Assembly: GCA_964036045.1 (NCBI GenBank)
Contig: OZ038378.1
Location: forward strand, 59,557,408 to 59,621,407
Source: Eutreptiella sp. 'Long Island Sound 2002'
Taxonomy: Eukaryota > Euglenozoa > Euglenophyceae > Eutreptiales > Eutreptiaceae
DNA length: 64,000 bases
Direction: 5' to 3'
Position numbers and translations under genes: made by a program. The number at the start of each line of letters is the position of its first letter. Position 1 is the first letter of the stretch. This document shows positions 1 to 64,000 of this stretch, one piece after another. The notes beneath the pieces were generated by a model. It searched no databases. It worked only from the letters and a program-made list of their open reading frames with translations, and was not told where the DNA came from.

Positions 1-182
1 GTGACCTCACGACACCAAGCAAGGGTATATATGCACTACTCAGCTCCTCCTTTCCCTACGTAGGGCAGTATGGATGCATACATGACCAGAGGCCTCAGTT
101 CACTAGACTGAGGGAACACTACACGCATGCACAAGCACTGCACACTGCCTTCCTTGTCCTGCAGCGCAGAGCCCGCCCCCCG

Positions 183-1061
183 ATGTCGCACAGGACCCCC
201 AGCCTTCCAAAACTGCACAACAGACATGGGCCACGACATGTCACCATGCTTCGCATGCGTAATGTGCAGGAAAATGCACAAGCCCTGCTACTTGAGGGTA
301 GAATGGAGACAGTGCTGACCCCCACCTGCAACTCTTTGGCCCCTGGTGGGGCACTGCTTCGTGACACGTGGGAGACCATTGTAAATAAACTGTCCCTCCC
401 CCCACAATGCAAAACTCTGCTGCTACATGCACACACCCTGGCACACACCGCTGACCAATCCACGAATGTACATATGCTCTTGCAGTTTCTCACGCGAGCA
501 GCGCGGTATGTAGAGGGCCCACTGTTTGAGAAACTATTTAGGAAAGTGGCCCAGCGAGTGAACATGGAGTGGGGAGTGGAATTTGCCAGACGCCTCACCC
601 TCAAACTCCCCACCTATGGCAAGTCCATCGCAAACTGGGCCACAAACACGCTGCAGATGCTGTTCTTTGAAAGCTGTGTCCCCCCTGCCCTCAAAGTCTG
701 GCTCAGGCGCACCACTTGCGTTGTGCCGGTAGCGCCACGGAAAATCCAAGGTGTAGTTAGGAAGATGCGAGCTCCACCCTATGCCCGCTGGATCCCCACT
801 CTCCTGGGTGACCTACCATAGGCCACAGTTCAGGTCCCGCACTCGGGCCTTGGGGTTACATGCCTAACCCGTCAGTTAGATGCAGAACAGATTCTGCAGC
901 TCCAGAACACTGTGCAGCTGCACGTGCAAGATCAGCCCTGCCTCTGCGCCACGCTGATGGCCATGTACCCCCCGCTGCGGAATGCCACGGGGCACTTGTG
1001 CTCCGGCACCAAGATCATCTCATTTTGCTTCTCACAAAACAATATGCAACTTTTTCACTGA
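183..1061 (+). CDS. N-terminal part of an RT-like mobile-element protein (UAG read through)
   Basis: Not recognised by itself. The frame runs from 183 through one TAG (819-821) to TGA at 1059. After the TAG it stays protein-like (a stretch with QLDAEQILQLQN), so the TAG looks like a sense codon, probably Gln. It lies in line and on the same strand as the two RT-like ORFs downstream and is probably the N-terminal region of the same element, separated by a frameshift near 1035. No start is certain; ATG 183 is only the first one available. No signal peptide or membrane segment is seen. Confidence 0.4.
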
Positions 1062-2460
1062 GCATGCACGCACCCCGAATCTACCGGTGCCAGAGGACCA
1101 CCAGGCCATGATGAGAAACCTTAAGCAAAAGCTTCTGCTGGTCTTTGTTCCAGTGCCCACCCATGTGGATGCAGCCCCTGCCCCCCACTCGCTGGGGCAA
1201 AATAAAGCCTGCCCCCTGCTCTCTCCACAACAAGTGCACCGGGCTATTGCACGTATAGAGGACCACTGTGCACAGCACGCAGCGAAGATAGGGGGCACTG
1301 CCCCATGGCTTATGCCCGAGTTCACGGGCACGGTTAGAAGTATGATGCGCACCATGAAGCTCGTTGGGGATACATGGGATAAAAGGCCCCACAAGCTCTA
1401 TGCCTGCTGTGACCTACTCAGTGAGTCCCACACCCTTTTGCACATCATCTGTGGGAAGAAGTATGTCATCTGGGGGTGGGCAGAAAATGAAATCCAGGCG
1501 CAACAATGGGTCCTGTTGTACATCCTAAGCTCGGCGCGAGACCATAATATTCACCACAGAGCTGCAAGACACTGTGCGGTGAAAAAACTATTCTTGGACC
1601 CTGCACGTGCCACAGACTGGGTGCTTAGCAAAGTGACCCTTGAAGCGACGTCCCTCGTCATCAGAGTCCCTACGGCATACCAAAAACTAAAATGGAAGTA
1701 CCAAGAACTCTTAAATGAGTTGAAGGCCAGAGTGATTGCGACGTTTCCCGGACACCCGCTAGCCAGATGGGGTAGACTAATGGGCCGTACCATGGGCGTC
1801 ATTGTTCGGGAGGTGGGCAGGTGCACGCACACACTGTCCATGCCCACAATGCGTGGGACCAGGGACATGCTCGCCAGCCTCGTGCGGCAAACCCCCCGCT
1901 GGGAACACTCCAGTCATGGTGAAGTAGACATGGATGACCGGTACTGGTCGATCCAACGCACACAGGTGAAGCATGCGTTTGAATGGTGCCTCTCTCGCCT
2001 TGGAAATGCAAGGCATGGTCATGGGATTTTTGAATTTTCATTGTCACGTCAACATAAAAATCTAGACTGCCTGGGCCATGCCGCAGATGATTCCTGCGAC
2101 ATTATCGACGAAAATGATCTGCGGTCTTTCTTGCACTGGGAGGTCGACTACAACACTCGTCTAGTGCTGGGCCCCCTCATTCTTGAACAGTCCGAAATAG
2201 GTGTTGCAATAGGTGGCTTCCTATCCAGCTGGGAAGCTGAGATGTGGAGCATGTGGAAAGAATCACGCAGCCTGAGACAGGACAGGAAGGGCACAGAAAC
2301 CAGGTGGCATGCTAGGTACACCCACCTCGTGGAGCAGGAAGCCCTAGTGCGACAGCACACCCCCCCAACCCCGACCCCCTCCCCAGCCCCCCTCCCTCCC
2401 TCCCTCCCTCCTCCTCCCCTCCTCCCCTCCCTCCCCCCCCCCTCCCCCGCATGCCAGCGG
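1037..2460 (+). CDS. Reverse-transcriptase-like protein, central part
   Basis: Long frame, open from 982 and convincing from about 1037. It carries EVDMDDRYWSIQ (about codon 315 of the frame), which resembles RT motif A with its acidic residues, and GVAIGGFLSSWEAEMW, which resembles RT motif B (G-x-A-x-G-x-x-L-S, as in Penelope-like RTs). The frame ends in a C-rich tract; the continuation with a motif-C-like segment lies in another frame from 2451. This is probably a diverged retroelement RT. Assignment rests on motifs only. A single reading frame interrupted by indels, in the genome or in the assembly, is the simplest view. Confidence 0.45.
2358..2450 (+). repeat. C-rich pyrimidine tract encoding a Pro/Ser linker
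   Basis: Almost pure C/T stretch translating to Pro-Ser-Leu low complexity inside the RT-like gene. The reading frame changes across it, so it is a likely site of slippage or of an assembly length error. Confidence 0.7.
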
Positions 2461-3554
2461 TAAGCCTATCCCTGATGGCGCCGGCCCCCTATGTGCGCCA
2501 GGCGCGTGCCCCACAGGAAGTCAACCTTATACAGATGCGCAGGCGTCGGCAGGCAGCGTCCCTGACACCTGACACGGTTGCAGCGGAGGGCATGGCGCTG
2601 TGGTGGCACCCCCTGCAAACCATCTGGGGGTTCTTTGATGTGGACGACCTGGTTGTCCCGGTGCTCTCCCCCCTGCCCTTTGATGGTGACTGGGAAGGCA
2701 GAAATGGGGCGCTAATCCATGCCACCCCCAGACATGAACTCCAAATCCTGCGTACATTCCTGCGCACAGTGCCGGGGCTCAGCCCCTTCCGGGGTGAGGC
2801 GCTGTCGGGCTGGCGTACGTGGTGCCACCCAGACCTCCTGGGGAACACGCAGGAAGCACACATTGCCTCCTCCGCCCCCCACGAACAACCCCACCCCCCT
2901 TGTGTGCTGCGGACGAGATACAAAGATAACAACTACATCCTGTTTGTCTCCGTCCCCCCACCGCTACTCCCCACAGTGAAGCGAGCAGTCTTTGCCCTCC
3001 TGCAGGCAATGTATGACATCCCCCTATAATGGGAGCCGGCCCCGCCCATTACGGCTTGGGAGGTCGCGAACCTCACCACCACCTCCACTGGCCCCCACCT
3101 CTAGAGAAAAGGGGTGGTGCTCTCCCTGGATGACACGCACCCGGAGTGGGTCGCGTGGCCTCCGGCCTATGCCCCCAATGCCCGCTGTGTGCTACAGGCC
3201 AGGTTGACCCCCTTGCTTAATGACTCACTGATCTATGCGATGCAACACACGGATGTGCTGAAGAACCTGCGGTCCCTTGCATGGGGCCTGGGGAACAGGG
3301 AGTACCCTAAGCAGTGGTGGCAAACTCCGGTAGCAAACTTCCTCCGAGGCCAAGACCTACTCGGGGTGCTCACGGTAGCGCAGTTTGTTGAGTGGGTAGC
3401 CCAGGGCAAGGGGGCGAGTACCCGAAAAGCCTGCACCGTTGCCGTTGCTACAGCCCTCCTGCGTGCAGCAGTTGCCACGGCGGCGTGTGCACCACCTACC
3501 CAAGGGCGAAAGGGCGTGCCGACAACGTAATGGCGCCCCGGGCGCCACACCTGA
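2451..3554 (+). CDS. RT-like protein, C-terminal part, with UAA/UAG/UAA in frame
   Basis: One frame holds two ORFs (2451-3029 and 3114-3530) joined through TAA 3027 and TAG 3102; it passes TAA 3528 and ends at TGA 3552. RTRYKDNNYILFV looks like RT motif C with the usual Asp-Asp pair replaced by Asp-Asn. It is followed by a conserved-looking QAMYDIPL segment that breaks at the TAA. Downstream YPKQWWQTPVANFLRG resembles a thumb or connection region. All three internal stops read well as Gln. It is probably the end of the element whose RT core is at 1037-2460. Confidence 0.45.
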
Positions 3555-3640
3555 GCCCCCTTTTTTTTCTGTGGCATGCCTCTTTGGGCGATGTGCTGGA
3601 GCGGCTCTGTTGCTGCATGACCGATACGTATTTCACCGTA

Positions 3641-3718
3641 GCCAATGACGTAGCACAGCGGTAGTACGCTGGCCTGGAGGGCTGGGAAGCGCTGGTTCGA
3701 ACCCCAGCTCAGGCGGCC
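3641..3718 (+). repeat. tRNA-like SINE fragment 1
   Basis: A box-like sequence TAGCACAGCGG and a GGTTCGAACC B box are spaced as in a tRNA, but the acceptor arms pair poorly and the T-loop has one extra base. Best read as a decayed tRNA-derived SINE head. It shares a 12-nt block around the B box (3689-3700) with the next copy. Confidence 0.35.
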
Positions 3719-3794
3719 GTAGGAATTGATGGTCTGGTGCGGGCAATGTGCCTCAGGTAATATAATGCCGATGCCATATTTGGGGTCCCCATCG

Positions 3795-3860
3795 TCGTAG
3801 TACAACGGTCGTGCACCTGCCCGTGGGGCGGGGGTTGCGCTGGTTCGAGTACCGCTACGA
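3795..3860 (+). repeat. tRNA-like SINE fragment 2
   Basis: TCGTAG at 3795 pairs with CTACGA at 3855, enclosing a D-arm-like segment, a 5-bp stem with a GTG triplet in the anticodon position (His-like), and a GGTTCGAGT B box. The T stem is imperfect, so a functional tRNA-His is doubtful. Confidence 0.35.
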
Positions 3861-3869
3861 GCGGCCAGC

Positions 3870-5067
3870 ATAGGCGCCAGGCATGGTGTGCGGTGTAGGC
3901 AGCCGCGGCTTGAAATGCGTAGTTGGGGTGGTGTCGTCTAGGAATACTTGGGTATCATCCGGTAGAATACCTGGCTCCCAACCGGTATGGTACTTGTTTG
4001 TTCAATGGTTTTTGATGGTGTGCCGGGAATGTGGCAGATATGTCGTGCATGGGCAGAACTGCCTGACACTGCTGGGTTTTCGGTACTCCTCAGGCGGCCT
4101 CTGTCAAGGTATCACTGACTGCTGTCCACAGCGCAGGTATCACGGAGTGCTGTCCACAGCGCTATGAACGGGAGGGAGGGAGTGGGGCAGGTGCGCGAGT
4201 CGCGCGCATGCCCCCGGGCATATATATAAGTGCATATATATAAGTGAGTATATCCTTGCTGTTCCCATGTGGTGCCGGTGTCATGACGAGTGTACAGAGG
4301 TGAAACACCGGTGCCTGATGCTAACACTGGGCCAAGGCCTGCCTAAAATGCCCCACATGTGTGCGCAATACGGAGGCTAGGGACATGTGCATGGCCTGGG
4401 CCTGCTTGAATCGCCCCACACGTGAGTGCATTGTTGTGGCCAGGTACAAGGGCACACAAGCATGTCTATGCCCCACACACACACACCACAAGGCTCGAGA
4501 CCACACCCTGAGCCTACGGCATGGTACGGTGCCACAACAGACATGGTGCAGAGTTGAGGATGTGTTGGTATCACCACGAGGAACAAGGACAGGTACAGCC
4601 CCAACAAGCTGTAGAGAGTACTAGAAAGTCGGGGTGTGCAGGTACAGCAAGCAAGTGCATACACAAGTGATCAAGTAGAGGGCCACAAGGGTGCCCCGTT
4701 GTCTGAGTGCATATATGCTACTGCCTTGTACTGTTTGCACAGTCTCTTGAATGTTCAATTGAAAACAGTGCTCTTGGTGCTTCGTCCCGTATAGCTATCA
4801 CCGGGGTATCAGAGATCGGCGATGCATACGGGGAAAATTAGCATCATAATCTTTGAAAATAAAACGAAATCGCCAATGAACAATACATCCAAAAATCTGA
4901 ATTTTTTTTGACAATTGAAATCTCTTTTGTCTGCGATTTCGAAAGACCCTCATGCAATGTGGCGAATGCCAGTGTAGTGTTGCTCCCCTGTCCCAGCGGC
5001 GGTTCGAATCCCGTGTTCACAGCTGGGGATCGCCATTTCTCGGCTTCTGGCGCCCATTTCGCCACAA
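3870..5067. other. No convincing gene
   Basis: Only short overlapping frames are present. TATA-like dinucleotide stretches occur near 4220-4250. I see no domain, long biased frame or repeat that I can support. Confidence 0.5.
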
Positions 5068-5115
5068 TTCTCCGGATAAGCCCTTATCCGGAGAAAACAC
5101 AGTTCTCCGGATAAC
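5068..5115. repeat. Inverted repeat TTCTCCGGATAAG with a third copy
   Basis: Perfect 13-bp arms (5068-5080 and 5083-5095) with a 2-nt spacer, followed by a third, direct copy at 5103-5114. Could be a transposon terminus or a protein-binding palindrome; no gene is adjacent. Confidence 0.6.
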
Positions 5116-8100
5116 ACTTGCGAGCTCCCAGGATGACGGGGAATCTGAGGGACCCAGATGGCACAGAGGATTTTGATCAATGGATAAAGGGTTGGTTGTG
5201 TCAGCCCTACTCGTAGGACCCGTACTAGGGGACATTTTTGGACTTTTTGAGCCAAAATAAATCTGGGCCGAAACAGCCCAATTTCTTACCCCATACCGCT
5301 TATGGCATGATGGCGGGGGCATATCTCTAGCTCAGGAGGCAGTTGGACAGAGCCATCAGAGGGGCATAGGGAGCCACTGGTGGTTGGCCTTGGAGCCCAT
5401 TGGGTCCCAGGAACTCACCTGTGGCTGGTCGGGACGCCCCTCCCATATCAGTGTTCTACGGTCATTTTTGGGCAGATCTGTGGGTTGTGTTTAAGCCCCC
5501 ATATGTGGCTGTCACTAGGGAGGTGTGACCTAGGAGTGGGATATGGTTTGGGACTGAGTGTCTATTGTCTTGAGGCACTCCTACCGCAGTCAGTGGCCTA
5601 ACCCAGCTGTCGTGTGTACATATCCAGATGTGTTGTTGTGCATACGTTTATTTTGTTTGCAGAGTGGCTAGGATTCTAGCACGCTGCGTTCTATGACAAT
5701 GCCCTGAGCGTAGTTCTTTGCCTGCGTGCCGTGCATGTCCGCCTACCGTGCCCCATGGACAAGGCCCTCTATGGTAACGCGTCCAAAGCGTTGTACCGCA
5801 GTTGAAGAGTCTAGCGAGCCACTCGGGCTCAAGGACACAACACAACAAAAAGAACCGGAAAAACGCCTCCCAACCACAGCCTGCAAGCCCGGCTCCACTA
5901 GGATTGGAGCCGGGCACGCAGCCCCGCTGATCCTCAACTTGGAAGCCATCAAGACCCTAGTGGCCGCCCTGGAGGTTTTCTGGTTTGTCTTGCCTTTGTT
6001 GATGTTCTTGCTTGCGGATTTTTTTTTATTGAAAACGTTGATAGATTTTCCAAAACTACAAAATGACAAAGGACAGGTACAAAGCAGCCCAGATACCGCA
6101 TCAAAATCAAGGTCAGGAAATAATCCTTCCACTTCAAAGCGTAACTAGCAAAGAAGGGCTGCATAATGAACAATGAAGGCTTCAATACAAAACTTTAGTG
6201 AGTTATAAACAAAGCAATTGATTTTGTAGTGAAAACTGGCATAAGTTTGGTCGCAAGGATAGTCCCAAGCACTTCATGTGCACACATTGAGATGCAATGG
6301 AGTTGGTTAGGAATCACGGGCATGGGAGTTGGGCCACACACAGGATATGGCTTGGCCAGCTTGGCCAAGCAACTGAATTCAGAATCAGTTAAAAAGTAGC
6401 ACCACAATAAGTAGGTGAATCACTTGAGTAAAGGGGTCCCGAAGTGGGAGACCACTACGCTTAACCTACAAGGCCCAAGGCATGCAAAGCCTATTTTATT
6501 TGGGTATAACCTCGATGAAGCAAGATACCTTTGCTCACTTGAGTGGTAGGGGTGAACTTAATGCGGGAGCTAGGGTTATAACCCTAGTTACTTTGAAAAG
6601 TGTACTTAAAGCTTCAAAAGAGTAATAAAAATGATTAAGTGTTAGTCCTCATTACTTCTCAAGGATTGGGGGCGCTGGGCCTGGATAAAGTACCCCAAGA
6701 AAGACATGGTAGTGACTTTTTCCTACTCCCCCGTGGAGTACTAGTTTTTCAAGCTAGTAGAACCAAGGAAAAAGGCTTAAATTACCCTGAACTTACTTCA
6801 TACAATGCCTGAAACCAGTACATTGCACTGTGATCACCTCATAGAAGCCTATTACACTGGTGGTACCTTCAAAAACAGTGTAATGTACCGTGTATGATGT
6901 CCATTCGATCGGGCATTCCTCAAAAGTCGCCGGCGTGACGCGAAAACGTTTGGCAAAGGTTTTGGGGGAAGAGGGGATGGAACCCAGCTCCTCCTCTCTA
7001 GAGTACACATGGTTACCCACTAGGGTACGGTCGAACGCTCTAATGCGGACGGCCAACGCTGTATAAACAGCGTTTTAGTAAGTGTCCTGACCAAGGGTCA
7101 GGATGGAGCAATACTCCTGATGCAGTGCACAAAACTCGAGGAGCTAAAAAAAAACAGAAAATGAAACCAACAGGGTGTGAATCTTGCGGTTTAGCGGAAA
7201 CATTAGCGATTTTAGAAGTCAAATCGCGAAAAATGGACATAAAAACGGTAACAATCGTCAGATTTTGTCCAAAACTCGCAGCTGCAGACAAGAGCAAGAA
7301 AGCTGCGCCTCACACAAGAGGCTACGGAAGCCAAATGGCTCCTCGGAAGGAAGGTCCGAGCTGTGTTTTTTATAGTTTTTAAAAGTACTTTTTGCACAAT
7401 TGCATCGAAAATTTTATGAATTGTAGAAAAACCAAAGAAACAACAACCACACAACAGAGCAAGCGGACAAACCGCTTGACAGGTATGTTGCTGTCATTTG
7501 ACACGCATGCATTGCGTTTGTGTTGTTTGTTTCGTCAAACGCTAGGATTGTTACCGCTGAGATTGGTGGGAGTTTGGGTTTTTGTCTTGCCTTCTCTGCA
7601 CAGGCAAAGCGGAGAACGAAAGGTATGCCACACGACTGGAGCACGGAGCGCGCACGTAGGGTTAGAGTAAGCGATGTTGTCGCGATGCATGTGCTTAATT
7701 GAGGTATTCACGCGTTTTTGTTCCTTCCCTATGCTCTCCCTCATTCTTCTCTTTTCTTCACAGGTGGCAATGAAAGGACTTGTGCGTGCCTGTGTTCGCC
7801 GTGCCGTTAAAGTAGGGTTGCTTAAAACATAGGCTTCGTTTTGCGTTGTGCCGTTGCCGTTCATCGTGTCTTCTTTCTGGTAGGTGATCAACAAAAAAGA
7901 GCATGTCACACATGATGCATTAGTCGCTTAGAGTTGTTGTAAATCGTTGTAGGGTTGTTTAAGCGCTTAGGGTTGTTCTTACGCTTGTTGTTTGTCGGCA
8001 TTCACATGATGCATGGTGAGTAAGGTGATTAAGCCCAGGAGGAGCTCACCTGATGATTGAGTTTGTTCGTGTTTAATCGGTTAATGGTGACCTTGCCTCC

Positions 8101-9479
8101 CTTCCCTGCATGCATATGTTGCATTAAAGGCTTTGACCACGCGGTGTGCTCGTGGCAAAACTCGTGTTAGGTTACCCAAGGCTCTGCCTTACGTTCTTTA
8201 AGAGAACGGGCGGAGTCCTTAACGCGTGCTTGCTTGATAGGGCAGTTTGGCAACACTGAATTATTTTCAAGTCGAAGACCCGTATAATACGGCGAGGCTT
8301 GTTAGGTTCCAGGGCCAAATTGTTCTGCATGTGTACCTCTCAAGTGGGAACAAGGAAGGGTGAATTGGTGCACTCGCAAAAGCCCTGCTAAACAAGGGCG
8401 CGAATTACACAATCAACATGGGAGCTATGAACGACTTGGCCTTGCACAACATGTAGTACACGCTGTGCGCTCAACAAGTGCACCGCTAACTCCAAGCCTT
8501 GTCAAGGAAAGGCGCTGGGGCATTCCTGTCAGGCCACAGCAGCCTAGTGGCGCTGTGTTCACTTCTCTTTTCACACGAGGGCCATTAGGGCGTGAGAAGT
8601 CCTCGTCAACGACACCCATTAGTGCGTGTAGGTGTTAGGGTCAGCAAGGCTGGTAGGGACTGAGTGCGGTTGTGCTCACCCTACCTTCGAAGGCTTGTGC
8701 TGGCATTAGTGGGTGTAGTGTAGTGGTGTCTCCTGGTCCGCGTGCGTTTCCTCGGGGGCAGGAACGTGGGTTTGTTTTTGGCCGCTAGAAAAACGGGCGT
8801 CTTGTGTGCCCTTAGTACACTTGGCCACCCCTTCCCTCCGGTACGTAGGTCTTTTGCCGTTTACCCCAAGGATAGGCGCCAGCACAGAAATTGGGCGCCC
8901 TAGGAGTGGTACCAGTAGCTGACTAGGACCTTCGGTCGTACATCAGTGAATGCAGTTCGCCGCAGCCACGCCTGGGAGTGAACTGAGACACATAGAGACA
9001 TACGTAGCAGAGTTAGGGGTATGGTAATACCGCCAAGCAGGGTTTAGCAGGGTAGAACCCCATGGGTCTGGATCAGTTGGGAACCGATGGAAATAGATGA
9101 CAGTCCATTCACTGGGCTGGGACCCATACTTAAGTTGGCGTTAGATCCCATCAACCCCAGCTTTGCAGAGAACAACAGTTTACAGATTGCTACCGGCCAT
9201 ACAGGATCAGTCAGAATTCAGCATGGAGGAACTGCAGCTAGAGGGTATGCCAGCGCCTGCAGTGCCTGGATTTAGTCAGACCAGTTCAGCGTACATGTTT
9301 CAGTCCGGATACTCTGCATACCTTACTTCAGTTCTACTCAGGGACACCGAACGTTCCTATGCTCATACCACAAGCAGTGCTGCTTACAGCCACATCCTCC
9401 ACAAGAGCTTACATTAGCCATGCCGTTAGCAAACGGCGCGATGTGAGGCGCTGGCGCACCTAGAGCACCAGCGCCGTCG
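5116..9479. other. Mostly non-coding stretch
   Basis: Lower-GC sequence with no frame that looks like a protein. A 10-bp hairpin (GCCCGGCTCC, 5887-5896, pairing with 5906-5915) is the clearest structure. A reverse-strand tRNA-like block around 6965-7040 has a plausible B box but no good cloverleaf. An ORF at 5726-6148 ends in a hydrophobic run; I do not trust it. Confidence 0.4.
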
Positions 9480-10871
9480 TTGACCAACCTCCTCGCCGGG
9501 GCCACGAGTCATTTACTAGCTGGAGATGGAGATTGGGAGGAGAGAGACGGAGGGCGAGGGAGGGAAGGAGGGGACAGGGAGGCGGCAAGACGGTCAGCCA
9601 GGTGGAGGGCAACAAGGCGAGGTCGCACAAGCAGGACGGAGCGGGCGGGGATGCGCGGAGAGGGCGGTGGAGGACGCCAGGAGGGGCAGGGGGACCTGGG
9701 AGGTGAGGGTCATCGGGAGGGGGACGGTGCGAAGGTGGGGCACAACGGCCGGGGGTGCCAGAAGGAGGGAAGGGCAGCGGAGGGCAGAAAGGGACAGTGG
9801 AAGGCGAGGGAGGTAAGGGGCGCCAAGGGGAGGGCGGAGGGATGGGGCACGGTAGACAGTGTGCGCACGGTGGCGGAGAGGGGCGCGGAGGGCGGCAGCG
9901 CGAGGAGGGAGGCGCATGGGGGGAGGGGCACAAGGGACAAGGGAAGGCGGGGCAGAAAGGAGCAGGAGGCAAGGGACAAGGGAAGGTGGGTGGAGGGGGG
10001 TATATGGGGGCGCCGGTGTACCGGGGGAAGGGGGGTGGCGGGTGGTGGGGGTGTATCATCGTGCCGTTCCCCCCTCCGCCGTACCCGGCGGTACTGCCAG
10101 TGTACACCCCCCCCCCCCCCAATGTACCCGGTTGCGCTGCCACCAGCACCCGTGCTGCAGCGCCCACAGGCGGTCCGGGCGGCCCGGGCGGCGCCAACAG
10201 GGAAGGGGGAGGAACTCCGGAGAGCGTGGGAGAGAGTAGGGGAGGAAGAGAGGAGGTTGAGCGAGAGGGAGGCACGGGTGATGGGTGCCACGGCCGGGGT
10301 GGCAGGGGCACAGGCACACGCTCAGGGCACCTCGGGGGTGGGAGAGGCGCAGGCCATCGAAGATGTGTAGCGCGCCTGGGCGGACTTTCGGAGAAGGACG
10401 GAGAGGGTGGAGCGGGAAGAGCGGGACGGCGAGCGGCCCGAGCAACGGTCACAGGGTGGCAGAGGGACAAAGGGTCACCCCCCGCTGCAGCCGTTCATGC
10501 ACGAGGGTATCTCGCCGGAGGTGGAGCGGGAGATGCACGAGCGTGCCTGGGCGAGGTTCAGGGGCGAGGCAGAGAGGCTAGAGGAGAAGGACAGGGAGGT
10601 GGCGGTGCGGGAGCACAGGGTGAGGCAGGATGAGGCGGCAGCGGCCCGCATGGGGCCCACCAGCCCCAGCCCGGAGCCCACACCACCGGACTAGGGTTCG
10701 GCGTTACCGCTGCCGCGGCATTTTGCGCAGAGGGAGCAGGGGACGTTCCGGGGGTGGAGGGCGGAGGAAGTGGCGGAGTTGGTCCGCTACGCCAGGTGGG
10801 CGGGGCGGACGAGAGGCGAACAGAGGCCCGAGACTCACCTGTTCCGGGACCTGGTCCACAGGGCGGGGAGG
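9480..10871 (+). CDS. Purine-rich Gly/Arg to coiled-coil protein with two in-frame UAG
   Basis: One frame from 9480 passes TAG 10368 and TAG 10692 and stays open to a probable splice donor (GGGAGGTAAAG near 10870). The first 190 codons are Gly/Arg/Glu low complexity. From about 10200 the sequence is charged and helical (REMHERAWARFRGEAERLEE and similar), with a second helical block after the second TAG (GWRAEEVAELVRYARWAG). Both TAG codons sit in helical charged contexts where Gln fits. The antisense frame is also long but proline-only and less protein-like. Function is unknown; it is possibly an element-encoded nucleic-acid-binding protein, similar in style to the ORF at 29.4 kb. Confidence 0.4.
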
Positions 10872-11589
10872 TAAAGAAGTTCCGTAGGACCGTCCCATGC
10901 CATTGTGCGGGCTCTACCGCCTACTCACAATTTTTCCACATTCCTTCTTGTGACCCCCATTTTCCTTGATCTCCCCGAAGCTTCCATGCTTTCCAATTTC
11001 GAATTTCCAAATTCCAAAAACGTCCCACAAGCACACCCCTTGGCAACCCTTGGCAATAAAATCCAAAGACGTGGTCTACCAATTCAAATGGCCTTGAGTC
11101 CATCACTACATGAGGTTCATGGAGAGGAGAACAAATAATGACAATGTCGGGCAAAGGAGATGAGAAGTAGAAGTGAAGATGAAGCCTTGGAATAAGATAT
11201 GCGATCAATCGAAGACGATGTCGCATACCTACTCCAAGAATCGATTTATATACCATGCACACTCGAACTATGCGTTCCGTTATGGACGTATGACGCCGTG
11301 CAAGCAGAACCTCGATACAATGGCTTAAGAAGACACATTGGGGCACGGGAGATCATGCATGACGCGATGACATCAATACGGCCCATTAAGTGCATGGCAA
11401 ACACAAACAAAAGCATATACAACACAATGGCATCATTGGGTTCCTCATAAAGCTTGGGCACACATGGCCCATCCTTAGCCTTGCCCACAAGACGTTAAAA
11501 TGGAATAAGCGACATGGGTTCCAAACATGAGAAATGTTCTCACCGTGGATCAAGCATGGCACCATGGTGTACCCTTCGTGAACGGGGGT

Positions 11590-11930
11590 TAAGTGGCCGT
11601 TTGAATAATTGCGTGAATTTCACGTGAATTTACCCAAATTTTGAGGTTTTTGGAGGGAAACGCCATATTTTTGGCTCCTTCCGAGGGATTAGAGGGGCCA
11701 AAATTCTTCCCCCAGCTTCATTACGCATCATGCAATGAAGGTCTCGCCTCAAAAGCATCCATCATGCCGGAACCGTGCCCAAAACGAGAGACGCCCAAAC
11801 CCAGCAAGCCTGTGGCCGATTCACAGGCGTGAATTCACATGAATTCGTACAAATTCGCACGCATTTGGTACGAATTTCGTACGAATTTCACGTGAATTCA
11901 CACGTGATTTTACACAAATGTTACCGGTGC
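11590..11930. repeat. B-family repeat: TTCGTACGAA / TTCACGTGAA palindromes
   Basis: Two blocks (about 11600-11635 and 11820-11915) of overlapping palindromes TTCGTACGAA and AATTCACGTGAATT. The same motifs fill an intron of the minus-strand gene at 20-25 kb. Here they lie just 3' of the minus-strand ORF at 11985-12860. Confidence 0.75.
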
Positions 11931-11984
11931 GCACCCCTTGTTTTGTCCTCACACCCCTAGTAGGTGCCCCAGCATGCACCCCGG

Positions 11985-12860
11985 TCACAGGCAACAATGG
12001 TCTGGGTTCGTAAGGTGATCACATGTCCGTTTCTTGCGACAGCGGAACCGCCGCTGTAGAGTCTGAAGGTATTGCATGTCGGTTAGAACCCGTCTTCTTG
12101 TACGGCTTGCATACGTTTGTACACTTATGGGGCCTTGCCCATTTTGTGCCCTTTTGGTCGCATACCACCCATGCAACCAAAGGCTATCGTCAATGGTGTG
12201 GTTGTCCACAACCACTTGCACCCCTAGTCTCCCCCGGAGGAGGCTTAGGCCCCCGCTGTTGCGCAACATGCGCTTCAGCCTCCGGTGACTTCCGTCCATG
12301 GGAAAGCAGGAGAACTTTGACAAGATTCTCCACTTCTTTGCAAAATAATACATGTGGTCCATCCAAAGATGTGTCCACAGAAGTTTGCCCCACTGGAGCT
12401 CATTGTGGGCGGTGCCCATGGCTATGCTATGGTTCAGGACCCGGCCCAAGTCGGCCCCGGAGAACCATGCGGAACGCCAAGCGTATACACACATGCTTGC
12501 AAAATTCTCCCACCATGTTTTGCACACCGACTCCCAACTTTTTCCTCCTACTTGATGCTGCCTCACACTCGGCTGCTGTAGGCAAGCATCTATTATCTTA
12601 TCCCAACCCGTGTTCCACATGAAATGGATGGCAGCAGCACACTCCATCCTCACCTTCCCCTTGCTGTTTGCCTTGTCATTATTTACAGAGGCACGGGTGC
12701 AAGTTCGTGCTGCAAGCCGTGCCTCATCTGGAACCGGTTGTAGCATGGTGCGTGCCACAGTGGCCGGTGCCTTCCTTGTCAATTGTACAACTAGGTCCCG
12801 TGTCCCGTTGCTGCCACACAACAGGACACGAAGGACCCCATGGGGGCCATTAACAGGCAC
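11985..12860 (-). CDS. Transposase-type protein, C-terminal domain
   Basis: A 291-codon frame ending at TGA. Residues about 175-245 hold LWTHLWMDHMYYFAKKW, FSCFPMDGSHRRLKRMLRNS and LLRGRLGVQVVVDNHTIDD. This His/Trp-rich block resembles the C-terminal region of large transposon-encoded proteins in algae; I recall the pattern but cannot name the family. A similar-style block (WNPTLWVHWTIACSAWFLRK) ends the ORF at 37.9-38.9 kb. B-family palindromes follow it downstream, linking it to gene set B at 20-25 kb. The N-terminal 60 residues may belong to another exon. Confidence 0.5.
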   Translation of the reverse strand: MPVNGPHGVLRVLLCGSNGTRDLVVQLTRKAPATVARTMLQPVPDEARLAARTCTRASVNNDKANSKGKVRMECAAAIHFMWNTGWDKIIDACLQQPSVRQHQVGGKSWESVCKTWWENFASMCVYAWRSAWFSGADLGRVLNHSIAMGTAHNELQWGKLLWTHLWMDHMYYFAKKWRILSKFSCFPMDGSHRRLKRMLRNSGGLSLLRGRLGVQVVVDNHTIDDSLWLHGWYATKRAQNGQGPISVQTYASRTRRRVLTDMQYLQTLQRRFRCRKKRTCDHLTNPDHCCL

Positions 12861-13434
12861 TCGCCTATGACTCGTAATGGTCGTACCTTACTTTGGCTAC
12901 CAGACCGGACGGAGGACCGTTCTGGTCTTGTGGGCAAAAACATCACTTTTCGGCAAAGGATTGGGTCTAGGGTTTTTGAACGTGGTGGAAATGATGGTTT
13001 TGGTGATTTTCTTAGACTCAATAGTATTTTAGAGAAAAACAGTAAGACCGGTTTCAGAGACCGGTGGGACCGGTCTTTGCAAACTGAACAGACCGGACCA
13101 CTTCGGTACACTTTGGAGCACTTTGTTACACTTGCCTCCCAAACCTACCTTTGCGCGCTCGTTGCAGCATGCACACCACCACACACCATGCACAAACCAC
13201 ACACACAAACACAGACTTTGCTTCCCATGTCCTCTTGGGTGTTTGAATGATGGATGATGGGTGGGATGCACCATTAGTAAGAAAACAAATCAGTTCAAAC
13301 AGTTTCATGCAGACCGGTCCGACCGGTCTTCCGAACCTCACTCCCGGTTCCCTGCTTCCTGCTGTCTTTCCACAGAACCGGTCACACTGCTCTGCCCTGA
13401 TTTGTTGCTTAGTGTTCTCTAATGCCTGTTTCAG

Positions 13435-15851
13435 GCCCCGGCTCCAAGATCCCAGGCGCGAAGGATGGAGAGACGCCCGTGCCCACGTCATTCAAGAAGG
13501 CACGGGTCAGTGACCGCGTCGTTGTGCTGTTGAAGGGCTCCCACGGCGGCCGTTACACCCCGGAAGTGCGAGAGCCAAGGTTCGGGCAAGATGTCGCTGT
13601 CTGCCACAAGCCATTACACCGAAGATCCAAAGACCGGGAACCTGAAGAGAAACATCTCCAAAGGCGACATGGACTTTGTGACGGAGGACGTCATCGGATG
13701 TTGGGTGATCGCGGAAGCAAAGACTTCTACTCCGGGGCAGCGAATTGCGGCCCGAGCATAGCAGTCCCGCAAACGGAAAGGGGGCGAGGAGTCCAAAGAT
13801 GAAGACGAAGACAAGGAAGAAGAGGAGGAGGAAGACGAGGAGGAGGAGGAGCGAGAAAGCGTGACGGAGATCCCGGAAGAAGAGGCAAAGGAGGCAGAGA
13901 AAGAGAGGAAGAAAAAGAAGCCGGCGAAGGAGAAGCACGCCACCAAAAAACGGTTGCCGGTCCCGTTTTTCAAGGAAATCAAAGCCGAAGGTAGTGAGGC
14001 CGCCTCGTTGCCCCGCACAAGCAAGAAACGCAGGAAGGCCTCCACCGAGGACGAAGAGAGGTCGGCGGAAGAGGTGCGCATGAACAACGCGTTGGAGGAG
14101 TATGCCACCACCTTGCCGAAGCTTGGGCAACATGTACGCCAATGCCTCCGTGGCCAACCCCACGCCAAGACACTTTTGGCGGCAGCGCTGCAGTTGCTGT
14201 TCGAGTGCCCGAACAGCATTCTTCGTGGTCTCATGTGTATTCGTTCTGATTACATCGTGGCGCAACGCAAGTGCATGGATCTCCTTCGTCAAGCGCGTGG
14301 TCCTCAATACGAGGAATACGCTGGTGTGTGGTTTAGATTAGTTCATACAGGGGCCACTTGGACCGGTTCGTGCAAACTGAGTCTAACCGTTCGAACTGGC
14401 TCACTTTAGCACACTTCACACGAAGACCGGTCGGACCGGTCTGTACAAACTGTCGTAAACCGTTTGGACCGGCTCACTTTAGCACAGTTCACACGAAGAC
14501 CGGTCGGATCGGTCTTTGCGAACTGTCGTAAACCGTTCGGACCGCTCCACTTTGGCCCACTTTATTCCATTTCTCCACAGAGAAGGTCGTGAATGGGGCT
14601 GCAACGTGTCCCAGGTGCTTGGCGATCAAGGATGAGCCCGACATGGACATGCCGGCCTTCCCCGCCGCGTCCGCCGCGCGCCACGTCCCCATCGCCCCAC
14701 CCGCTCACCCGCAGATCCCGGTGCACGTGCAGACCATGGACCAGCTCACGACTCCACAGCTGCGGGAGAAATTCACGGCCCTCAAACGGGAATTGTAACG
14801 CACCGAATTTGAGCTCGTAACGGTATGGAGCACCTAACGGCCGTTCGTGGTAGTTTGCGTAACTCGCTCCCCCCTATGCCGTGCCACTTTCAGGTCCGTG
14901 GGGGTACCCTTCCTACCAGTGATTGGCATGAACCACACGCCGAAACGAGGACGTGGGGAGAGCAGATTGAAGAGATCCGGACAGTTGGTTGGTTCCGTGA
15001 ACAATCGGAGAAGCTGAGGTTGGCCGAGGAAGAGGAGGCGCGCGAGCAGTTTGAACGAATAGAGGAGGAAAGAATCGAAGCCGAACGTGCATTGCAGGTG
15101 TGTGTCCAGACGTCGGCTAGCCTGCATTTGTGCATGGATGGAGTTACCATTGTGGTTTGTGGTCTGCAGGAGGCCCAACGCCGTGAGGAGGCCGCGCGTG
15201 CACGCAAAAAGAAGGATGCGGAGACCGCGCTCTTGGAGACAAAATTGAAGGAATTGCAAAAGGAGTTGGACGAGGCACGGAAGACGGGGATGGATAAACC
15301 GAAGGAGGCGACTCCGGAACCGGTGCCCCAGGACATGGACGACGGGCAGGAAGTGAGAGTAGAGCAGGCAGGCGCAGTGGAGCCGATCGCGGAGGGATGC
15401 GCGATGCCCCCCAGCCAGAACCCGCAACTGAGGCATGCGTTTGCTTTAATGTGTGCTAAAATGTGCTAAAGAGTGATAAAGTGAAGCGGTCCGAACAGTT
15501 TAGGATAGTTTGCAAGAACCGGTCTGACCGGTCGCTGAACGAAGTGTCGCGAAGTGTACCGGTCCGAACGGTTTACGACGGTTTGCAAAGACCGTTCCGA
15601 CTGGTCTTCGTGTGAAGCGTGCTAAAGTGGGCTCGTCTGAACGGTTTAAACCACTTTACTTACTGCTTCTGCAGGAGCCCTCCACCCAGGCACTGCAGCT
15701 GCAGGCGGCATGCGTTGCCGCTGCTACCGGGATTCCGGGGATGAAAATCACCCCGGCCTTCGCCGCACAACAGGCACGACTCGCGCTCCACCTAGAGGCC
15801 CGCAACAACAAGAAGGCCGGGGAGGAGAAGAAGGATAACGAGAATGAGTAA
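13435..15851 (+). CDS. Gene A: multi-exon acidic, lysine-rich coiled-coil protein
   Basis: Exons by eye: 13435-14323, 14581-14816, 14894-15097, 15170-about 15438, 15675-15851. Three introns are phase-consistent with GT-AG ends: 14324-14580 (phase 1), 14817-14893 (phase 0), 15098-15169 (phase 0, a multiple of three with no stop). Exon 1 changes frame near 13585, passes TAG 13759 and then gives a Glu/Asp tract, a KKKKP basic stretch and a helical region. Exon 2 carries CPRCLAIKDEPDMD and passes TAA 14796 within LKREL-stop-RTEFEL, where Gln continues a helix. Exons 3-4 are coiled coil (EEEEAREQFERIEEER). It ends at TAA 15849, or at TGA about 80 nt later if UAR is sense. Probably nuclear; family unknown. 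Several indels remain. Confidence 0.55.
14324..14580 (+). repeat. Intron 1 of gene A, filled with the A repeat
   Basis: A 257-nt intron: donor CTG|GTGTGT, acceptor CCACAG|AG. It holds about three units of roughly 70 nt containing GACCGGTCGGACCGGTC, CGTAAACCGTTYGGACCG and CACTTTAGCAC. The later intron (about 15439-15674) holds the same units in the opposite orientation. Further copies lie at about 12901-13110, 13310-13385, 16075-16265 and 16495-16660. Confidence 0.75.
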
Positions 15852-15970
15852 CTCGTTTTCCTCGGTTTCGCGTATTTGATTTTCTCGACGAACTGTTTTG
15901 GGCGGTCCTGTTGGTGTGGCCGGTGGGCCGTATGATCTTGCAATGCTTGATGGGACACGAGCAACATTTT

Positions 15971-16002
15971 CCATGATTCCATGATTCCATGATTCCATGA
16001 TT
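15971..16002. repeat. Microsatellite (CCATGATT)x4
   Basis: Four perfect head-to-tail copies of an 8-bp unit, just 3' of gene A. Confidence 0.9.
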
Positions 16003-16417
16003 GTCTGCTGCGTGTTTGGTTTGCCGGGTGCACGTACCTCAGTTTGGAAGCAAAAAGTGGTAGGAAAGTCTAAAGTGTGCTAAAGCGAAGCGGTCCGAAC
16101 GGTTTGGAGTAGTTTGCAAACACCGGTCCGACCGGTCTGTGGATAAATTGATTTAAAGTGAAGCGGCCCGAACGGTTTAGAATAGTTTGCAAAGAGCGGT
16201 TTGTGGATAAAGTGATCTAAAGTGAAGCGGTCTAAACGGTTTGGGCTAGTTTGCCGAGACTGGTCCGGAAAGGCTTGTTTTTTTTTTTTTAGGCATGTCT
16301 GCTGCTCAACCATGGGAACCATGCTTTGCGGACCATCATGAACGAACCATGAATAGATGTCTTGTGACGATTGACTCCCAGGCATTGCAATGTCTGTGCA
16401 AAGGTGTGAACACGCAC

Positions 16418-16482
16418 AACACAACACACGCACACACACAACACACACATGCGGACACACACACTACACACACATCACAAAG
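16418..16482. repeat. CA-rich simple sequence
   Basis: Imperfect CACA tract with GCA and ACAC interruptions, inside the 3' part of candidate element A. Confidence 0.8.
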
Positions 16483-16989
16483 TGCTCCAAAGTGTGCTAA
16501 AGTGGTCCGGTCCGTTTAGTTTGCAAAGACCCACCGGTCTCCCCGAACTAACCGGTTGGTTACAGAAAGCCAAAGTGGTGCGAAACGGTCTCAACTGAAC
16601 AGTTGGTGATTTTGCCTAGCCAAAACGGTGCGTTAACAAAGACCGGTGGACCGGTTGTGAAAATATTCGCATATGGTAGCCAAAGGAATATATTCCTTTG
16701 TCTGCCACGCGCAGAACGGAATCAACGTTTTTTGTTCGTCAAAAATGAATCCATAAAGTTTTGTTGTTCCGGGGGCTTTTCGAACGTTCCGGACGTCGTG
16801 GAAGCATCCGTTTTGTTCATTTCCACCGTTTTCCATGTGAGAAGCGTATCGTGCCGTTGCATCTACCTTGGCTTTCGTGCTCCGTGTGCCGCGCGTGTTA
16901 CGCGTGTTACGTGTTCTAAGCGTTCGCTTCTAGGTGTGCCTTTGGAACTCGAATAACTCGTGTCGCATATCCGTGCAAGGCGTGTTCCG

Positions 16990-17628
16990 CGTTCCGCACG
17001 TAACAGACATCACGCTTTTGGAGGCCAGAACCCACATTTTGCGCGAGCTACGCGTCCTCCTGTACCTCAGCCCTTTCTTTATGCCCGCACCGCTTTTCCC
17101 GGACAGCCACAAGCAGTGGCTGGCCAAGAGGGGCCACCCGGGCAGTTGGGGCAGCGCGGCCACGCTGAAGCACAACGCGTTCATCGTGTTCGAGATCAAA
17201 CAGTAGACATGTATGTGATTGTTCAATGGGGTGGAGTACGGGTGTTGTGCCTTTGTATGTCTGCCACGTCGATGTCGTTCAATGTTGTTTCACATTTTTT
17301 GTTTCTGCTTCTGGGGCCGCGCCACACATTTTTGCACAGTTGGGTGGCACGCAGCCTGTTCAACCGCAAGAAAGCGGGCAGCAAGGATCGCCGAGAGGCT
17401 GAGATGTACCTCACCAACGTAACCGCATATCAAGTATGCATGCACGATCACGACAAGTGCCATTATGTTCTGTATGGTCGCACCGTGACGGTCCCTAGTC
17501 TCCATTTTCGATAAGCTGCTTACCCCACCAACTGCCTGCAAATCAAGACGGAGAAAGGATAGCCCCGCGATCCCGCAAAAGTCCAAGATTGCCGCGCTAA
17601 CCCGGATGGATGGTTCGAGTACACAAAG
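16990..17628 (+). CDS. Exons upstream of the piggyBac copy, unrecognised protein
   Basis: Three exon-like segments: about 17000-17205 (LREL, LLYLSPFFMPAPLFPDSHKQ, ending in AFIVFEIKQ before a GT), about 17338-17433 (SLFNRKKAGSKDRREAEM, after CACAG) and about 17515-17628 (CLQIKTEKG-TAG-PRDP, ending in DGWFEYTK). The TAG at 17560 reads well as Gln. The last exon ends exactly at donor AAG|GTTGTT (17629). Whether this is the N-terminal half of the transposase gene or a separate gene is unclear. No known domain is recognised. Confidence 0.4.
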
Positions 17629-17777
17629 GTTGTTCTGGGCGTGCTGCGTGTTGCATCTATGCGTGATTCTGCCCCGTGTCATACGCGTGTTGCGCGTTCT
17701 GCGCGTTTCGCCGATGTGCCTCTCGTTCCGCCTCTGCGGGCGCCGCCACCGTGGTACGCGTGCTGCGCGTTTTGCAG
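17629..17777 (+). repeat. Intron with the P repeat (GCGTGCTGCGCG)
   Basis: A 149-nt intron: donor AAG|GTTGTT, acceptor TTTTGCAG|ATC, phase 0 on both sides. It is filled with variants of GCGTGCTGCGCGTTYTGCGCG. The same repeat lies at about 16845-16990, downstream of the transposase (19616-19790), and around the second piggyBac copy (28196-28358, 28925-29035). Confidence 0.7.
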
Positions 17778-18457
17778 ATCCAAGCGAACCGGTTGTGGAC
17801 CTCGTTGGAGGGCGAACATAAGGAGAGAGTGAGGAGGAAGAGGATGAGGAGGCATCAGCGGACGATGGAGATGAGGAGGAGGAAGAGGAGACCGAGGAGG
17901 AAGACGACGACGAGCCATTGACACCCCATGGCAAGAAGCATGCCCAAGGCACAGCCCGATGACACCGTTGTGCCGGAGAAACACTCCTTTTCTTCCGCAA
18001 AGGCAGCACGGTCCACCATGCTGGACGTCAAGCACGAGCCTGAGATAATGGCAGAGAAGAAGCAGCGGAAGTCGGGGAGCGGAGCCTGCCCAAGGTGCCA
18101 CCGAAGAAGTCCGAGGCGGAGATGCCCAAGAAAAAGAAGGAAAAGGACAAGCCGGCTGGAGGTAACGTGTCCTTTGCGATCGGCGGGAAGGGCCCGCAGA
18201 ACAGCATCAGCGCCGCACCGACAAGAGCAGAGAAGTTCTAGCATGAAGGCAGGTACGACCGTGATCTGGAGACAATGCAGAGAATCTTGGAGATGGACTT
18301 CAATGCAACCGTGGGCCGCTTGGTGATGCACTACAAGGACTGCTTGTCGGAGGAACCCAAGTCGAGGCAAGAGATCGGGTTGGCACTGCTGCTGCACACC
18401 AGTGTCCGGGCCTTGAGCGTGCAAAGCGTGCTAAGATGCAGGACCAAGAACGCGTAG
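17778..18457 (+). CDS. Acidic and basic region preceding the piggyBac transposase core
   Basis: Begins IQANRLWTSLEGEHKER after the acceptor, then shifts frame into a Glu/Asp tract (EEEEDEEASADDGDEEEE), then LDVKHEPEIMAEKKQRK and a Lys-rich stretch. A helical block follows, reading RAEKF, then TAG 18239, then HEGRYDRDLETMQRILEMDF, and ending near TAG 18455. At least three frame changes are needed. It probably forms the N-terminal part of the transposase protein, since the frame that ends at 18457 continues after the TAG into REYFEKRYPSSSPRQVVEGV, which leads into the piggyBac core. Tract length and composition are typical of nuclear proteins. Confidence 0.4.
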
Positions 18458-19480
18458 TCGGCTGCAGCATCCCGCGAGTACTTCGAAAAGCGGTATCCCT
18501 CGAGCAGCCCGCGGCAAGTGGTGGAGGGGGTTTTGAAGCGCTTGTCGGGTTGTGGGCCATGTGGGCAGCTCTCCTTCCTTCCGGGACCATCCTCTGTGCG
18601 GATTCCTTTTTAGGATTGCAAGAGAGAACGTGTGACCTCGCTGCGGAGAGGCACACATTCTTGATGATGACGAAGCGCTCCACGTACGGGGTGGACAAGG
18701 CAGGAGAACTTCTAGCAGAGGCACAAACCGCCACGTGCACTGTGGACGACGCGAGGTACGCCATGGTGGTCTTCAAGAACCCAAAAGTGGGTCACAAGCC
18801 GCCCCGCGTAGTGCCAATGCTAATGAACGTCCACTTCCCACAATCCAGACCCGTGCATCGCCACAGTGGGACTGAGGTGAACCCGGTGGTCGCAGCTACC
18901 GCCAGCTATCGCGTGGGGTGGATGGCGTCAACCAGATGGCACTCCAGATGCGCCAGATGGAACGTCACATGACGTGGTCGCATGCGGTGCGTGCGTTCGT
19001 CCTCCGGTACACCGTGGTCAACGCATACGCGACTTGCCGGTCCCTTGGGGGGGCCCAAACGGGTACCATGTTTGACTGGCAGTCGGACCTTATCCGGTGC
19101 AGCTTTTGTGCTGTGGCAGTGGCCAAGCCCATCCACGTGCCGGTGCGGATGCCGGGCCGCCGGGTGTGCACCCATTGCAACCGGGGCGAGACCCACTACG
19201 TTTGTTGTGGGTGCGACAAGTGGTACCATGTGGGGTGCTTTGCCGTGGCACATGGGGTGACCGGGGTGGTAGAGGCGGATGTGGAGCAGGAGAGCGACGA
19301 GGCCGAGGAGGATGGAAGCGAGAGGGAGGAGAGTGAGGATGACACGGAGGAGGAGATTGGGGAAGAGGGGGAGGACGATGAGGAGGAAGAGAGTGAGGAG
19401 GAGGAGGAGAGTGACGAGGAAGAGGATGAGGACATGGACGATGACGAAGATTAGGAAGGAGAAGGTGGTTGAGGGCGGGC
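18458..19480 (+). pseudogene. piggyBac-type transposase, copy 1, frameshifted
   Basis: DDE transposase of the piggyBac group (cut-and-paste, TTAA targets in known members). Seen in order: GTILCADSFLG and LMMTKRSTYGV (second catalytic Asp region), MVVFKNP with VVPMLMNVHFP, ATASYR followed after a frameshift at about 18913 by GVDGVNQMALQMRQ (the GVD.xDQM signature), MTWSHAVRAFVLRYTVVNAY (Trp- and Asn-containing helix), then a C-terminal zinc-binding block VCTHCNRGETHYVCCGCDKW. It ends in an Asp/Glu tail, with TAG 19452 before TGA 19467. A second frameshift lies near 18560. The first catalytic Asp was not found. Inactive as it stands unless the indels are assembly errors. Confidence 0.7.
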
Positions 19481-19507
19481 CTGGTGGAATCGTGAACTTC
19501 ATGGCCG

Positions 19508-19587
19508 CCAAGCCTCTGCCATCCCTACCCATGGGACCAGTGCGAACCCCGGGGGACAACCGCGTAGGCTGGATACCCAAACTGTGA
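19508..19587 (+). repeat. Conserved 3' module shared by both piggyBac copies
   Basis: About 75 nt encoding LPSLPMGPVRT and then QPRRLDTQ (in one frame of copy 2) are nearly identical at 28808-28883. Copy 1 lacks one base relative to copy 2, which shifts its last codons. It probably encodes the transposase C-terminus. Confidence 0.7.
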
Positions 19588-19615
19588 GGACGCTGCCCCC
19601 CAAAAGTGCGCGTGT

Positions 19616-19790
19616 GTGCAATAGTGACGTGCTCCGAGTGCTACGCGTTTTGCGCGTGCCGGAAGTCTGCTTCTAAGTCTAACTCTAGAACGCTGTGCTT
19701 CGCGTTTTGCGCGTTCTGCGCGTGATGCATGTGCTGTTTGCGTTCTGCACGTGCTGCGCGTGTTGCGTGTTATGAAGCCACACGCACAGC
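19616..19790 (+). repeat. P repeat block downstream of the piggyBac copy
   Basis: Runs of GCGTTTTGCGCG, GTGCTGCGCGTG and variants, matching the intron at 17629-17777. Possibly the 3' end of the element or a further intron. Confidence 0.6.
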
Positions 19791-20039
19791 ACCTATTGTG
19801 CCGCGCGGAGCGCTTCTGGACGGAAACGTCCCCTCTGTAGACAATGGAATACACCACCTATGGCAACAGCCCCTTCCCAGTTGCCGTCTATCGCACTTGC
19901 TGTGCCAAAGGTAGCAAGGCACAGAGCACGGTTACACATGCAGACCCAACACACGGTGGCACCAGGGGATTTTGCCTTCCAGTTTTGGCAGCCCGCCATG
20001 AGCACGCGTGCTTTCCCATCTGCACAAAAAAAAAGGGGA

Positions 20040-20855
20040 CTACCTATCGTTCCCTCCCGTATCCTTAAAACTTACGGTTGCGGCCTTGCGCAACTCGTCA
20101 TCAAAATCAATCTTTTGGGAGGCCGCGTACAGGGTCTCCCACTTTTCACTGCCCCCTAGTAGCCACCAACTAGATAGTTGGTTGGGGCTGGCGGTGCCAC
20201 CAAGCATGCAATGGACGTACGACGCCTCATGCCGCGATGTACCGTCCACCGCAATAGGCAACCAATGGAGCCGTCGGTCCCCGGGCTGTATGATGTTCGA
20301 GTGTGGGGGTGGTCGACACTTGAACAGGTGGCCGATGCGGTCAGGTAGGTAGCAGGCCGCACCATGGATGGCCGTGTCGTCTCCCGTATAGGCAGTGAAC
20401 GCCCGGGACTCCGGTAACGCTAGCTGCCGAAGCATGCCGTACACCTGGTCCCATGCCACACCGTACGTGATGCTCCCCACTAGGTACCGCGACTCCGTCC
20501 TAGAGAGATGCAATGACCATATCCGCCAGACGGCCATAATCAACCTCTCCTCCATGGTGGGCTCAGGCTAGATGGTCACTACAACTCTTGTTTCGCGGGT
20601 AAGAACTATTTGTGCCGTGTCGGGCAGGTACTTGACGGTGTAGGGTGCCGCAAGCTCCTTGGTAACAACTTGCTGGAGCTCTTGTAGGCGCCTCCGTTGA
20701 GTACGACCCGCTAACAAAGGGAATGCCTCCTTGGGCCGCGGCATGGTCTGAGGTACAAGACCTGTGGAATGGGGCAGGCATTTATCGCAGGTTTCTACCA
20801 TCCCCCTGCCCCAGGCAACTAAATTTTGTGGGAATCTGGTGTAATTCGCACGCAA
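20040..20855 (-). CDS. Unrecognised protein of gene set B with one in-frame UAG
   Basis: Two ORFs in the same frame (20855-20568 and 20555-20040) are split only by TAG at 20568-20570. Sequence features include RTQRRRLQELQQVVTKELAA, RLIMAVWRIWSLHLSRTES, FTAYTGDDTAIHGAACYLP and LGGSEKWETLYAASQKIDFD. No domain is recognised. It ends at TAG 20040, which overlaps a plausible splice donor (GATAG|GTAGTC) with an acceptor TTTGTGCAG just beyond, so the protein may continue. B-family palindromes lie immediately upstream (20830-21010), as expected for another intron of the gene at 21.4-25 kb. Confidence 0.45.
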
Positions 20856-21010
20856 TTAGACGACATTCACAAAAATTTATACGAAATTCGTACGAAATTC
20901 GTACGAAGTTCGTACGAATTTCGTAGGAATTTCACGTGAATGAATGTGTGTCAACAATGAGGCAATGTGAAATTCGTACGAAATTCCTAGGAATTTCACG
21001 TGAACGTCAA
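20830..21010. repeat. B-family repeat block
   Basis: Several tandem TTCGTACGAA units plus TTTCACGTGAA, between minus-strand coding segments. Likely an intron by analogy with 22859-23116, but splice sites were not resolved. Confidence 0.7.
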
Positions 21011-21437
21011 ACAATTTTTGCCGAAGAAAACATTTGACTCATCCTTTTGCCCTCGTTGGTTCTCACAAAGCAAGCAAAGGATGGAGCTCAGGGGCTACCA
21101 CACACCTAGTACAATGGTCATCATTCAGGCTGACACACAGTCAGCAGTGTAACGAATCAGGGGGCATAGGATACCCCAACTAAAATACAAACAGTGCCGA
21201 AGAAAACTTCGCAAAGTGGGGGGGGAGTACCCCACATGTTGGTCAAACTGCCCATGCCTGGGGGGGGGGGGCAGGATATTTGTACATATATTCATATATA
21301 AAAATGTGCAAATAACATCCGTGGAGGTTAGAAGGGATAGGTGGTCCCGAAGTTAAAGGGTGAGGTACGCCCCCCTTCCCCCCCCTAGAGCAGAGCTCCG
21401 GCTAGCGGAGCCCTGGGAGCTCTGCTCCGCCACTGCG

Positions 21438-22004
21438 TCAACAAAGGAGGGGTCGATGGCCGCCAACGTGAGGCGGGGGGGGGGGGGGGTACTGCCGGCG
21501 CACATCCTCCAGTGCGGCACTCACCCTGGGGGCGTCAGGGGCCACGCTGTCCACATCGGCCTGCTGGCCACTCGTCATCATGGCTATCCGCAGGCCGGTG
21601 GACACCGCCGACATGTGGCCGGCGTATGCCTCGGCCTGGGCATGCCAGGCCTGTGCGCCGGCCAAAACGTACCGGACACTGGCGGCACTGGGGGCCCCCT
21701 CCGCCCTATCACCCGAGGGGGCCTCGGCGCCCTCAGGCCCCTCCCCTACCTGTGCCGGTGGCTTTGCCTTGCGCGCCGTCCCCAGGTCGCGCACGACGGT
21801 TTTCACCCTGGTGGCCAGGCGGTCCCGCTCCTTGGTGACGTCCGCCAAGCGCGACTCGGCGGCCCGCCTGTCTTCGTCGACGGCCTCCGCGCCTCTGCCG
21901 TGTCGGACATAGTCTTGGAGTCCCGGGGGGTGCAGGGCACCCTCCGCCTCTTCATCCCCCGCCCCATTGTGGTCATGGGGGGTTCCAACCTGCCCGAGGG
22001 GCAC
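21438..22004 (-). CDS. Putative coiled-coil segment, gene set B
   Basis: Contains AESRLADVTKERDRLATRV and SVRYVLAGAQAWHAQAEAYA, typical of a helical linker protein. Codon content is plausible on this strand. The plus strand at 21915-22235 also gives a credible sequence (EGHELVGLFAYRLVGGHLRV, WDKRRPEWVDVAWLSMPV), and at 22340-22560 (QRVAVHEWVEQQQHVQ, then TAG 22472). The coding strand is therefore unsettled, and pieces of two elements may be nested here. Confidence 0.3.
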   Translation of the reverse strand: MPLGQVGTPHDHNGAGDEEAEGALHPPGLQDYVRHGRGAEAVDEDRRAAESRLADVTKERDRLATRVKTVVRDLGTARKAKPPAQVGEGPEGAEAPSGDRAEGAPSAASVRYVLAGAQAWHAQAEAYAGHMSAVSTGLRIAMMTSGQQADVDSVAPDAPRVSAALEDVRRQYPPPPPPHVGGHRPLLC

Positions 22005-22237
22005 GAGCTAGTGGGCCTGTTTGCCTACAGGCTTGTGGGCGGGCACCTGCGGGTGCAGACGGGGGTGTCGCGGATTGGGGAGGAGGGGACGGTGACCAGG
22101 GCTGGGGTCTTTGGGCTTAATGTGGTCACGAGGTGGGACAAGCGGAGGCCGGAGTGGGTGGACGTGGCATGGCTTTCCATGCCCGTCCATGTTGCGAGCC
22201 AGCGGCAGATGGGGGGGGGGGGGTGTCGTCATTGACA

Positions 22238-22858
22238 TCAGGGGGGGGGGGGGCGAACCCCCTGCCACCCCCTCGGCCCGGAAGCGGAAACGCCGCCCCC
22301 TTGAAGGCGACACCGAGCCCCCCCCCCCCCCCGAAAGCCCTGCGTATGGCCGACCCCGTGGAGCGGGCGGAGCGGGCGGAGAGGGCGGAGCCGGCGGCGG
22401 GGCGGGGGCAGAGGGTGGCGGTGCACGAGTGGGTGGAGCAGCAGCAGCACGTGCAGCGGGCGGGGGCGTGGTAGGCGCGCGCGATCAGCGAGATGCCGCT
22501 GCCGCCCATCGGGCCCGGGCGGCACCTTCTGCGTCCCGGCCGGATCTGGCTGCCTGGGGGCCAGGGTGACCCGGTCCAAGGGGGGCTCGGTGTGGGCGGT
22601 GCCCAAGTCCTCGCGGGACGGCATGGGGACAACCACCTCGCGCGGCGCATGCCCCGCACTGGTTGCCTCGCTGCCGGCCCGTGCAGAACGTCCAGAGCGC
22701 CGCGAGCCCTCACTGCGCCCACTGCCGGACTCGCTCGGGGTCTGTCCACCATCGGTGCCTCCGGGCGGCTCGCCGTGCTCCTCGGGCAATCGGGGCCGGG
22801 GCTTGAACCGGCGCCGGGCGTGGTGCCGAACGTCCGGCGACGTCGCGTACAACGGGAC
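22238..22858 (-). CDS. Pro/Arg-rich exon of gene set B
   Basis: Begins at 22858, right after acceptor CTGTAG, with V-P-L-Y-A-T-S-P-D-V in phase 0 relative to the upstream exon. It is rich in Ser, Arg and Gly (SESGSGRSEGSRRSGRSARA) and probably disordered. Coding is believable to about 22520; beyond that C and G runs (22210-22335) break the frame. No domain is seen. Confidence 0.4.
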   Translation of the reverse strand, partial: VPLYATSPDVRHHARRRFKPRPRLPEEHGEPPGGTDGGQTPSESGSGRSEGSRRSGRSARAGSEATSAGHAPREVVVPMPSREDLGTAHTEPPLDRVTLAPRQPDPAGTQKVPPGPDGRQRHLADRARLPRPRPLHVLLLLHPLVHRHPLPPPRRRLRPLRPLRPLHGVGHTQGFRGGGGARCRLQGGGVSASGPRGWQGVRPPPP

Positions 22859-23116
22859 CTACAGACGGGGAGAAGTGTGCAAGGCACCAATTGAGAATGG
22901 GGGAGCAAACATGGAGCAACGCAACAAGAAAACGAAGAAATTGGACGAAATTCGTACGAAACTGGTGCGAATTTCGTAGGAATTTCACATTGCCTCAATA
23001 TTCACACAAATTCATTCACGTGAAATTGGTACGAAATTCGTACGAATTTCGTGCGAATTTCACGTGAATTTCGTCCAATTTGCCAATAAACAAAGCAAAT
23101 ACACAAGCAAACGCAC
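22859..23116 (-). other. Phase-0 intron of gene set B with hairpin-forming B repeats
   Basis: A 258-nt intron on the minus strand: donor AAG|GTGCGT at 23117/23116, acceptor CTGTAG|GTC at 22859/22858, phase 0 on both sides. Inside, AAATTGGACGAAATTC (22938-22953) and its exact reverse complement (23066-23081) bracket a run of TTCGTACGAA and TTCACGTGAA palindromes, so the intron can fold into a long stem. Confidence 0.7.
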
Positions 23117-24918
23117 CTTGCAATCACAGGGGCATGTGATTGACCATTCCCTGGACTTCGCGCATCTTGGCGACCGACACATTGGGGCCGTGTTCGCAAG
23201 ATGCCACAGCGTGGTTGGCCGCCCCGGGGGAGCAACGCCGGACATGGCGAAGTGGATCTCCGACTCCGCATCGAGATTTTCCCCCTTGTTGACCTCCACC
23301 TGGTGCACGCTTCCCACCAAGAAGCGCATGCATTGCTCGCCGACCTCGATGACGGCGAGGTCGGAGGCCGGGGCTGACCGGGAGAGGAAGGTGGGGTGGA
23401 AGGGGCAGGTGGGGGGGCTGGCCGGGACCGCCTCGGGGGGGTCGGCGAAGAGGGCCTGGGCAGCATCCCCCTCCCACAACCGCACCCTCCCAACCGACTC
23501 CTTCCCCACCCACAACACCTTGTCCACGCTGGGGACGTCCCAGCTTGACAAATCCCCAGCAACATCCAGTGCCTCCTTGGGGGGGGCTGAGGTCTAGGGG
23601 CGTGGTGTTGGGCCGGTGGTGGCGGTGCCCGCGGTCGGGGGTCCACAAGTTAAAAAGAGCCCCCTGCAGCCCAACCCGGCGTTAGGGGGGGCGGGCAACC
23701 CATGGTGGCGGCTGGTGGCCACCATCAGCAGCATGTCCCCCCTCCCTGCTGAATGGTGTCCCAGCGCGCCTCCCCCGCCTCCCCCAGGGACGTCCCCGGC
23801 TGCACCGCCACCTGGTAGTCCTCAGCTAAGCAGAGGAAGCTACTCAGGTGGCACCCCCAGATGTCCCCGCTGCACCTCGGGGTGGGTGGCGACATCGGAG
23901 TGGGGCAGCTGGGCACCACTTCCCACACTCGCCACGATGATGCTGCCCGGCGTCGCTGGGTGGAGGTCCCCAACCTGAGGGACGCTTTCTGTGAGGTAGG
24001 GGTGGAACTTCTTGAAGAGAGGCCTGCCCAAACCCGACCGCAAGGTGTTTTTGCTTTGCCAACCCCAGGGGAGCTCAGGATCCCTCGCTTGATCTTCACT
24101 GCGAGAGGTGTTGAAAAGCAGCTCAAAATGTTTTGCGACGACTTTTTGTCGCCGCTGCCCCTTGCCCTCATCAGCTTGTTCCACCCCACCTCGCAATCTC
24201 GTGCTTCTACAAGCCCCCGAAACACAATGTAGCCGTTCCCATCAACAAAGTTGAGGGGCGGCTGGGAGGGGCCAACCCCGTCGGGGGCGGGGTCGGGGTT
24301 GCCCATCACCCCATGAGGGGGGTTGGGAAGGGGTTCGGTGCGGAGGGGGGGTTCACTCGAAATGAAGGGGGGGGGCATTGAGGCACCACGGTACCATTGC
24401 AAAGAAGTTGTAGTGTAGCAGGTGGGGTGGGTGATGTCGGGGATGTGCACCTGGGGGGGGATGGTTGGATGGAAAAGGGCGATGCCGAAATCATCCCACC
24501 ACCGGGGGTTGGCAAGGTGCCAGGAGAAGGGCACAAAGGAGTGGTTTGCCGCTGCATATGCAGCAAGATCGTGCAGTCACACCATGTCGCATTGGTGGGG
24601 GGTATGCACGAGGTTAGTGGTGGGGTACACCTGGACGTGGGCGTATTTAGGCTTCCCCACAAGGTTAGTGCGCATGGAATTGAGGAGTTGGTCAACACTG
24701 GAAGCCAAAGGGGTCAGATGCAGAAATTTAAGGGACGGTAGTTGGCGGCGCAGTTCCCTCCACAACTTTGTGGCCCAGCCCCTCTCCCCAGGGTAGGAGT
24801 TGCGGGAGGGGCTACGCAGGTCTATGTGAATGACCCCGGGGGAGGGGTCGAGGGATGCTGCCAAGCCCACATCATCATCCACCCCTAGTGCCCTTGACAG
24901 GTACGTCGCCTCCTCCAA
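23117..24918 (-). pseudogene. 2OG-Fe(II) oxygenase-like protein of gene set B, with frameshifts
   Basis: Read on the minus strand from 24918: IHIDLRSPSRNSYPGERGWA, SVDQLLNSMRTNLVGKPKY, then TGA at about 24577, then HDLAAYAAANHSFVPFSWHL in the same frame. FVDGNGYIVFRGLV resembles the N-terminal strand of 2OG oxygenases. After a frameshift come SIIVASVGSGAQLPHSDVAT (a candidate H-x-D metal site), GCHLSSFLCLAEDYQVAVQ and, across a G-run frameshift, GDMLLMVATSRHHGLP (candidate distal His). The last part passes TAG 23594 and continues WDVPSVDKVLWVGKESVGRV to the intron donor at 23117. If right, it would bind iron and 2-oxoglutarate. The family call rests on motifs only. Confidence 0.45.
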
Positions 24919-25079
24919 TTGATGGTGGGCGACGGGGAGGGCTTGGCAGTTGGCGAGGGTGTCGGCTACGGGTCGGGGCGCGAGGCCACGCTGGCGAGCT
25001 GGGACATTGTTTGCCGGGACATGGCCAAAAGAGAATGCAAAGAAAGGCTTTGAGAGCCGTCAGAAAGCGAAACAGTCGA

Positions 25080-25260
25080 AATGAGGGTAAATTCGTACCA
25101 ATTTCGTACCAAAATGCTAAGGAATTACGTACAAATTCATACGAAATTCGTGCGAATTTCACATTCTCGTGAATCTTTGAATCTAGCGTGAATTTATGCG
25201 TGAATTTGGGTGTGTGAATTTCACATTCACGTGAATCTCACCAAATGTGTTGAACCATGC
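25080..25260. repeat. B-family repeat block
   Basis: TTCGTACC/TTCGTACGAA-type units and repeated AATTTCACATTCACGTGAA at the 5' side (minus-strand sense) of the oxygenase-like gene. Confidence 0.65.
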
Positions 25261-27290
25261 GGCTACTTCAAACCTCTAATTTGCACACATTTGTTGGGTC
25301 TCACTTTGGGCGAAGATAGCACGACAAAAGCACACGATGGCACCAAGTTACGAGCAAAACACAGCAAAAATAGGTGAAATTCATGGTACCGTGAATCTCG
25401 GATTCAAACGGTCGGTTCACGAAGGGTACGCCTCCATGAACACGAAGCACGGCATGGCCACGTACATGACTTGCCCACCCTCATGAGTCACCAATGTGCA
25501 CAACTGAAGAACTTGCAACGAGGATCACAAAATATGAGTCGGGAGAGTGACCTCACGGCAATGGCAAACACTACTTGACCCCTGGCATGTGTGACATATA
25601 TATCGTCATGATGGCAATGCCTCCGTACTTCACTGCGGACGCCGGGTGCCCGTCACTCAGCAATATCATACACAATGGCTAACAAGTGAATAGGCTTGGC
25701 GGGTTTGCTTGGTGCCTGCAAACAAGACGTTAAGAAGGGCCAGCCCACCAAACGTCACATGTTTAGTGTATGCTACATACCAATTGCTGGGCTCCCTACG
25801 GTTAGAGTGTCGCGAACCGAAGACATGAATAGAGAAACCAACACACAACGTATGTCACATGCCGTCACATCCTTGGACATGCCACTCGGTCCCATCACCT
25901 GGTGCCTCATTGCTTGGGATCCGATGGCATAGGCATACACAAATCGTCATGTGCATTAGAAACCATCCACACATGGACATGTGAAATCAATATTGCCTAT
26001 CTGTATGTTCGTGTGACACCGAACCAATTCAATGGATGCTACTTAGAGAGAGATTGGGTAAGAAGATTGGGTGAGAAGATGCCCCGGGTCACAGGTACAG
26101 ACCTAGACCCGGCCCGCAGAGTGAGTGCACAAAGAGAGATATCCCGGGTCCAATGAGAGCACATCCATGTTGAGATTGTCCCATCCCAAAGAGAAGCAGT
26201 CCTGCCTTGAAGCGAGATGGTCCCGCCCCAATCCAGGCCTTGAGACAGATGGTCCTACCCCAATCCATGCCCGGAGAGAGAACCTAACCAATCGAAGGCC
26301 CAGGAGAGAGAACCTCACCAAAACCCAATCCGGAGAGCATGCATATGGAGAGAGAGTTTTGCCTAACCATGATCCAGAAGAGCATTCATGCACTTGGAGT
26401 GAGAATCCACAAATGTGACGGAGAATTAATATTGTACCCAATTGCCAAAGTAAATGAACTCATGCCCTGCTGGTAGCTGACAAGAGAAAAATAGTGGATA
26501 ACCAACCATCTTTGTCCAATGATATGAATTCCACGAAGGCCGACAAACTAAGACAGCAAATGAGAGGTTAGCAACTAGGGCACAAGTGCAATTCTCCACC
26601 TTTCCTCATGTTCACGCACTGCACGTGCACACATCATGCTCAACACACGCAATCTCCAAAGATTGACCCTCTTTGATTCCATGGAAGATCAAGTTGTTGC
26701 GACACATATGCAAGGCAAATAAGTGATAAGCAAAAGAATGAAGACTTTGCCGTGCGGAGGAACGAGTGAGTTACTTTCTTCCCGCCCGGTGCGCCTACCT
26801 CAGCCACCTCCACTTCAACTCCTCTTCCACTAGGGCTTCTCCAAGTTCAAGGGACTCGTGATCCCCCATACATGTAGGCGTGGCAAAAGCCGAAGCAAAA
26901 TGCGCCCATTAATGTGTAGTAATCCCGTTTTACGGGGCCTGCCGGTGTGGGCGGACACACCACACCAGGGTTTAGCCAGATACTAAGTCCGGGCCTCCTA
27001 TCATCCACTGGAGTTGCCCTAGCTTCCCATTCGCATCCATTTCAGCAACACGATGGAACTAACACTATTAGCACCCACGGGGAAGAATTTTCAGACAATT
27101 GGCCCGCATTGAAGAACAGAGAGCAGACGCACACCACGAGGAACACGAGAAGGGCACGCGCGCACACATCAGGCCTGATTCGCACCAAAAGTGTCAAATT
27201 CTCCATCCTGTGAATTATAAATGATATAAATTCGGAATTTTCCTGAATTCATAGCCGAAATCGCTGAAATAGCTGAAATCGCTAAAGTGT
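25261..27290. other. No convincing gene
   Basis: Short frames only. A degenerate block of roughly 30-40-nt units (GGAGAGAGAACCTAACC-like, CCCAATCC-like) lies at about 26140-26350. A run of GCTGAAAT/CGCTGAAAT units lies at 27255-27290. Confidence 0.45.
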
Positions 27291-27297
27291 AGGATAG

Positions 27298-27489
27298 AAT
27301 GCAGCCAAATGGGATGTGAACCAACTTCGGAGGCCACGGGACAGGCGGCCAGAGATGACGGAGGACAGGTGGAGGAGGATGCTGGGGGAAGCGCTCCCGG
27401 GGGTGGACGTGGATGATCCCAGGGAAAGTAGGAGAAGGTCCAGGATGCAGATGCTGAGGGAGCTGCTGCAGAGGGAGGAGAGGTACTGA
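27298..27489 (+). CDS. Small Arg/Glu-rich helical ORF ending at TGA
   Basis: About 63 codons: WDVNQLRRPRDRRPEMTEDR then RMLGEALPGVDVDDPRES and RSRMQMLRELLQREERY before TGA 27487. Strong helical, charged character. It may be an exon, since a possible acceptor GTGTAG precedes it at about 27292. Function unknown. Confidence 0.35.
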   Translation, partial: NAAKWDVNQLRRPRDRRPEMTEDRWRRMLGEALPGVDVDDPRESRRRSRMQMLRELLQREERY

Positions 27490-28195
27490 GGGAGGTGGGG
27501 GACATGGGACCGGAGAGACGCGGGGCAGCAGTCACGGGAAGGAGACGCAAGACAGGGGAAGGTGCGTCCGCACGCACCGGGTACAGAAACGGTGGAGGTG
27601 GGGGACTGCAGCGAGACAGGTGAGGACGATGGGACCTGGGGTGTGGGAGACCGCACGCAGGGGGAGGCAAGCTGGGGTACGACGCTGACACCGAGGGTGC
27701 CGTCGTCGAGAATGCTGCAAAGTAATGTCGAAGCGCGGGGTCAAAGCCGGCGGCACAGGGACCGGTGTCGTGCGACAGAGAGTCACCATAGTGGTCAGCA
27801 GCGACAGCCGCCAAGACGTGAGACGTGCGAGAGGCGGATGCGGGGGACCAAGCAAAACCTGGCCGCCGGGGTCACACAGGAAGAGAGCGGCTGCAAGAAG
27901 GATGCATGGGCCAAGTCACCAAGGGGTCCGCGGCCCAAGTGCAGATGCAAAGGACGGGGGCTCGGAGCCACCATGGACCGGGGCCAGCGGGGCTGGAATC
28001 TGTGCAGGGCGACATGATGCTAATCAATCTGCTTATCTATATTCGTTTGTCTATGGCTCTCGGGAGCCGAATTTTGTTGTGCTTGTCTCCGTTGAGGTTT
28101 GGTTGGCTGTAGGGGTTTTTGAGGGCGAGGAACGCACTGGAATTGTCCGTTTTTTTGTGATTTCATCATTTTTGGGTGTAGAGCCACTTTGCTGA

Positions 28196-28358
28196 CGGTG
28201 TCCCCCTGTCATACGTGTCCTACATGTCCCGCATGACCCCATACAAGTAGGTAACAACGTCGCGCGTGTCCCGCGCGTGCCGCGCGCTTCTCACGTCCGG
28301 CTCCACCATTGTCCCCGGCGCCAATTACTTTCTGAAGTATGTTTTACGTGTTTTGCAG
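28196..28358 (+). repeat. P repeat block 5' of piggyBac copy 2
   Basis: CGTGTCCCGCGCGTGCCGCGCG and similar short units, ending in ACGTGTTTTGCAG, a good 3' splice site directly before coding sequence. Same family as the intron at 17629-17777. Confidence 0.55.
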
Positions 28359-28883
28359 CACTTGTGCACGCCTTACAATGCATGTGTGACGGGGAACTGC
28401 GTGTACATGTCCAAGTCGCGGCAACCGGGGAGGCAAATGACCTGGAGCCACGCTGTGCTTGCGTTCATGGTGCGGTACGCGGCCGGCAATGCCTTTGCCA
28501 CCGCCAAGGCATTGGGATTGGTGGACGACAAGACCACCATGTGGGAATTCCAATGGGACATCCTCAAGCAGCGGTACTTTAGCGGCGCGGAGTTCAACAA
28601 CACAACGAAAACCGCTGCGGTCCCTACGGTGCATGCACCGAAGCGCTTTGCGAGCCGCCTCTTGTGCAAGCATTGCCGCAACGGGAGTACGCGTTGGGCG
28701 TGTGGAGCGTGCGGGAAGCACATGCACATCGAGTGCTTCGAGGACACCCACGACGTGTAGTCTGTCATGGGCGTGGTGGGGCGGAATGAGACGGTCATGG
28801 AGGGGGAGCCTCTGCCATCCCTACCCATGGGACCAGTGCGAACCCTGGTGGAACAACCGCGTAGGCTGGATACCCAACAGTGA
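28359..28883 (+). pseudogene. piggyBac-type transposase, copy 2, C-terminal fragment
   Basis: Starts after TTTTGCAG with HLCTPYNACVTGNCVY, then MTWSHAVLAFMVRYAAGNAF (matching copy 1), WEFQWDILKQRYF and a zinc-binding block LLCKHCRNGSTRWACGACGK. It passes TAG 28758 and ends LPSLPMGPVRTLVEQPRRLD at TGA 28881. Under the standard code the protein would stop before the conserved last segment; with UAG as Gln it reaches it. The catalytic core is absent from the window, so this is a 5'-truncated copy or the last exon of one. Confidence 0.65.
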
Positions 28884-28924
28884 GGACGCGCCCCCCCCCC
28901 AAAAAATGTTACTCTGTTCCACAA

Positions 28925-29035
28925 GTCGTGCGCGTTGTACGCGTTGCGCGCGTATTCCACGCATGGCTCTCCATGTGTCCCTGGAGCCACACTAATTCGT
29001 GCTGCGCGTTCCGGACGTTGTGCGCGCCGCAGAAC
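28925..29035 (+). repeat. P repeat block 3' of piggyBac copy 2
   Basis: GTGCGCGTTGTACGCGTTGCGCGCG and related units, as downstream of copy 1, so both copies carry the repeat on their 3' side. Confidence 0.5.
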
Positions 29036-29416
29036 CTTTTTTTAAATTCGTCGAGAAAGCCTGGAACATTTCATGTGTCTCTCGTCACAAATGATGTCTC
29101 CGTAGACAAAGGAATGTATTAGGGGTATACTTCCCTTACCAAGGCACTGGCTCAGTGTCGGCCGGGTGCATTCGCAGCGGGAGAGGATGAGGCACAGAGA
29201 GTGGGGAAGGGGTTTGGGGCACGAGGGCGGGGCCGTAGCGGCAAGGGACAAGGGGCTGACAAAGGGTGCTCGACAACGGCGGCGAACGCGACGCGAGGGG
29301 CACGACAAAGAGGAGACAATCAAAGCAACGGAGCGCGCGGCAGACGACGCGAAGGTTAGGGCGAAGGGGGCGAAAAGGGACAGGCAAGGGCACAGCATCA
29401 CCCACAGGACAACAAA

Positions 29417-30376
29417 ATGCAACGCGCAGTGCCGTACCAGCCGCCCCGCCCCACCATTAGGGAGCCGATCGAATGGAGGGCGGCGGGGACGGACGACGGG
29501 AGAATCCATCCGGCGCGGAACCCGTGGAGGCCGCCCAAGTCGGCCTATCGGGAGGAGGATCGGGTGGCGGCGGAGCGGCGCTTGTGGGCGAGAAAGATAT
29601 AGCTGTGGCGAGGAGAGGAGTAGCGCCGCCCGCAAAAGGCCAGCGAAGAGCAGTAAGGAGGTGGAAGGGCGAGAGGTGCGCGACGGCGGGCGCGGCAGTG
29701 CGGGGAGCGAAGAGGGGGGGCAGCAAGGGAGGGGCGCCCACCCGGCATGGCCGGGGGACGCCGCAAGAACTGCGCCTCAGGGGCGAGGGGGTTTGAAGTA
29801 CAGAGACAAGAGAGGTGCCGCAGAAGCAGAGGAGCTGTTGTGTTGTGCGTGCATTCAGGGAGGAGGGTAAACAAAAAGACGCAAGACGACCACCAAAGAG
29901 ACAAACGGGGGGGCGGGCGAATCTAAAACAAAAACAAACGACCGGAAACGGAGACAGACCCACAGAGGGGGCGAGGGGGGAAGAGGGCAAGCAAGGCAGC
30001 GGCCAGCGGGGTGCGCACGTGGGAGAGAGCGACCCGTACAGATGGGGAGGGGTAGAAGACGGGGAGCACGCGCCAAAGTAACCCGGCGGAGGCAGGGCAC
30101 GCGTGCACTTTCGAAACAAACAGGGGAGGCACGTCACGCGACGCGCCGGGGCAGGGGAAGCAACCACTGCAAACGCAACGAAACGGTCCTTCGGGCCCGC
30201 GCCGAAGGGTTGCCGGCCGCCCAGTTGGGTATAAACACGCGCCATAGGCCAGGGCGGGCCCTTAGCGTAGGTACGGATAGGCATGGAACACGTAGTTGGG
30301 GCAACTGGTGCGGGGGGCACAAAACAAAAGTTCCTTCGGGCATGCGCCGGAGGCAGCCTGGCCAGCGGGTAGGTGA
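29417..30376 (+). CDS. Basic, Gln/Arg-rich ORF with many in-frame UAR codons
   Basis: From ATG 29417 the frame reads VPYQPPRPTIREPIEWRAAG and REEDRVAAERRLWARKI, then passes TAG 29600, TAG 29621 and TAA 29654 inside a charged helix. It continues past TAA 29924, TAG 30053 and four TAG between 30245 and 30295, with no TGA until 30374. The first three UARs sit in a clearly protein-like helix. The last four are crowded and may lie outside the real gene. A competing frame (29166-29870) is also open, Arg/Gly-rich and less structured. Function unknown; resembles the 9.5-10.9 kb ORF in style. Confidence 0.35.
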
Positions 30377-32577
30377 CGGCCCGGAGGGGAATAAAGACAC
30401 AACGAGAGAAAGGGAGCGGGGTGAGGGGCCTTGGGGTTGGGACTAGGGAGAGGGCACAGCGGCGGGGCTGGGATATGGCGATAGGGGCACGGGGATAAGT
30501 GACCAACAAAGGAGAACAATAACATCCCCATGGGACAGGGAGACCGGTCGCTATGGAGAGGTGAACCATGGGCCACCCCTGGGGAGCCTAACCAAGGGAA
30601 GTCGGGAAAATGCCCTGGACTCCGAGACGGCCGTGAGGTGCCTGCAAGGGTGAGGGTTGACCATGAGGCCCCCGTGTCAATGACCCGAGTACACGTAAAT
30701 TCACGCGTGAGCGGAACCTGGAAACCGGGAACCTGGAAACAGTCGCGCTCTGGCCTCCAGCCGCGGGTGGACGATAACCAAGTGCATCCGAGAGCCAAGT
30801 GGGTACTCCGGCCTGTGAGGGATGGGGAGTGGTGGAATGTGGTTGAGAGGGATGCTGCGCCGTCGGCGATGGCTATTCACTGGAAATCTACCTGCAGGCA
30901 CCCTAAAGGCTGTGCTGGGGGGGGGAAAGCCGGAGGATCCTTCGAAGGGGGACCGCACAGAGCACCCGTGAGTGCAGCACTGACGGAAACCTACCACTGG
31001 TCATGCCCCAAGGGAACCTGGTTGAAGTTCTCGGCCGTGAGGTGAGACGCCAGGGGAACTGATGGTGGAGAGCTCCCCTTCCCGCTAGAGGCGGCCACCC
31101 ATGTAAAACAAACAAGGGGATGTCAGACGAGGCTGCGGACACGGCCGCTCTTACTTATCTACTACTAGCCATGGCTACTCTGTGGACCATCTTAGGATCT
31201 TGCTGCACCTCGGTATGCACATGAGACTCCTCTAGTGTCAACCCCCTGCAGCTACCAGGTTTCGGATTGATATATGGGTTCACATGGCCATTTCCCCTTG
31301 TGGCCCTATCCCTGTCTACCGGGCATTGGGATTGTACAACAACAAACCCCAGTTGGTCATCAGTGGATCGTCTGGACCGGGTTGACTGTAAGACAGTGCA
31401 CTGCTGCACGAAAGGACAGATCCTTAAGGGCCACTGGGTGTTGGTGCTGCACTTGAAGGCCAGAAACGTCCTCTTCAGAGCCCATGTGTCGGGGGTGTCC
31501 ACAGCCGGAGTGGCCGCAACCTACGCACTGTATTGGGGTCTGGACTGCAGTGTGACACTAATTGTGTTGCCTAAGTACACGTGTATGGTCGGTGCTCCGC
31601 ATATGGGGGCATGACCTTGACTGCACTACCCAGTGGGTCCCGCTGTTTGCAATCCCACAACCAGTTTCGTTTTTGATTTGCCCTTTTTGTTGTGTTTGGG
31701 TGTTGGCGACCCCCAATAAGGCGACTGCTGCAGTTGGGGAGCCAATTTCAGGCACACATCGGCTGGACACTACCCTGTGATGCTGCTAGTTTGGGGTCTA
31801 TCCGCCCAAGGTGGTAGCCCGGGCGTGTCAGCTCCATACAAACACCAATTATGACTGTATATGTATGATTGCGAGATGGGTTCAGTGCCCATCTCCTTTA
31901 GTAGAGGAAGAGATATTACTTTAGGCATATGGACCCAGGATATAGAGGTAGACCACCTCAAGTCCGACCCTGATGGTCTGATGGACTACTTTGGCTTAAC
32001 GACTCCCCTTGGATTCTGAAGAACATCCTGATGAATGTATTTACTATGGGTGTACCAAGCTCTGCCCGTAGGACAGAGGGGTACAGAAGATTGTGACATA
32101 TATATGCAGACATAGAAGGAAAAAAAAAGACTTACAAGTTCCCAATAGCGCCAGAGAATTGCAACTGGGGGGTATGGTTCCTAGATCCCTAGCGACTTGC
32201 AACTGTGCGGTCTGGTTTGGTACTATGGGTAGGCAGCGCCCACAGTGAGATGTCAGGACGCTTCAGAAAAAAGTCAACACACCACTACTACACCCGAAAG
32301 CAGGACACACTTGGGTCACGCAGGGAAGTAGGAATCAGCCGTCCACATACGGCGTACCCTTGGGGGCCTCTAGAAGACTACCCCAGATCACGGATTCCCC
32401 TAAGGTTGACTTGGGGTTCCCACTTGGTGCAGGTCCTCCAGAGCCTCGCAGAGAACGCACAAGGATGTGGTGGCACTCTTTGACGACAACTGAGTACATC
32501 CACAAGTGTAGATTGTTGGTCTACCCGGGAAGAATAGACCTTCCTTGATCTGGTGAGCCCCCATTGGAGGACTTTGT
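30377..32577. other. No gene I can support
   Basis: Several medium ORFs on both strands (for example plus 30530-31045 with GTWKPGTWKQ, minus 31155-31502) but none with a recognisable domain. A block CCAGAGAATTGCAACT followed by a G run occurs at about 32150 and again at about 32928. Confidence 0.35.
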
Positions 32578-32898
32578 TCACCCCCTGCTGCCGAGAACAC
32601 TACTCATACGCACTCCACTCACCAACTCACACATTCGGCGGTGTCCCAGCGGACTGATGCGGCGGTTCACCGTCGTCTCCTAAGAGGCCCCGGTGGGGGC
32701 TAAGCTGGACATTAGGACATCCTCTTGAGGGTCGCTAAGGTCCATGACACTGACTTTCATGGCACAACGCTCATGCCCATCTTGGCCCCGCGGGCATCCA
32801 AACCGGCCCATGAAATCATCAGCCCGATTGAACCCTACGGAACCTTCATGACCCGAGCAAGACTCGAAATCCTGCTGAGGGACAGCCAATCCTGGCAA
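32578..32898 (-). CDS. Small ORF with internal UAG, ends at TGA
   Basis: Reads AVPQQDFESCSGHEGSVGFN, GRFGCPRGQDGHERCAMKVS, VMDLSDPQEDVLMSSLAPT, passes TAG 32680 and continues 33 codons to TGA 32578. Not recognised; the sequence style suggests a retroelement polyprotein piece. It overlaps the next ORF in another frame at 32846-32898, consistent with one protein interrupted by a frameshift. Confidence 0.35.
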
Positions 32899-33238
32899 AG
32901 GCCGGCATCATCTTGGTCGAGTCTCCAGAGAATTGCAACTAGGGGGCAGGGCCTTGATTGGACGGCTCTTGCAGGATATCAGATGGAGAAAGTACGGTGG
33001 GGAAAGCAAAAAAGAAGGAGTGGATGTCGTCGACGATCGCCTCCTTGGTCCGGTCACAGTCCGTCACAGCTGCTAGGACCTGTACGCTGCAGCAAAAGGG
33101 CTCAGCCATCGTTGGCACTTCAGGGTTTTCTGGCTGTGTAGACTGGGGTGCCTTGACCTGACACCACAATCCAGCTAACAGGGACGCCATAATGCATAGG
33201 GCGTCCACGAGCTGTGGGTCGCACTTTGCTGGCATCAA
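32846..33238 (-). CDS. ORF with internal UAG, ends at TGA
   Basis: MMPAKCDPQLVDALCIMASL, PEVPTMAEPFCCSVQVLAAV and EAIVDDIHSFFFAFPTVLSP, then TAG 32939 and 30 further codons to TGA 32846. No domain recognised. Same strand and style as its neighbours at 32578-32898 and 33258-33731, with which it may form one broken gene. Confidence 0.35.
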
Positions 33239-33257
33239 AGCAGGGGGAGTATCTTAT

Positions 33258-33731
33258 TCAATCCCCCCTCTCGAACTCTATCAAATTGACTGATATGCTG
33301 TTAGCATAGCCCCATCCATCGGATGGGTACCTTGGGTTGCTGCTCTCAGGGGTAGTCCCAGTCAGTCTTTGGACCTTATTCAGTCCTTCGCTCAAGCCGT
33401 GTTCAGGTGTGAATCCTAGAGTCAATGGCAACAACGTGGTTAGCATTTCCAGACAATTGAGCGTGGCATCAGGACCACTTTTACAGTGGGTCGCTGCTGA
33501 TGCTTGCGAAACCTGTAGGGGTTTCTCCATTCTGTCTTGGACTGCTGATTATGTGTTCACACACCCGTGTGTCTGGGATTGGCCTCCAAACCTCGGGGTA
33601 GCCACCAGCCTTTCACTGGGCATCCGTGACTCAGACCCAATAAGGAGCGGAACGACCAGGTCTTGAGTGGGTTGGCCTGTCATGACATCAGTCGGGGGTC
33701 TCAACAGAGCAACCCTTACCTTCTCATCCAT
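33258..33731 (-). CDS. ORF with internal UAA, ends at TGA
   Basis: Two ORFs in one frame are joined through TAA 33549: MDEKVRVALLRPPTDVMTGQ ... QTHGCVNT, stop, SAVQDRMEKPLQVSQASAA ... LTLGFTPEHGLSEGLNKVQR, ending at TGA 33258. Gln at the TAA reads naturally. Function unknown. Confidence 0.4.
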
Positions 33732-33896
33732 GCCGCCTTATGCGCAATCGGTAGGTCCATGGCACTCAGTCCCTGGCACCCAAAGTATATTGTCCCCAAC
33801 GAGCAGGGCCAAGGCATAGGGTCCATGATTGCAGCCCCCATACCCAGCCCTACTGCAGGTTAATGTCTCTCCGGCTTTCCAACACCGCCTCCCTTA

Positions 33897-35981
33897 TGGA
33901 GGGTTAGCAGCCCCAAGGGTCCAACCCGCTGGCGCCGCCTTCATCCGGGTACGTCTCGCCGTACCCACCTGTATTCCTCCAGCACGACTTGTAGGTCGCT
34001 GCCACGGTACTGTCACTGCGGGGGAACCAAAAAAATGGCATAAAAAACACCTAAAAAACAGGTGCCCTCTCTGCGCACGCCATGCTCTGCCTTCCTCAAG
34101 GTCAGTCGCCCACTGTCCTTCCGCATGCGCCCATAGGAGGTCGGGTCGGACCACCTCCCGGTCCGCCTGGCCTTGCCAGGCCTACTTGGCGCGGCGGGGA
34201 AGGCGGAGGTACGTGCCCCCTACAGCCACACCGCGGGCCGCCTCCTCCCATACGACCCCGACACTGCGCCCGGCCAACGCTGCTTGTGGACAGCGGTCAC
34301 TCCCGCGCAGGACAAACCCTCCGTGGCGCCATGGCTGGGCCCTGCCGAGCAGCATTCCTACGGGACAATGCCCGCGGCGGCCGTGGACAAGGTGTTCTAG
34401 CACCTCCACGCGGCGCACAAGTCCCTGGCGCGTGCGGTAGGGCGCCGGCACCTCTCCCCGGCAGGAGTGGACCCGTCGGAGAGTGACCCCCCCGAAAGTG
34501 GGAAACACCTCCGGGCGGTGATCCTGCGGTACGACGCCCTGGCGGCGAACGCACCGGCGGCCTATCAGGCGAACGCGGCCCAGCACGGCATCCGCTCGGA
34601 GGCAGCACTCCGGCTGGCGGAGGCGCTGCGGGACGCGTCGCCCGGGTTGAGCCCTACCACGTTGGACCAACTGCAAGAGGAGCTGGAGCGGCAAGCGACC
34701 ACCGTGGAGGAAGACATCCGCCACCTCCGCACGCTCTTAGTGGCCGACCGCAAACGCGCCATCAAGGACTTTTGGCGCCGCAACGCCCACGACAGTGTCC
34801 ATAGGTGGAAGGCCGTCCGGGGGGCCATCGAGGTGGAGGCCCCGGGGCCGTCGGGCCTGTGGAAGGTGAGGGTTCCCAACGCTTAGACACTCCTAACGGA
34901 GGCCCACGACGTGATAGCTGCAGTCCGCGCCTTCTGGCAAGAGCTGTACGGCAAGCGCCCAGTGGACCTCCCCAGCTTCCAGGCTGTTCTCAGTCGCCAC
35001 ATGCCCCAAGTCCCGGAGGGGGCGTGGGCCCGCGTCCAGCAATACTCCATGCGGGACCTGCAGTCTGCGCTGGACAAGGCCGACGGCAAGGCCCCGGGGC
35101 CCAACCACGTGGAGGTCCGCTTCATCAAGGCCCTCCCAATTGCAGTCCAGTGGCTCCTCGTCCACTCCTATCGGGCCATCCTCTGGGGCGCCCCAATGCT
35201 TACCCACTGGCGAAACGCCCACATCTGGCTCAACCCCAAGGTCCCAGGCTCCGCCAAGCTAGACGACTACCGGCTCGTACCCCTGGGCCAGCGGGACATG
35301 AAGCTGCTCACGGGCCCCCTCACCCTGCGGATCGCGGAGGTGCTCACGCGGTACGGTGTGGTTAGTGACTGGCAGCAGGGATCCCTCCCCGGCTCCAACA
35401 CCGGGCCCCCCCTGTTCATGGCGCAGCGGCAACTCCAGCAGGGGAAGCCCAACTACGTCTTCTCCTTTGAGGCTCGCAAGGCCTTCAACACCGCCCCGCA
35501 TACAGCGCTCCATCTCATCCTGCGCCACCTCTCCGTACCGCTGGCGGTCGTCCACCTCCTCCTACTCCTCCACGCGGCCGCCAGGCTGTACATCGCCGCT
35601 GCACATGGGCTCACACAGCCGGTCCACATGCAGCGCGGGGTCCGGCAAGGTAACCCCGAGAGCCCCCTGTTGTATGCCCTCCCCTTCGATTCCCTGCTCA
35701 GGGCCCAGGGGCAACGCCTACGCCCCCCGGGAGAGGCCGAGAGGGGCCTCATCCAAGCCTACATTGACGACCTGCTCGTGGTGGCCCACACCCTGCAGGA
35801 CTTCGCCGAGGGCGTCGAAGCAGTGGCTCCATACCTGGGGAAGATGGGCATGGAGCTCAACCCCCGTAAGTGCGCCATGGCCACCACGGAGGACGTACCG
35901 GGCTTGCACCTGCGCCTCTGCCCTCATTTGGCCAACCCCTGGCACTGGGTACCGGCAGTGGAGTGTACGGGGGTCCGGTGA
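33897..35981 (+). mobile_element. LINE-type non-LTR retrotransposon ORF2 (endonuclease end plus reverse transcriptase)
   Basis: One frame continues from about 33900 to TGA 35979 through TAA 34041, TAG 34134, TAG 34398 and TAG 34884. Endonuclease-type SDHLPV (about 34140) marks the end of an APE-like domain; the region 5' of 34020 looks frameshifted. Then a long helical linker (ATTVEEDIRHLRTLLVADRK), FWQELYG, and the RT: DKADGKAPGPNHVEVRFIKA, YRLVPLGQRDMKLLTGPLTL, motif A-like FSFEARKAFNT, motif B RQGNPESPLLYALPFD, motif C AYIDDLLVVAH, and LNPRKCAMAT. In motif A the expected catalytic Asp is Glu and the second Asp is Asn, so this copy is probably dead. The thumb and 3' end are missing; the frame stops just after VPAVECTG. 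Confidence 0.75.
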
Positions 35982-35983
35982 GC

Positions 35984-36726
35984 GGCAAGTATGAACGTAT
36001 TCTCTATGAGAGTAGTGTTGCAACGCGGAAGGGGGCACAGTGGCTGCAAGCTGTGACACGTATTGGTGGTCGTGATGTGCCTCGTACGGCAGTGCATTAC
36101 ATGGAGACCATGATCATCAAGTATATGGCAAAGCAGCAGCGCCGCATGCCGGTTGGGCGCACTCACATCAAGGCTCATGACGATGAGGATGAGGAGGAAG
36201 AGCCGGAACCGAAGAAGTACAAGGCGGACCCTCCTAGACGGAAATCCAAGGTGAGTACAAAAATGGCTGCAATGAAGGAATCCGACAGTGAGGCTCTTGT
36301 GGAGACACTGGCGGACACTTTCAGGCAAGCGGTAGAGGATGCCTGCAAGAAGGCGGTCCAGGCATCGTTGAAGCCAGAGGGTGCGGACGCCAAGGTACAA
36401 CATTTGGAGAGTGAACCAAAGCACTGAGGGACAGGCTTCTGCGGCTCATGGACATGAAGCAGTGCGAACGTGACCGCTTTGCTGACCTGTCTGACAAATA
36501 TGCCAAAAGCACTGCCGAGAGTGCCCAATTGAAGTCCGAGAACGAGCGGCTGCGAAGCGAGAGGGACACTACCCGGGCACAACAGTTCAAGGCAGAGAGA
36601 GAGGTCGAGCGACTGTGGGCCCTTTTTCAACGTCCGGAAAGTGGGAGTCCCCTCTCCCAATCCCCAAGCGCAACCCGCTGTCAAGTAGTCATCCCATCAC
36701 CCACTGGTAAGGGCCTGCTGAAGTAA
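35984..36726 (+). CDS. Acidic/NLS coiled-coil protein, one frameshift
   Basis: Frame 1 part: KYERILYESSVATRKGAQWL, then PRTAVHYMETMIIKYMAKQQ, an acidic DEDEEEEPEPKKYK stretch followed by basic PPRRKSK, then a helix, stopping at TGA 36425. After a one-base shift the sequence continues RDRLLRLMDMKQCERDRFAD and a long coiled coil (LKSENERLRSERDTTRAQQF) to TAA 36724. Layout (acidic tract, basic patch, coiled coil) matches gene A. It starts just after the LINE, possibly at an acceptor near 35980. It may be the accessory protein of the element carrying the next ORFs. Confidence 0.45.
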
Positions 36727-37083
36727 GGCCCCTGCCATTTGTGGTTTTGTTTGTGGTGGCTATTGTGCGAACGCCTGAGCGGATGTGCATTTGAGCGCGG
36801 CCTGCCATGAATGCATGGTGCTTCGGCGAGTTCCGCAAAACCCTAGGCCTACGCAATACGCGGTGCAAGCATATATAGACGATGGGGGCACGCCCTGCGT
36901 TGTGCATTGCAACGAGCGATCTGCATGGTGTGCATTGGCAAGGCGGACGGGTTCCCCCAATACTCACCCATGTTCGTGTTTAGGGCGAAATCAATTTTGC
37001 CTTGTCAAAAAAGGTGAACAATGCATTATTCATTGAAATTGTGACGAACCCGATAACATTGTAAAGGTTTTGCGCTGTGGGAC

Positions 37084-37917
37084 TTGCCTGTTGAGATGTT
37101 TCACGGAGAGTATTGCCGTGTTGATGTCAAGTGTGGAAATAAGGAGCATATGAGGGTGAAAATCAAAAGGCTATTTACTTTTGAGGAAAAAATGGGGTCA
37201 ACATTGCAAACCAGGATCCCCTGCGGGAACCCAAATCAGAACCCTCTTCCTGATAAGGAAATCCGGTCAGCAACCCTAGTGAGCAACACCTTCTTGATCA
37301 GAAAGCACATCCGCAACAGAGATCCCACAGACACCTCTATGATCTGCAAACCCCCCCCCCCTGATCGTACTTCCCGGTGCACTTATGGGCTACTGGTGTC
37401 CACGGCCATGTCCACTAGCCTAGAGGATGTTGTGGCACGGTTTGAGGCGGACGTGTTGCGCCGATGCCGCAAGCCTTGCGCCCTGCTAAAGCCAGACGCG
37501 CAGGCAGAACGGATGGCCATGGTACAACGTGTGACTCGTGCCCTTCTGAACGACGACGAGGTGACCATCACCAAAACTACCACCGGTGAGGTGGTCCTCC
37601 GTGGCGGGTGCTTTGATAGTGAACAACTTAACTGCGATAGGATGTCTGAACATGATTCACCGGCCGTGGACATACTCCGAACGGCCCGCTCCATGAAACT
37701 GTCCGTGCGGCAGATGCTCAAGGTGCGCCGGCATTGCAGTCGTGAGCAGTTGCTAGAGACCCGGCGTGGCTTCACAGCATACGTGGCCACCCCGGTCGTT
37801 GTGGTAGGTCCGGCGGGCAAGCAACGGTCTGCAGCTTGTGCACCACTTGCGGACCTTGTGTTGCACCAGGTGAAATTTGCGGAGGATGCGGGCGTGCTAG
37901 TTGTTCCACTAGGATGA
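37084..37917 (+). CDS. Unrecognised protein 5' of a transposase-like ORF
   Basis: Convincing from ATG 37408: STSLEDVVARFEADVLRRCR, AERMAMVQRVTRALLNDDEV, RSMKLSVRQMLKVRRHCSRE, ending VVPLG at TGA 37915. The next ORF continues in exactly the same frame, so both may be one protein split by a TGA. The first 100 codons are less sure and may be upstream noncoding sequence. Confidence 0.4.
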   Translation: MPVEMFHGEYCRVDVKCGNKEHMRVKIKRLFTFEEKMGSTLQTRIPCGNPNQNPLPDKEIRSATLVSNTFLIRKHIRNRDPTDTSMICKPPPPDRTSRCTYGLLVSTAMSTSLEDVVARFEADVLRRCRKPCALLKPDAQAERMAMVQRVTRALLNDDEVTITKTTTGEVVLRGGCFDSEQLNCDRMSEHDSPAVDILRTARSMKLSVRQMLKVRRHCSREQLLETRRGFTAYVATPVVVVGPAGKQRSAACAPLADLVLHQVKFAEDAGVLVVPLG

Positions 37918-38946
37918 CGGTGTATACCTGTCATCCTGCGTGTTGACGCGTGCCCACTGTGGCGTACCTGTGCCACCCGCGCCGCTGTGTATGTGGCAGT
38001 GTGGCCGGGTGGGCTTGCAGCGGCCGGAAACCCCAAAAAGTGGGCAACGTGTTGGGTGATGACTGGTGCAGATGATGCTGCATCGCTGTGGGGGACGGAT
38101 AAGGCTACTGACTTGAATGGGCAAATAGAATACCTAGAAACAAACTACAACGTGGTATTGACGGGCGGGCAAACAATGGGGTTTGAGTGCTTCCTACCCG
38201 GGGATGGAAAAGGCATGCAGGTCGGCAACTATAGCCATGACTCAAAGTGTTGGACGTGTGAAGACATGGACTCGTTGGAGCCCAACGACAATGTGACTGC
38301 TCTTCCCCGCTGGGGGGCTTTCTTGAGGGGAATGCGAAGGAGAAAAAGGGTGGGTGACTATGCGCATTGTGCTGCACGGTTGTGCAACACCATTGCCAAG
38401 ATGCTAGGGAGCGACCTTTCTGCAAGGGTAGCAGCAGGGCACGGCCGAGGGATCATTGGCCGCATGCTAGGGGTCTGGTCTTAGCTCATGCAAGAGGCCG
38501 CGAATGTGCCCCGAACCGAATTGGTAGCCCTCCGACCCCAAAAGAAAGACACTTTTGACCTCATGTTAGCCCGTTTGTTCATTGAGAAAAGGGAGTACCA
38601 AAGGAAGGTGGTTGACTTGTTGAAATAGTTCTACCCAAACTGTAGCATCGAAAACAAAAATTTAACGGTGTACACCGTTGTGTTTAGCATGTTGAACACA
38701 TTTGTGCAATTGCACACGGTATGGCAACAAAAGACTTGGCTCACCGATGAGGAGGTGTCACACGCGGAGCAAGCAGCAAAGCAGATGGGCCATTGTTGGC
38801 AACTCATGGGATGGAACCCCACTTTGTGGGTTCATTGGACCATTGCATGCAGCGCTTGGTTTCTAAGAAAATATAGGACCATGTATATGTTTACATCACA
38901 AGGACAATTGGACATACTACTTCCTTTGTCGCTTGTTCCCCTGTGA
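37918..38946 (+). CDS. Transposase-like protein with two in-frame UAG
   Basis: Open from just after TGA 37915 to TGA 38944, with TAG 38482 and TAG 38626 inside. Sequence: CIPVILRVDACPLWRTCATR (a possible first catalytic Asp), TGADDAASLWGTDKATDLNG, FECFLPGDGKGMQ (a possible second Asp), SKCWTCEDMD, then after the first TAG a helical stretch (EKREYQRKVVDLLK), the second TAG, FYPNCSIENKN, and a C-terminal WNPTLWVHWTIACSAWFLRK, YRTMYMFTSQ. The pattern suggests an RNase-H-like DDE transposase of a family I cannot name. Both TAG positions read well as Gln. Confidence 0.55.
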
Positions 38947-39532
38947 CTGACCCCCACCCACTTCAGCTATCCCTTTTAGGCCCTCATCTAAGGCATATAT
39001 CTCAAGGATGTGAGCCATCCCCCTTGTACTCATGCGCGGGTGGCGCACGGACCAACCCCTGAAGCAGTTTTTGTAAAAACGTTTTGACCAGTGCGTTTGT
39101 TGTCATGTTCTGTTACATGTCACCCAAATCAAGAAGTGTCCCGGAAAGTGCAATCAAGAAGTACTTGCGGATCAGGAGGTCCTCCGGGAAGTGCAATCTA
39201 CAACATGTTGCCGATGTGCAACTACCTCTACGAAGTGGGAACCTACCCCCGGGAACCCAAATACCATAGGTGCCACAGGGCACCAGTTTAAGCGAAGTGC
39301 ACCTTCTCCACACGAAAATGGTTCAAAAGGATCCACCGAAGCTTGTTTTTGCCCTCGAGAACACATGCTTCGGTTTTGGGGCTGAGTTGGACATTCACTC
39401 AAGAAGGTGGGGGGGGGTTCCCACTATTCCCTTCTTGGGGGCACCACATGGGCGTCGCCGCATCACGTAAACGGGCGTGAAAGCCCACGCCCTTGCTCCC
39501 TTGCAGACATACAACCTGAATGCTACACCATG
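38947..39532. other. No supported gene
   Basis: Short frames only between two coding blocks of opposite strand. Confidence 0.4.
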
Positions 39533-40084
39533 TCAACCATGGTGGAACATTCCGATTTTAGTACTCATTGAGCTGTGCAACCAAGGTGGGCAGGGGAGGT
39601 TTCGGGGTAGCAACACCCAACCTGGTGGTTGTAAAGTTAGACTTGTGAGAGATCTCGCTTCCCACGTTTGAAGTGCCGCCTATCTGATTGGGCCCCATAT
39701 CGATGATCCCCCTGGAAAATTCGGTTTGGCACCCCCTTGACCAAATCGATGAGTCATTGACTCGCACTCTTGTTGCTGCCGCTGCCCTTACTTCGCACCC
39801 CGTGCTGCTCTAAATGTGGCACCGAGGGTGGAGGTGAGTGTGCTCACTTGCGTCTCGGCCACCCCCAGCCGCTACTGGAGGTCTTCCTTGGCCTTCCGCA
39901 ACGTCTCTACCTCCACACCCAACCCTGCCGCCTGCACTTCGGCCTTCTACCGCCCCTCGGTTGCTTCTTTGAGCTCATACCTCGACCCGTGGATCTCCAC
40001 CCGGCTCTTCTCGACCACGTCGAGGGCACGGTCCAGGGTACGCCGGGGGCTGCTGCGTGTTGCCCTCTTGCTTTTCCATCTTGT
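39533..40084 (-). CDS. Coiled-coil ORF bounded on both sides by TGA, four internal UAR
   Basis: 184 codons between TGA 40085-40087 and TGA 39533-39535. It begins near SPRRTLDRALDVVEKSRVEI, then YELKEATEGR, TAG 39947, KAEVQAAGLGVEVETLRKAK, EDLQ, TAG 39872, RLGVAETQVSTLTSTLGATF, TAA 39788, later TAG 39680 and a final segment ending TKIGMFHHG. The first two stops fall inside one coiled coil where Gln is a natural residue. Function unknown; probably a structural or element-associated protein. Confidence 0.55.
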
Positions 40085-40810
40085 TCAACTAGAGGTTGGA
40101 AAGCGTGTGTCACGTGGACGGCCTCAGTGCGGGCCAAGGTCCCCCGATAAAGGGCGGCACGGGGGGGCGGGGGGGGGGGGGGGCTACACCTTGGGCACCC
40201 TCTTTGGTTTGGTGGAAGGGTTAGGTGCTTTGCCCTTCGAGGGGGAGGCCTTCCCCTCCTCATCCACCACCATGTCCTCCTCCGTGGCACTTTCCCTTTT
40301 GGGCCTCCCCCCCTGGGGGTGGTACTGTTGTGCCCACAACGCTGTGGCAGCACGGACGCTTTGGGGGGGTGTCATAACCCCCCACTTGGAGGATTTCTAA
40401 CCCCCGTTGCAACTTGTGCCACACCTCGTGCCCTGTGTGTTCACAAAGAGGGCGGGTGGTGGAGAGGAAGACCACCCTCATCCTCCCCTCCTACGTCTGG
40501 GTGGGTGGGGGGAAACCCTTGGCCAATTTGCCAAAGGTGGCGGAGGGGGAGACGCTTGCCCCCTTCCTCTGCCTCTTCCGCATGTCTCATCCCCACTAAA
40601 GGAAGAGCTATTTCCTCCTGCGGCTATGCTTTGCCTGGCAAGACACGGGGTCACGATCTTTACCTTTGGGTACCATCTTGTATCCCCATGCACGCAGGCC
40701 TCATCCCCCGGCTGTGGGGTGCCCCGCGAGAAGGTGTGCGCAGAACCCCCCCGCCTTTTGGGTACCACTAGAACTACCGTGTGCACGCTTTTGCAATGCC
40801 CAAGAGTCAC
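40085..40810 (-). CDS. Upstream part of the same minus-strand gene, frameshifted
   Basis: Pieces in different frames: TVVLVVPKRRGGSAHTFSRG and GDTRWYPKVKIVTPCLARQS; then FPPPTQT, TAG about 40490, EGRMRVVFLSTTRPLCEHTG and HEVWHKLQRGLEILQVGG; then SATEEDMVVDEEGKASPSKG and a Pro/Lys tail. G and C runs at about 40160-40180 and 40305 coincide with frame changes. Not recognised. Confidence 0.35.
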
Positions 40811-40879
40811 TGTACGAGTTTCTATAAGTGTCCTATGTTCAAAGCTAGCCTAGGTTATGAAGGGCCACACACTATGTCG

Positions 40880-41040
40880 ACTTCCCAAAAATGACCAAAA
40901 GCGCACAAACGTGGGTTCAGGCAGGGGTTCCAGCAGGGGGTCAAACACAGAAAGGGGGGTTGCATCAAGGTTCTAGCAGAGGGTTCCAGTGAACAAACGG
41001 GTTCCGGCAAGGGGTTTCAGCACGGGTTCCAGCACCTTTG
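40880..41040. repeat. E-family repeat: GGGTTCCAGCA units
   Basis: About eight degenerate copies of GGGGTTCCAGCAGG, ending at TTTCACCAG, a plausible 3' splice site before the next coding segment. The same motif, there as the palindrome TTCCAGCGCTGGAA, is repeated at 58040-58255. Confidence 0.6.
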
Positions 41041-41849
41041 TTTCACCAGGGTTTCCTTGCATGTCTGCCCACATGCCTTTGTTGGCCCCCTTGGTCGACT
41101 GGACGAGCGCTGCCCGGGCTGCCGTCGGCACTCGTTGCTATGCCGGCCCTGATGGGTTGGGCTGCACCGACCTCACCACCCACCCCAACACCAAGGTGGC
41201 GATCCCCCCGGGCACCACCATTGCCCGCATCCGCCTCACCCGCACCGTCTTCGCCTCCGAGAAGCAACCCTGCGCCCTCACCGACTAGCTGCACGGGGTC
41301 CTAGAGGACAACCCCCACGTGCCGATCCTTCATGTCAATTTGCACGCGAACGACGTGGTTGATGTCATCCAGGACTGCACGGGACGGGCGAACCCCACCG
41401 TCAACAAGTGGCGACAGCGTCATGTTGGGATGGAGGGCACCACGCTCCTCTTCGCCACCCACAAGCCCACCACCAAGAAGGCGGAGAAGGACAAGTACCC
41501 CTTCAAGCACCCCCACTTGGACACCCTCCGCAACGTGGTCGTCAGCAAGCCTGCCACGTCCCTCCCCAACGACTCCCTCACCAGCCGCTCCACCTACCGT
41601 TGGAAGCCGGAGCTCGTGGCGTTGTCTACGCCCAGGCTCATTGAGAGGGAGGACTCCGTTTTGCCCACCCCCATGTGCCACGCCGTGCCGCTCATTGGCA
41701 CAAGCGAATCGGTGAAGCAAGTGGACGTCTTACCGAAAGTGAACGAGGAACCGTCGGAGTTGGGTCAGACAGGATTGTGTATAGCGACCAAGTTGGCCAT
41801 CAGACATCAGGCATCAGACTTCTATGGACCGCCATTACCCAAACCATAA
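41041..41849 (+). CDS. Unrecognised protein with one in-frame UAG
   Basis: After the E-repeat block: TSAARAAVGTRCYAGPDGLG, LTTHPNTKVAIPPGTTIARI, ending PCALTD at TAG 41286, then in the same frame LHGVLEDNPHVPILHVNLHA, NDVVDVIQDC, VNKWRQRHVGMEGTTLLFAT and RSTYRWKPELVALSTPRLIE. It ends at TAA 41847, or later if UAR is sense. The helix/strand alternation looks like a folded protein, but I recognise no family. It faces the minus-strand gene at 39.5-40.8 kb. Confidence 0.45.
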
Positions 41850-42179
41850 ACCCACCTCCCCCATCCACCCTTGTGGTATAGTACACCCCCCCCCCCCATG
41901 GAAGATGCCCCCCCCCCTTTGCCCCTTCCCTAGTCCCTCCACCACCACCCCACTCATGAGTGCTTTCCTGTATCAGGAAGTACGGAAAATATTCGGAAAA
42001 TACCCCCAGCTTTGTGTTATGTGTTTGTGTGTGGGAAGCATGGAAATTGCATTCACTCACTACACTCTTTGAGGTGTAGATTTTCGTTCTGTGGCCTCAA
42101 CTCTAGCGTTGTAGCGCCATCAGACACCATTGCAGAAGTAAACCAACAAATTTGGCGTATTTACAAGCATATGTCCTCC

Positions 42180-42180
<1 letters not shown>

Positions 42181-42211
<31 letters not shown>

Positions 42212-42228
42212 CACACACACACACACAT
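42181..42228. repeat. CA dinucleotide microsatellite
   Basis: About 24 CA units with one CG interruption. Confidence 0.95.
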
Positions 42229-42540
42229 TAACATAGCATAGGCACTGTGGGGGTGCCCTTGCTTCAAGCCTTGGTTCGGGTGGGCGGGGGTGCCTCTCCT
42301 TTATTTACATGTTTTGCACCGAGGAGGGGGAGACTTGAAAGAACTGCCGGGGGGGGTTTAGTCACGGATCGGGAGGGTGTTCTTTTCTTTGTGTCACAGG
42401 TGTTTCTTGTCATGCAAAAAAAATGACAACAACAAAAATAATCATTTCACAACTTCCAGGTGTGCCATGCTATGCTGTGCACTATTGTGGTGTGTCTCCA
42501 TAGGTCTCCGTAGGTCAGAAGCCGGTTAGAAGCCTCCCCA

Positions 42541-43587
42541 ATCAGTTTCATAGCCCCCCCCCATCAATTTCATAGCCCCCCCATCAATTTCATGGGGCCC
42601 CCTATCAATTTCATAGCCCCCCTCAATCAATTTCCTAGCCCCCCCCATCAATTTCATAGGCCCCCCCCATCAATTTCATATCATCCCCCATGAATTTCAT
42701 AGCCCACCCATTGATTCCATACGCCCTCCTTCCAATTTTGTAGCCCCCCCCCCAAATTAATTTCATAGCCCCCCCCCCCCTCATTTTCATAGCCCGCCCC
42801 ATCAATTTCATAGCCCTCCCATCAATTTCATCCGCCCCCCCTCTCAATTTTATAGCCCCCCCCCTATCCATTTCATAGCCCCCCCATCCATTTCGTAGCC
42901 CCCCCCCGTATCCATTTCATAGCCCCCCCCATCCATTTCATAGCCCCCCCCCCATCAATTTCATAGCCCCCCCATCAATTTAATATGCCCCCGTATCAAT
43001 TTCATAGCCCCCCTGCCATCCATTTAACAGCCACCCCCCACATCCATTTCATAGCCCCCCCCCATCAATTTCATAGCCCCCCCCCCATCCATTTCTAACC
43101 CCCCCCCCCACATCCATTTCATAGCCCCCCCCTATCAATTTCATAGCCCCCCCCATCCATTTCATAGCCCCCCCCCATCAATTTCATAGCCCCCCCATCA
43201 ATTTCATATGCCCCGGTATCAATTTCATAGTCCCCCCCCCATCCATTTCATAGCCCCTCCCCCCACATCCATTTCATAGCCCCCCCCTATCAATTTCATA
43301 GTCCCCCCCCCATCAATTTCATAGCCCCCCCGCATTCATTTCATAGCCCCCCCCACATCCATTTCATAGCCCCCCCCCCCCATCAATTCCATAGCCCCCC
43401 CCCATCCATGTCATAGCCCCCCCCCAACCTCCATTTCATAGCCCCCCGTATCAATTTCATAGTCGCTCCCCCCATCCATTTCATAGCCCCTCCCCCATCA
43501 ATTTCATAGCCCCCCCATCAATTTCATAGCCCCGCCATCAATTTCTTATGCCCCCCTATCAATTTCATTGCCCCCCCGCCATCCATT
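42541..43587. repeat. Minisatellite, about 20-bp unit CCCCCATCAATTTCATAG
   Basis: Roughly 1 kb of tandem units made of a variable C run followed by ATCAATTTCATAG or ATCCATTTCATAG. The C-run length varies from about 4 to 12, so unit length varies. The reverse strand gives a spurious 78-codon ORF. Confidence 0.9.
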
Positions 43588-43590
43588 GTA

Positions 43591-45028
43591 GTCTAGACCC
43601 CCATAGGAATTGACGCATAGGGTCGCGTCAATTATTTTGGGGGTCTAGACCCCCATAGGAATTGACGCATAGGGTCGCGTCGATGTTTTTGGGGGTCTAG
43701 ACCTGCATAGGAACTGGCGCATAGGGCCGCGTCAATTATTTTTTGGGTCGAGACCCCCCTAGGAATTGACGCATTGGTGGCGTCAATTATTTAGGGGGTC
43801 TAGACCCCCATAGGAATTGACGCATAGGGTTGCGTCGATTTTTTTGGGGGTCTAGACCCCCATAGGAAAATCACGCATAGGGCGGCGTCAATTATTTTTT
43901 GGGTCGAGACACCCATAGGAACTGGCGCATAGGTCGCGTCAATTATTTAGGGGGTCTAGACCCCCCTAGGAATTGACGCATAGGGTCGCTTCAAATATTT
44001 AGGGGGTCTAGACCCCCCTGGGAATTGACGCATAGGGTCGCGTCAATTATTTTGGGGGTCCAAACCCCCCTAGGAATTGACGCATAGGGTTGCTTCAATT
44101 GTTTAGAGGGTCTAGACTCCCCTAGGAATTGACGCATAGGGTCGCGTCACTTGTTTAGGGGGCCTAGACCCCCATAGGAATTGACGCATAGGGTGGCGTC
44201 AATTATATTGGGGGTCTAGACCCCCATAGGAATTGGCGCATAGGGTCGCGTCAATTGTTTAGGGGTCCAGACCCCCATAGGAATTGACGCATAGGGTCCC
44301 GTCGATTTTTTTGGGGGTCTAGACCCCCATAGGAATTAACGCATAGGGTCGCGTCAATTTTTTTGGGGGTCTAGACCCCCATAGGAACTGGCGCATCGGG
44401 CCGCTTCGATTATTTAAGGGGTCTAGACCCCCCTAGGAATTGACGCATAGGGTCACGTCAATTATTTTGGAGGTCTAGACCCCCATAGGAATTGACGCAT
44501 AGGGTCGCGTCAATCGTTTAAGGGGTCTAGACCCCCATAGGAATTGGCGCATATGGTCGCGTCAATTATTTAGGGGGTCTAGACCCCCCTAGCAATTGAC
44601 GCATACGGTTGAGTCAATTATTTTGGAGGTCTAGACCCCCATAGGAATTGAATCATAGGGTCGCGTCAATTATTTTGGCGGTCTAGATCCCCATAGGAAT
44701 TGGCGCATAGGGTCGCGTCCATTGTTTATGGGGTCTAGACCCCCATAGGAATTGACGCATAGGGTCGCGTCAATTTATTTTGAGGTCTAGTCCCCCATAG
44801 GAATCGACGCATAGGGTCGCGTCAATTGTGTAGGGGGTCTAGACCCCCCTAGGAATTGGCGCATAGGGTCACGTCAATTATTTCGGGGGTCTAGACCCCC
44901 TAGGAATTGACACATAGGGTCGCGTCAATTATTTAGGGGGTCTAGACCCGCATAGGAATTGACGCGTAGCATCGCGTCAATTATTTTGGGGGTCTAGACC
45001 GGCATAGGAATTAACGCATAGGGTCGCG
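43591..45028. repeat. 52-bp satellite carrying two palindromes per unit
   Basis: About 27 tandem copies with starts at 43591, 43643 and so on. Each unit holds the 16-bp palindrome GGGGGTCTAGACCCCC and a hairpin with arms AATTGACGC / GCGTCAATT around an 8-nt loop. Copies diverge by several percent, with variants at the loop and in the G and T runs. Confidence 0.9.
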
Positions 45029-45029
45029 C

Positions 45030-48000
45030 CCTTTGGGGCCCTATGGGCACCTTTGAGGACCTTTGGGGACTCATCAGGGCCCATGGGGGCCTACTGGCGC
45101 CTATGGGCTCCTTTGGGGGCCTATGGGCACCTTTGGGGGCCTATGGGGACCTATGGGCACCTTTGGAGGCCTATGGGGGCCTATGGGGACCCATGGGGGC
45201 CTATGGGGGCCTATCGGGGCCTTTGGGGACCTCTGTGGACCTATGGGCACCTTTGGGGACCTATGGGCACCTTTGGGGACCTACAAGGGCCTATGGGGAC
45301 CTTTGGGGACCTATGGGGGCCTATGGGGACCTACGGGGGCCTATGGGGACCTATGGGGGCCTATGGTGACCTATGGGGACCTATTGGCACCTTTGGGGGC
45401 CTCTGGGGGCGTATGGGGACCTTTGGGGACCTACGGGGCCCAATGGGGGCCTATGGGGACCTATGGGGACCTATGGGGGCCTTTGGGGGCCTATGGGGAC
45501 CTTGGGGGACCTTTGCGCACCGTTGGGGACCTATCAGGGCCTATGGCGGCCTATGGGGACCTATGGGCACCTTTGGGGACCTATGTGGACTTTTGGGGGC
45601 CTATGGGCACCTTTGGGGGCCTAGGGGGACCTATGAGCACCTTAGGGGGCGTATGTGCACTTTTGGTGACCTATGGGGGCCTATGGGGACCTATGAGCAC
45701 CTTTGGGGGCCTATGGGGGCCTATGGGGGCCTATGGGGGCCAATGGGCACCTTTGGGGACCTATGGGCGCCGTTGGGGACCTATGGGGACCTGTGTGCAC
45801 CTTTGGGGACCTATGGGCACCTTTGGGGGCCCATGGGGGTCTATGGAGAGTCATTGGCATCTAGGGGGACATTTGGGGACCTTTCGGGGCCTATGGGGGC
45901 CTATGGGGACCTATGGGCACCTTTGGGGACCTATGGGCACCTTTGGGGACCCATGGGGACCTTTGGGGACTTATGGAGGCCTATGGTGACCTATGGGGAC
46001 CTATGGGGGCCTTTCGGGGCCTATGGGGACCTTTGGGGACCTACGGGGGCCTATGGGGGCTTTTGAGGACCTATTGGGACCAATGGGGGCCTTTGGGGGC
46101 CCATGCGGACCTTTGGGGACCTATGGGCACTGTTGGAGACCTATCGGGGCCTATAGCAGCCTATGGGGACCTATGGGCACCTTTGCGGACCTATGGGGAC
46201 CTTTGGGGGCCTATGGGGACCTTTGGGGGCCTATGGGGGCCTATGGGGACCTTTGGGGGTCTATGGGGGCCTATGGGGACCTATGAGCACCTTTGGGGGC
46301 CTATGGGGGCCTATGGGGACCTATGGGGGCCAATGGGCACCTTTGGGGACCTATGGGCACCTTTGGGGATCTATGGGCGCCGTTGGGGACCTATGGGGAC
46401 CTACGCGCACGTTTGGGGACGTATGGGCACCTTTGGGGGCCTATGGGGGCCTATAGTGGCCTATGGAGAGTCATTGGCATCTAGGGGGACCATTGGGGAC
46501 CCATCGGGGCCTATGGGGGCCCATGGGGTCCTATGGGCACCTTTGGGGACCTATGGGCACCTTTGGGGACCTGTGGGCACCTTTGGGGACCTATGGTCAC
46601 CTTTGGGGACCAATGGGCACCTTTGCGGACCTACGAGGGCCTATGGCGACCTTTGGGGACCTATGGGGGCCTATGGGGACCTATGGGGGCCTATGGTGAC
46701 CTACGGGGACCTATGGGGACCTTTGCGGGCCTATGGGGACCTTTGGGGACCTACGGGGCCCAATGGGGGCCTATGGAGACCTATGGGGGCCTATGGGGAC
46801 CTTTGGGGACCTATGCGCACCGTCGGGGACCTATCGGGGCGTATGGCGGCCTATGGGGACCTATGGGCACCTTTGGGGACCTATGGGGACCTTTGGGGGC
46901 CTATGGGCACCTTTGGGGGCCTATGGGGACCTATGAGCACCTTAGGGGGCGTATGTGCACCTATGGTGACCTATGGGGGCCTATGGGGATCTATGAGCAC
47001 CTTTGGGGGCCTATGGGGGCCTATGGGGACCTATGGGGGCCAATGGGAACCTTTGGGGACCTATGGGCGCCGTTGGGGACCTATGGGGACCTATGCGCAC
47101 CTTTGGCGACCTATGGGCACCTTTGGGGGCCTATGGGGGCGTATGGGGGCCTATGGAGAGTCATTGGCATCTAGGGGGACCATTGGGGACCCATCGGGGC
47201 CTATGGGGGCCGATGGGGACCTATGGGCACCTTTGGGGACCTATGGGCACCTTTGGGGACCTGTGGGCACCTTTGGGGACCTATGGTCACCTTTGGGGAC
47301 CAATGGGCACCTTTACGGACCTACGAGGGCCTATGGGGACCTTTGGGGACCTATGGGGGCCTATGGGGACCTATGGGGGCCTATGGTGACCTACGGGGAC
47401 CTATGGGGACCTTTGCGGGCCTATGGGGACCTTTGGGGACCTACGGGGCCCAATGGGGGCCTATGGAGACCTATGGGGGCCTATGGGGACCTTTGGGGAC
47501 CTATGCGCACCGTCGGGGACCTATCGGGGCGTATGGCGGCCTATGGGGACCTATGGGCACCTTTGGGGACCTATGGGGACCTTTGGGGGCCTATGGGCAC
47601 CTTTGGGGGCCTATGGGGACCTATGAGCACCTTAGGGGGCGTATGTGCACCTATGGTGACCTATGGGGGCCTATGGGGACCTATGAGCACCTTTGGGGGC
47701 CTATGGGGGCCTATGGGGACCTATGGGGGCCTATGGGGGCCTATGGGGGCCAATGGGCACCTTTGGGGACCTATGGGCGCCGTTGGGGACCTATGGGGAC
47801 CTGTGCGCACCTTTGGGGACCTATGGGCACCTTTGGGGGCCTATGGCGGGCCCATGGGGGTCTATGGAGAGTCATTGGCATCTAGGGGGACATTTGGGGA
47901 CCTTTCGGGGCCTATGGGGGCCTATGGGGACCTATGGGCACCTTTGGGGACCTATGGGCACCTTTGGGGACCCATGGGGACCTTTGGGGACTTATGGAGG

Positions 48001-51000
48001 CCTATGGTGACCTATGGGGACCTATGGGGGCCTTTCGGGGCCTATGGGGACCTTTGGGGACCTACGGGGGCCTATGGGGGCTTTTGAGGACCTATTGGGA
48101 CCAATGGGGGCCTTTGGGGGCCCATGCGGACCTTTGGGGACCTATGGGCACTGTTGGAGACCTATCGGGGCCTATGGCGGCCTATGGGGACCTATGGGCA
48201 CCTTTGCGGACCTATGGGGACCTTTTGGGGCCTATGGGGACCTTTGGGGGCCTATGGGGGCCTATGGGGACCTATGAGCACCTTTGGGGGCCTATGGGGG
48301 CCTATGGGGACCTATGGGGGCCAATGGGCACCTTTGGGGACCTATGGGCACCTTTGGGGATCTATGGGCGCCGTTGGGGACCTATGGGGACCTACGCGCA
48401 CGTTTGGGGACGTATGGGCACCTTTGGGGGCCTATGGGGGCCTATAGTGGCCTATGGAGAGTCATTGGCATCTAGGGGGACCATTGGGGACCCATCGGGG
48501 CCTATGGGGGCCCATGGGGACCTATGGGCACCTTTGGGGACCTATGGGCACCTTTGGGGACCTGTGGGCACCTTTGGGGACCTATGGTCACCTTTGGGGA
48601 CCAATGGGCACCTTTGCGGACCTACGAGGGCCTATGGCGACCTTTGGGGACCTATGGGGGCCTATGGGGACCTATGGGGGCCTATGGTGACCTACGGGGA
48701 CCTATGGGGACCTTTGCGGGCCTATGGGGACCTTTGGGGACCTACGGGGCCCAATGGGGGCCTATGGAGACCTATGGGGGCCTATGGGGACCTTTGGGGA
48801 CCTATGCGCACCGTCGGGGACCTATCGGGGCGTATGGCGGCCTATGGGGACCTATGGGCACCTTTGGGGACCTATGGGGACCTTTGGGGGCCTATGGGCA
48901 CCTTTGGGGGCCTATGGGGACCTATGAGCACCTTAGGGGGCGTATGTGCACCTATGGTGACCTATGGGGGCCTATGGGGACCTATGAGCACCTTTGGGGG
49001 CCTATGGGGGCCTATGGGGACCTATGGGGGCCAATGGGCACCTTTGGGGACCTATGGGCGCCGTTGGGGACCTATGGGGACCTATGCGCACCTTTGGCGA
49101 CCTATGGGCACCTTTGGGGGCCTATGGGGGCGTATGGGGGCCTATGGAGAGTCATTGGCATCTAGGGGGACCTTTGGGGACCTATCGGGGCCTATGGGGG
49201 CCTATGGAGACCTTTTGGGGACCTTTGGGGACCTATGGGCACCTTTGGGGACCCATGGGGACCTTTGGGGACCTATGGGGGCCTCTGGGGGCCTATGCGG
49301 ACCTTTGGGGACCTACCGGGGGCTATGGGGGCTCACGGGGACCCATGGGGACCTATGGGGACCTATGAGCACCTTTGGGGGCCTATGGGGGCCTATGGGG
49401 ACCTATGGGGGCCAATGGGCACCTTTGGGGACCTATGGGCGCCGTTGGGGACCTATGGGGACCTATGCGCACTTTTGGCGACCTATGGGCACCTTTGGGG
49501 GCCTATGGGGGCGTATGGGGGCCTATGGAGAGTCATTGGCATCTAGGGGGACCTTTGGGGACCTATCGGGGCCTATGGGGGCCTATGGAGACCTTTTGGG
49601 GACCTTTGGGGACCTATGGGCACCTTTGGGGACCCATGGGGACCTTTGGGGACTTATGGAGGCCTATGGTGACCTGTGGGGACCTATGTGGGCCTCTGGG
49701 GGCCTATGGGGACCTTTGGGGACCTACCGGGGGCTATGGGGGCTTACGGGGACCCATGGGGACCTATGGGGACCTATGAGCACCTTTGGGGGCCTATGGC
49801 CACCTTTGGGGACCTATGGGGGCCTATGGGGACCTATGAGCACCTTTGTGGGCCTTTGGGGACCTATGGGGGCCAATGGGCAGCTTTGGGGACCTATGGG
49901 CGCCGTTGGGTACCTATGGGGACCTATGGGGACCTTTGGGGGCCTATGGGTGCCTATGGGGGCCTATGGAGAGTCATTGGCATCTAGGGGGACCTTTGGG
50001 GACCTATCGGGGCCTATGGGGGCCTATGGGGACCTTTGGGCACCTTTGGGGACCTATGGGCACCTTTGGGGACCCATGGGGACCTTTGGGGACTTATGGA
50101 GGCCTATGGTGACCTATGGGGACCTATGGGGGCCTCTGGGGGCCTATGGGGACCTTTGGGGACCTACGGGGGCCTCTGGGGGCTTACGGGGACCTATGGG
50201 GACCTATGGGGACCTATGGGGATCTTTGGGGGCCTACGGGGACCTTTGGGGACCTATGGGCACCGTTGGGGACCTATCGGGGCCTATGGCGCCCTATGGG
50301 GACCTATGGGCACCTTTGCGGACCTATGGGGACCTTTGGGGGCCTATGGGCACCTTTGGGGGCCTATGGGGGCCTATGGGGACCTATGAGCACCTTTGGG
50401 GGCCTATGGGCACCTTTGGGGACCTATGGGGGCCTATGGGGGCCTATGAGCACCTTTGGAGGCCTATGGGGACCTTTTGGGGGCCTATGGGGGCCTATGT
50501 TGGCCTATGGAGAGTCATTGGCATCTAGGGGGGCCTTTGGGGACCTATCGGGGCCTATGGGGGCCTATGGTCACCTATGGGCACCTTTGGGGACCTATGG
50601 GCACCTTTGGGGACCCATGGGGACCTATGGTGGCCTATGGGGACTCATTGGCATCTAGGGGGACATTTGGGGACCTATCGGGGCCTCTTGGGGGCCTATG
50701 GGAACCTATGGGGACCTATCGGGGCCTATGGGGACCTATGGAGGCCTATGGGGACCTATGGGGGCCTATGGGGACCTATGGGGACCTATGGGCACCTTTT
50801 GGGACCGATGGGGACCTATGGGGACCTATGGGCACCTATGGGCATCTATGGGCACCTTTGGGGACCTATCGGGACCTATGGGGACCGATGGGGATGTATG
50901 GGCCTAATGGGACCTATGGGGACCTATGGGGACCTACAGGGACTTGTGGGGACCTATGGGGTCCCATCGGGACCTATCGGGACCTATGGGGACCTTTGGG

Positions 51001-51060
51001 GACTTTTGGGGACCCATTGGCACCTTTGGGGAACTATTAGGGCCTATGGGGACCTACGGG
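45030..51060. repeat. 10-bp satellite CCTATGGGGA with higher-order structure
   Basis: About 6 kb of degenerate 10-bp units (CCTATGGGGA, CCTTTGGGGA, CCTATGGGGG and CCTTTGGGCA). Because 10 is not a multiple of 3, all three plus frames read the same 10-residue peptide and stay open, giving false ORFs of up to 864 codons. A marker GAGAGTCATTGGCATCTAGG recurs at 45846, 46466, 47156, 47867, 48457, 49147, 49528, 49969 and 50510. The spacings show 690-bp and about 1991-bp higher-order duplications. Confidence 0.95.
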
Positions 51061-51139
51061 GTGGGGGGCATCACCTTTTTGCACACCCATTTTGACACCA
51101 ACCCCCCCCCCCCCCGCCCCTTCCTCCAAGCATCACATC

Positions 51140-52214
51140 TATATCAGACGTATCACACCTCGTGTGGTGTACAATGCAAAAACAACATGCCATATCAGAC
51201 ATCCGACATCACACTTTATACACAATCCTGGGGTCAGACGGGGCACGTGTTCAAGGAGGAGTTCTTGGCGAAGGATGGCAAGATAGTGGTGAACATAAAG
51301 ATGGCGGCGGACAACGCGGGCGAGACGTGGGGCGGCATCTTCAACGTGGCATGGACAAGCCCAAACCGGCCACCGTAATCAGGCGACAAGGCTGCGGTGT
51401 ACGCAGTGATTCCGACGGGCAGTGGGGGTCAAGACGAAGGTCTTCGTACGATCAGTTTCCTCACGTTGTACTTTGGGCGCAAAGGGTCGTGCAAGCCTCT
51501 CTACGAAGTACCCGGGTGTGTTCTTGGTGCAGGTTGGGTACGTGCGGGCAACCTCGGATGAGCCACAGCTACGGCATTGGGATCTGACGCTGAAGTTGCA
51601 AACCGTTGGGGCTGGAGTAGGCCTTCTCGTGCTTCATGTTTGTGAATATGGACTGCCCCATGGACGGCCGCGAGAACATGTTCGTGTACGGTTCTGGCTT
51701 TTGTGTTCCCTACCCGTGGCAGAAGGTCTCAATTAGTATGCTGGCGGGTGACCTCTGGATCCTGCGCAGTTACGTCATTCACCGTGGTTGGGCTATCCCA
51801 GGAGATGCGCTGCCTGGATCAACCCGTATCATTGCCTTTGCCGCCGTTGCGACGCTCCGCGTCGACTACGAGATGACCGTGTTGATCATTCCGCCACCCT
51901 GGGCTGAAGCCCCCACGCAACAACCGTCGTGCCCTAAAGCCGTGTACTATACAGCAGCGCAATGCAACCCTGTGGTGAAGGCTGACCCGCCGCCCAAGTA
52001 TTTCGCTTGTGACAGCCGTCCTCTTTGTGCTGTACATGTGGGTCAACTTTGCGCGGACTGCGAGCACGTTTCCCGGCAAGATGCGCCTGCTGTGGAGGAC
52101 GCGCCTGCGGAGATGGCTGCCGAGAGAGGAGAGGAAGTTGATGAGGGGACGCAGAAGATGGTGGAGGAGGATCTATGTAGGGTTGGCGGCTTTGGTGCCC
52201 TTGGTACACGCTAG
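51140..52214 (+). CDS. 2OG-Fe(II) oxygenase-like C-terminal half, frameshifted
   Basis: Segments: FKEEFLAKDGKIVVNIKMAA, GETWGGIFNVAWTSPNRPP, TAA 51376, SGDKAAVYAVIPTGSGGQDE, ISFLTLYFGRKG; then after a shift LGLE, TAG 51618, AFSCFMFVNMDCPMDGRENM, FVYGSGFCVPYPWQKVSISM, GDLWILRSYVIHRGWAIPGD, STRIIAFAAVATL. GDLWILRS-VIHRG and STRIIAF would fit the distal His and the 2OG-binding Arg of a double-stranded beta-helix oxygenase, as in the 23-24.9 kb protein. It ends in an acidic tail at TAG 52212, next to C-family repeats. Family call is tentative. Confidence 0.4.
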
Positions 52215-52500
52215 AATACACCATCTCGTTCTAGCCTAGAACCCGCTAGAGCAGCTAGAACGAAAAAAAAGGGGGATACCCCCCCCCCCCGAAGGGGGGG
52301 GATTGGAGGTGTCAAACCTGGACCCCCCTATCCGTACTCGGGGGCCCATACTTTTTTTTTTCACAACTTCACTTTTCTGACCTGATTTTGTAGTCGAAAA
52401 TTTTTTCGTTCTAGCGGCGTTCTAGCGACGTTCTAGCGAGCGTCGCTAGAACGCCGCTAGAACGGTTCGCTAGAACGCCGCTAGAACGATATATATGAAT
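52215..52500. repeat. C-family repeat block: CGTTCTAGCG then CGCTAGAACG
   Basis: Three forward CGTTCTAGCG-type units (about 52405-52440) are followed by reverse-complement units (about 52443-52490), giving a near-perfect long hairpin. Looser copies lie at 52215-52265. It marks the 3' edge of minus-strand gene set C. Confidence 0.8.
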
Positions 52501-52666
52501 GCTCCGCCACTCCTCAAAGAGAAGCTGCCCCGGCTACCATGGCCATCCGTGGCCAATCACAGGGTCCCGATGCTAGACCCAACTCACGGAGCGACAGAAT
52601 CCCCCCCCTACGACCCCCGGTCAGCCCGGTTCGCCCCCCACCGCACCCCATAGGTCACTTGAAAGG

Positions 52667-53762
52667 TCAGTTGGCGGGCCGGCGCCAGGTCACTTGGTGG
52701 TGGGTTAGCCCGATTAGCCCGGTTAGCCCGATTAGCCGACCTGCCCCCCCAGGCCCCCATTTGCGAGTCACGACACCGAGGTTACCCCTCTTGCGTGGTG
52801 GGGGGTTGCCGGGGCTGATCCTTGCTCCCGGCACCCCCCTTCTCACCCCCCGTGTCCCCTTCCTTCTCACCCTCCTTGTCACCCCCCACCTCAACCTGCT
52901 TGTCACCCCCCTCCCCCTTGTCACCACCCTCGTCCCCCTCGTCATCCCCGTCATCCCCGTCGTCCCCGTTGTCCCCGGCCCCCAAGGCCTCCCGGAGGTG
53001 GGCCTCCGCTTCCTCCCGGGTGAGGAAGAGGAGCTCCTCCGCCACCCGGAGAGTGCCCCCCTCTTTCTCCCGCTTCCTCTTCTTCCCCTTCTTCCCCTTC
53101 TTCCCCCCCTCCCCCTCCCCATTGGAACTGTGACACCACCAACCACTCCCCTGGGTCCAACTCCTCATCCCAATCCCCCAACACCGTCACTTGGCTGACG
53201 GTCCCCCCATTGCTCCCCTCCCTCCAAGGGACATACCGGGTGTCCCCCACACCCCGCACATTCCCTTAGGGGTCGCGGCCCCTTTTTTGCAAGGGGGGGG
53301 CTTGGGGGTGGGGGGGGGTTGGCTTTGCCCTTGCCCTTGGCCTAGGGCTTGGCCTTGGCCTTGAGCTCGCCCTGCTGCCCTTGGGGGTGGGGCGCCTCTG
53401 CGTCGCTACTCTCGAAGTGGCGGGGTCTTTTCTTGGGGGCCCTTTGGGGGGGGGTTTGGGGGCCTTGGGGGGGGTGTCTCCCCCCCGCTGCGGGTGTTGT
53501 TGCTGCTGCTGCTGCTGTTGCTATCATCCCCCGCCCGGTCCTGCAACCTCCCCCAACCCTTGTGCTGCGGGTCCATGCCCCCCGCACTCGTGCCCGCTTC
53601 CCACCTACCCAAACCCTCCAGCATTGAAAGGGCCAAATGGGGGTTTGTCCCCATCATCCGGCTCAACTCGGTGACCCCCACGAGGCGCGTCCGCCCTCCG
53701 CCATCGCGCCACCCCGCGCGCACCCCGCGGGGGTCGGCTCCACACGTCTGCACGCTGACAAC
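52667..53762 (-). CDS. Gene set C, 3' exon(s): acidic/basic tail
   Basis: Starts at 53762 after acceptor TCTTCAG with VVSVQTCGADPRG, then LVGVTELSRMMGTNPHLALS, a Ser/Asn/Pro region, and in another frame HFESSDAEAPHPQ and AKAKP, TAG 53342, AKGKGKA. After a G-run shift comes RDP, TAA 53266, GNVRGVGDTRYVPWREGSNG and VTVLGDWDEELDPGEWLVVS; finally KKGKKGKKRKREKEGG and an Asp/Gly tail. Both UARs read well as Gln. Unknown family, probably nuclear. Confidence 0.45.
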
Positions 53763-53917
53763 CTGAAGACACAAACAAAATGCAGGTGCGTTCTAGCGGC
53801 GTTCTAGGCAACCGTTCTAGCGGCGTTCTAGCGACGTTCTAGCGGCGGCGGCACGGCGGTGGCTAGATCAACGCTAGAACGGTTGGCTAGATCAACGCTA
53901 GAACTCAATCAACATAC
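53763..53917 (-). other. Phase-0 intron of gene set C with CTAGAACG hairpin
   Basis: A 155-nt minus-strand intron: donor ACG|GTATGT, acceptor TCTTCAG|GTT, phase 0 on both sides. It contains CTAGAACG/CGTTCTAG units in forward and then inverted order. Confidence 0.75.
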
Positions 53918-55245
53918 CGTGCCTTGGCGGTCCATGGCGGAGGAGATTGCCCTCAGGGCCTTGGCGAAGGCGTCCCGGGGGTTGGGGGGGTGCGGCTGCG
54001 GGGGCCCAAAGCGGGGGTTGCGGCGGGCTTGGGCTTGGACTTGGGCCGGGAGGCGATGCCGTGCACCAACCCGGCATGAGCCCCCGGGTTCGCCGCCTCC
54101 GGATTGAAACCCCCGAAGTCCTGCAGCGCCGACCAGGTCTGCTTCCACACCGGGGCCTTCTCCACATACTCCATCCCCCATCGCCCGTGGGTGCCCCCCC
54201 CCCTTTTTCCGCTCGGGGGTGAAGATGTTGGTTTGCGCCTACTCAAACATCTTCACCCCCATTTTTTTTCGGGGGGGGGGCACCTCCCCCCATCGCTTCC
54301 CCGGCCCCTGGCAACTCACGTTGCCACCCCCACGACCCGTTGACCACCCCTAGGTGCAGGGCCTTGTCCAGGTGGATAACCCCCCCCTCGTCCACCCATA
54401 CCCACCGCCCCGCCCCCAACAGCCGGTGGTGCACCCGCACCAACAAAAACCGGAGAGTCCATACCGGACTCTCCGGGGCGACGAGGAGGGGGGTGTCCAG
54501 GTTTTGGGAGGTGGGGCCAGCCAGGACAGCCGGGTCCCATGGCAAGACCTGGAGGGCCCCCGCACACCTCGACCCCATCATCTGCCTGAGCCACTGGCTC
54601 GCCCTCCCCCCCGCCGGCGACGCCACGACCGCCTTCGCCTCCTCCTCCCTCTTCACGATCTCCTCCTCCATCTCCTCTGCCTCCGCGTCCAACTCCACCA
54701 CCTCGTCCACCTCCTCTTCCTTCACCCTCGCCACCACTGCCGCCAACTCCCTCTCGCTCTGCCGCACCGCGCGATCGAACCCCTCGATCGCCTCCTCCTT
54801 CTCCGCAACCTTCACCTTCGCCTTGCGAAGGTTGGCCTCCCCCCAGTGGATCCTCTCCGCATCCCATCCCTCCCCGAGGCTGGCCAATTTCGTCTCCCAT
54901 TGGGAGACTTTGGTCTTAGCCCTTCCCTTGGCCGCCTTGGAGGCTGCAAGGGAACCCAAGAGCCCTTTGAGCTCCCCCCGCGCCTCCTCCACCTCCGGGT
55001 CCTCCTCCGCGGGGACCGCTGCCGACCCCTGCTTCCGGGCGACCAACGGGGGAGGGGGTGGCGATGTCGGATGAGGGGCTTGGGGTTGGGGCTCGGCCTT
55101 GGCCTTGGGCTTGGGGAGGGGGGGTGCCTTGCCCTTCAGCCTTTGGCTCCGCCTCCTCGGCCGGAGCCTGCCGTGCCCGCCTTTGCGCCTCCAGGATATC
55201 CGCAATCAGCGCCTGGGTCGCCGCATTGTGTAGCAGACACAGAAG
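53918..55245 (-). CDS. Gene set C, coiled-coil exon region
   Basis: On the minus strand: NAATQALIADILEAQRRARQ (near 55235), a Pro/Lys linker, then a long coiled coil (AASKAAKGRAKTKVSQWETK, LRKAKVKVAEKEEAIEGFDR, VKEEEVDEVVELDAEAEEME), SPVWTLRFLLVRVHHRLLGA and EGGVIHLDKALHLGVVNGS. After a shift at a G run near 54270 come YVEKAPVWKQTWSALQDFGG and AFAKALRAISSAMDRQGT, ending exactly at the intron donor. Overall layout resembles gene A. No catalytic domain is seen here. Confidence 0.5.
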
Positions 55246-55365
55246 CGTTCTAGCGGCGTTCTAGGCAACTTTTCTAGCGGCGTTCTAGCGATAGTCTAGC
55301 GGCCGATCGTGCTGCCTAGATCAAGACTAGAACGATTCCCTAGATCACCGCTAGAACGCACAACA
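55246..55365. repeat. C-family repeat block (probable intron)
   Basis: Three CGTTCTAGCGG-type units followed by CTAGATCAAGACTAGAACG and CTAGATCACCGCTAGAACG, again forward then inverted, between coding segments of gene set C. Splice sites are less clear than at the other two introns. Confidence 0.7.
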
Positions 55366-55492
55366 CGACATATGCCTGCCTCATCAGCTCGTCCATCTGC
55401 TCTTGCGATGCCATCTTGCGAAATAATGTGGTTCAGGGAAGCCTGCATGTGGCCCTGGCCCCTCTTTACCTCCATGGCATCCCTGGCCGAGC

Positions 55493-55950
55493 ATGGCACT
55501 TGCGACCGGGAGGCTAGGTCGGTCACCCCTGCGCTCCGTCAAGACTTGCAAGTTCGCCTGTCGGAGAGTTGCAGGTTGGAGCGTTTATGGGTCAGCTTCC
55601 CCGGACGGGGAGGAGACGGCCAATTTTTTTGACGCATGCCCGGATATTGCTAAGTGCCTCGGCATTAGGCCAAGCTCGTCCAAGTACAAGACCATCGCGA
55701 ACTTGTGGGACCTGCTGCAGGCCCTCTATTGTACATATCAGGGCCCCAACCCATTGAATTGTGCTGCTGTGGCCCGTGATTTTCGGCGACCGTGTAGTGT
55801 CGGAACAGCATCATGGTATCTACTAAGCCTTGAGCATGATGTAGATACCATGTTGCAGAACATTAAGCCATTTGGCGTGGCTATGTTCTCGGGTGACATT
55901 TCGGAAAGCAGTAACCGCTTTCTGAAACATGGTCACAACGAGCACAGCAG
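55493..55950 (+). CDS. Transposase-type C-terminal fragment on the opposite strand
   Basis: Reads ANFFDACPDIAKCLGIRPSS, SKYKTIANLWDLLQALYCTY, EHDVDTMLQNIKPFGVAMFS, GDISESSNRFLKHGHNEHSS. This is a plausible conserved block and similar in style to the ends of the ORFs at 12 kb and 38.9 kb. It stops in a G run at 55953. It lies head-on inside the minus-strand gene set C, so an insertion of one element into another is likely. Confidence 0.45.
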
Positions 55951-55959
55951 CCGGGGGGG

Positions 55960-56447
55960 GGGGGGGGGGGGGCTGTCGGGTGGAGGGGGTGGACGAGGTG
56001 TCGGGTCGTCCGTGGTCGGCCATCCACAGGGAGGCCAATGTGCAAGCACAGTGCATGACATGGTTGTTTGCATACTTTGACGTGTCGTGGGTTGTGCAAG
56101 CGGCCCATGGCCATTGTCAAGTGCAAAATGCACAAGACGACCCAGGCACGTGGCAATTTTAAAATGCGTTGTGTACTGCAGCCGGCGGCTTGCAAGGATG
56201 GCCTCCCAAGGAGAAAGGCCGTGTAGTTGGCCTCATCACCCTCCACGGTCCGCGGGTTAGCACCACCCTCCCAAGTCTTCGTTTGGGCATTCCATATCCC
56301 CTCCTTAAACATGGAGCACACTTGGGGGCATGTGGACACCCCGATCACGCGTCGCCTCCACGGTTGATCCCCAACCGGGATCACCTTTGCCTCCTCCTTG
56401 CAGGCCCCCCATTGGACCAGCCCCGTGTTGATGATATCTTGAATCAC
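55960..56447 (-). CDS. Gene set C exon: transposase-like
   Basis: Begins at 56447 after acceptor GTTTAG with VIQDIINTGLVQWGACKEEA, then PWRRRVIGVSTCPQVCSMFK, EGDEANYTAFLLGRPSLQAA and RAWVVLCILHLTMAMGRLHN. In phase 0 with the upstream exon. The last part contains low-complexity Pro and joins the inverted insert, so its true end is unclear. Confidence 0.5.
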
Positions 56448-56575
56448 CTAAACAAGAGACATGGGGGGTGGTTAATTTCGTTCTAGTCTAGTCCAATCTA
56501 GCGTCTAGCGAGCGGTGTTTGAGGCCGACTAGATCAAGACTAGAACGAGTGAAAGGCACTAGGTGAGAGGAGTAC
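56448..56575 (-). other. Phase-0 intron of gene set C with CTAG hairpin
   Basis: A 128-nt minus-strand intron: donor GGGAG|GTACTC, acceptor TTGTTTAG|GTG, phase 0 on both sides (NWE | VIQD). It holds CGTTCTAGTCTTGATCTAG and CTAGACTAGAACGA in inverted orientation. Confidence 0.75.
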
Positions 56576-57052
56576 CTCCCAATTGCTCTTCCACAACGTG
56601 CCAAGGGTGTCCATGGCCTTGTCATCGCAATTGGCCATGCTCAACACCCAAAGGCCCGCCGGGGAGCGGGCCATGCGCTCGAAGTTGGCCAAGGAGATGG
56701 TGAGTTGGGTCCAATTGCCCCCGGCCACGGGGTAGGCATCTCCCCGGACGATGAACGTCAACGGGAAGGTGCGGTTGATTGACCGCACCAAGCCCGGCCG
56801 GTAGAGGATGTATGTGACCCATGAGGCAAAGGGCCATGAGATCCCGCCGGCCTTTGGCAACACCGTGGCAACGGGGTCATCCAATTGCACCTGGGCGACC
56901 AACTCCTTCCAACGGGCTTGGAAAGCCCGCTCGGTACAAATTGGACGGGAGTAGGGGCCACTAGGGACGGTGCGGTGATACTCCAACTTACGGAGCGTGT
57001 AGAGCTCCGAGAGTGTCCTCCATGAGGACTTGGGGGCCCTCATGTTGAGCAC
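56576..57052 (-). CDS. Gene set C exon: transposase-like core
   Basis: LRKLEYHRTVPSGPYSRPIC, AFQARWKELVAQVQLDDPVA, PFASWVTYILYRPGLVRSIN, FPLTFIVRGDAYPVAGGNWT, QLTISLANFERMARSPAGLW and VLSMANCDDKAMDTLGTLWK. The RGDAYP motif with a following W..L..SLAN resembles the first-Asp region of a DDE transposase, comparable with RVDACPLWR at 37.9 kb. It splices cleanly into the next exon. The 5' end lies in or before the G run at 57070. Confidence 0.5.
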
Positions 57053-57464
57053 TAGTTCACACGTGGCGCCGGGGGGGGGGGTAGGGAGGCGGCGTATGCC
57101 TCAACGGCGGCCTTGCATGCCTCACCCGTGGTATGGGTAGAAGTGGCGGAGTTCACATATTGGACGGCGTTGTTGAATTGCCGCCGTGCTAGGGGGCATG
57201 ATAGCCCCCACGTGGCCAACTAATGGCCCACCGGCTCATTCTTGAGGTTTGAGGCCCCACTTAACACGCGTAGTGCCTGAGACAAGAGGGAAGTATCCTT
57301 CCCGGTTGAGGAGGGAGCAAGGGGGGGAGTGGCGCGGCGCTTCATTGCAAAGAAATGTGCAATGTCTAAGCGGGATAGAAGGAAGCATGGAACAATGCAC
57401 TACGGACAATAGCAAGCATGCACGGGGGAACAATGAGGAAATTGGGATATGTTGGTAGACATTA

Positions 57465-57550
57465 TATCGTTCTAGGATTGATCTAATCTAGGTCACAACG
57501 TTCTAGCTAGAGCGTTCTAGGCTAGATGAAGATTGGGTCTTCTAGCGTGT
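57465..57550. repeat. C-family repeat block (probable intron)
   Basis: CGTTCTAGGATTGATCTAATC, CGTTCTAGCTAGAGCGTTCTAG and CTTCTAGCG units, next to a possible minus-strand donor GGTACACGC at about 57550. Confidence 0.6.
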
Positions 57551-58000
57551 ACCAGGGGTGATGATGCCCGTGGACCTGACGGTGCTGTACACCAGCCATC
57601 GCCCAGGGCCATTGGCGGCAGAGATTTTAGCGGGCCCGGTGATCGACGTGTCTGCCCAACCTTGCGCCCCCGAAGATTGTCCCCTGGGGCCATTTGTCCA
57701 TGAGGAGGAGGAGCTGCCAGCCCCGACCCCAAACAAGTTCCCTATGATTGCCACGTAGCCGGGCCGCCTGATGGTGGTGCGCAAAGGCCATGTGGGTGGG
57801 ATGGCAGTGGTTGAGGACACTGTAGACCCCCCCGTCGGCCAAGTCCTCTGATGGGATGTGGGAGGCACCCACCCCCCCCGGGGGTCGTTGACACGTCTGT
57901 CCTTGGTGAACTCGGGGACTCAGGTGGCTTACCCTGAGCGCCCAAAGGAGTACTAGTCCCTTGCCAACAGGTATGTGCCTGGAGTGCTGTGGGACTAAAG
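57551..58000 (-). CDS. Gene set C, upstream exon
   Basis: AIIGNLFGVGAGSSSSSWTN, GQSSGAQGWADTSITGPAKI and WLVYSTVRSTGIITPG, just before a donor-like GTACAC. Upstream frames are less clear. No domain recognised. Confidence 0.35.
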
Positions 58001-58039
58001 CCTTAGGCAAAACTTGCGTCTGGGGGGGGGGCTCCTCGA

Positions 58040-58255
58040 AGGTCGCTAGAAGGGGTGTTGTAAGGGGTTCCAGCGCCGGAAGGGTCTGTTGGAAGGGTGC
58101 CAGAAAGGTGAAGGAAGGGGTTCCAGCGCTGGAAGGGTCCGCTGCAAGGGCCCGCTGGAAGGGGGTTCCAGCGCTGGAAGGGGGGTTCCAGCAGAGTTCC
58201 AGCCACGGGCTCCATCGCATAAAGGGGTTCAAGCAGGGGTTCCATCAACGGTTCA
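58040..58255. repeat. E-family repeat: palindrome TTCCAGCGCTGGAA
   Basis: Eight or more units of GGGGTTCCAGCGCTGGAAGG and shorter variants, directly upstream of plus-strand coding sequence, as at 40880-41040. Confidence 0.75.
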
Positions 58256-58271
58256 AGCAGGCGTTGTATCA

Positions 58272-58935
58272 CCTGCACACCTCTTATTTCGGGCCACTGT
58301 GGATGTCTGGCCGCAATTGGTGCAGCGAGACGAGTCACTGGCCGAGGCGCAGGCAAGAGGAGAGGGTGCAACATGTGTGATTGACACACTGTCGGTTGCG
58401 TGGCAGGCCCGCGACGTGGCAGCTTGGCCAGCCAGTGCAGCAGCAAAGCCGGGTGCCGGGGCCGAGCTACTGTTCCGTCGAACCCCGTGGTACAAGGTTG
58501 TGGAGCTCAATGTGGCGAGAGGGAGCAGCATGAAGGTGTGTAGGTCTCCGGTCCGAGTGAAGGGTGTGCAAGGCCAGAAGTGAGCCGGGTTCATGTTTGG
58601 TGTTGGGAAAGGGCTGCACCGATCTTGGTTATACCAGATGTACCATGAGGAGCACGGGCGGAGCGTGTGGTATGGTCTGCGGGGGCTGCAAGGCGTTGGC
58701 GGAGATGAGGTTCCGTAGTCCATTATGAAGGCATTCGCTGCATGGCTGAACGAGCGCAAGGAGAATTATGTTGGTGGCCGAGGGCACACAAGGAGCGCTG
58801 CCCTTGAGGTTGAAGGAGACGACGAAGATGAAGAGGACAAGGATCAGCCGAAGGCCAATCCCAAAGACAAAGACAAGGGCAAGGACAAAGCCAAGGACGA
58901 GCCAAAGGAGAAGGGTAACTTCAGGGTACGAACCT
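58272..58935 (+). CDS. Unrecognised protein downstream of E repeats, with UGA and UAG in one frame
   Basis: In one frame: VDVWPQLVQRDESLAEAQAR, VIDTLSVAWQARDVAAWPAS, FRRTPWYKVVELNVARGSSM, ending GQK at TGA 58581, then AGFMFGVGKGLHRSWLYQMY, HEEHGRSVWYGLRGLQGVGG, DEVP, TAG 58716, SIMKAFAAWLNERKENYVGG, and a Lys/Asp tail (KDKDKGKDKAKDEPKEKG) before a donor-like GGTAAC/GGGTACG. One of the in-frame TGA codons in this window. Probably nuclear; family unknown. Confidence 0.45.
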
Positions 58936-59514
58936 GACATCCAAAGGGCTCGGCCTCCACCCGGGATAGGCAGTTTCTCTATTGCAGAAAAATGACCACA
59001 AACCCCCAACAAATCTTTATATTTCCGAAAACACCAACTTTCAACCAACACTGTTTTGGGGATTCCTCTTGTGCCACCCCAACCTGGCCAGGGTTTTAGT
59101 GTCAACGGGGATCCCCTTGGGTAAGGACTGTGCCGTACTATACTTTGAGCTAGATGCCCCCTTGGGATGGTGGTGGTGGTTCATTTTGGGTGGGATGGAT
59201 TATATGAGCACCAATATGTGCTTAATAGTGCAGGGTAGTTTCACTGTCAAAAGTGAAACTTGGACTGTGCCTTGCTCCGGAGGATATGTCATGGTATCAA
59301 CGACTGGAGCACATAGCTGCAAGAACTCGATGACTTGAAAGAATTTCACCGTTGAAAGTGAAGCTAGCTGTGATTCCGTGGCGCGCGTGTGTGTGGACTA
59401 AGAAAACGGTAACAGGCATCAAGCACTTTCGCTGTTGACAGTGACAGTATTTCCCACACTGTGGTATCCAGGGGAAGAGGCCTGTAAAAGACGGAACCGG
59501 AAATATCACCGGAC

Positions 59515-59590
59515 CGTCGTCTGGTCCAATGGTTATAACCCTCGTCTCGTACCACTGGGAGGTGGCTTCAATTCCCACTACATCCCCCGC
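59515..59590 (+). repeat. tRNA-like sequence, degenerate
   Basis: TCGTCTGGTCCAATGGTTATAAC resembles the 5' half of a tRNA-Glu/Asp D-arm region, and GTGGCTTCAATTCCCAC resembles a T arm 35 nt later. Acceptor pairing is poor. Likely a tRNA pseudogene or SINE head. Confidence 0.35.
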
Positions 59591-60165
59591 GTGGCCACCC
59601 TATGGCATGCCACACCAGTACATGGTCACCCACTAGGCATGGTAAGTGCCCCGTTGCAGAGGGGCTACACTACTAGTACTACCAAACCGGTAGTTTTTGG
59701 ACATGTTTTGTAGTATATAGTTGACCATGTAGTGAGACACTACATTTCTAGCCCTAGTTGTAGGAAAGGTACCCCACCAGGACTTGGAGGCATCAATGGA
59801 GTTGTACCTGACCCGTTATGTCCTTGTCGCTTCCCTATGGTTGTGGTGGATGGGGGGACAGTGGGGTGCTAGGTGAGGATCTCTTTGACTTCATGCCCCG
59901 CCCCAATGAACTTGCATTCACTCCATTGCCCACCTCCTTTCAAGTGGGAGGCACACACAACATCGGCTGACAAGGTGTTTCACTATCAAGAGTGGCCACT
60001 TCGTGTTAGGTCCACATGTTGTTTTTCCTCCTCTGCACAAGTTCTGTTATTCTACTTGCTGACACCTTGTCACTACTAACTTTCACTGACAACTGTGAAA
60101 CCATTGGTTGTTGTCTGCTTGTTCTGTCTGTATGTGATCTGCCTTTGATGCCCCAGAGGGCATTA

Positions 60166-61052
60166 TGACTGACAGCAGTGCCTCCCCATTTAGTCTACCA
60201 GACTTGTGCTCGGCGTTGTATGACGTCGTGGACCGGGCTGACATGTACCAAGACGGGGACTGCTGGTGGAGTGCGCTCTTGGGGCAGGACCAGCTTTGAC
60301 TCTTGTGGAGATAGCCCTGGAGTTACGTCTGAATCCTCGAACGAGCCGAAGTATTGCGGACCTGAAGCAGGATTGGCCGGGTCGTGGGTTTTCAGCAATG
60401 GCTACTGCACTTCTAGCCTGCTGCGTTCAAGGTCTTCTACTTCATGGTGCTGCTGGCAAAGCCGATGAACGTGGTAGAAACGGTCCCTATTAGAGGGGTT
60501 GTGACACCATTGACTAAGGAACAGCGGCTTGAGTTGCGGGGAAGTGGGCTTCTACTCCATTGGGTATTACCATTGGTCAACCGGGTCGCCCTTGCACAAG
60601 AGCACATCCGCCAAGAAATGACACAAGGACGCCATGTAACATGGGTAGACCGGTTTTGCAATAGCCGGTACAGCAAAAATCCTGATGGACCACGGGACAT
60701 CTCCTTGTCATGCACTGCGCTTTTCTCGCATGCCTGTCGCTGAAATTGCCGTGCGCTGGGTAGCCTGCCGCAGAGAAATTGACAACACGGGTCAAGGACT
60801 TGGCACTGCATATGCGAGACCCGGTCACTCAGTTTTGGGTGCTGTGCAGGACGTGGCATCGGATTGAGTGCCCCTTGGTCTTCTTCGCTGTCGGTTGGAT
60901 ATTTGCTAGGGCAACCCCAAGACTTCATCATGGCAGCCATACGGGTTATGGGACATCAATGTCACCAAGATGGCGGGATCCGGGGACGCGTCGGTCCGGT
61001 TATTGCAAAGCAATCCTGGGAACTGGGACCTAGTGAAGGTATGACTTTGTGA
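60166..61052 (+). CDS. Gene set D, first block, frameshifted
   Basis: ATG 60166: TDSSASPFSLPDLCSALYDV, VDRADMYQDGDCWWSALLG; shift; TLVEIALELRLNPRTSRSIA, GRGFSAMATALLACC; shift; FKVFYFMVLLAKPMNVVETV, LTKEQRLELRGSGLLLHWVL, RQEMTQGRHVTWVDRFCNSR to TGA 60741; then RVKDLALHMRDPVTQFWVLC and FIMAAIRVMGHQCHQDGG in other frames. Three or four one-base shifts join these into one believable protein. Family not recognised. Confidence 0.4.
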
Positions 61053-61281
61053 CATGAATATATGGTGGAGGGTTGCAAAGGTTGTGTACAATAGGGAGCA
61101 TGCTGCTTCTCCAGTACGCGGTGCGCTGCGGGGCACATGCCCTGTCTATGGGATTTGGCACGCTTAGAAGGCGTGTGTCACTGCTCTATAAAAGGTCTTT
61201 CCACCTTTTTTTATCTGCCTCGAGTATGATTGCTTCTTAATGGATCCAACTACCACGCGGGTGTACTAGTACCCCGCCCTC

Positions 61282-62300
61282 ATGGTCCTGGAGAGGCTAA
61301 TTTTATCCTGCTACCTTGCGTATCCCGCACTACACTCTCGATTCGACCCTAGCTTCCGGACTTTCGCTATTGACAGTGAAACCTCGCTATGGAAGGAGCG
61401 CTGGGAGGTCCTGCGGGAATTAGTGCAGGCTTATGTTCCTGCTGTCTTGTTTTCAGGTATAATGGTGCATGACTGCGCATGGAGACATCGAGCCTCTGGC
61501 GCTGGTGTTGCAGCTTGCAAGGTTTAGAATGCAGCATGTTTCTGCTGCGGAATATCAAGCCCGCACGTAATGACGGCAACTATGACAAGACTATCCGCAT
61601 TGCTCTCCTTCCGTGGAGTTCCTTCCATGATGCATTGCGAGGTACCACACATGTTGAAGAGAAAGGCGAATCTTTAGTGTCTCGTCTTGTGAAAGCACCA
61701 AAGCATGATCTCAGTGCTACCACACTGGAGCAATATGAGTCCCTGTTATTAGGCATCAGAAAGGCTGGACAAGGAACCACGGTCCAGCAGAAGCCCGAGA
61801 TAACATTGGGATGCGTCCAAACGGTGCAGGGTAGACCGCAAAACTTGTTGCACTATTTGACCCCAGACACGGCCCCCTTTGTAGATATCAGAACAGGTGA
61901 GATGGCGGATAATCCTAAGGCTGCCTGCGTTACAGGTACTAACATTTGGCCAGACAGTTTCAAATTTCCACCTGCCCTCATGGACTCAACAAGCTTGGTT
62001 GAGTCGGAGTATATCCGACTTCGCGAAAGCCCTCACCCTCTTTTTGACCGCTCAGGCAAAGCGTGTGAGAAGGCAGACAGCCGGGTTCTAGTTGATCACA
62101 TGATCCCGCACCAGCAACCGCCCCGTGGTCGTGACTATAGTTCCTTTTTAATGACTATGCAACAACAGCTGCACACCTACGTGGAATGTTACCACATGAT
62201 GCCATGGCGTTGGGACTGCCCATTTGGGAAAAGGTACCCAGAAAACGCAAAAGAGCAGATGATGTTGGTGACCAAAATGGGTCTCAAGTAGCTCCGATGA
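61282..62300 (+). CDS. Gene set D, second block with a 57-nt intron
   Basis: RFDPSFRTFAIDSETSLWKE, WEVLRELVQAYVPAVLFSG, probable intron 61457-61513 (TTTTCAG|GTATAA ... GTTGCAG), then after a shift NDGNYDKTIRIALLPWSSFH, LVSRLVKAPKHDLSATTLEQ, YESLLLGIRKAGQGTTVQQK, FPPALMDSTSLVESEYIRLR, FLMTMQQQLHTYVECYHMMP. It passes TAG 62289 and stops at TGA 62298 unless a frameshift leads into the acidic SDDDADLDAV segment downstream. Unknown function. Confidence 0.45.
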
Positions 62301-62576
62301 TGATGCGGACCTTGATGCCGTGGCATTGCGTGAGCATCAGTTGTGCTATGTTGATTTTGAAAGCGAGGACGACGCTTGTATCTTAGTTGGGTAGGGCTAG
62401 CAATGCTCCGGAGCACGGATGAATGTTGTGGCTAATGTCAATGGTGCCAAGGCAATCCAGAGATCCACGACAGCTTGCATATGCCTGCTCCCACTACTCA
62501 CATTCGTTGTTTCTTGAGTCCACTGCCTCACGTTGCACCGTTTCACTGTCAACAGTGAAATTCCTTTCGTGTCTCA

Positions 62577-64000
62577 TTGCATGCAAGAACCGAGGCCATG
62601 GTGCAGATGCTCTGTAACGCCGTCAAGTGGGATATGAGGTATTGGGCACCGGGTGCGACAGGCCACGAGGCAGCGAGGTACTGGCTGGGAACTGGTCAAC
62701 CGACATGGCAAAATTTGCGGAAGGCAAAATTCTGTCTGGACCCTTTGCGCGGTGACACATGTGGGTCACTGCGTGAAGCACTATGTGCTGCGGAGACTAA
62801 AGCTCATAGTGGGGGAGCTGCATCTGAGCTTGACGCAGTGTGCAGTGCTGCCTTTGCTGGAAGCCAAAGGACAATCCACTTCACTGGAGACAAGGGCAAG
62901 CATCTATCTGCCAAGGCCCACCTCTTGTACATTGAGGTCCCATAAGGAGGTGAAACATCACTTGTGCCGTAGGGATTCGGAAAGAAGCTTGCCACTAAAG
63001 GGGTCCCTACAATGTTGTACGGTCCAAATATGAAATACACCGTGGCACATCTGTTCGAAGAGGCTGCACCACTGCCCTAATGGCGGTACACCTGTATCCG
63101 CCTGTACACCCCCCGAGAAGACCTGCTGTTCACAAGCAAAAAGCATGAACAGCTGACAACACGAACCCTGTGCGCTATCCTGGTGACACCCGGAAGTATT
63201 GCACGACACCCGCCATACACTGCTACAAATTTGGAGTGGAGGTCATCGTGGTTCCGCTAGCTCATGGGATTGTTGGCTGGAGGACTTGTGGTACCAAGTG
63301 CACCAGAGCTGCCGGCAATTGTGGTGATGTTCAGCGCCTTCTGCAAACCAACACAAGTGTATGCGATGACAACAACAACGATTGCCTGCTTGCCTGGCTG
63401 GTTGTTGAAGCTCTGCGTACCGGATGCATTGGTAGTGGGGACCGACTGAGTCAAGCAAAACCTTGTGCGGGCTGCACAGCAATGTGCACGGGAACGAGCA
63501 GCAGACTTGCAAGCCGAAGGAGCGCTATGGCAAGCTGGAACGCCGGTGAATGCGCAGCAACTGCGCCTACTTGATAAGAACCTCCGGCATGAAGTCAAAG
63601 TGGCACACAAACTTGATCACAAGAGGCGGAAGTTGGTTCTAAAGGAACGGGGAAATGGTGTATTGGCGGCGGCGAGTAAGTCACTAAAGAAGAATGTTGA
63701 AAAGGTTGTTGAACACACGCAAGGAAGCCAGCATCAGAGGCTCCTCGACAACCCATTCGGTGCCACCACCACTCCAGAAAACCGGACTGTCCGAGGAGGT
63801 TTCGCTGTTGACAGTGAAAGTGACGGTCCTCAAGTTGCCTCATCCAGTGCTATCGATCTTGCAGCTCATGTGCCCCCAACTAACCTGGAAGCTGGTTTCC
63901 ATGTTGTTAGTGTCAATGCAAAGCCCGCTCCAAAGCCAGCTCGCGCGATCAAAAAGGCGAAGTCCAAGACCACTGCCAAGACAGGTGCAAAGGGGCAGAC
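62577..64000 (+). CDS. Gene set D, third block; long frame with four UAR, runs off the window
   Basis: A single frame from 62577 to the window end. It reads MVQMLCNAVKWDMRYWAPGA, HLSAKAHLLYIEVP, TAA 62943, GGETSLVP, TAG 62970, GFGKKLATKGVPTMLYGPNM, TAA 63078, WRYTCIRLYTPREDLLFTSK, TAG 63258, LMGLLAGGLVVPSAPELPAI, DALVVGTD, TGA 63447, then VKQNLVRAAQQCARERAADL, LLDKNLRHEVKVAHKLDHKR and a Lys/Ala-rich tail, still open at 64000. All four UARs read as Gln; the single TGA may be a mutated Arg CGA. Function unknown; the 3' part is basic and probably nucleic-acid binding. Partial. Confidence 0.5.

Follow-up and report, generated by a model that had tools for sequence, protein, structure and literature searches.

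Family-specific repeat arrays common to the ends and introns of transposons in a 64,000-nt window of a eukaryotic genome

The closest described systems, as given in the cited parts of their sources, concern repeats at the ends of transposons and introns tied to mobile DNA. In CACTA elements (En/Spm, soybean Tgmt*), subterminal repeats are bound by a TNPA-like protein of the element; these repeats are cis-determinants, arranged in direct and inverted order and able to form stem-loops, and they differ between families of one species (PMC2613891). The end palindromes of piggyBac and piggyBat are bound by paired C-terminal cysteine-rich domains of the transposase dimer and are unrelated between families (PMC11707139). 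PlavakaA, a Plavaka element of the CMCT group, has TGT..ACA ends and a 2-bp duplication, and fungal transposons carrying an oxygenase gene have been described (PMC12730594). Introners are introns with inverted repeats that are tied to mobile DNA and create new introns in host genes (PMC9860276, PMC7789003).

The stretch analyzed here (the window) comprises 64,000 nt of transposon-rich DNA from a 2.28-Gb eukaryotic genome. A first-pass annotation had listed five introns and claimed that each intron-bearing family carries its own palindromic repeat inside them, an observation that is largely real and was partly confirmed. Four of the five have exact GT-AG ends and contain a motif array that is also present at the ends of their own element (Table 1), but the fifth, at 17629-17777, lies in a broken gene and is a GC-rich direct repeat that is not palindromic. 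The list was also incomplete, as the arrays at 55225-55385, 15439-15674, and 20762-~21060 and the whole of family D (59.2 to 65.0 kb) had been missed.

Table 1. Transposon families, introns, and repeat arrays located in the window
Feature	Position	Strand	Remarks
Family A element	52198..57558 (5361 bp)	-	Ends CCCCTGG../..CCAAGGG; 2-bp flanking repeat CA; inverted match, bounds from 16 copies
Family A 5' terminal repeat and CTAGAACG array	57440..57558	-	
Family A intron 1, CTAGAACG hairpin array	56448..56575	-	GT-AG, GTACTC..GTTTAG
Family A intron 2	55225..55385	-	From aligned copies; absent from first-pass list
Family A intron 3, CTAGAACG array	53763..53917	-	GT-AG, GTATGT..CTTCAG
Family A 3' subterminal hairpin array	52400..52492	.	
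Family B element	11572..25428	-	Inverted ends CCCTTCGTGAAC, TA flanks; bounds from one copy; nested insert ~12890-19847
Family B 5' terminal array, degenerate	25070..25260	.	One TTCGNNCGAA core, center TG
Family B intron, TTCGTACGAA/CACGTGAA array	22859..23116	-	GT-AG, GTGCGT..CTGTAG
Family B array directly upstream of transposase exon	20762..~21060	-	Acceptor CCACAG/GTCTTG by eye; donor not located
Family B transposase, C-terminal part	11985..12887	-	Protein homologs; interrupted upstream by C and PB1
Family B 3' terminal array	11580..11960	.	
Family C element, piggyBac-like by relatives	12890..16690	+	Inverted ends CTTTGGCTACCA; outer bounds approximate
Family C intron 1, GACCGGTC array (73-bp units)	14324..14580	+	GT-AG, GTGTGT..CCACAG
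Family C second intron-like array	15439..15674	+	Donor unclear
Family C right terminal arrays	16060..16690	+	
PB1, broken piggyBac-like element	16691..19847	+	Nested with C inside family B transposase gene; bounds approximate
PB1 putative intron, GCGTGYTGCGCG direct repeats	17629..17777	+	GT..TTGCAG; within broken gene
Family D, palindrome TTTCACTGTYRACAGTGAAA	59239..64000, continuing to ~65.0 kb	+	

With a large tandem array excluded, the top three 8-mers of the window are words of the family A motif, and words of the B and C motifs rank high, amid GC-rich low-complexity words. The motifs cluster by element: 25 of the 26 occurrences of CGTTCTAG fall within the 52- to 57-kb bins, 14 of 15 for CGTACGAA within family B arrays, and 12 of 14 for ACCGGTCT within 13 to 16 kb. 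Motif counts in scored introns versus exons were 14 in 444 bp versus 0 in 3539 bp for family A, 21 in 547 bp versus 0 in 4068 bp for family B, and 11 in 493 bp versus 0 in 1606 bp for family C, with Fisher values that are indicative only, as the motifs were picked from these arrays and sites sharing an array cannot be treated as independent. Dyad symmetry or inverted order is common to A, B, B2, B3, C, and D (B2 and B3 being relatives of B found elsewhere), most of whose sequences are unrelated. Among gaps of at most 60 bp in A, 11 bp is the most frequent step (111 of 346), as it is in B2 (14 of 25), and B has a tandem unit of that length; C departs from this, with steps of 9 and 73 bp.

All 20 additional family A stretches fetched contain the motif. 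Among 16 aligned copies, the window copy included, intron 1 is kept in 15, intron 2 in 11, and intron 3 in 15, at constant positions and with the sites occupying the same few clusters. Counting was restricted to the 15 copies in which the two ends could both be placed, setting aside the other five: 366 motif sites fall within their 71.7 kb, and one within 64.1 kb of flanking DNA. The earlier claim that introns and element ends share a motif stands. The donor of intron 1 is GT in 15 of 15 copies and its acceptor AG in 14 of 15 (L028, cut off within the intron, was left out), and for intron 3 the figures are 14 and 13 of 15. The splice sites of intron 2 have decayed in the window copy (GCATAT and CTACACA), and in all 10 of the other aligned copies that span it the intron starts with GTATAT. 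Joining across 56448-56575 preserves the frame (..KSNWE/VIQDII..), although the window copy has stops further upstream, and 6 of the 120 family A homologs listed (255 were found) continue out of frame into intron 1 and encode part of the array. Most of the 16 copies start with CCC(T/C)TGG.., and a matching 2-bp direct repeat flanks 13 of them, while one of the remaining three shows a 3-bp match; TA was dropped as the target site, as the 16 copies moved the ends outward and the flanking repeat can be any 2 bp. The copies are young (segment mean divergence, 0.026 to 0.101), so that their conservation may partly be recency.

For family B, one homolog (P0185) reads from an array like that at 20762-~21060 into the transposase exon, and another (P0180) reads into an array like the 3' terminal one. 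B3, which shares 54 to 55% protein identity with B, has the motif TTCG-CG-CGAA in both internal and terminal arrays, versus TTCG-TA-CGAA in B. In B, seven of nine TTCGNNCGAA cores have TA at the center; none of the 26 cores from six B3 loci does, and CG stands there in 24 of them, internally and in the 3' array alike (two of these loci, L046 and L048, look identical, and L047 is without a 3' core). Of 12 B2 loci, L036 alone was extended; its transposase is 43% identical to the B homolog P0122 over 477 amino acids, and GAGCGCTCACTGAGCG-type arrays, with a palindrome unrelated to that of B, lie at both ends and in two internal places. The statement that motifs differ completely between families does not always hold, as B3 departs from B mainly at the center. 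Inside B2 and B3, the arrays occupy gaps between frames that may or may not be introns, and a shared intron position is not claimed for B and B2 because their exon alignment around 22859-23116 is weak (E, 8e-5 and none).

Family C has a 55-bp inner inverted match (13072-13126/16477-16531), and its second array is the reverse complement of its intron 1 over 206 nt at 76%. A copy on another contig (L049) keeps the same intron 1 with five GACCGGTC sites; a domain search of this copy gave no DDE match, and it aligns with a PB-like frame just past the window (L042:7116-7712) at 19/35 identity (E, 8e-10). That frame, which is similar to PB1, matches DDE_Tnp_1_7 at E 5e-11, and PB1 itself at E 0.05 only. 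The introns of family D, placed by eye at 61040-61457 and 62397-62607, hold one palindrome copy each, and a further copy at 63800 lies within a long open frame, so the exclusion from exons is not absolute; the palindrome at 61362 was dropped as a coding copy, being by eye more likely intronic. The spacing of array centers, entered by hand, is 2475/2510/2500 in the B2 copy, 2213/2060/2175 in B with the nested insert subtracted, and 995/1211/1454/1400 in A; L011 departs from even spacing (CV, 0.35). A family D palindrome forecast near 65.0 kb was found at 64976, together with unforecast ones at 64338 and 64702. The even-spacing test was devised after the pattern had been seen, and even spacing along elements is offered as a lead only.

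Like CACTA elements, the families described here have family-specific subterminal repeats. However, the cited part of PMC2613891 describes these at the borders, whereas arrays here also lie inside, in introns, and CACTA ends and a 3-bp duplication were not found, the ends being CCC.. or TGT.. with a 2-bp repeat in A. Relatives of C and PB1 resemble the piggyBac transposase, whose palindromes are described at the ends in the cited part of PMC11707139 and which here have counterparts in introns too; no TTAA is present at the ends of PB1 or C as set from a single nested copy. The one B2 copy resembles PlavakaA in having TGT..ACA ends (TGTACCTGCGG) and a 2-bp flanking repeat (CT on both sides), but the part of PMC12730594 cited mentions no intron arrays for Plavaka, and the B2 transposase matched no Pfam family. 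That no described system matches was thus too strong a statement for the end arrays, which are like those of CACTA and piggyBac; for internal arrays placed in introns, no account was found in the open-licence literature searched.

The arrays are probably family-specific DNA sites for a DNA-binding protein of the element itself, located at the ends and internally in introns. Of the three ideas put forward in the first-pass annotation, this recognition site is the best supported: the motif is common to ends and introns, absent from the scored exons of A, B, and C, conserved in copies and nearly absent from the DNA flanking them, and jointly different in relatives. Each family's short site (a palindrome or inverted-array unit in A, B, B2, B3, C, and D, PB being the exception) would be bound by a dimeric element-encoded protein, putatively the transposase or a TnpA-like helper; among candidate helper proteins scanned, no DNA-binding domain was recognized above the cutoff. 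Arrays would serve at both ends and also inside, the internal sites lying in predicted introns, presumably spliced in the cell, or in other noncoding gaps because they carry no cost to proteins there. Loading of the protein along the element may bring the ends together, which would be the benefit to the element, with self-regulation as a possible by-product.

Neutral spread would likewise produce motifs that are shared and that change jointly from one family to another: arrays would grow and be homogenized by unequal exchange or gene conversion in noncoding parts while selection excludes them from exons, and they would have no function in the intron. The length of the 3' hairpin array does vary among family A copies, and introns 2 and 3 (0.065 and 0.071) show a divergence no lower than that of exon 4 (0.062). 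Against this, the sites keep to the same few clusters across copies, divergence is as low in intron 1 as in the adjoining exon (0.026 versus 0.033), and symmetry recurs among mostly unrelated sequences, and we regard neutral spread as unlikely. In the B2 copy each gene region is preceded by an array, the core unit contains CpG in A, B, B2, B3, and C, and one B2 frame weakly resembles 2OG-Fe(II) oxygenases, at an E of 0.053 that falls short of the cutoff. All of this would suit promoters, insulators, methylation switches, or sources of double-stranded RNA affecting the silencing of the element. Such control sites are nevertheless improbable, since a family-specific motif at both ends and interior is left unexplained unless the element itself supplies the control protein.

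Five of the six introns or intron-like arrays tested folded better than all 200 shuffles (z of -6.86 for 53763-53917, -2.93 for 56448-56575, -5.04 for 22859-23116, -5.41 for 14324-14580, and -3.56 for 15439-15674), bearing out the claim that most arrays fold, and 17629-17777 folded no better than shuffles (z of +1.24). Inverted arrays might accordingly fold in the pre-mRNA and bring splice sites together, yet any DNA palindrome will also fold once transcribed into RNA, and the folding therefore carries no independent weight; a folding device accounts neither for the same arrays at element ends, outside introns, nor for the nonfolding 17629-17777, and is quite improbable. It is more doubtful still, to the point of being very improbable, that short copies of the element's own ends were inserted into its genes and became introns. 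Intron and end arrays do have sequence in common, and within C the second array is an inverted copy of intron 1. Unlike introners, however, these are introns of transposon genes at positions constant in aligned copies, and their arrays lack the terminal repeats of the element: the best matches to the 19-bp terminal repeat in the family A introns (14, 14, and 13 of 19) exceed the shuffled means (10.4 to 10.7) but lie within the shuffled maxima (15, 16, and 14).

The binding of end repeats by an element's own protein is known, and what would be added here is the same private code inside introns, kept from copy to copy and changing as a set between sister families. Returning to sites for such a protein, we tentatively propose that in this genome transposons of at least two unrelated transposase groups may place internal docking sites safely within the introns of the genes that they carry, spaced along the element and coevolving with the protein; the sites could form a private end-to-end address code, with introns kept for cis-sites and not only for splicing. 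If true, this would give a reason for transposon genes keeping introns and a way to read protein-DNA pairing, for which the sister families B, B3, and B2 would be a natural series of joint change in protein and site.

Nested transposons are abundant in the window, which lies at G000:C1:59557408-59621407 of a 2.28-Gb assembly of 2205 contigs. Comparison with uninterrupted homologs indicated that the adjacent family C and PB1 elements (12890-19847) break the family B transposase between ..AVAIG and TITSHRRVP... Large tandem arrays with units of 22, 52 and 20/50/70 bp were also found, the last open in several frames, as were GGTTCCAGC sites at 58050-58200 and 40920-41050, those at 58 kb being partly TTCCAGCGCTGGAA palindromes; these are perhaps the site of another family.

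Features of the window (window coordinates)
Feature	Position	Strand	Remark
Family A element	52198-57558	minus	
Family A intron 1	56448-56575		
Family A intron 2	55225-55385		
Family A intron 3	53763-53917		
Family B element	about 11572-25428	minus	
Family B intron	22859-23116		
Family C element	about 12890-16690		inside family B transposase gene
Family C intron	14324-14580		
PB1, piggyBac-like	about 16691-19847		inside family B transposase gene
PB1, listed intron	17629-17777		direct repeats
Family D	59239 to about 65.0 kb		continues past the window into the fetched stretch L042
Reverse transcriptase	34887-35981		RVT_1, 1.5e-17
Tandem arrays	42536-51061		

The first-pass annotation had listed five introns (A introns 1 and 3 and one each in B, C and PB1), each with a palindromic repeat private to its family. 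Four have canonical ends and carry the end motif of their own element, and this part of the claim stood; the PB1 intron did not fit. For A, 7- or 8-base motif words occurred 14 times in introns (444 bp), 13 times in termini (413 bp) and not once in the scored exons (3539 bp). The corresponding counts were 21 in 547 bp, 12 in 758 bp and 0 in 4068 bp for B, and 11 in 493 bp, 10 in 872 bp and 0 in 1606 bp for C. The own element held 27 of 33 motif places for A, 33 of 35 for B, 26 of 31 for C and 11 of 15 for PB (two copies). Because the motifs were chosen from the very arrays counted, these window counts are descriptive and do not constitute a test.

Data independent of motif discovery came from 20 stretches around further family A copies, all of which contained the motif. 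Counting was confined to the 15 of these copies whose two ends could be located, excluding the remaining five; it gave 366 A sites in 71,714 bp of element versus 1 in 64,101 bp of flank, and test words of B, C and the B relatives B2 and B3 were absent from the same elements, with one B word in the flanks. Among 16 aligned copies, including that of the window, introns 1, 2 and 3 were kept in 15, 11 and 15, respectively, and a 2-bp repeat flanked the ends in 13; two copies (L010 and L012) have common flanks and are not independent. Intron 1 begins with GT in 15/15 and ends with AG in 14/15 copies counted (L028, truncated within the intron, was excluded), and intron 3 does so in 14/15 and 13/15. 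Intron 2 is decayed in the window copy, and GTATAT is present in all 10 other copies spanning it. Six of the 120 family A homologs listed (255 found) run out of frame into intron 1, encoding part of its array. In stretch L023, an exon 1/exon 2 block of A is present twice in the same orientation, the two separated by about 2.4 kb.

A family C copy on contig C5 (L049) has the same intron, ending TCTCCACAG and containing five GACCGGTC sites. No DDE match was obtained for this copy in the profile search, and 19 of 35 residues are identical to the frame at L042:7116-7712, which matches DDE_Tnp_1_7 (5e-11); relatives of this sort suggest a piggyBac type for both C and PB. The D palindrome TTTCACTGTNNACAGTGAAA occurs at 11 places scoring at least 13/20 in 14 kb (59239-64976 and on into L042), 10 of them scoring at least 14, compared with two and none, respectively, in the other 58 kb.

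The motif differs in sister families. B and B3 transposases share 54 to 55% identity (P0155, P0156 and P0159), and the centre of the B3 core TTCGNNCGAA is CG in 24 of 26 sites and TA in none (six loci, of which L046 and L048 are apparently identical and L047 shows no 3' core), in both the array preceding the transposase frame and the 3' array. The B centre is TA in 7/9 and CG in 0/9, and the TA form is seen in each of the two internal arrays as well as in the array at the 3' end; the B 5' array is degenerate, with a single core centred on TG. The difference gave a two-sided Fisher value of 5e-6, although sites of one locus are not independent. B2 shares 43% identity over 477 residues with the B homolog P0122, and its arrays, known from one copy spanning the adjacent stretches L036 and L041, are AGTGAGCGCTCACT-type palindromes, unrelated to TTCGTACGAA, that stand at each end and at two positions in the interior. 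The internal arrays of B2 and B3 sit in gaps between frames; these gaps are candidate introns. The B homolog P0185 continues from the array to the transposase exon, whereas P0180 extends into the 3' terminal array. Profile searches with the B-type and B2 transposases gave no match; in the B transposase, the segment with the most confident model aligns to RAG1. On visual inspection, gene 1 of B2 (L041:3092-4108) shows an HxD..H pattern; it also has a 2OG-Fe(II) oxygenase match below threshold (PF13640, E 0.053), and a neighboring frame is related to 23725-24576 of B (E 2e-11); B2 possibly carries an oxygenase gene. First-look candidate counts in the genome were high, at 6605 for the A exon, 11956 for C, 6954 for B3 and 4684 for B2, and the identical scores of many B2 copies suggest recent activity.

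The arrays differ in construction, with a step of 11 bp in A, B and B2 and of 9 and 73 bp in C, and palindromic cores in B, B3, B2, C and D; the A units are asymmetric and inverted relative to one another around CTAG. The introns had been said to fold back on themselves, and four of the five listed do so beyond shuffled sequences, the exception being that of PB1, whose fold is equalled or bettered by 179 of 200 shuffles. Such folding follows from the symmetry of the DNA and leaves the arrays at element ends unexplained. The proposal that the introns were born from element ends was not supported. The simplest single account is that an element-encoded protein would recognize the array of its own family. 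Several points count against recognition by an own protein. Similarity of the arrays in one family would equally result from neutral homogenization of noncoding parts; one D palindrome (63800) lies within an open frame; and family A is of recent origin in its copies (mean pairwise distances per segment, 0.026 to 0.101), with introns 2 and 3 diverged no less than exon 4. Because of this youth, conservation in A may partly reflect recency.

Family-private end repeats are already known. In CACTA elements, a TNPA-like protein encoded by the element binds such repeats, which vary from family to family within one species (PMC2613891). The transposase dimer of piggyBac and piggyBat uses its paired C-terminal domains to bind palindromes that have no relation from one family to another (PMC11707139). 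With TGT..ACA ends flanked by a 2-bp repeat, the B2 copy resembles what is reported for PlavakaA (PMC12730594), a tentative placement since no profile matched. A literature search of open-licence papers turned up no account of such a code within the elements' introns. Both the protein that would bind the arrays and its purpose are inferred; under predicted binding by an element's own protein, the introns would be places inside the gene where such sites can stand without cost.
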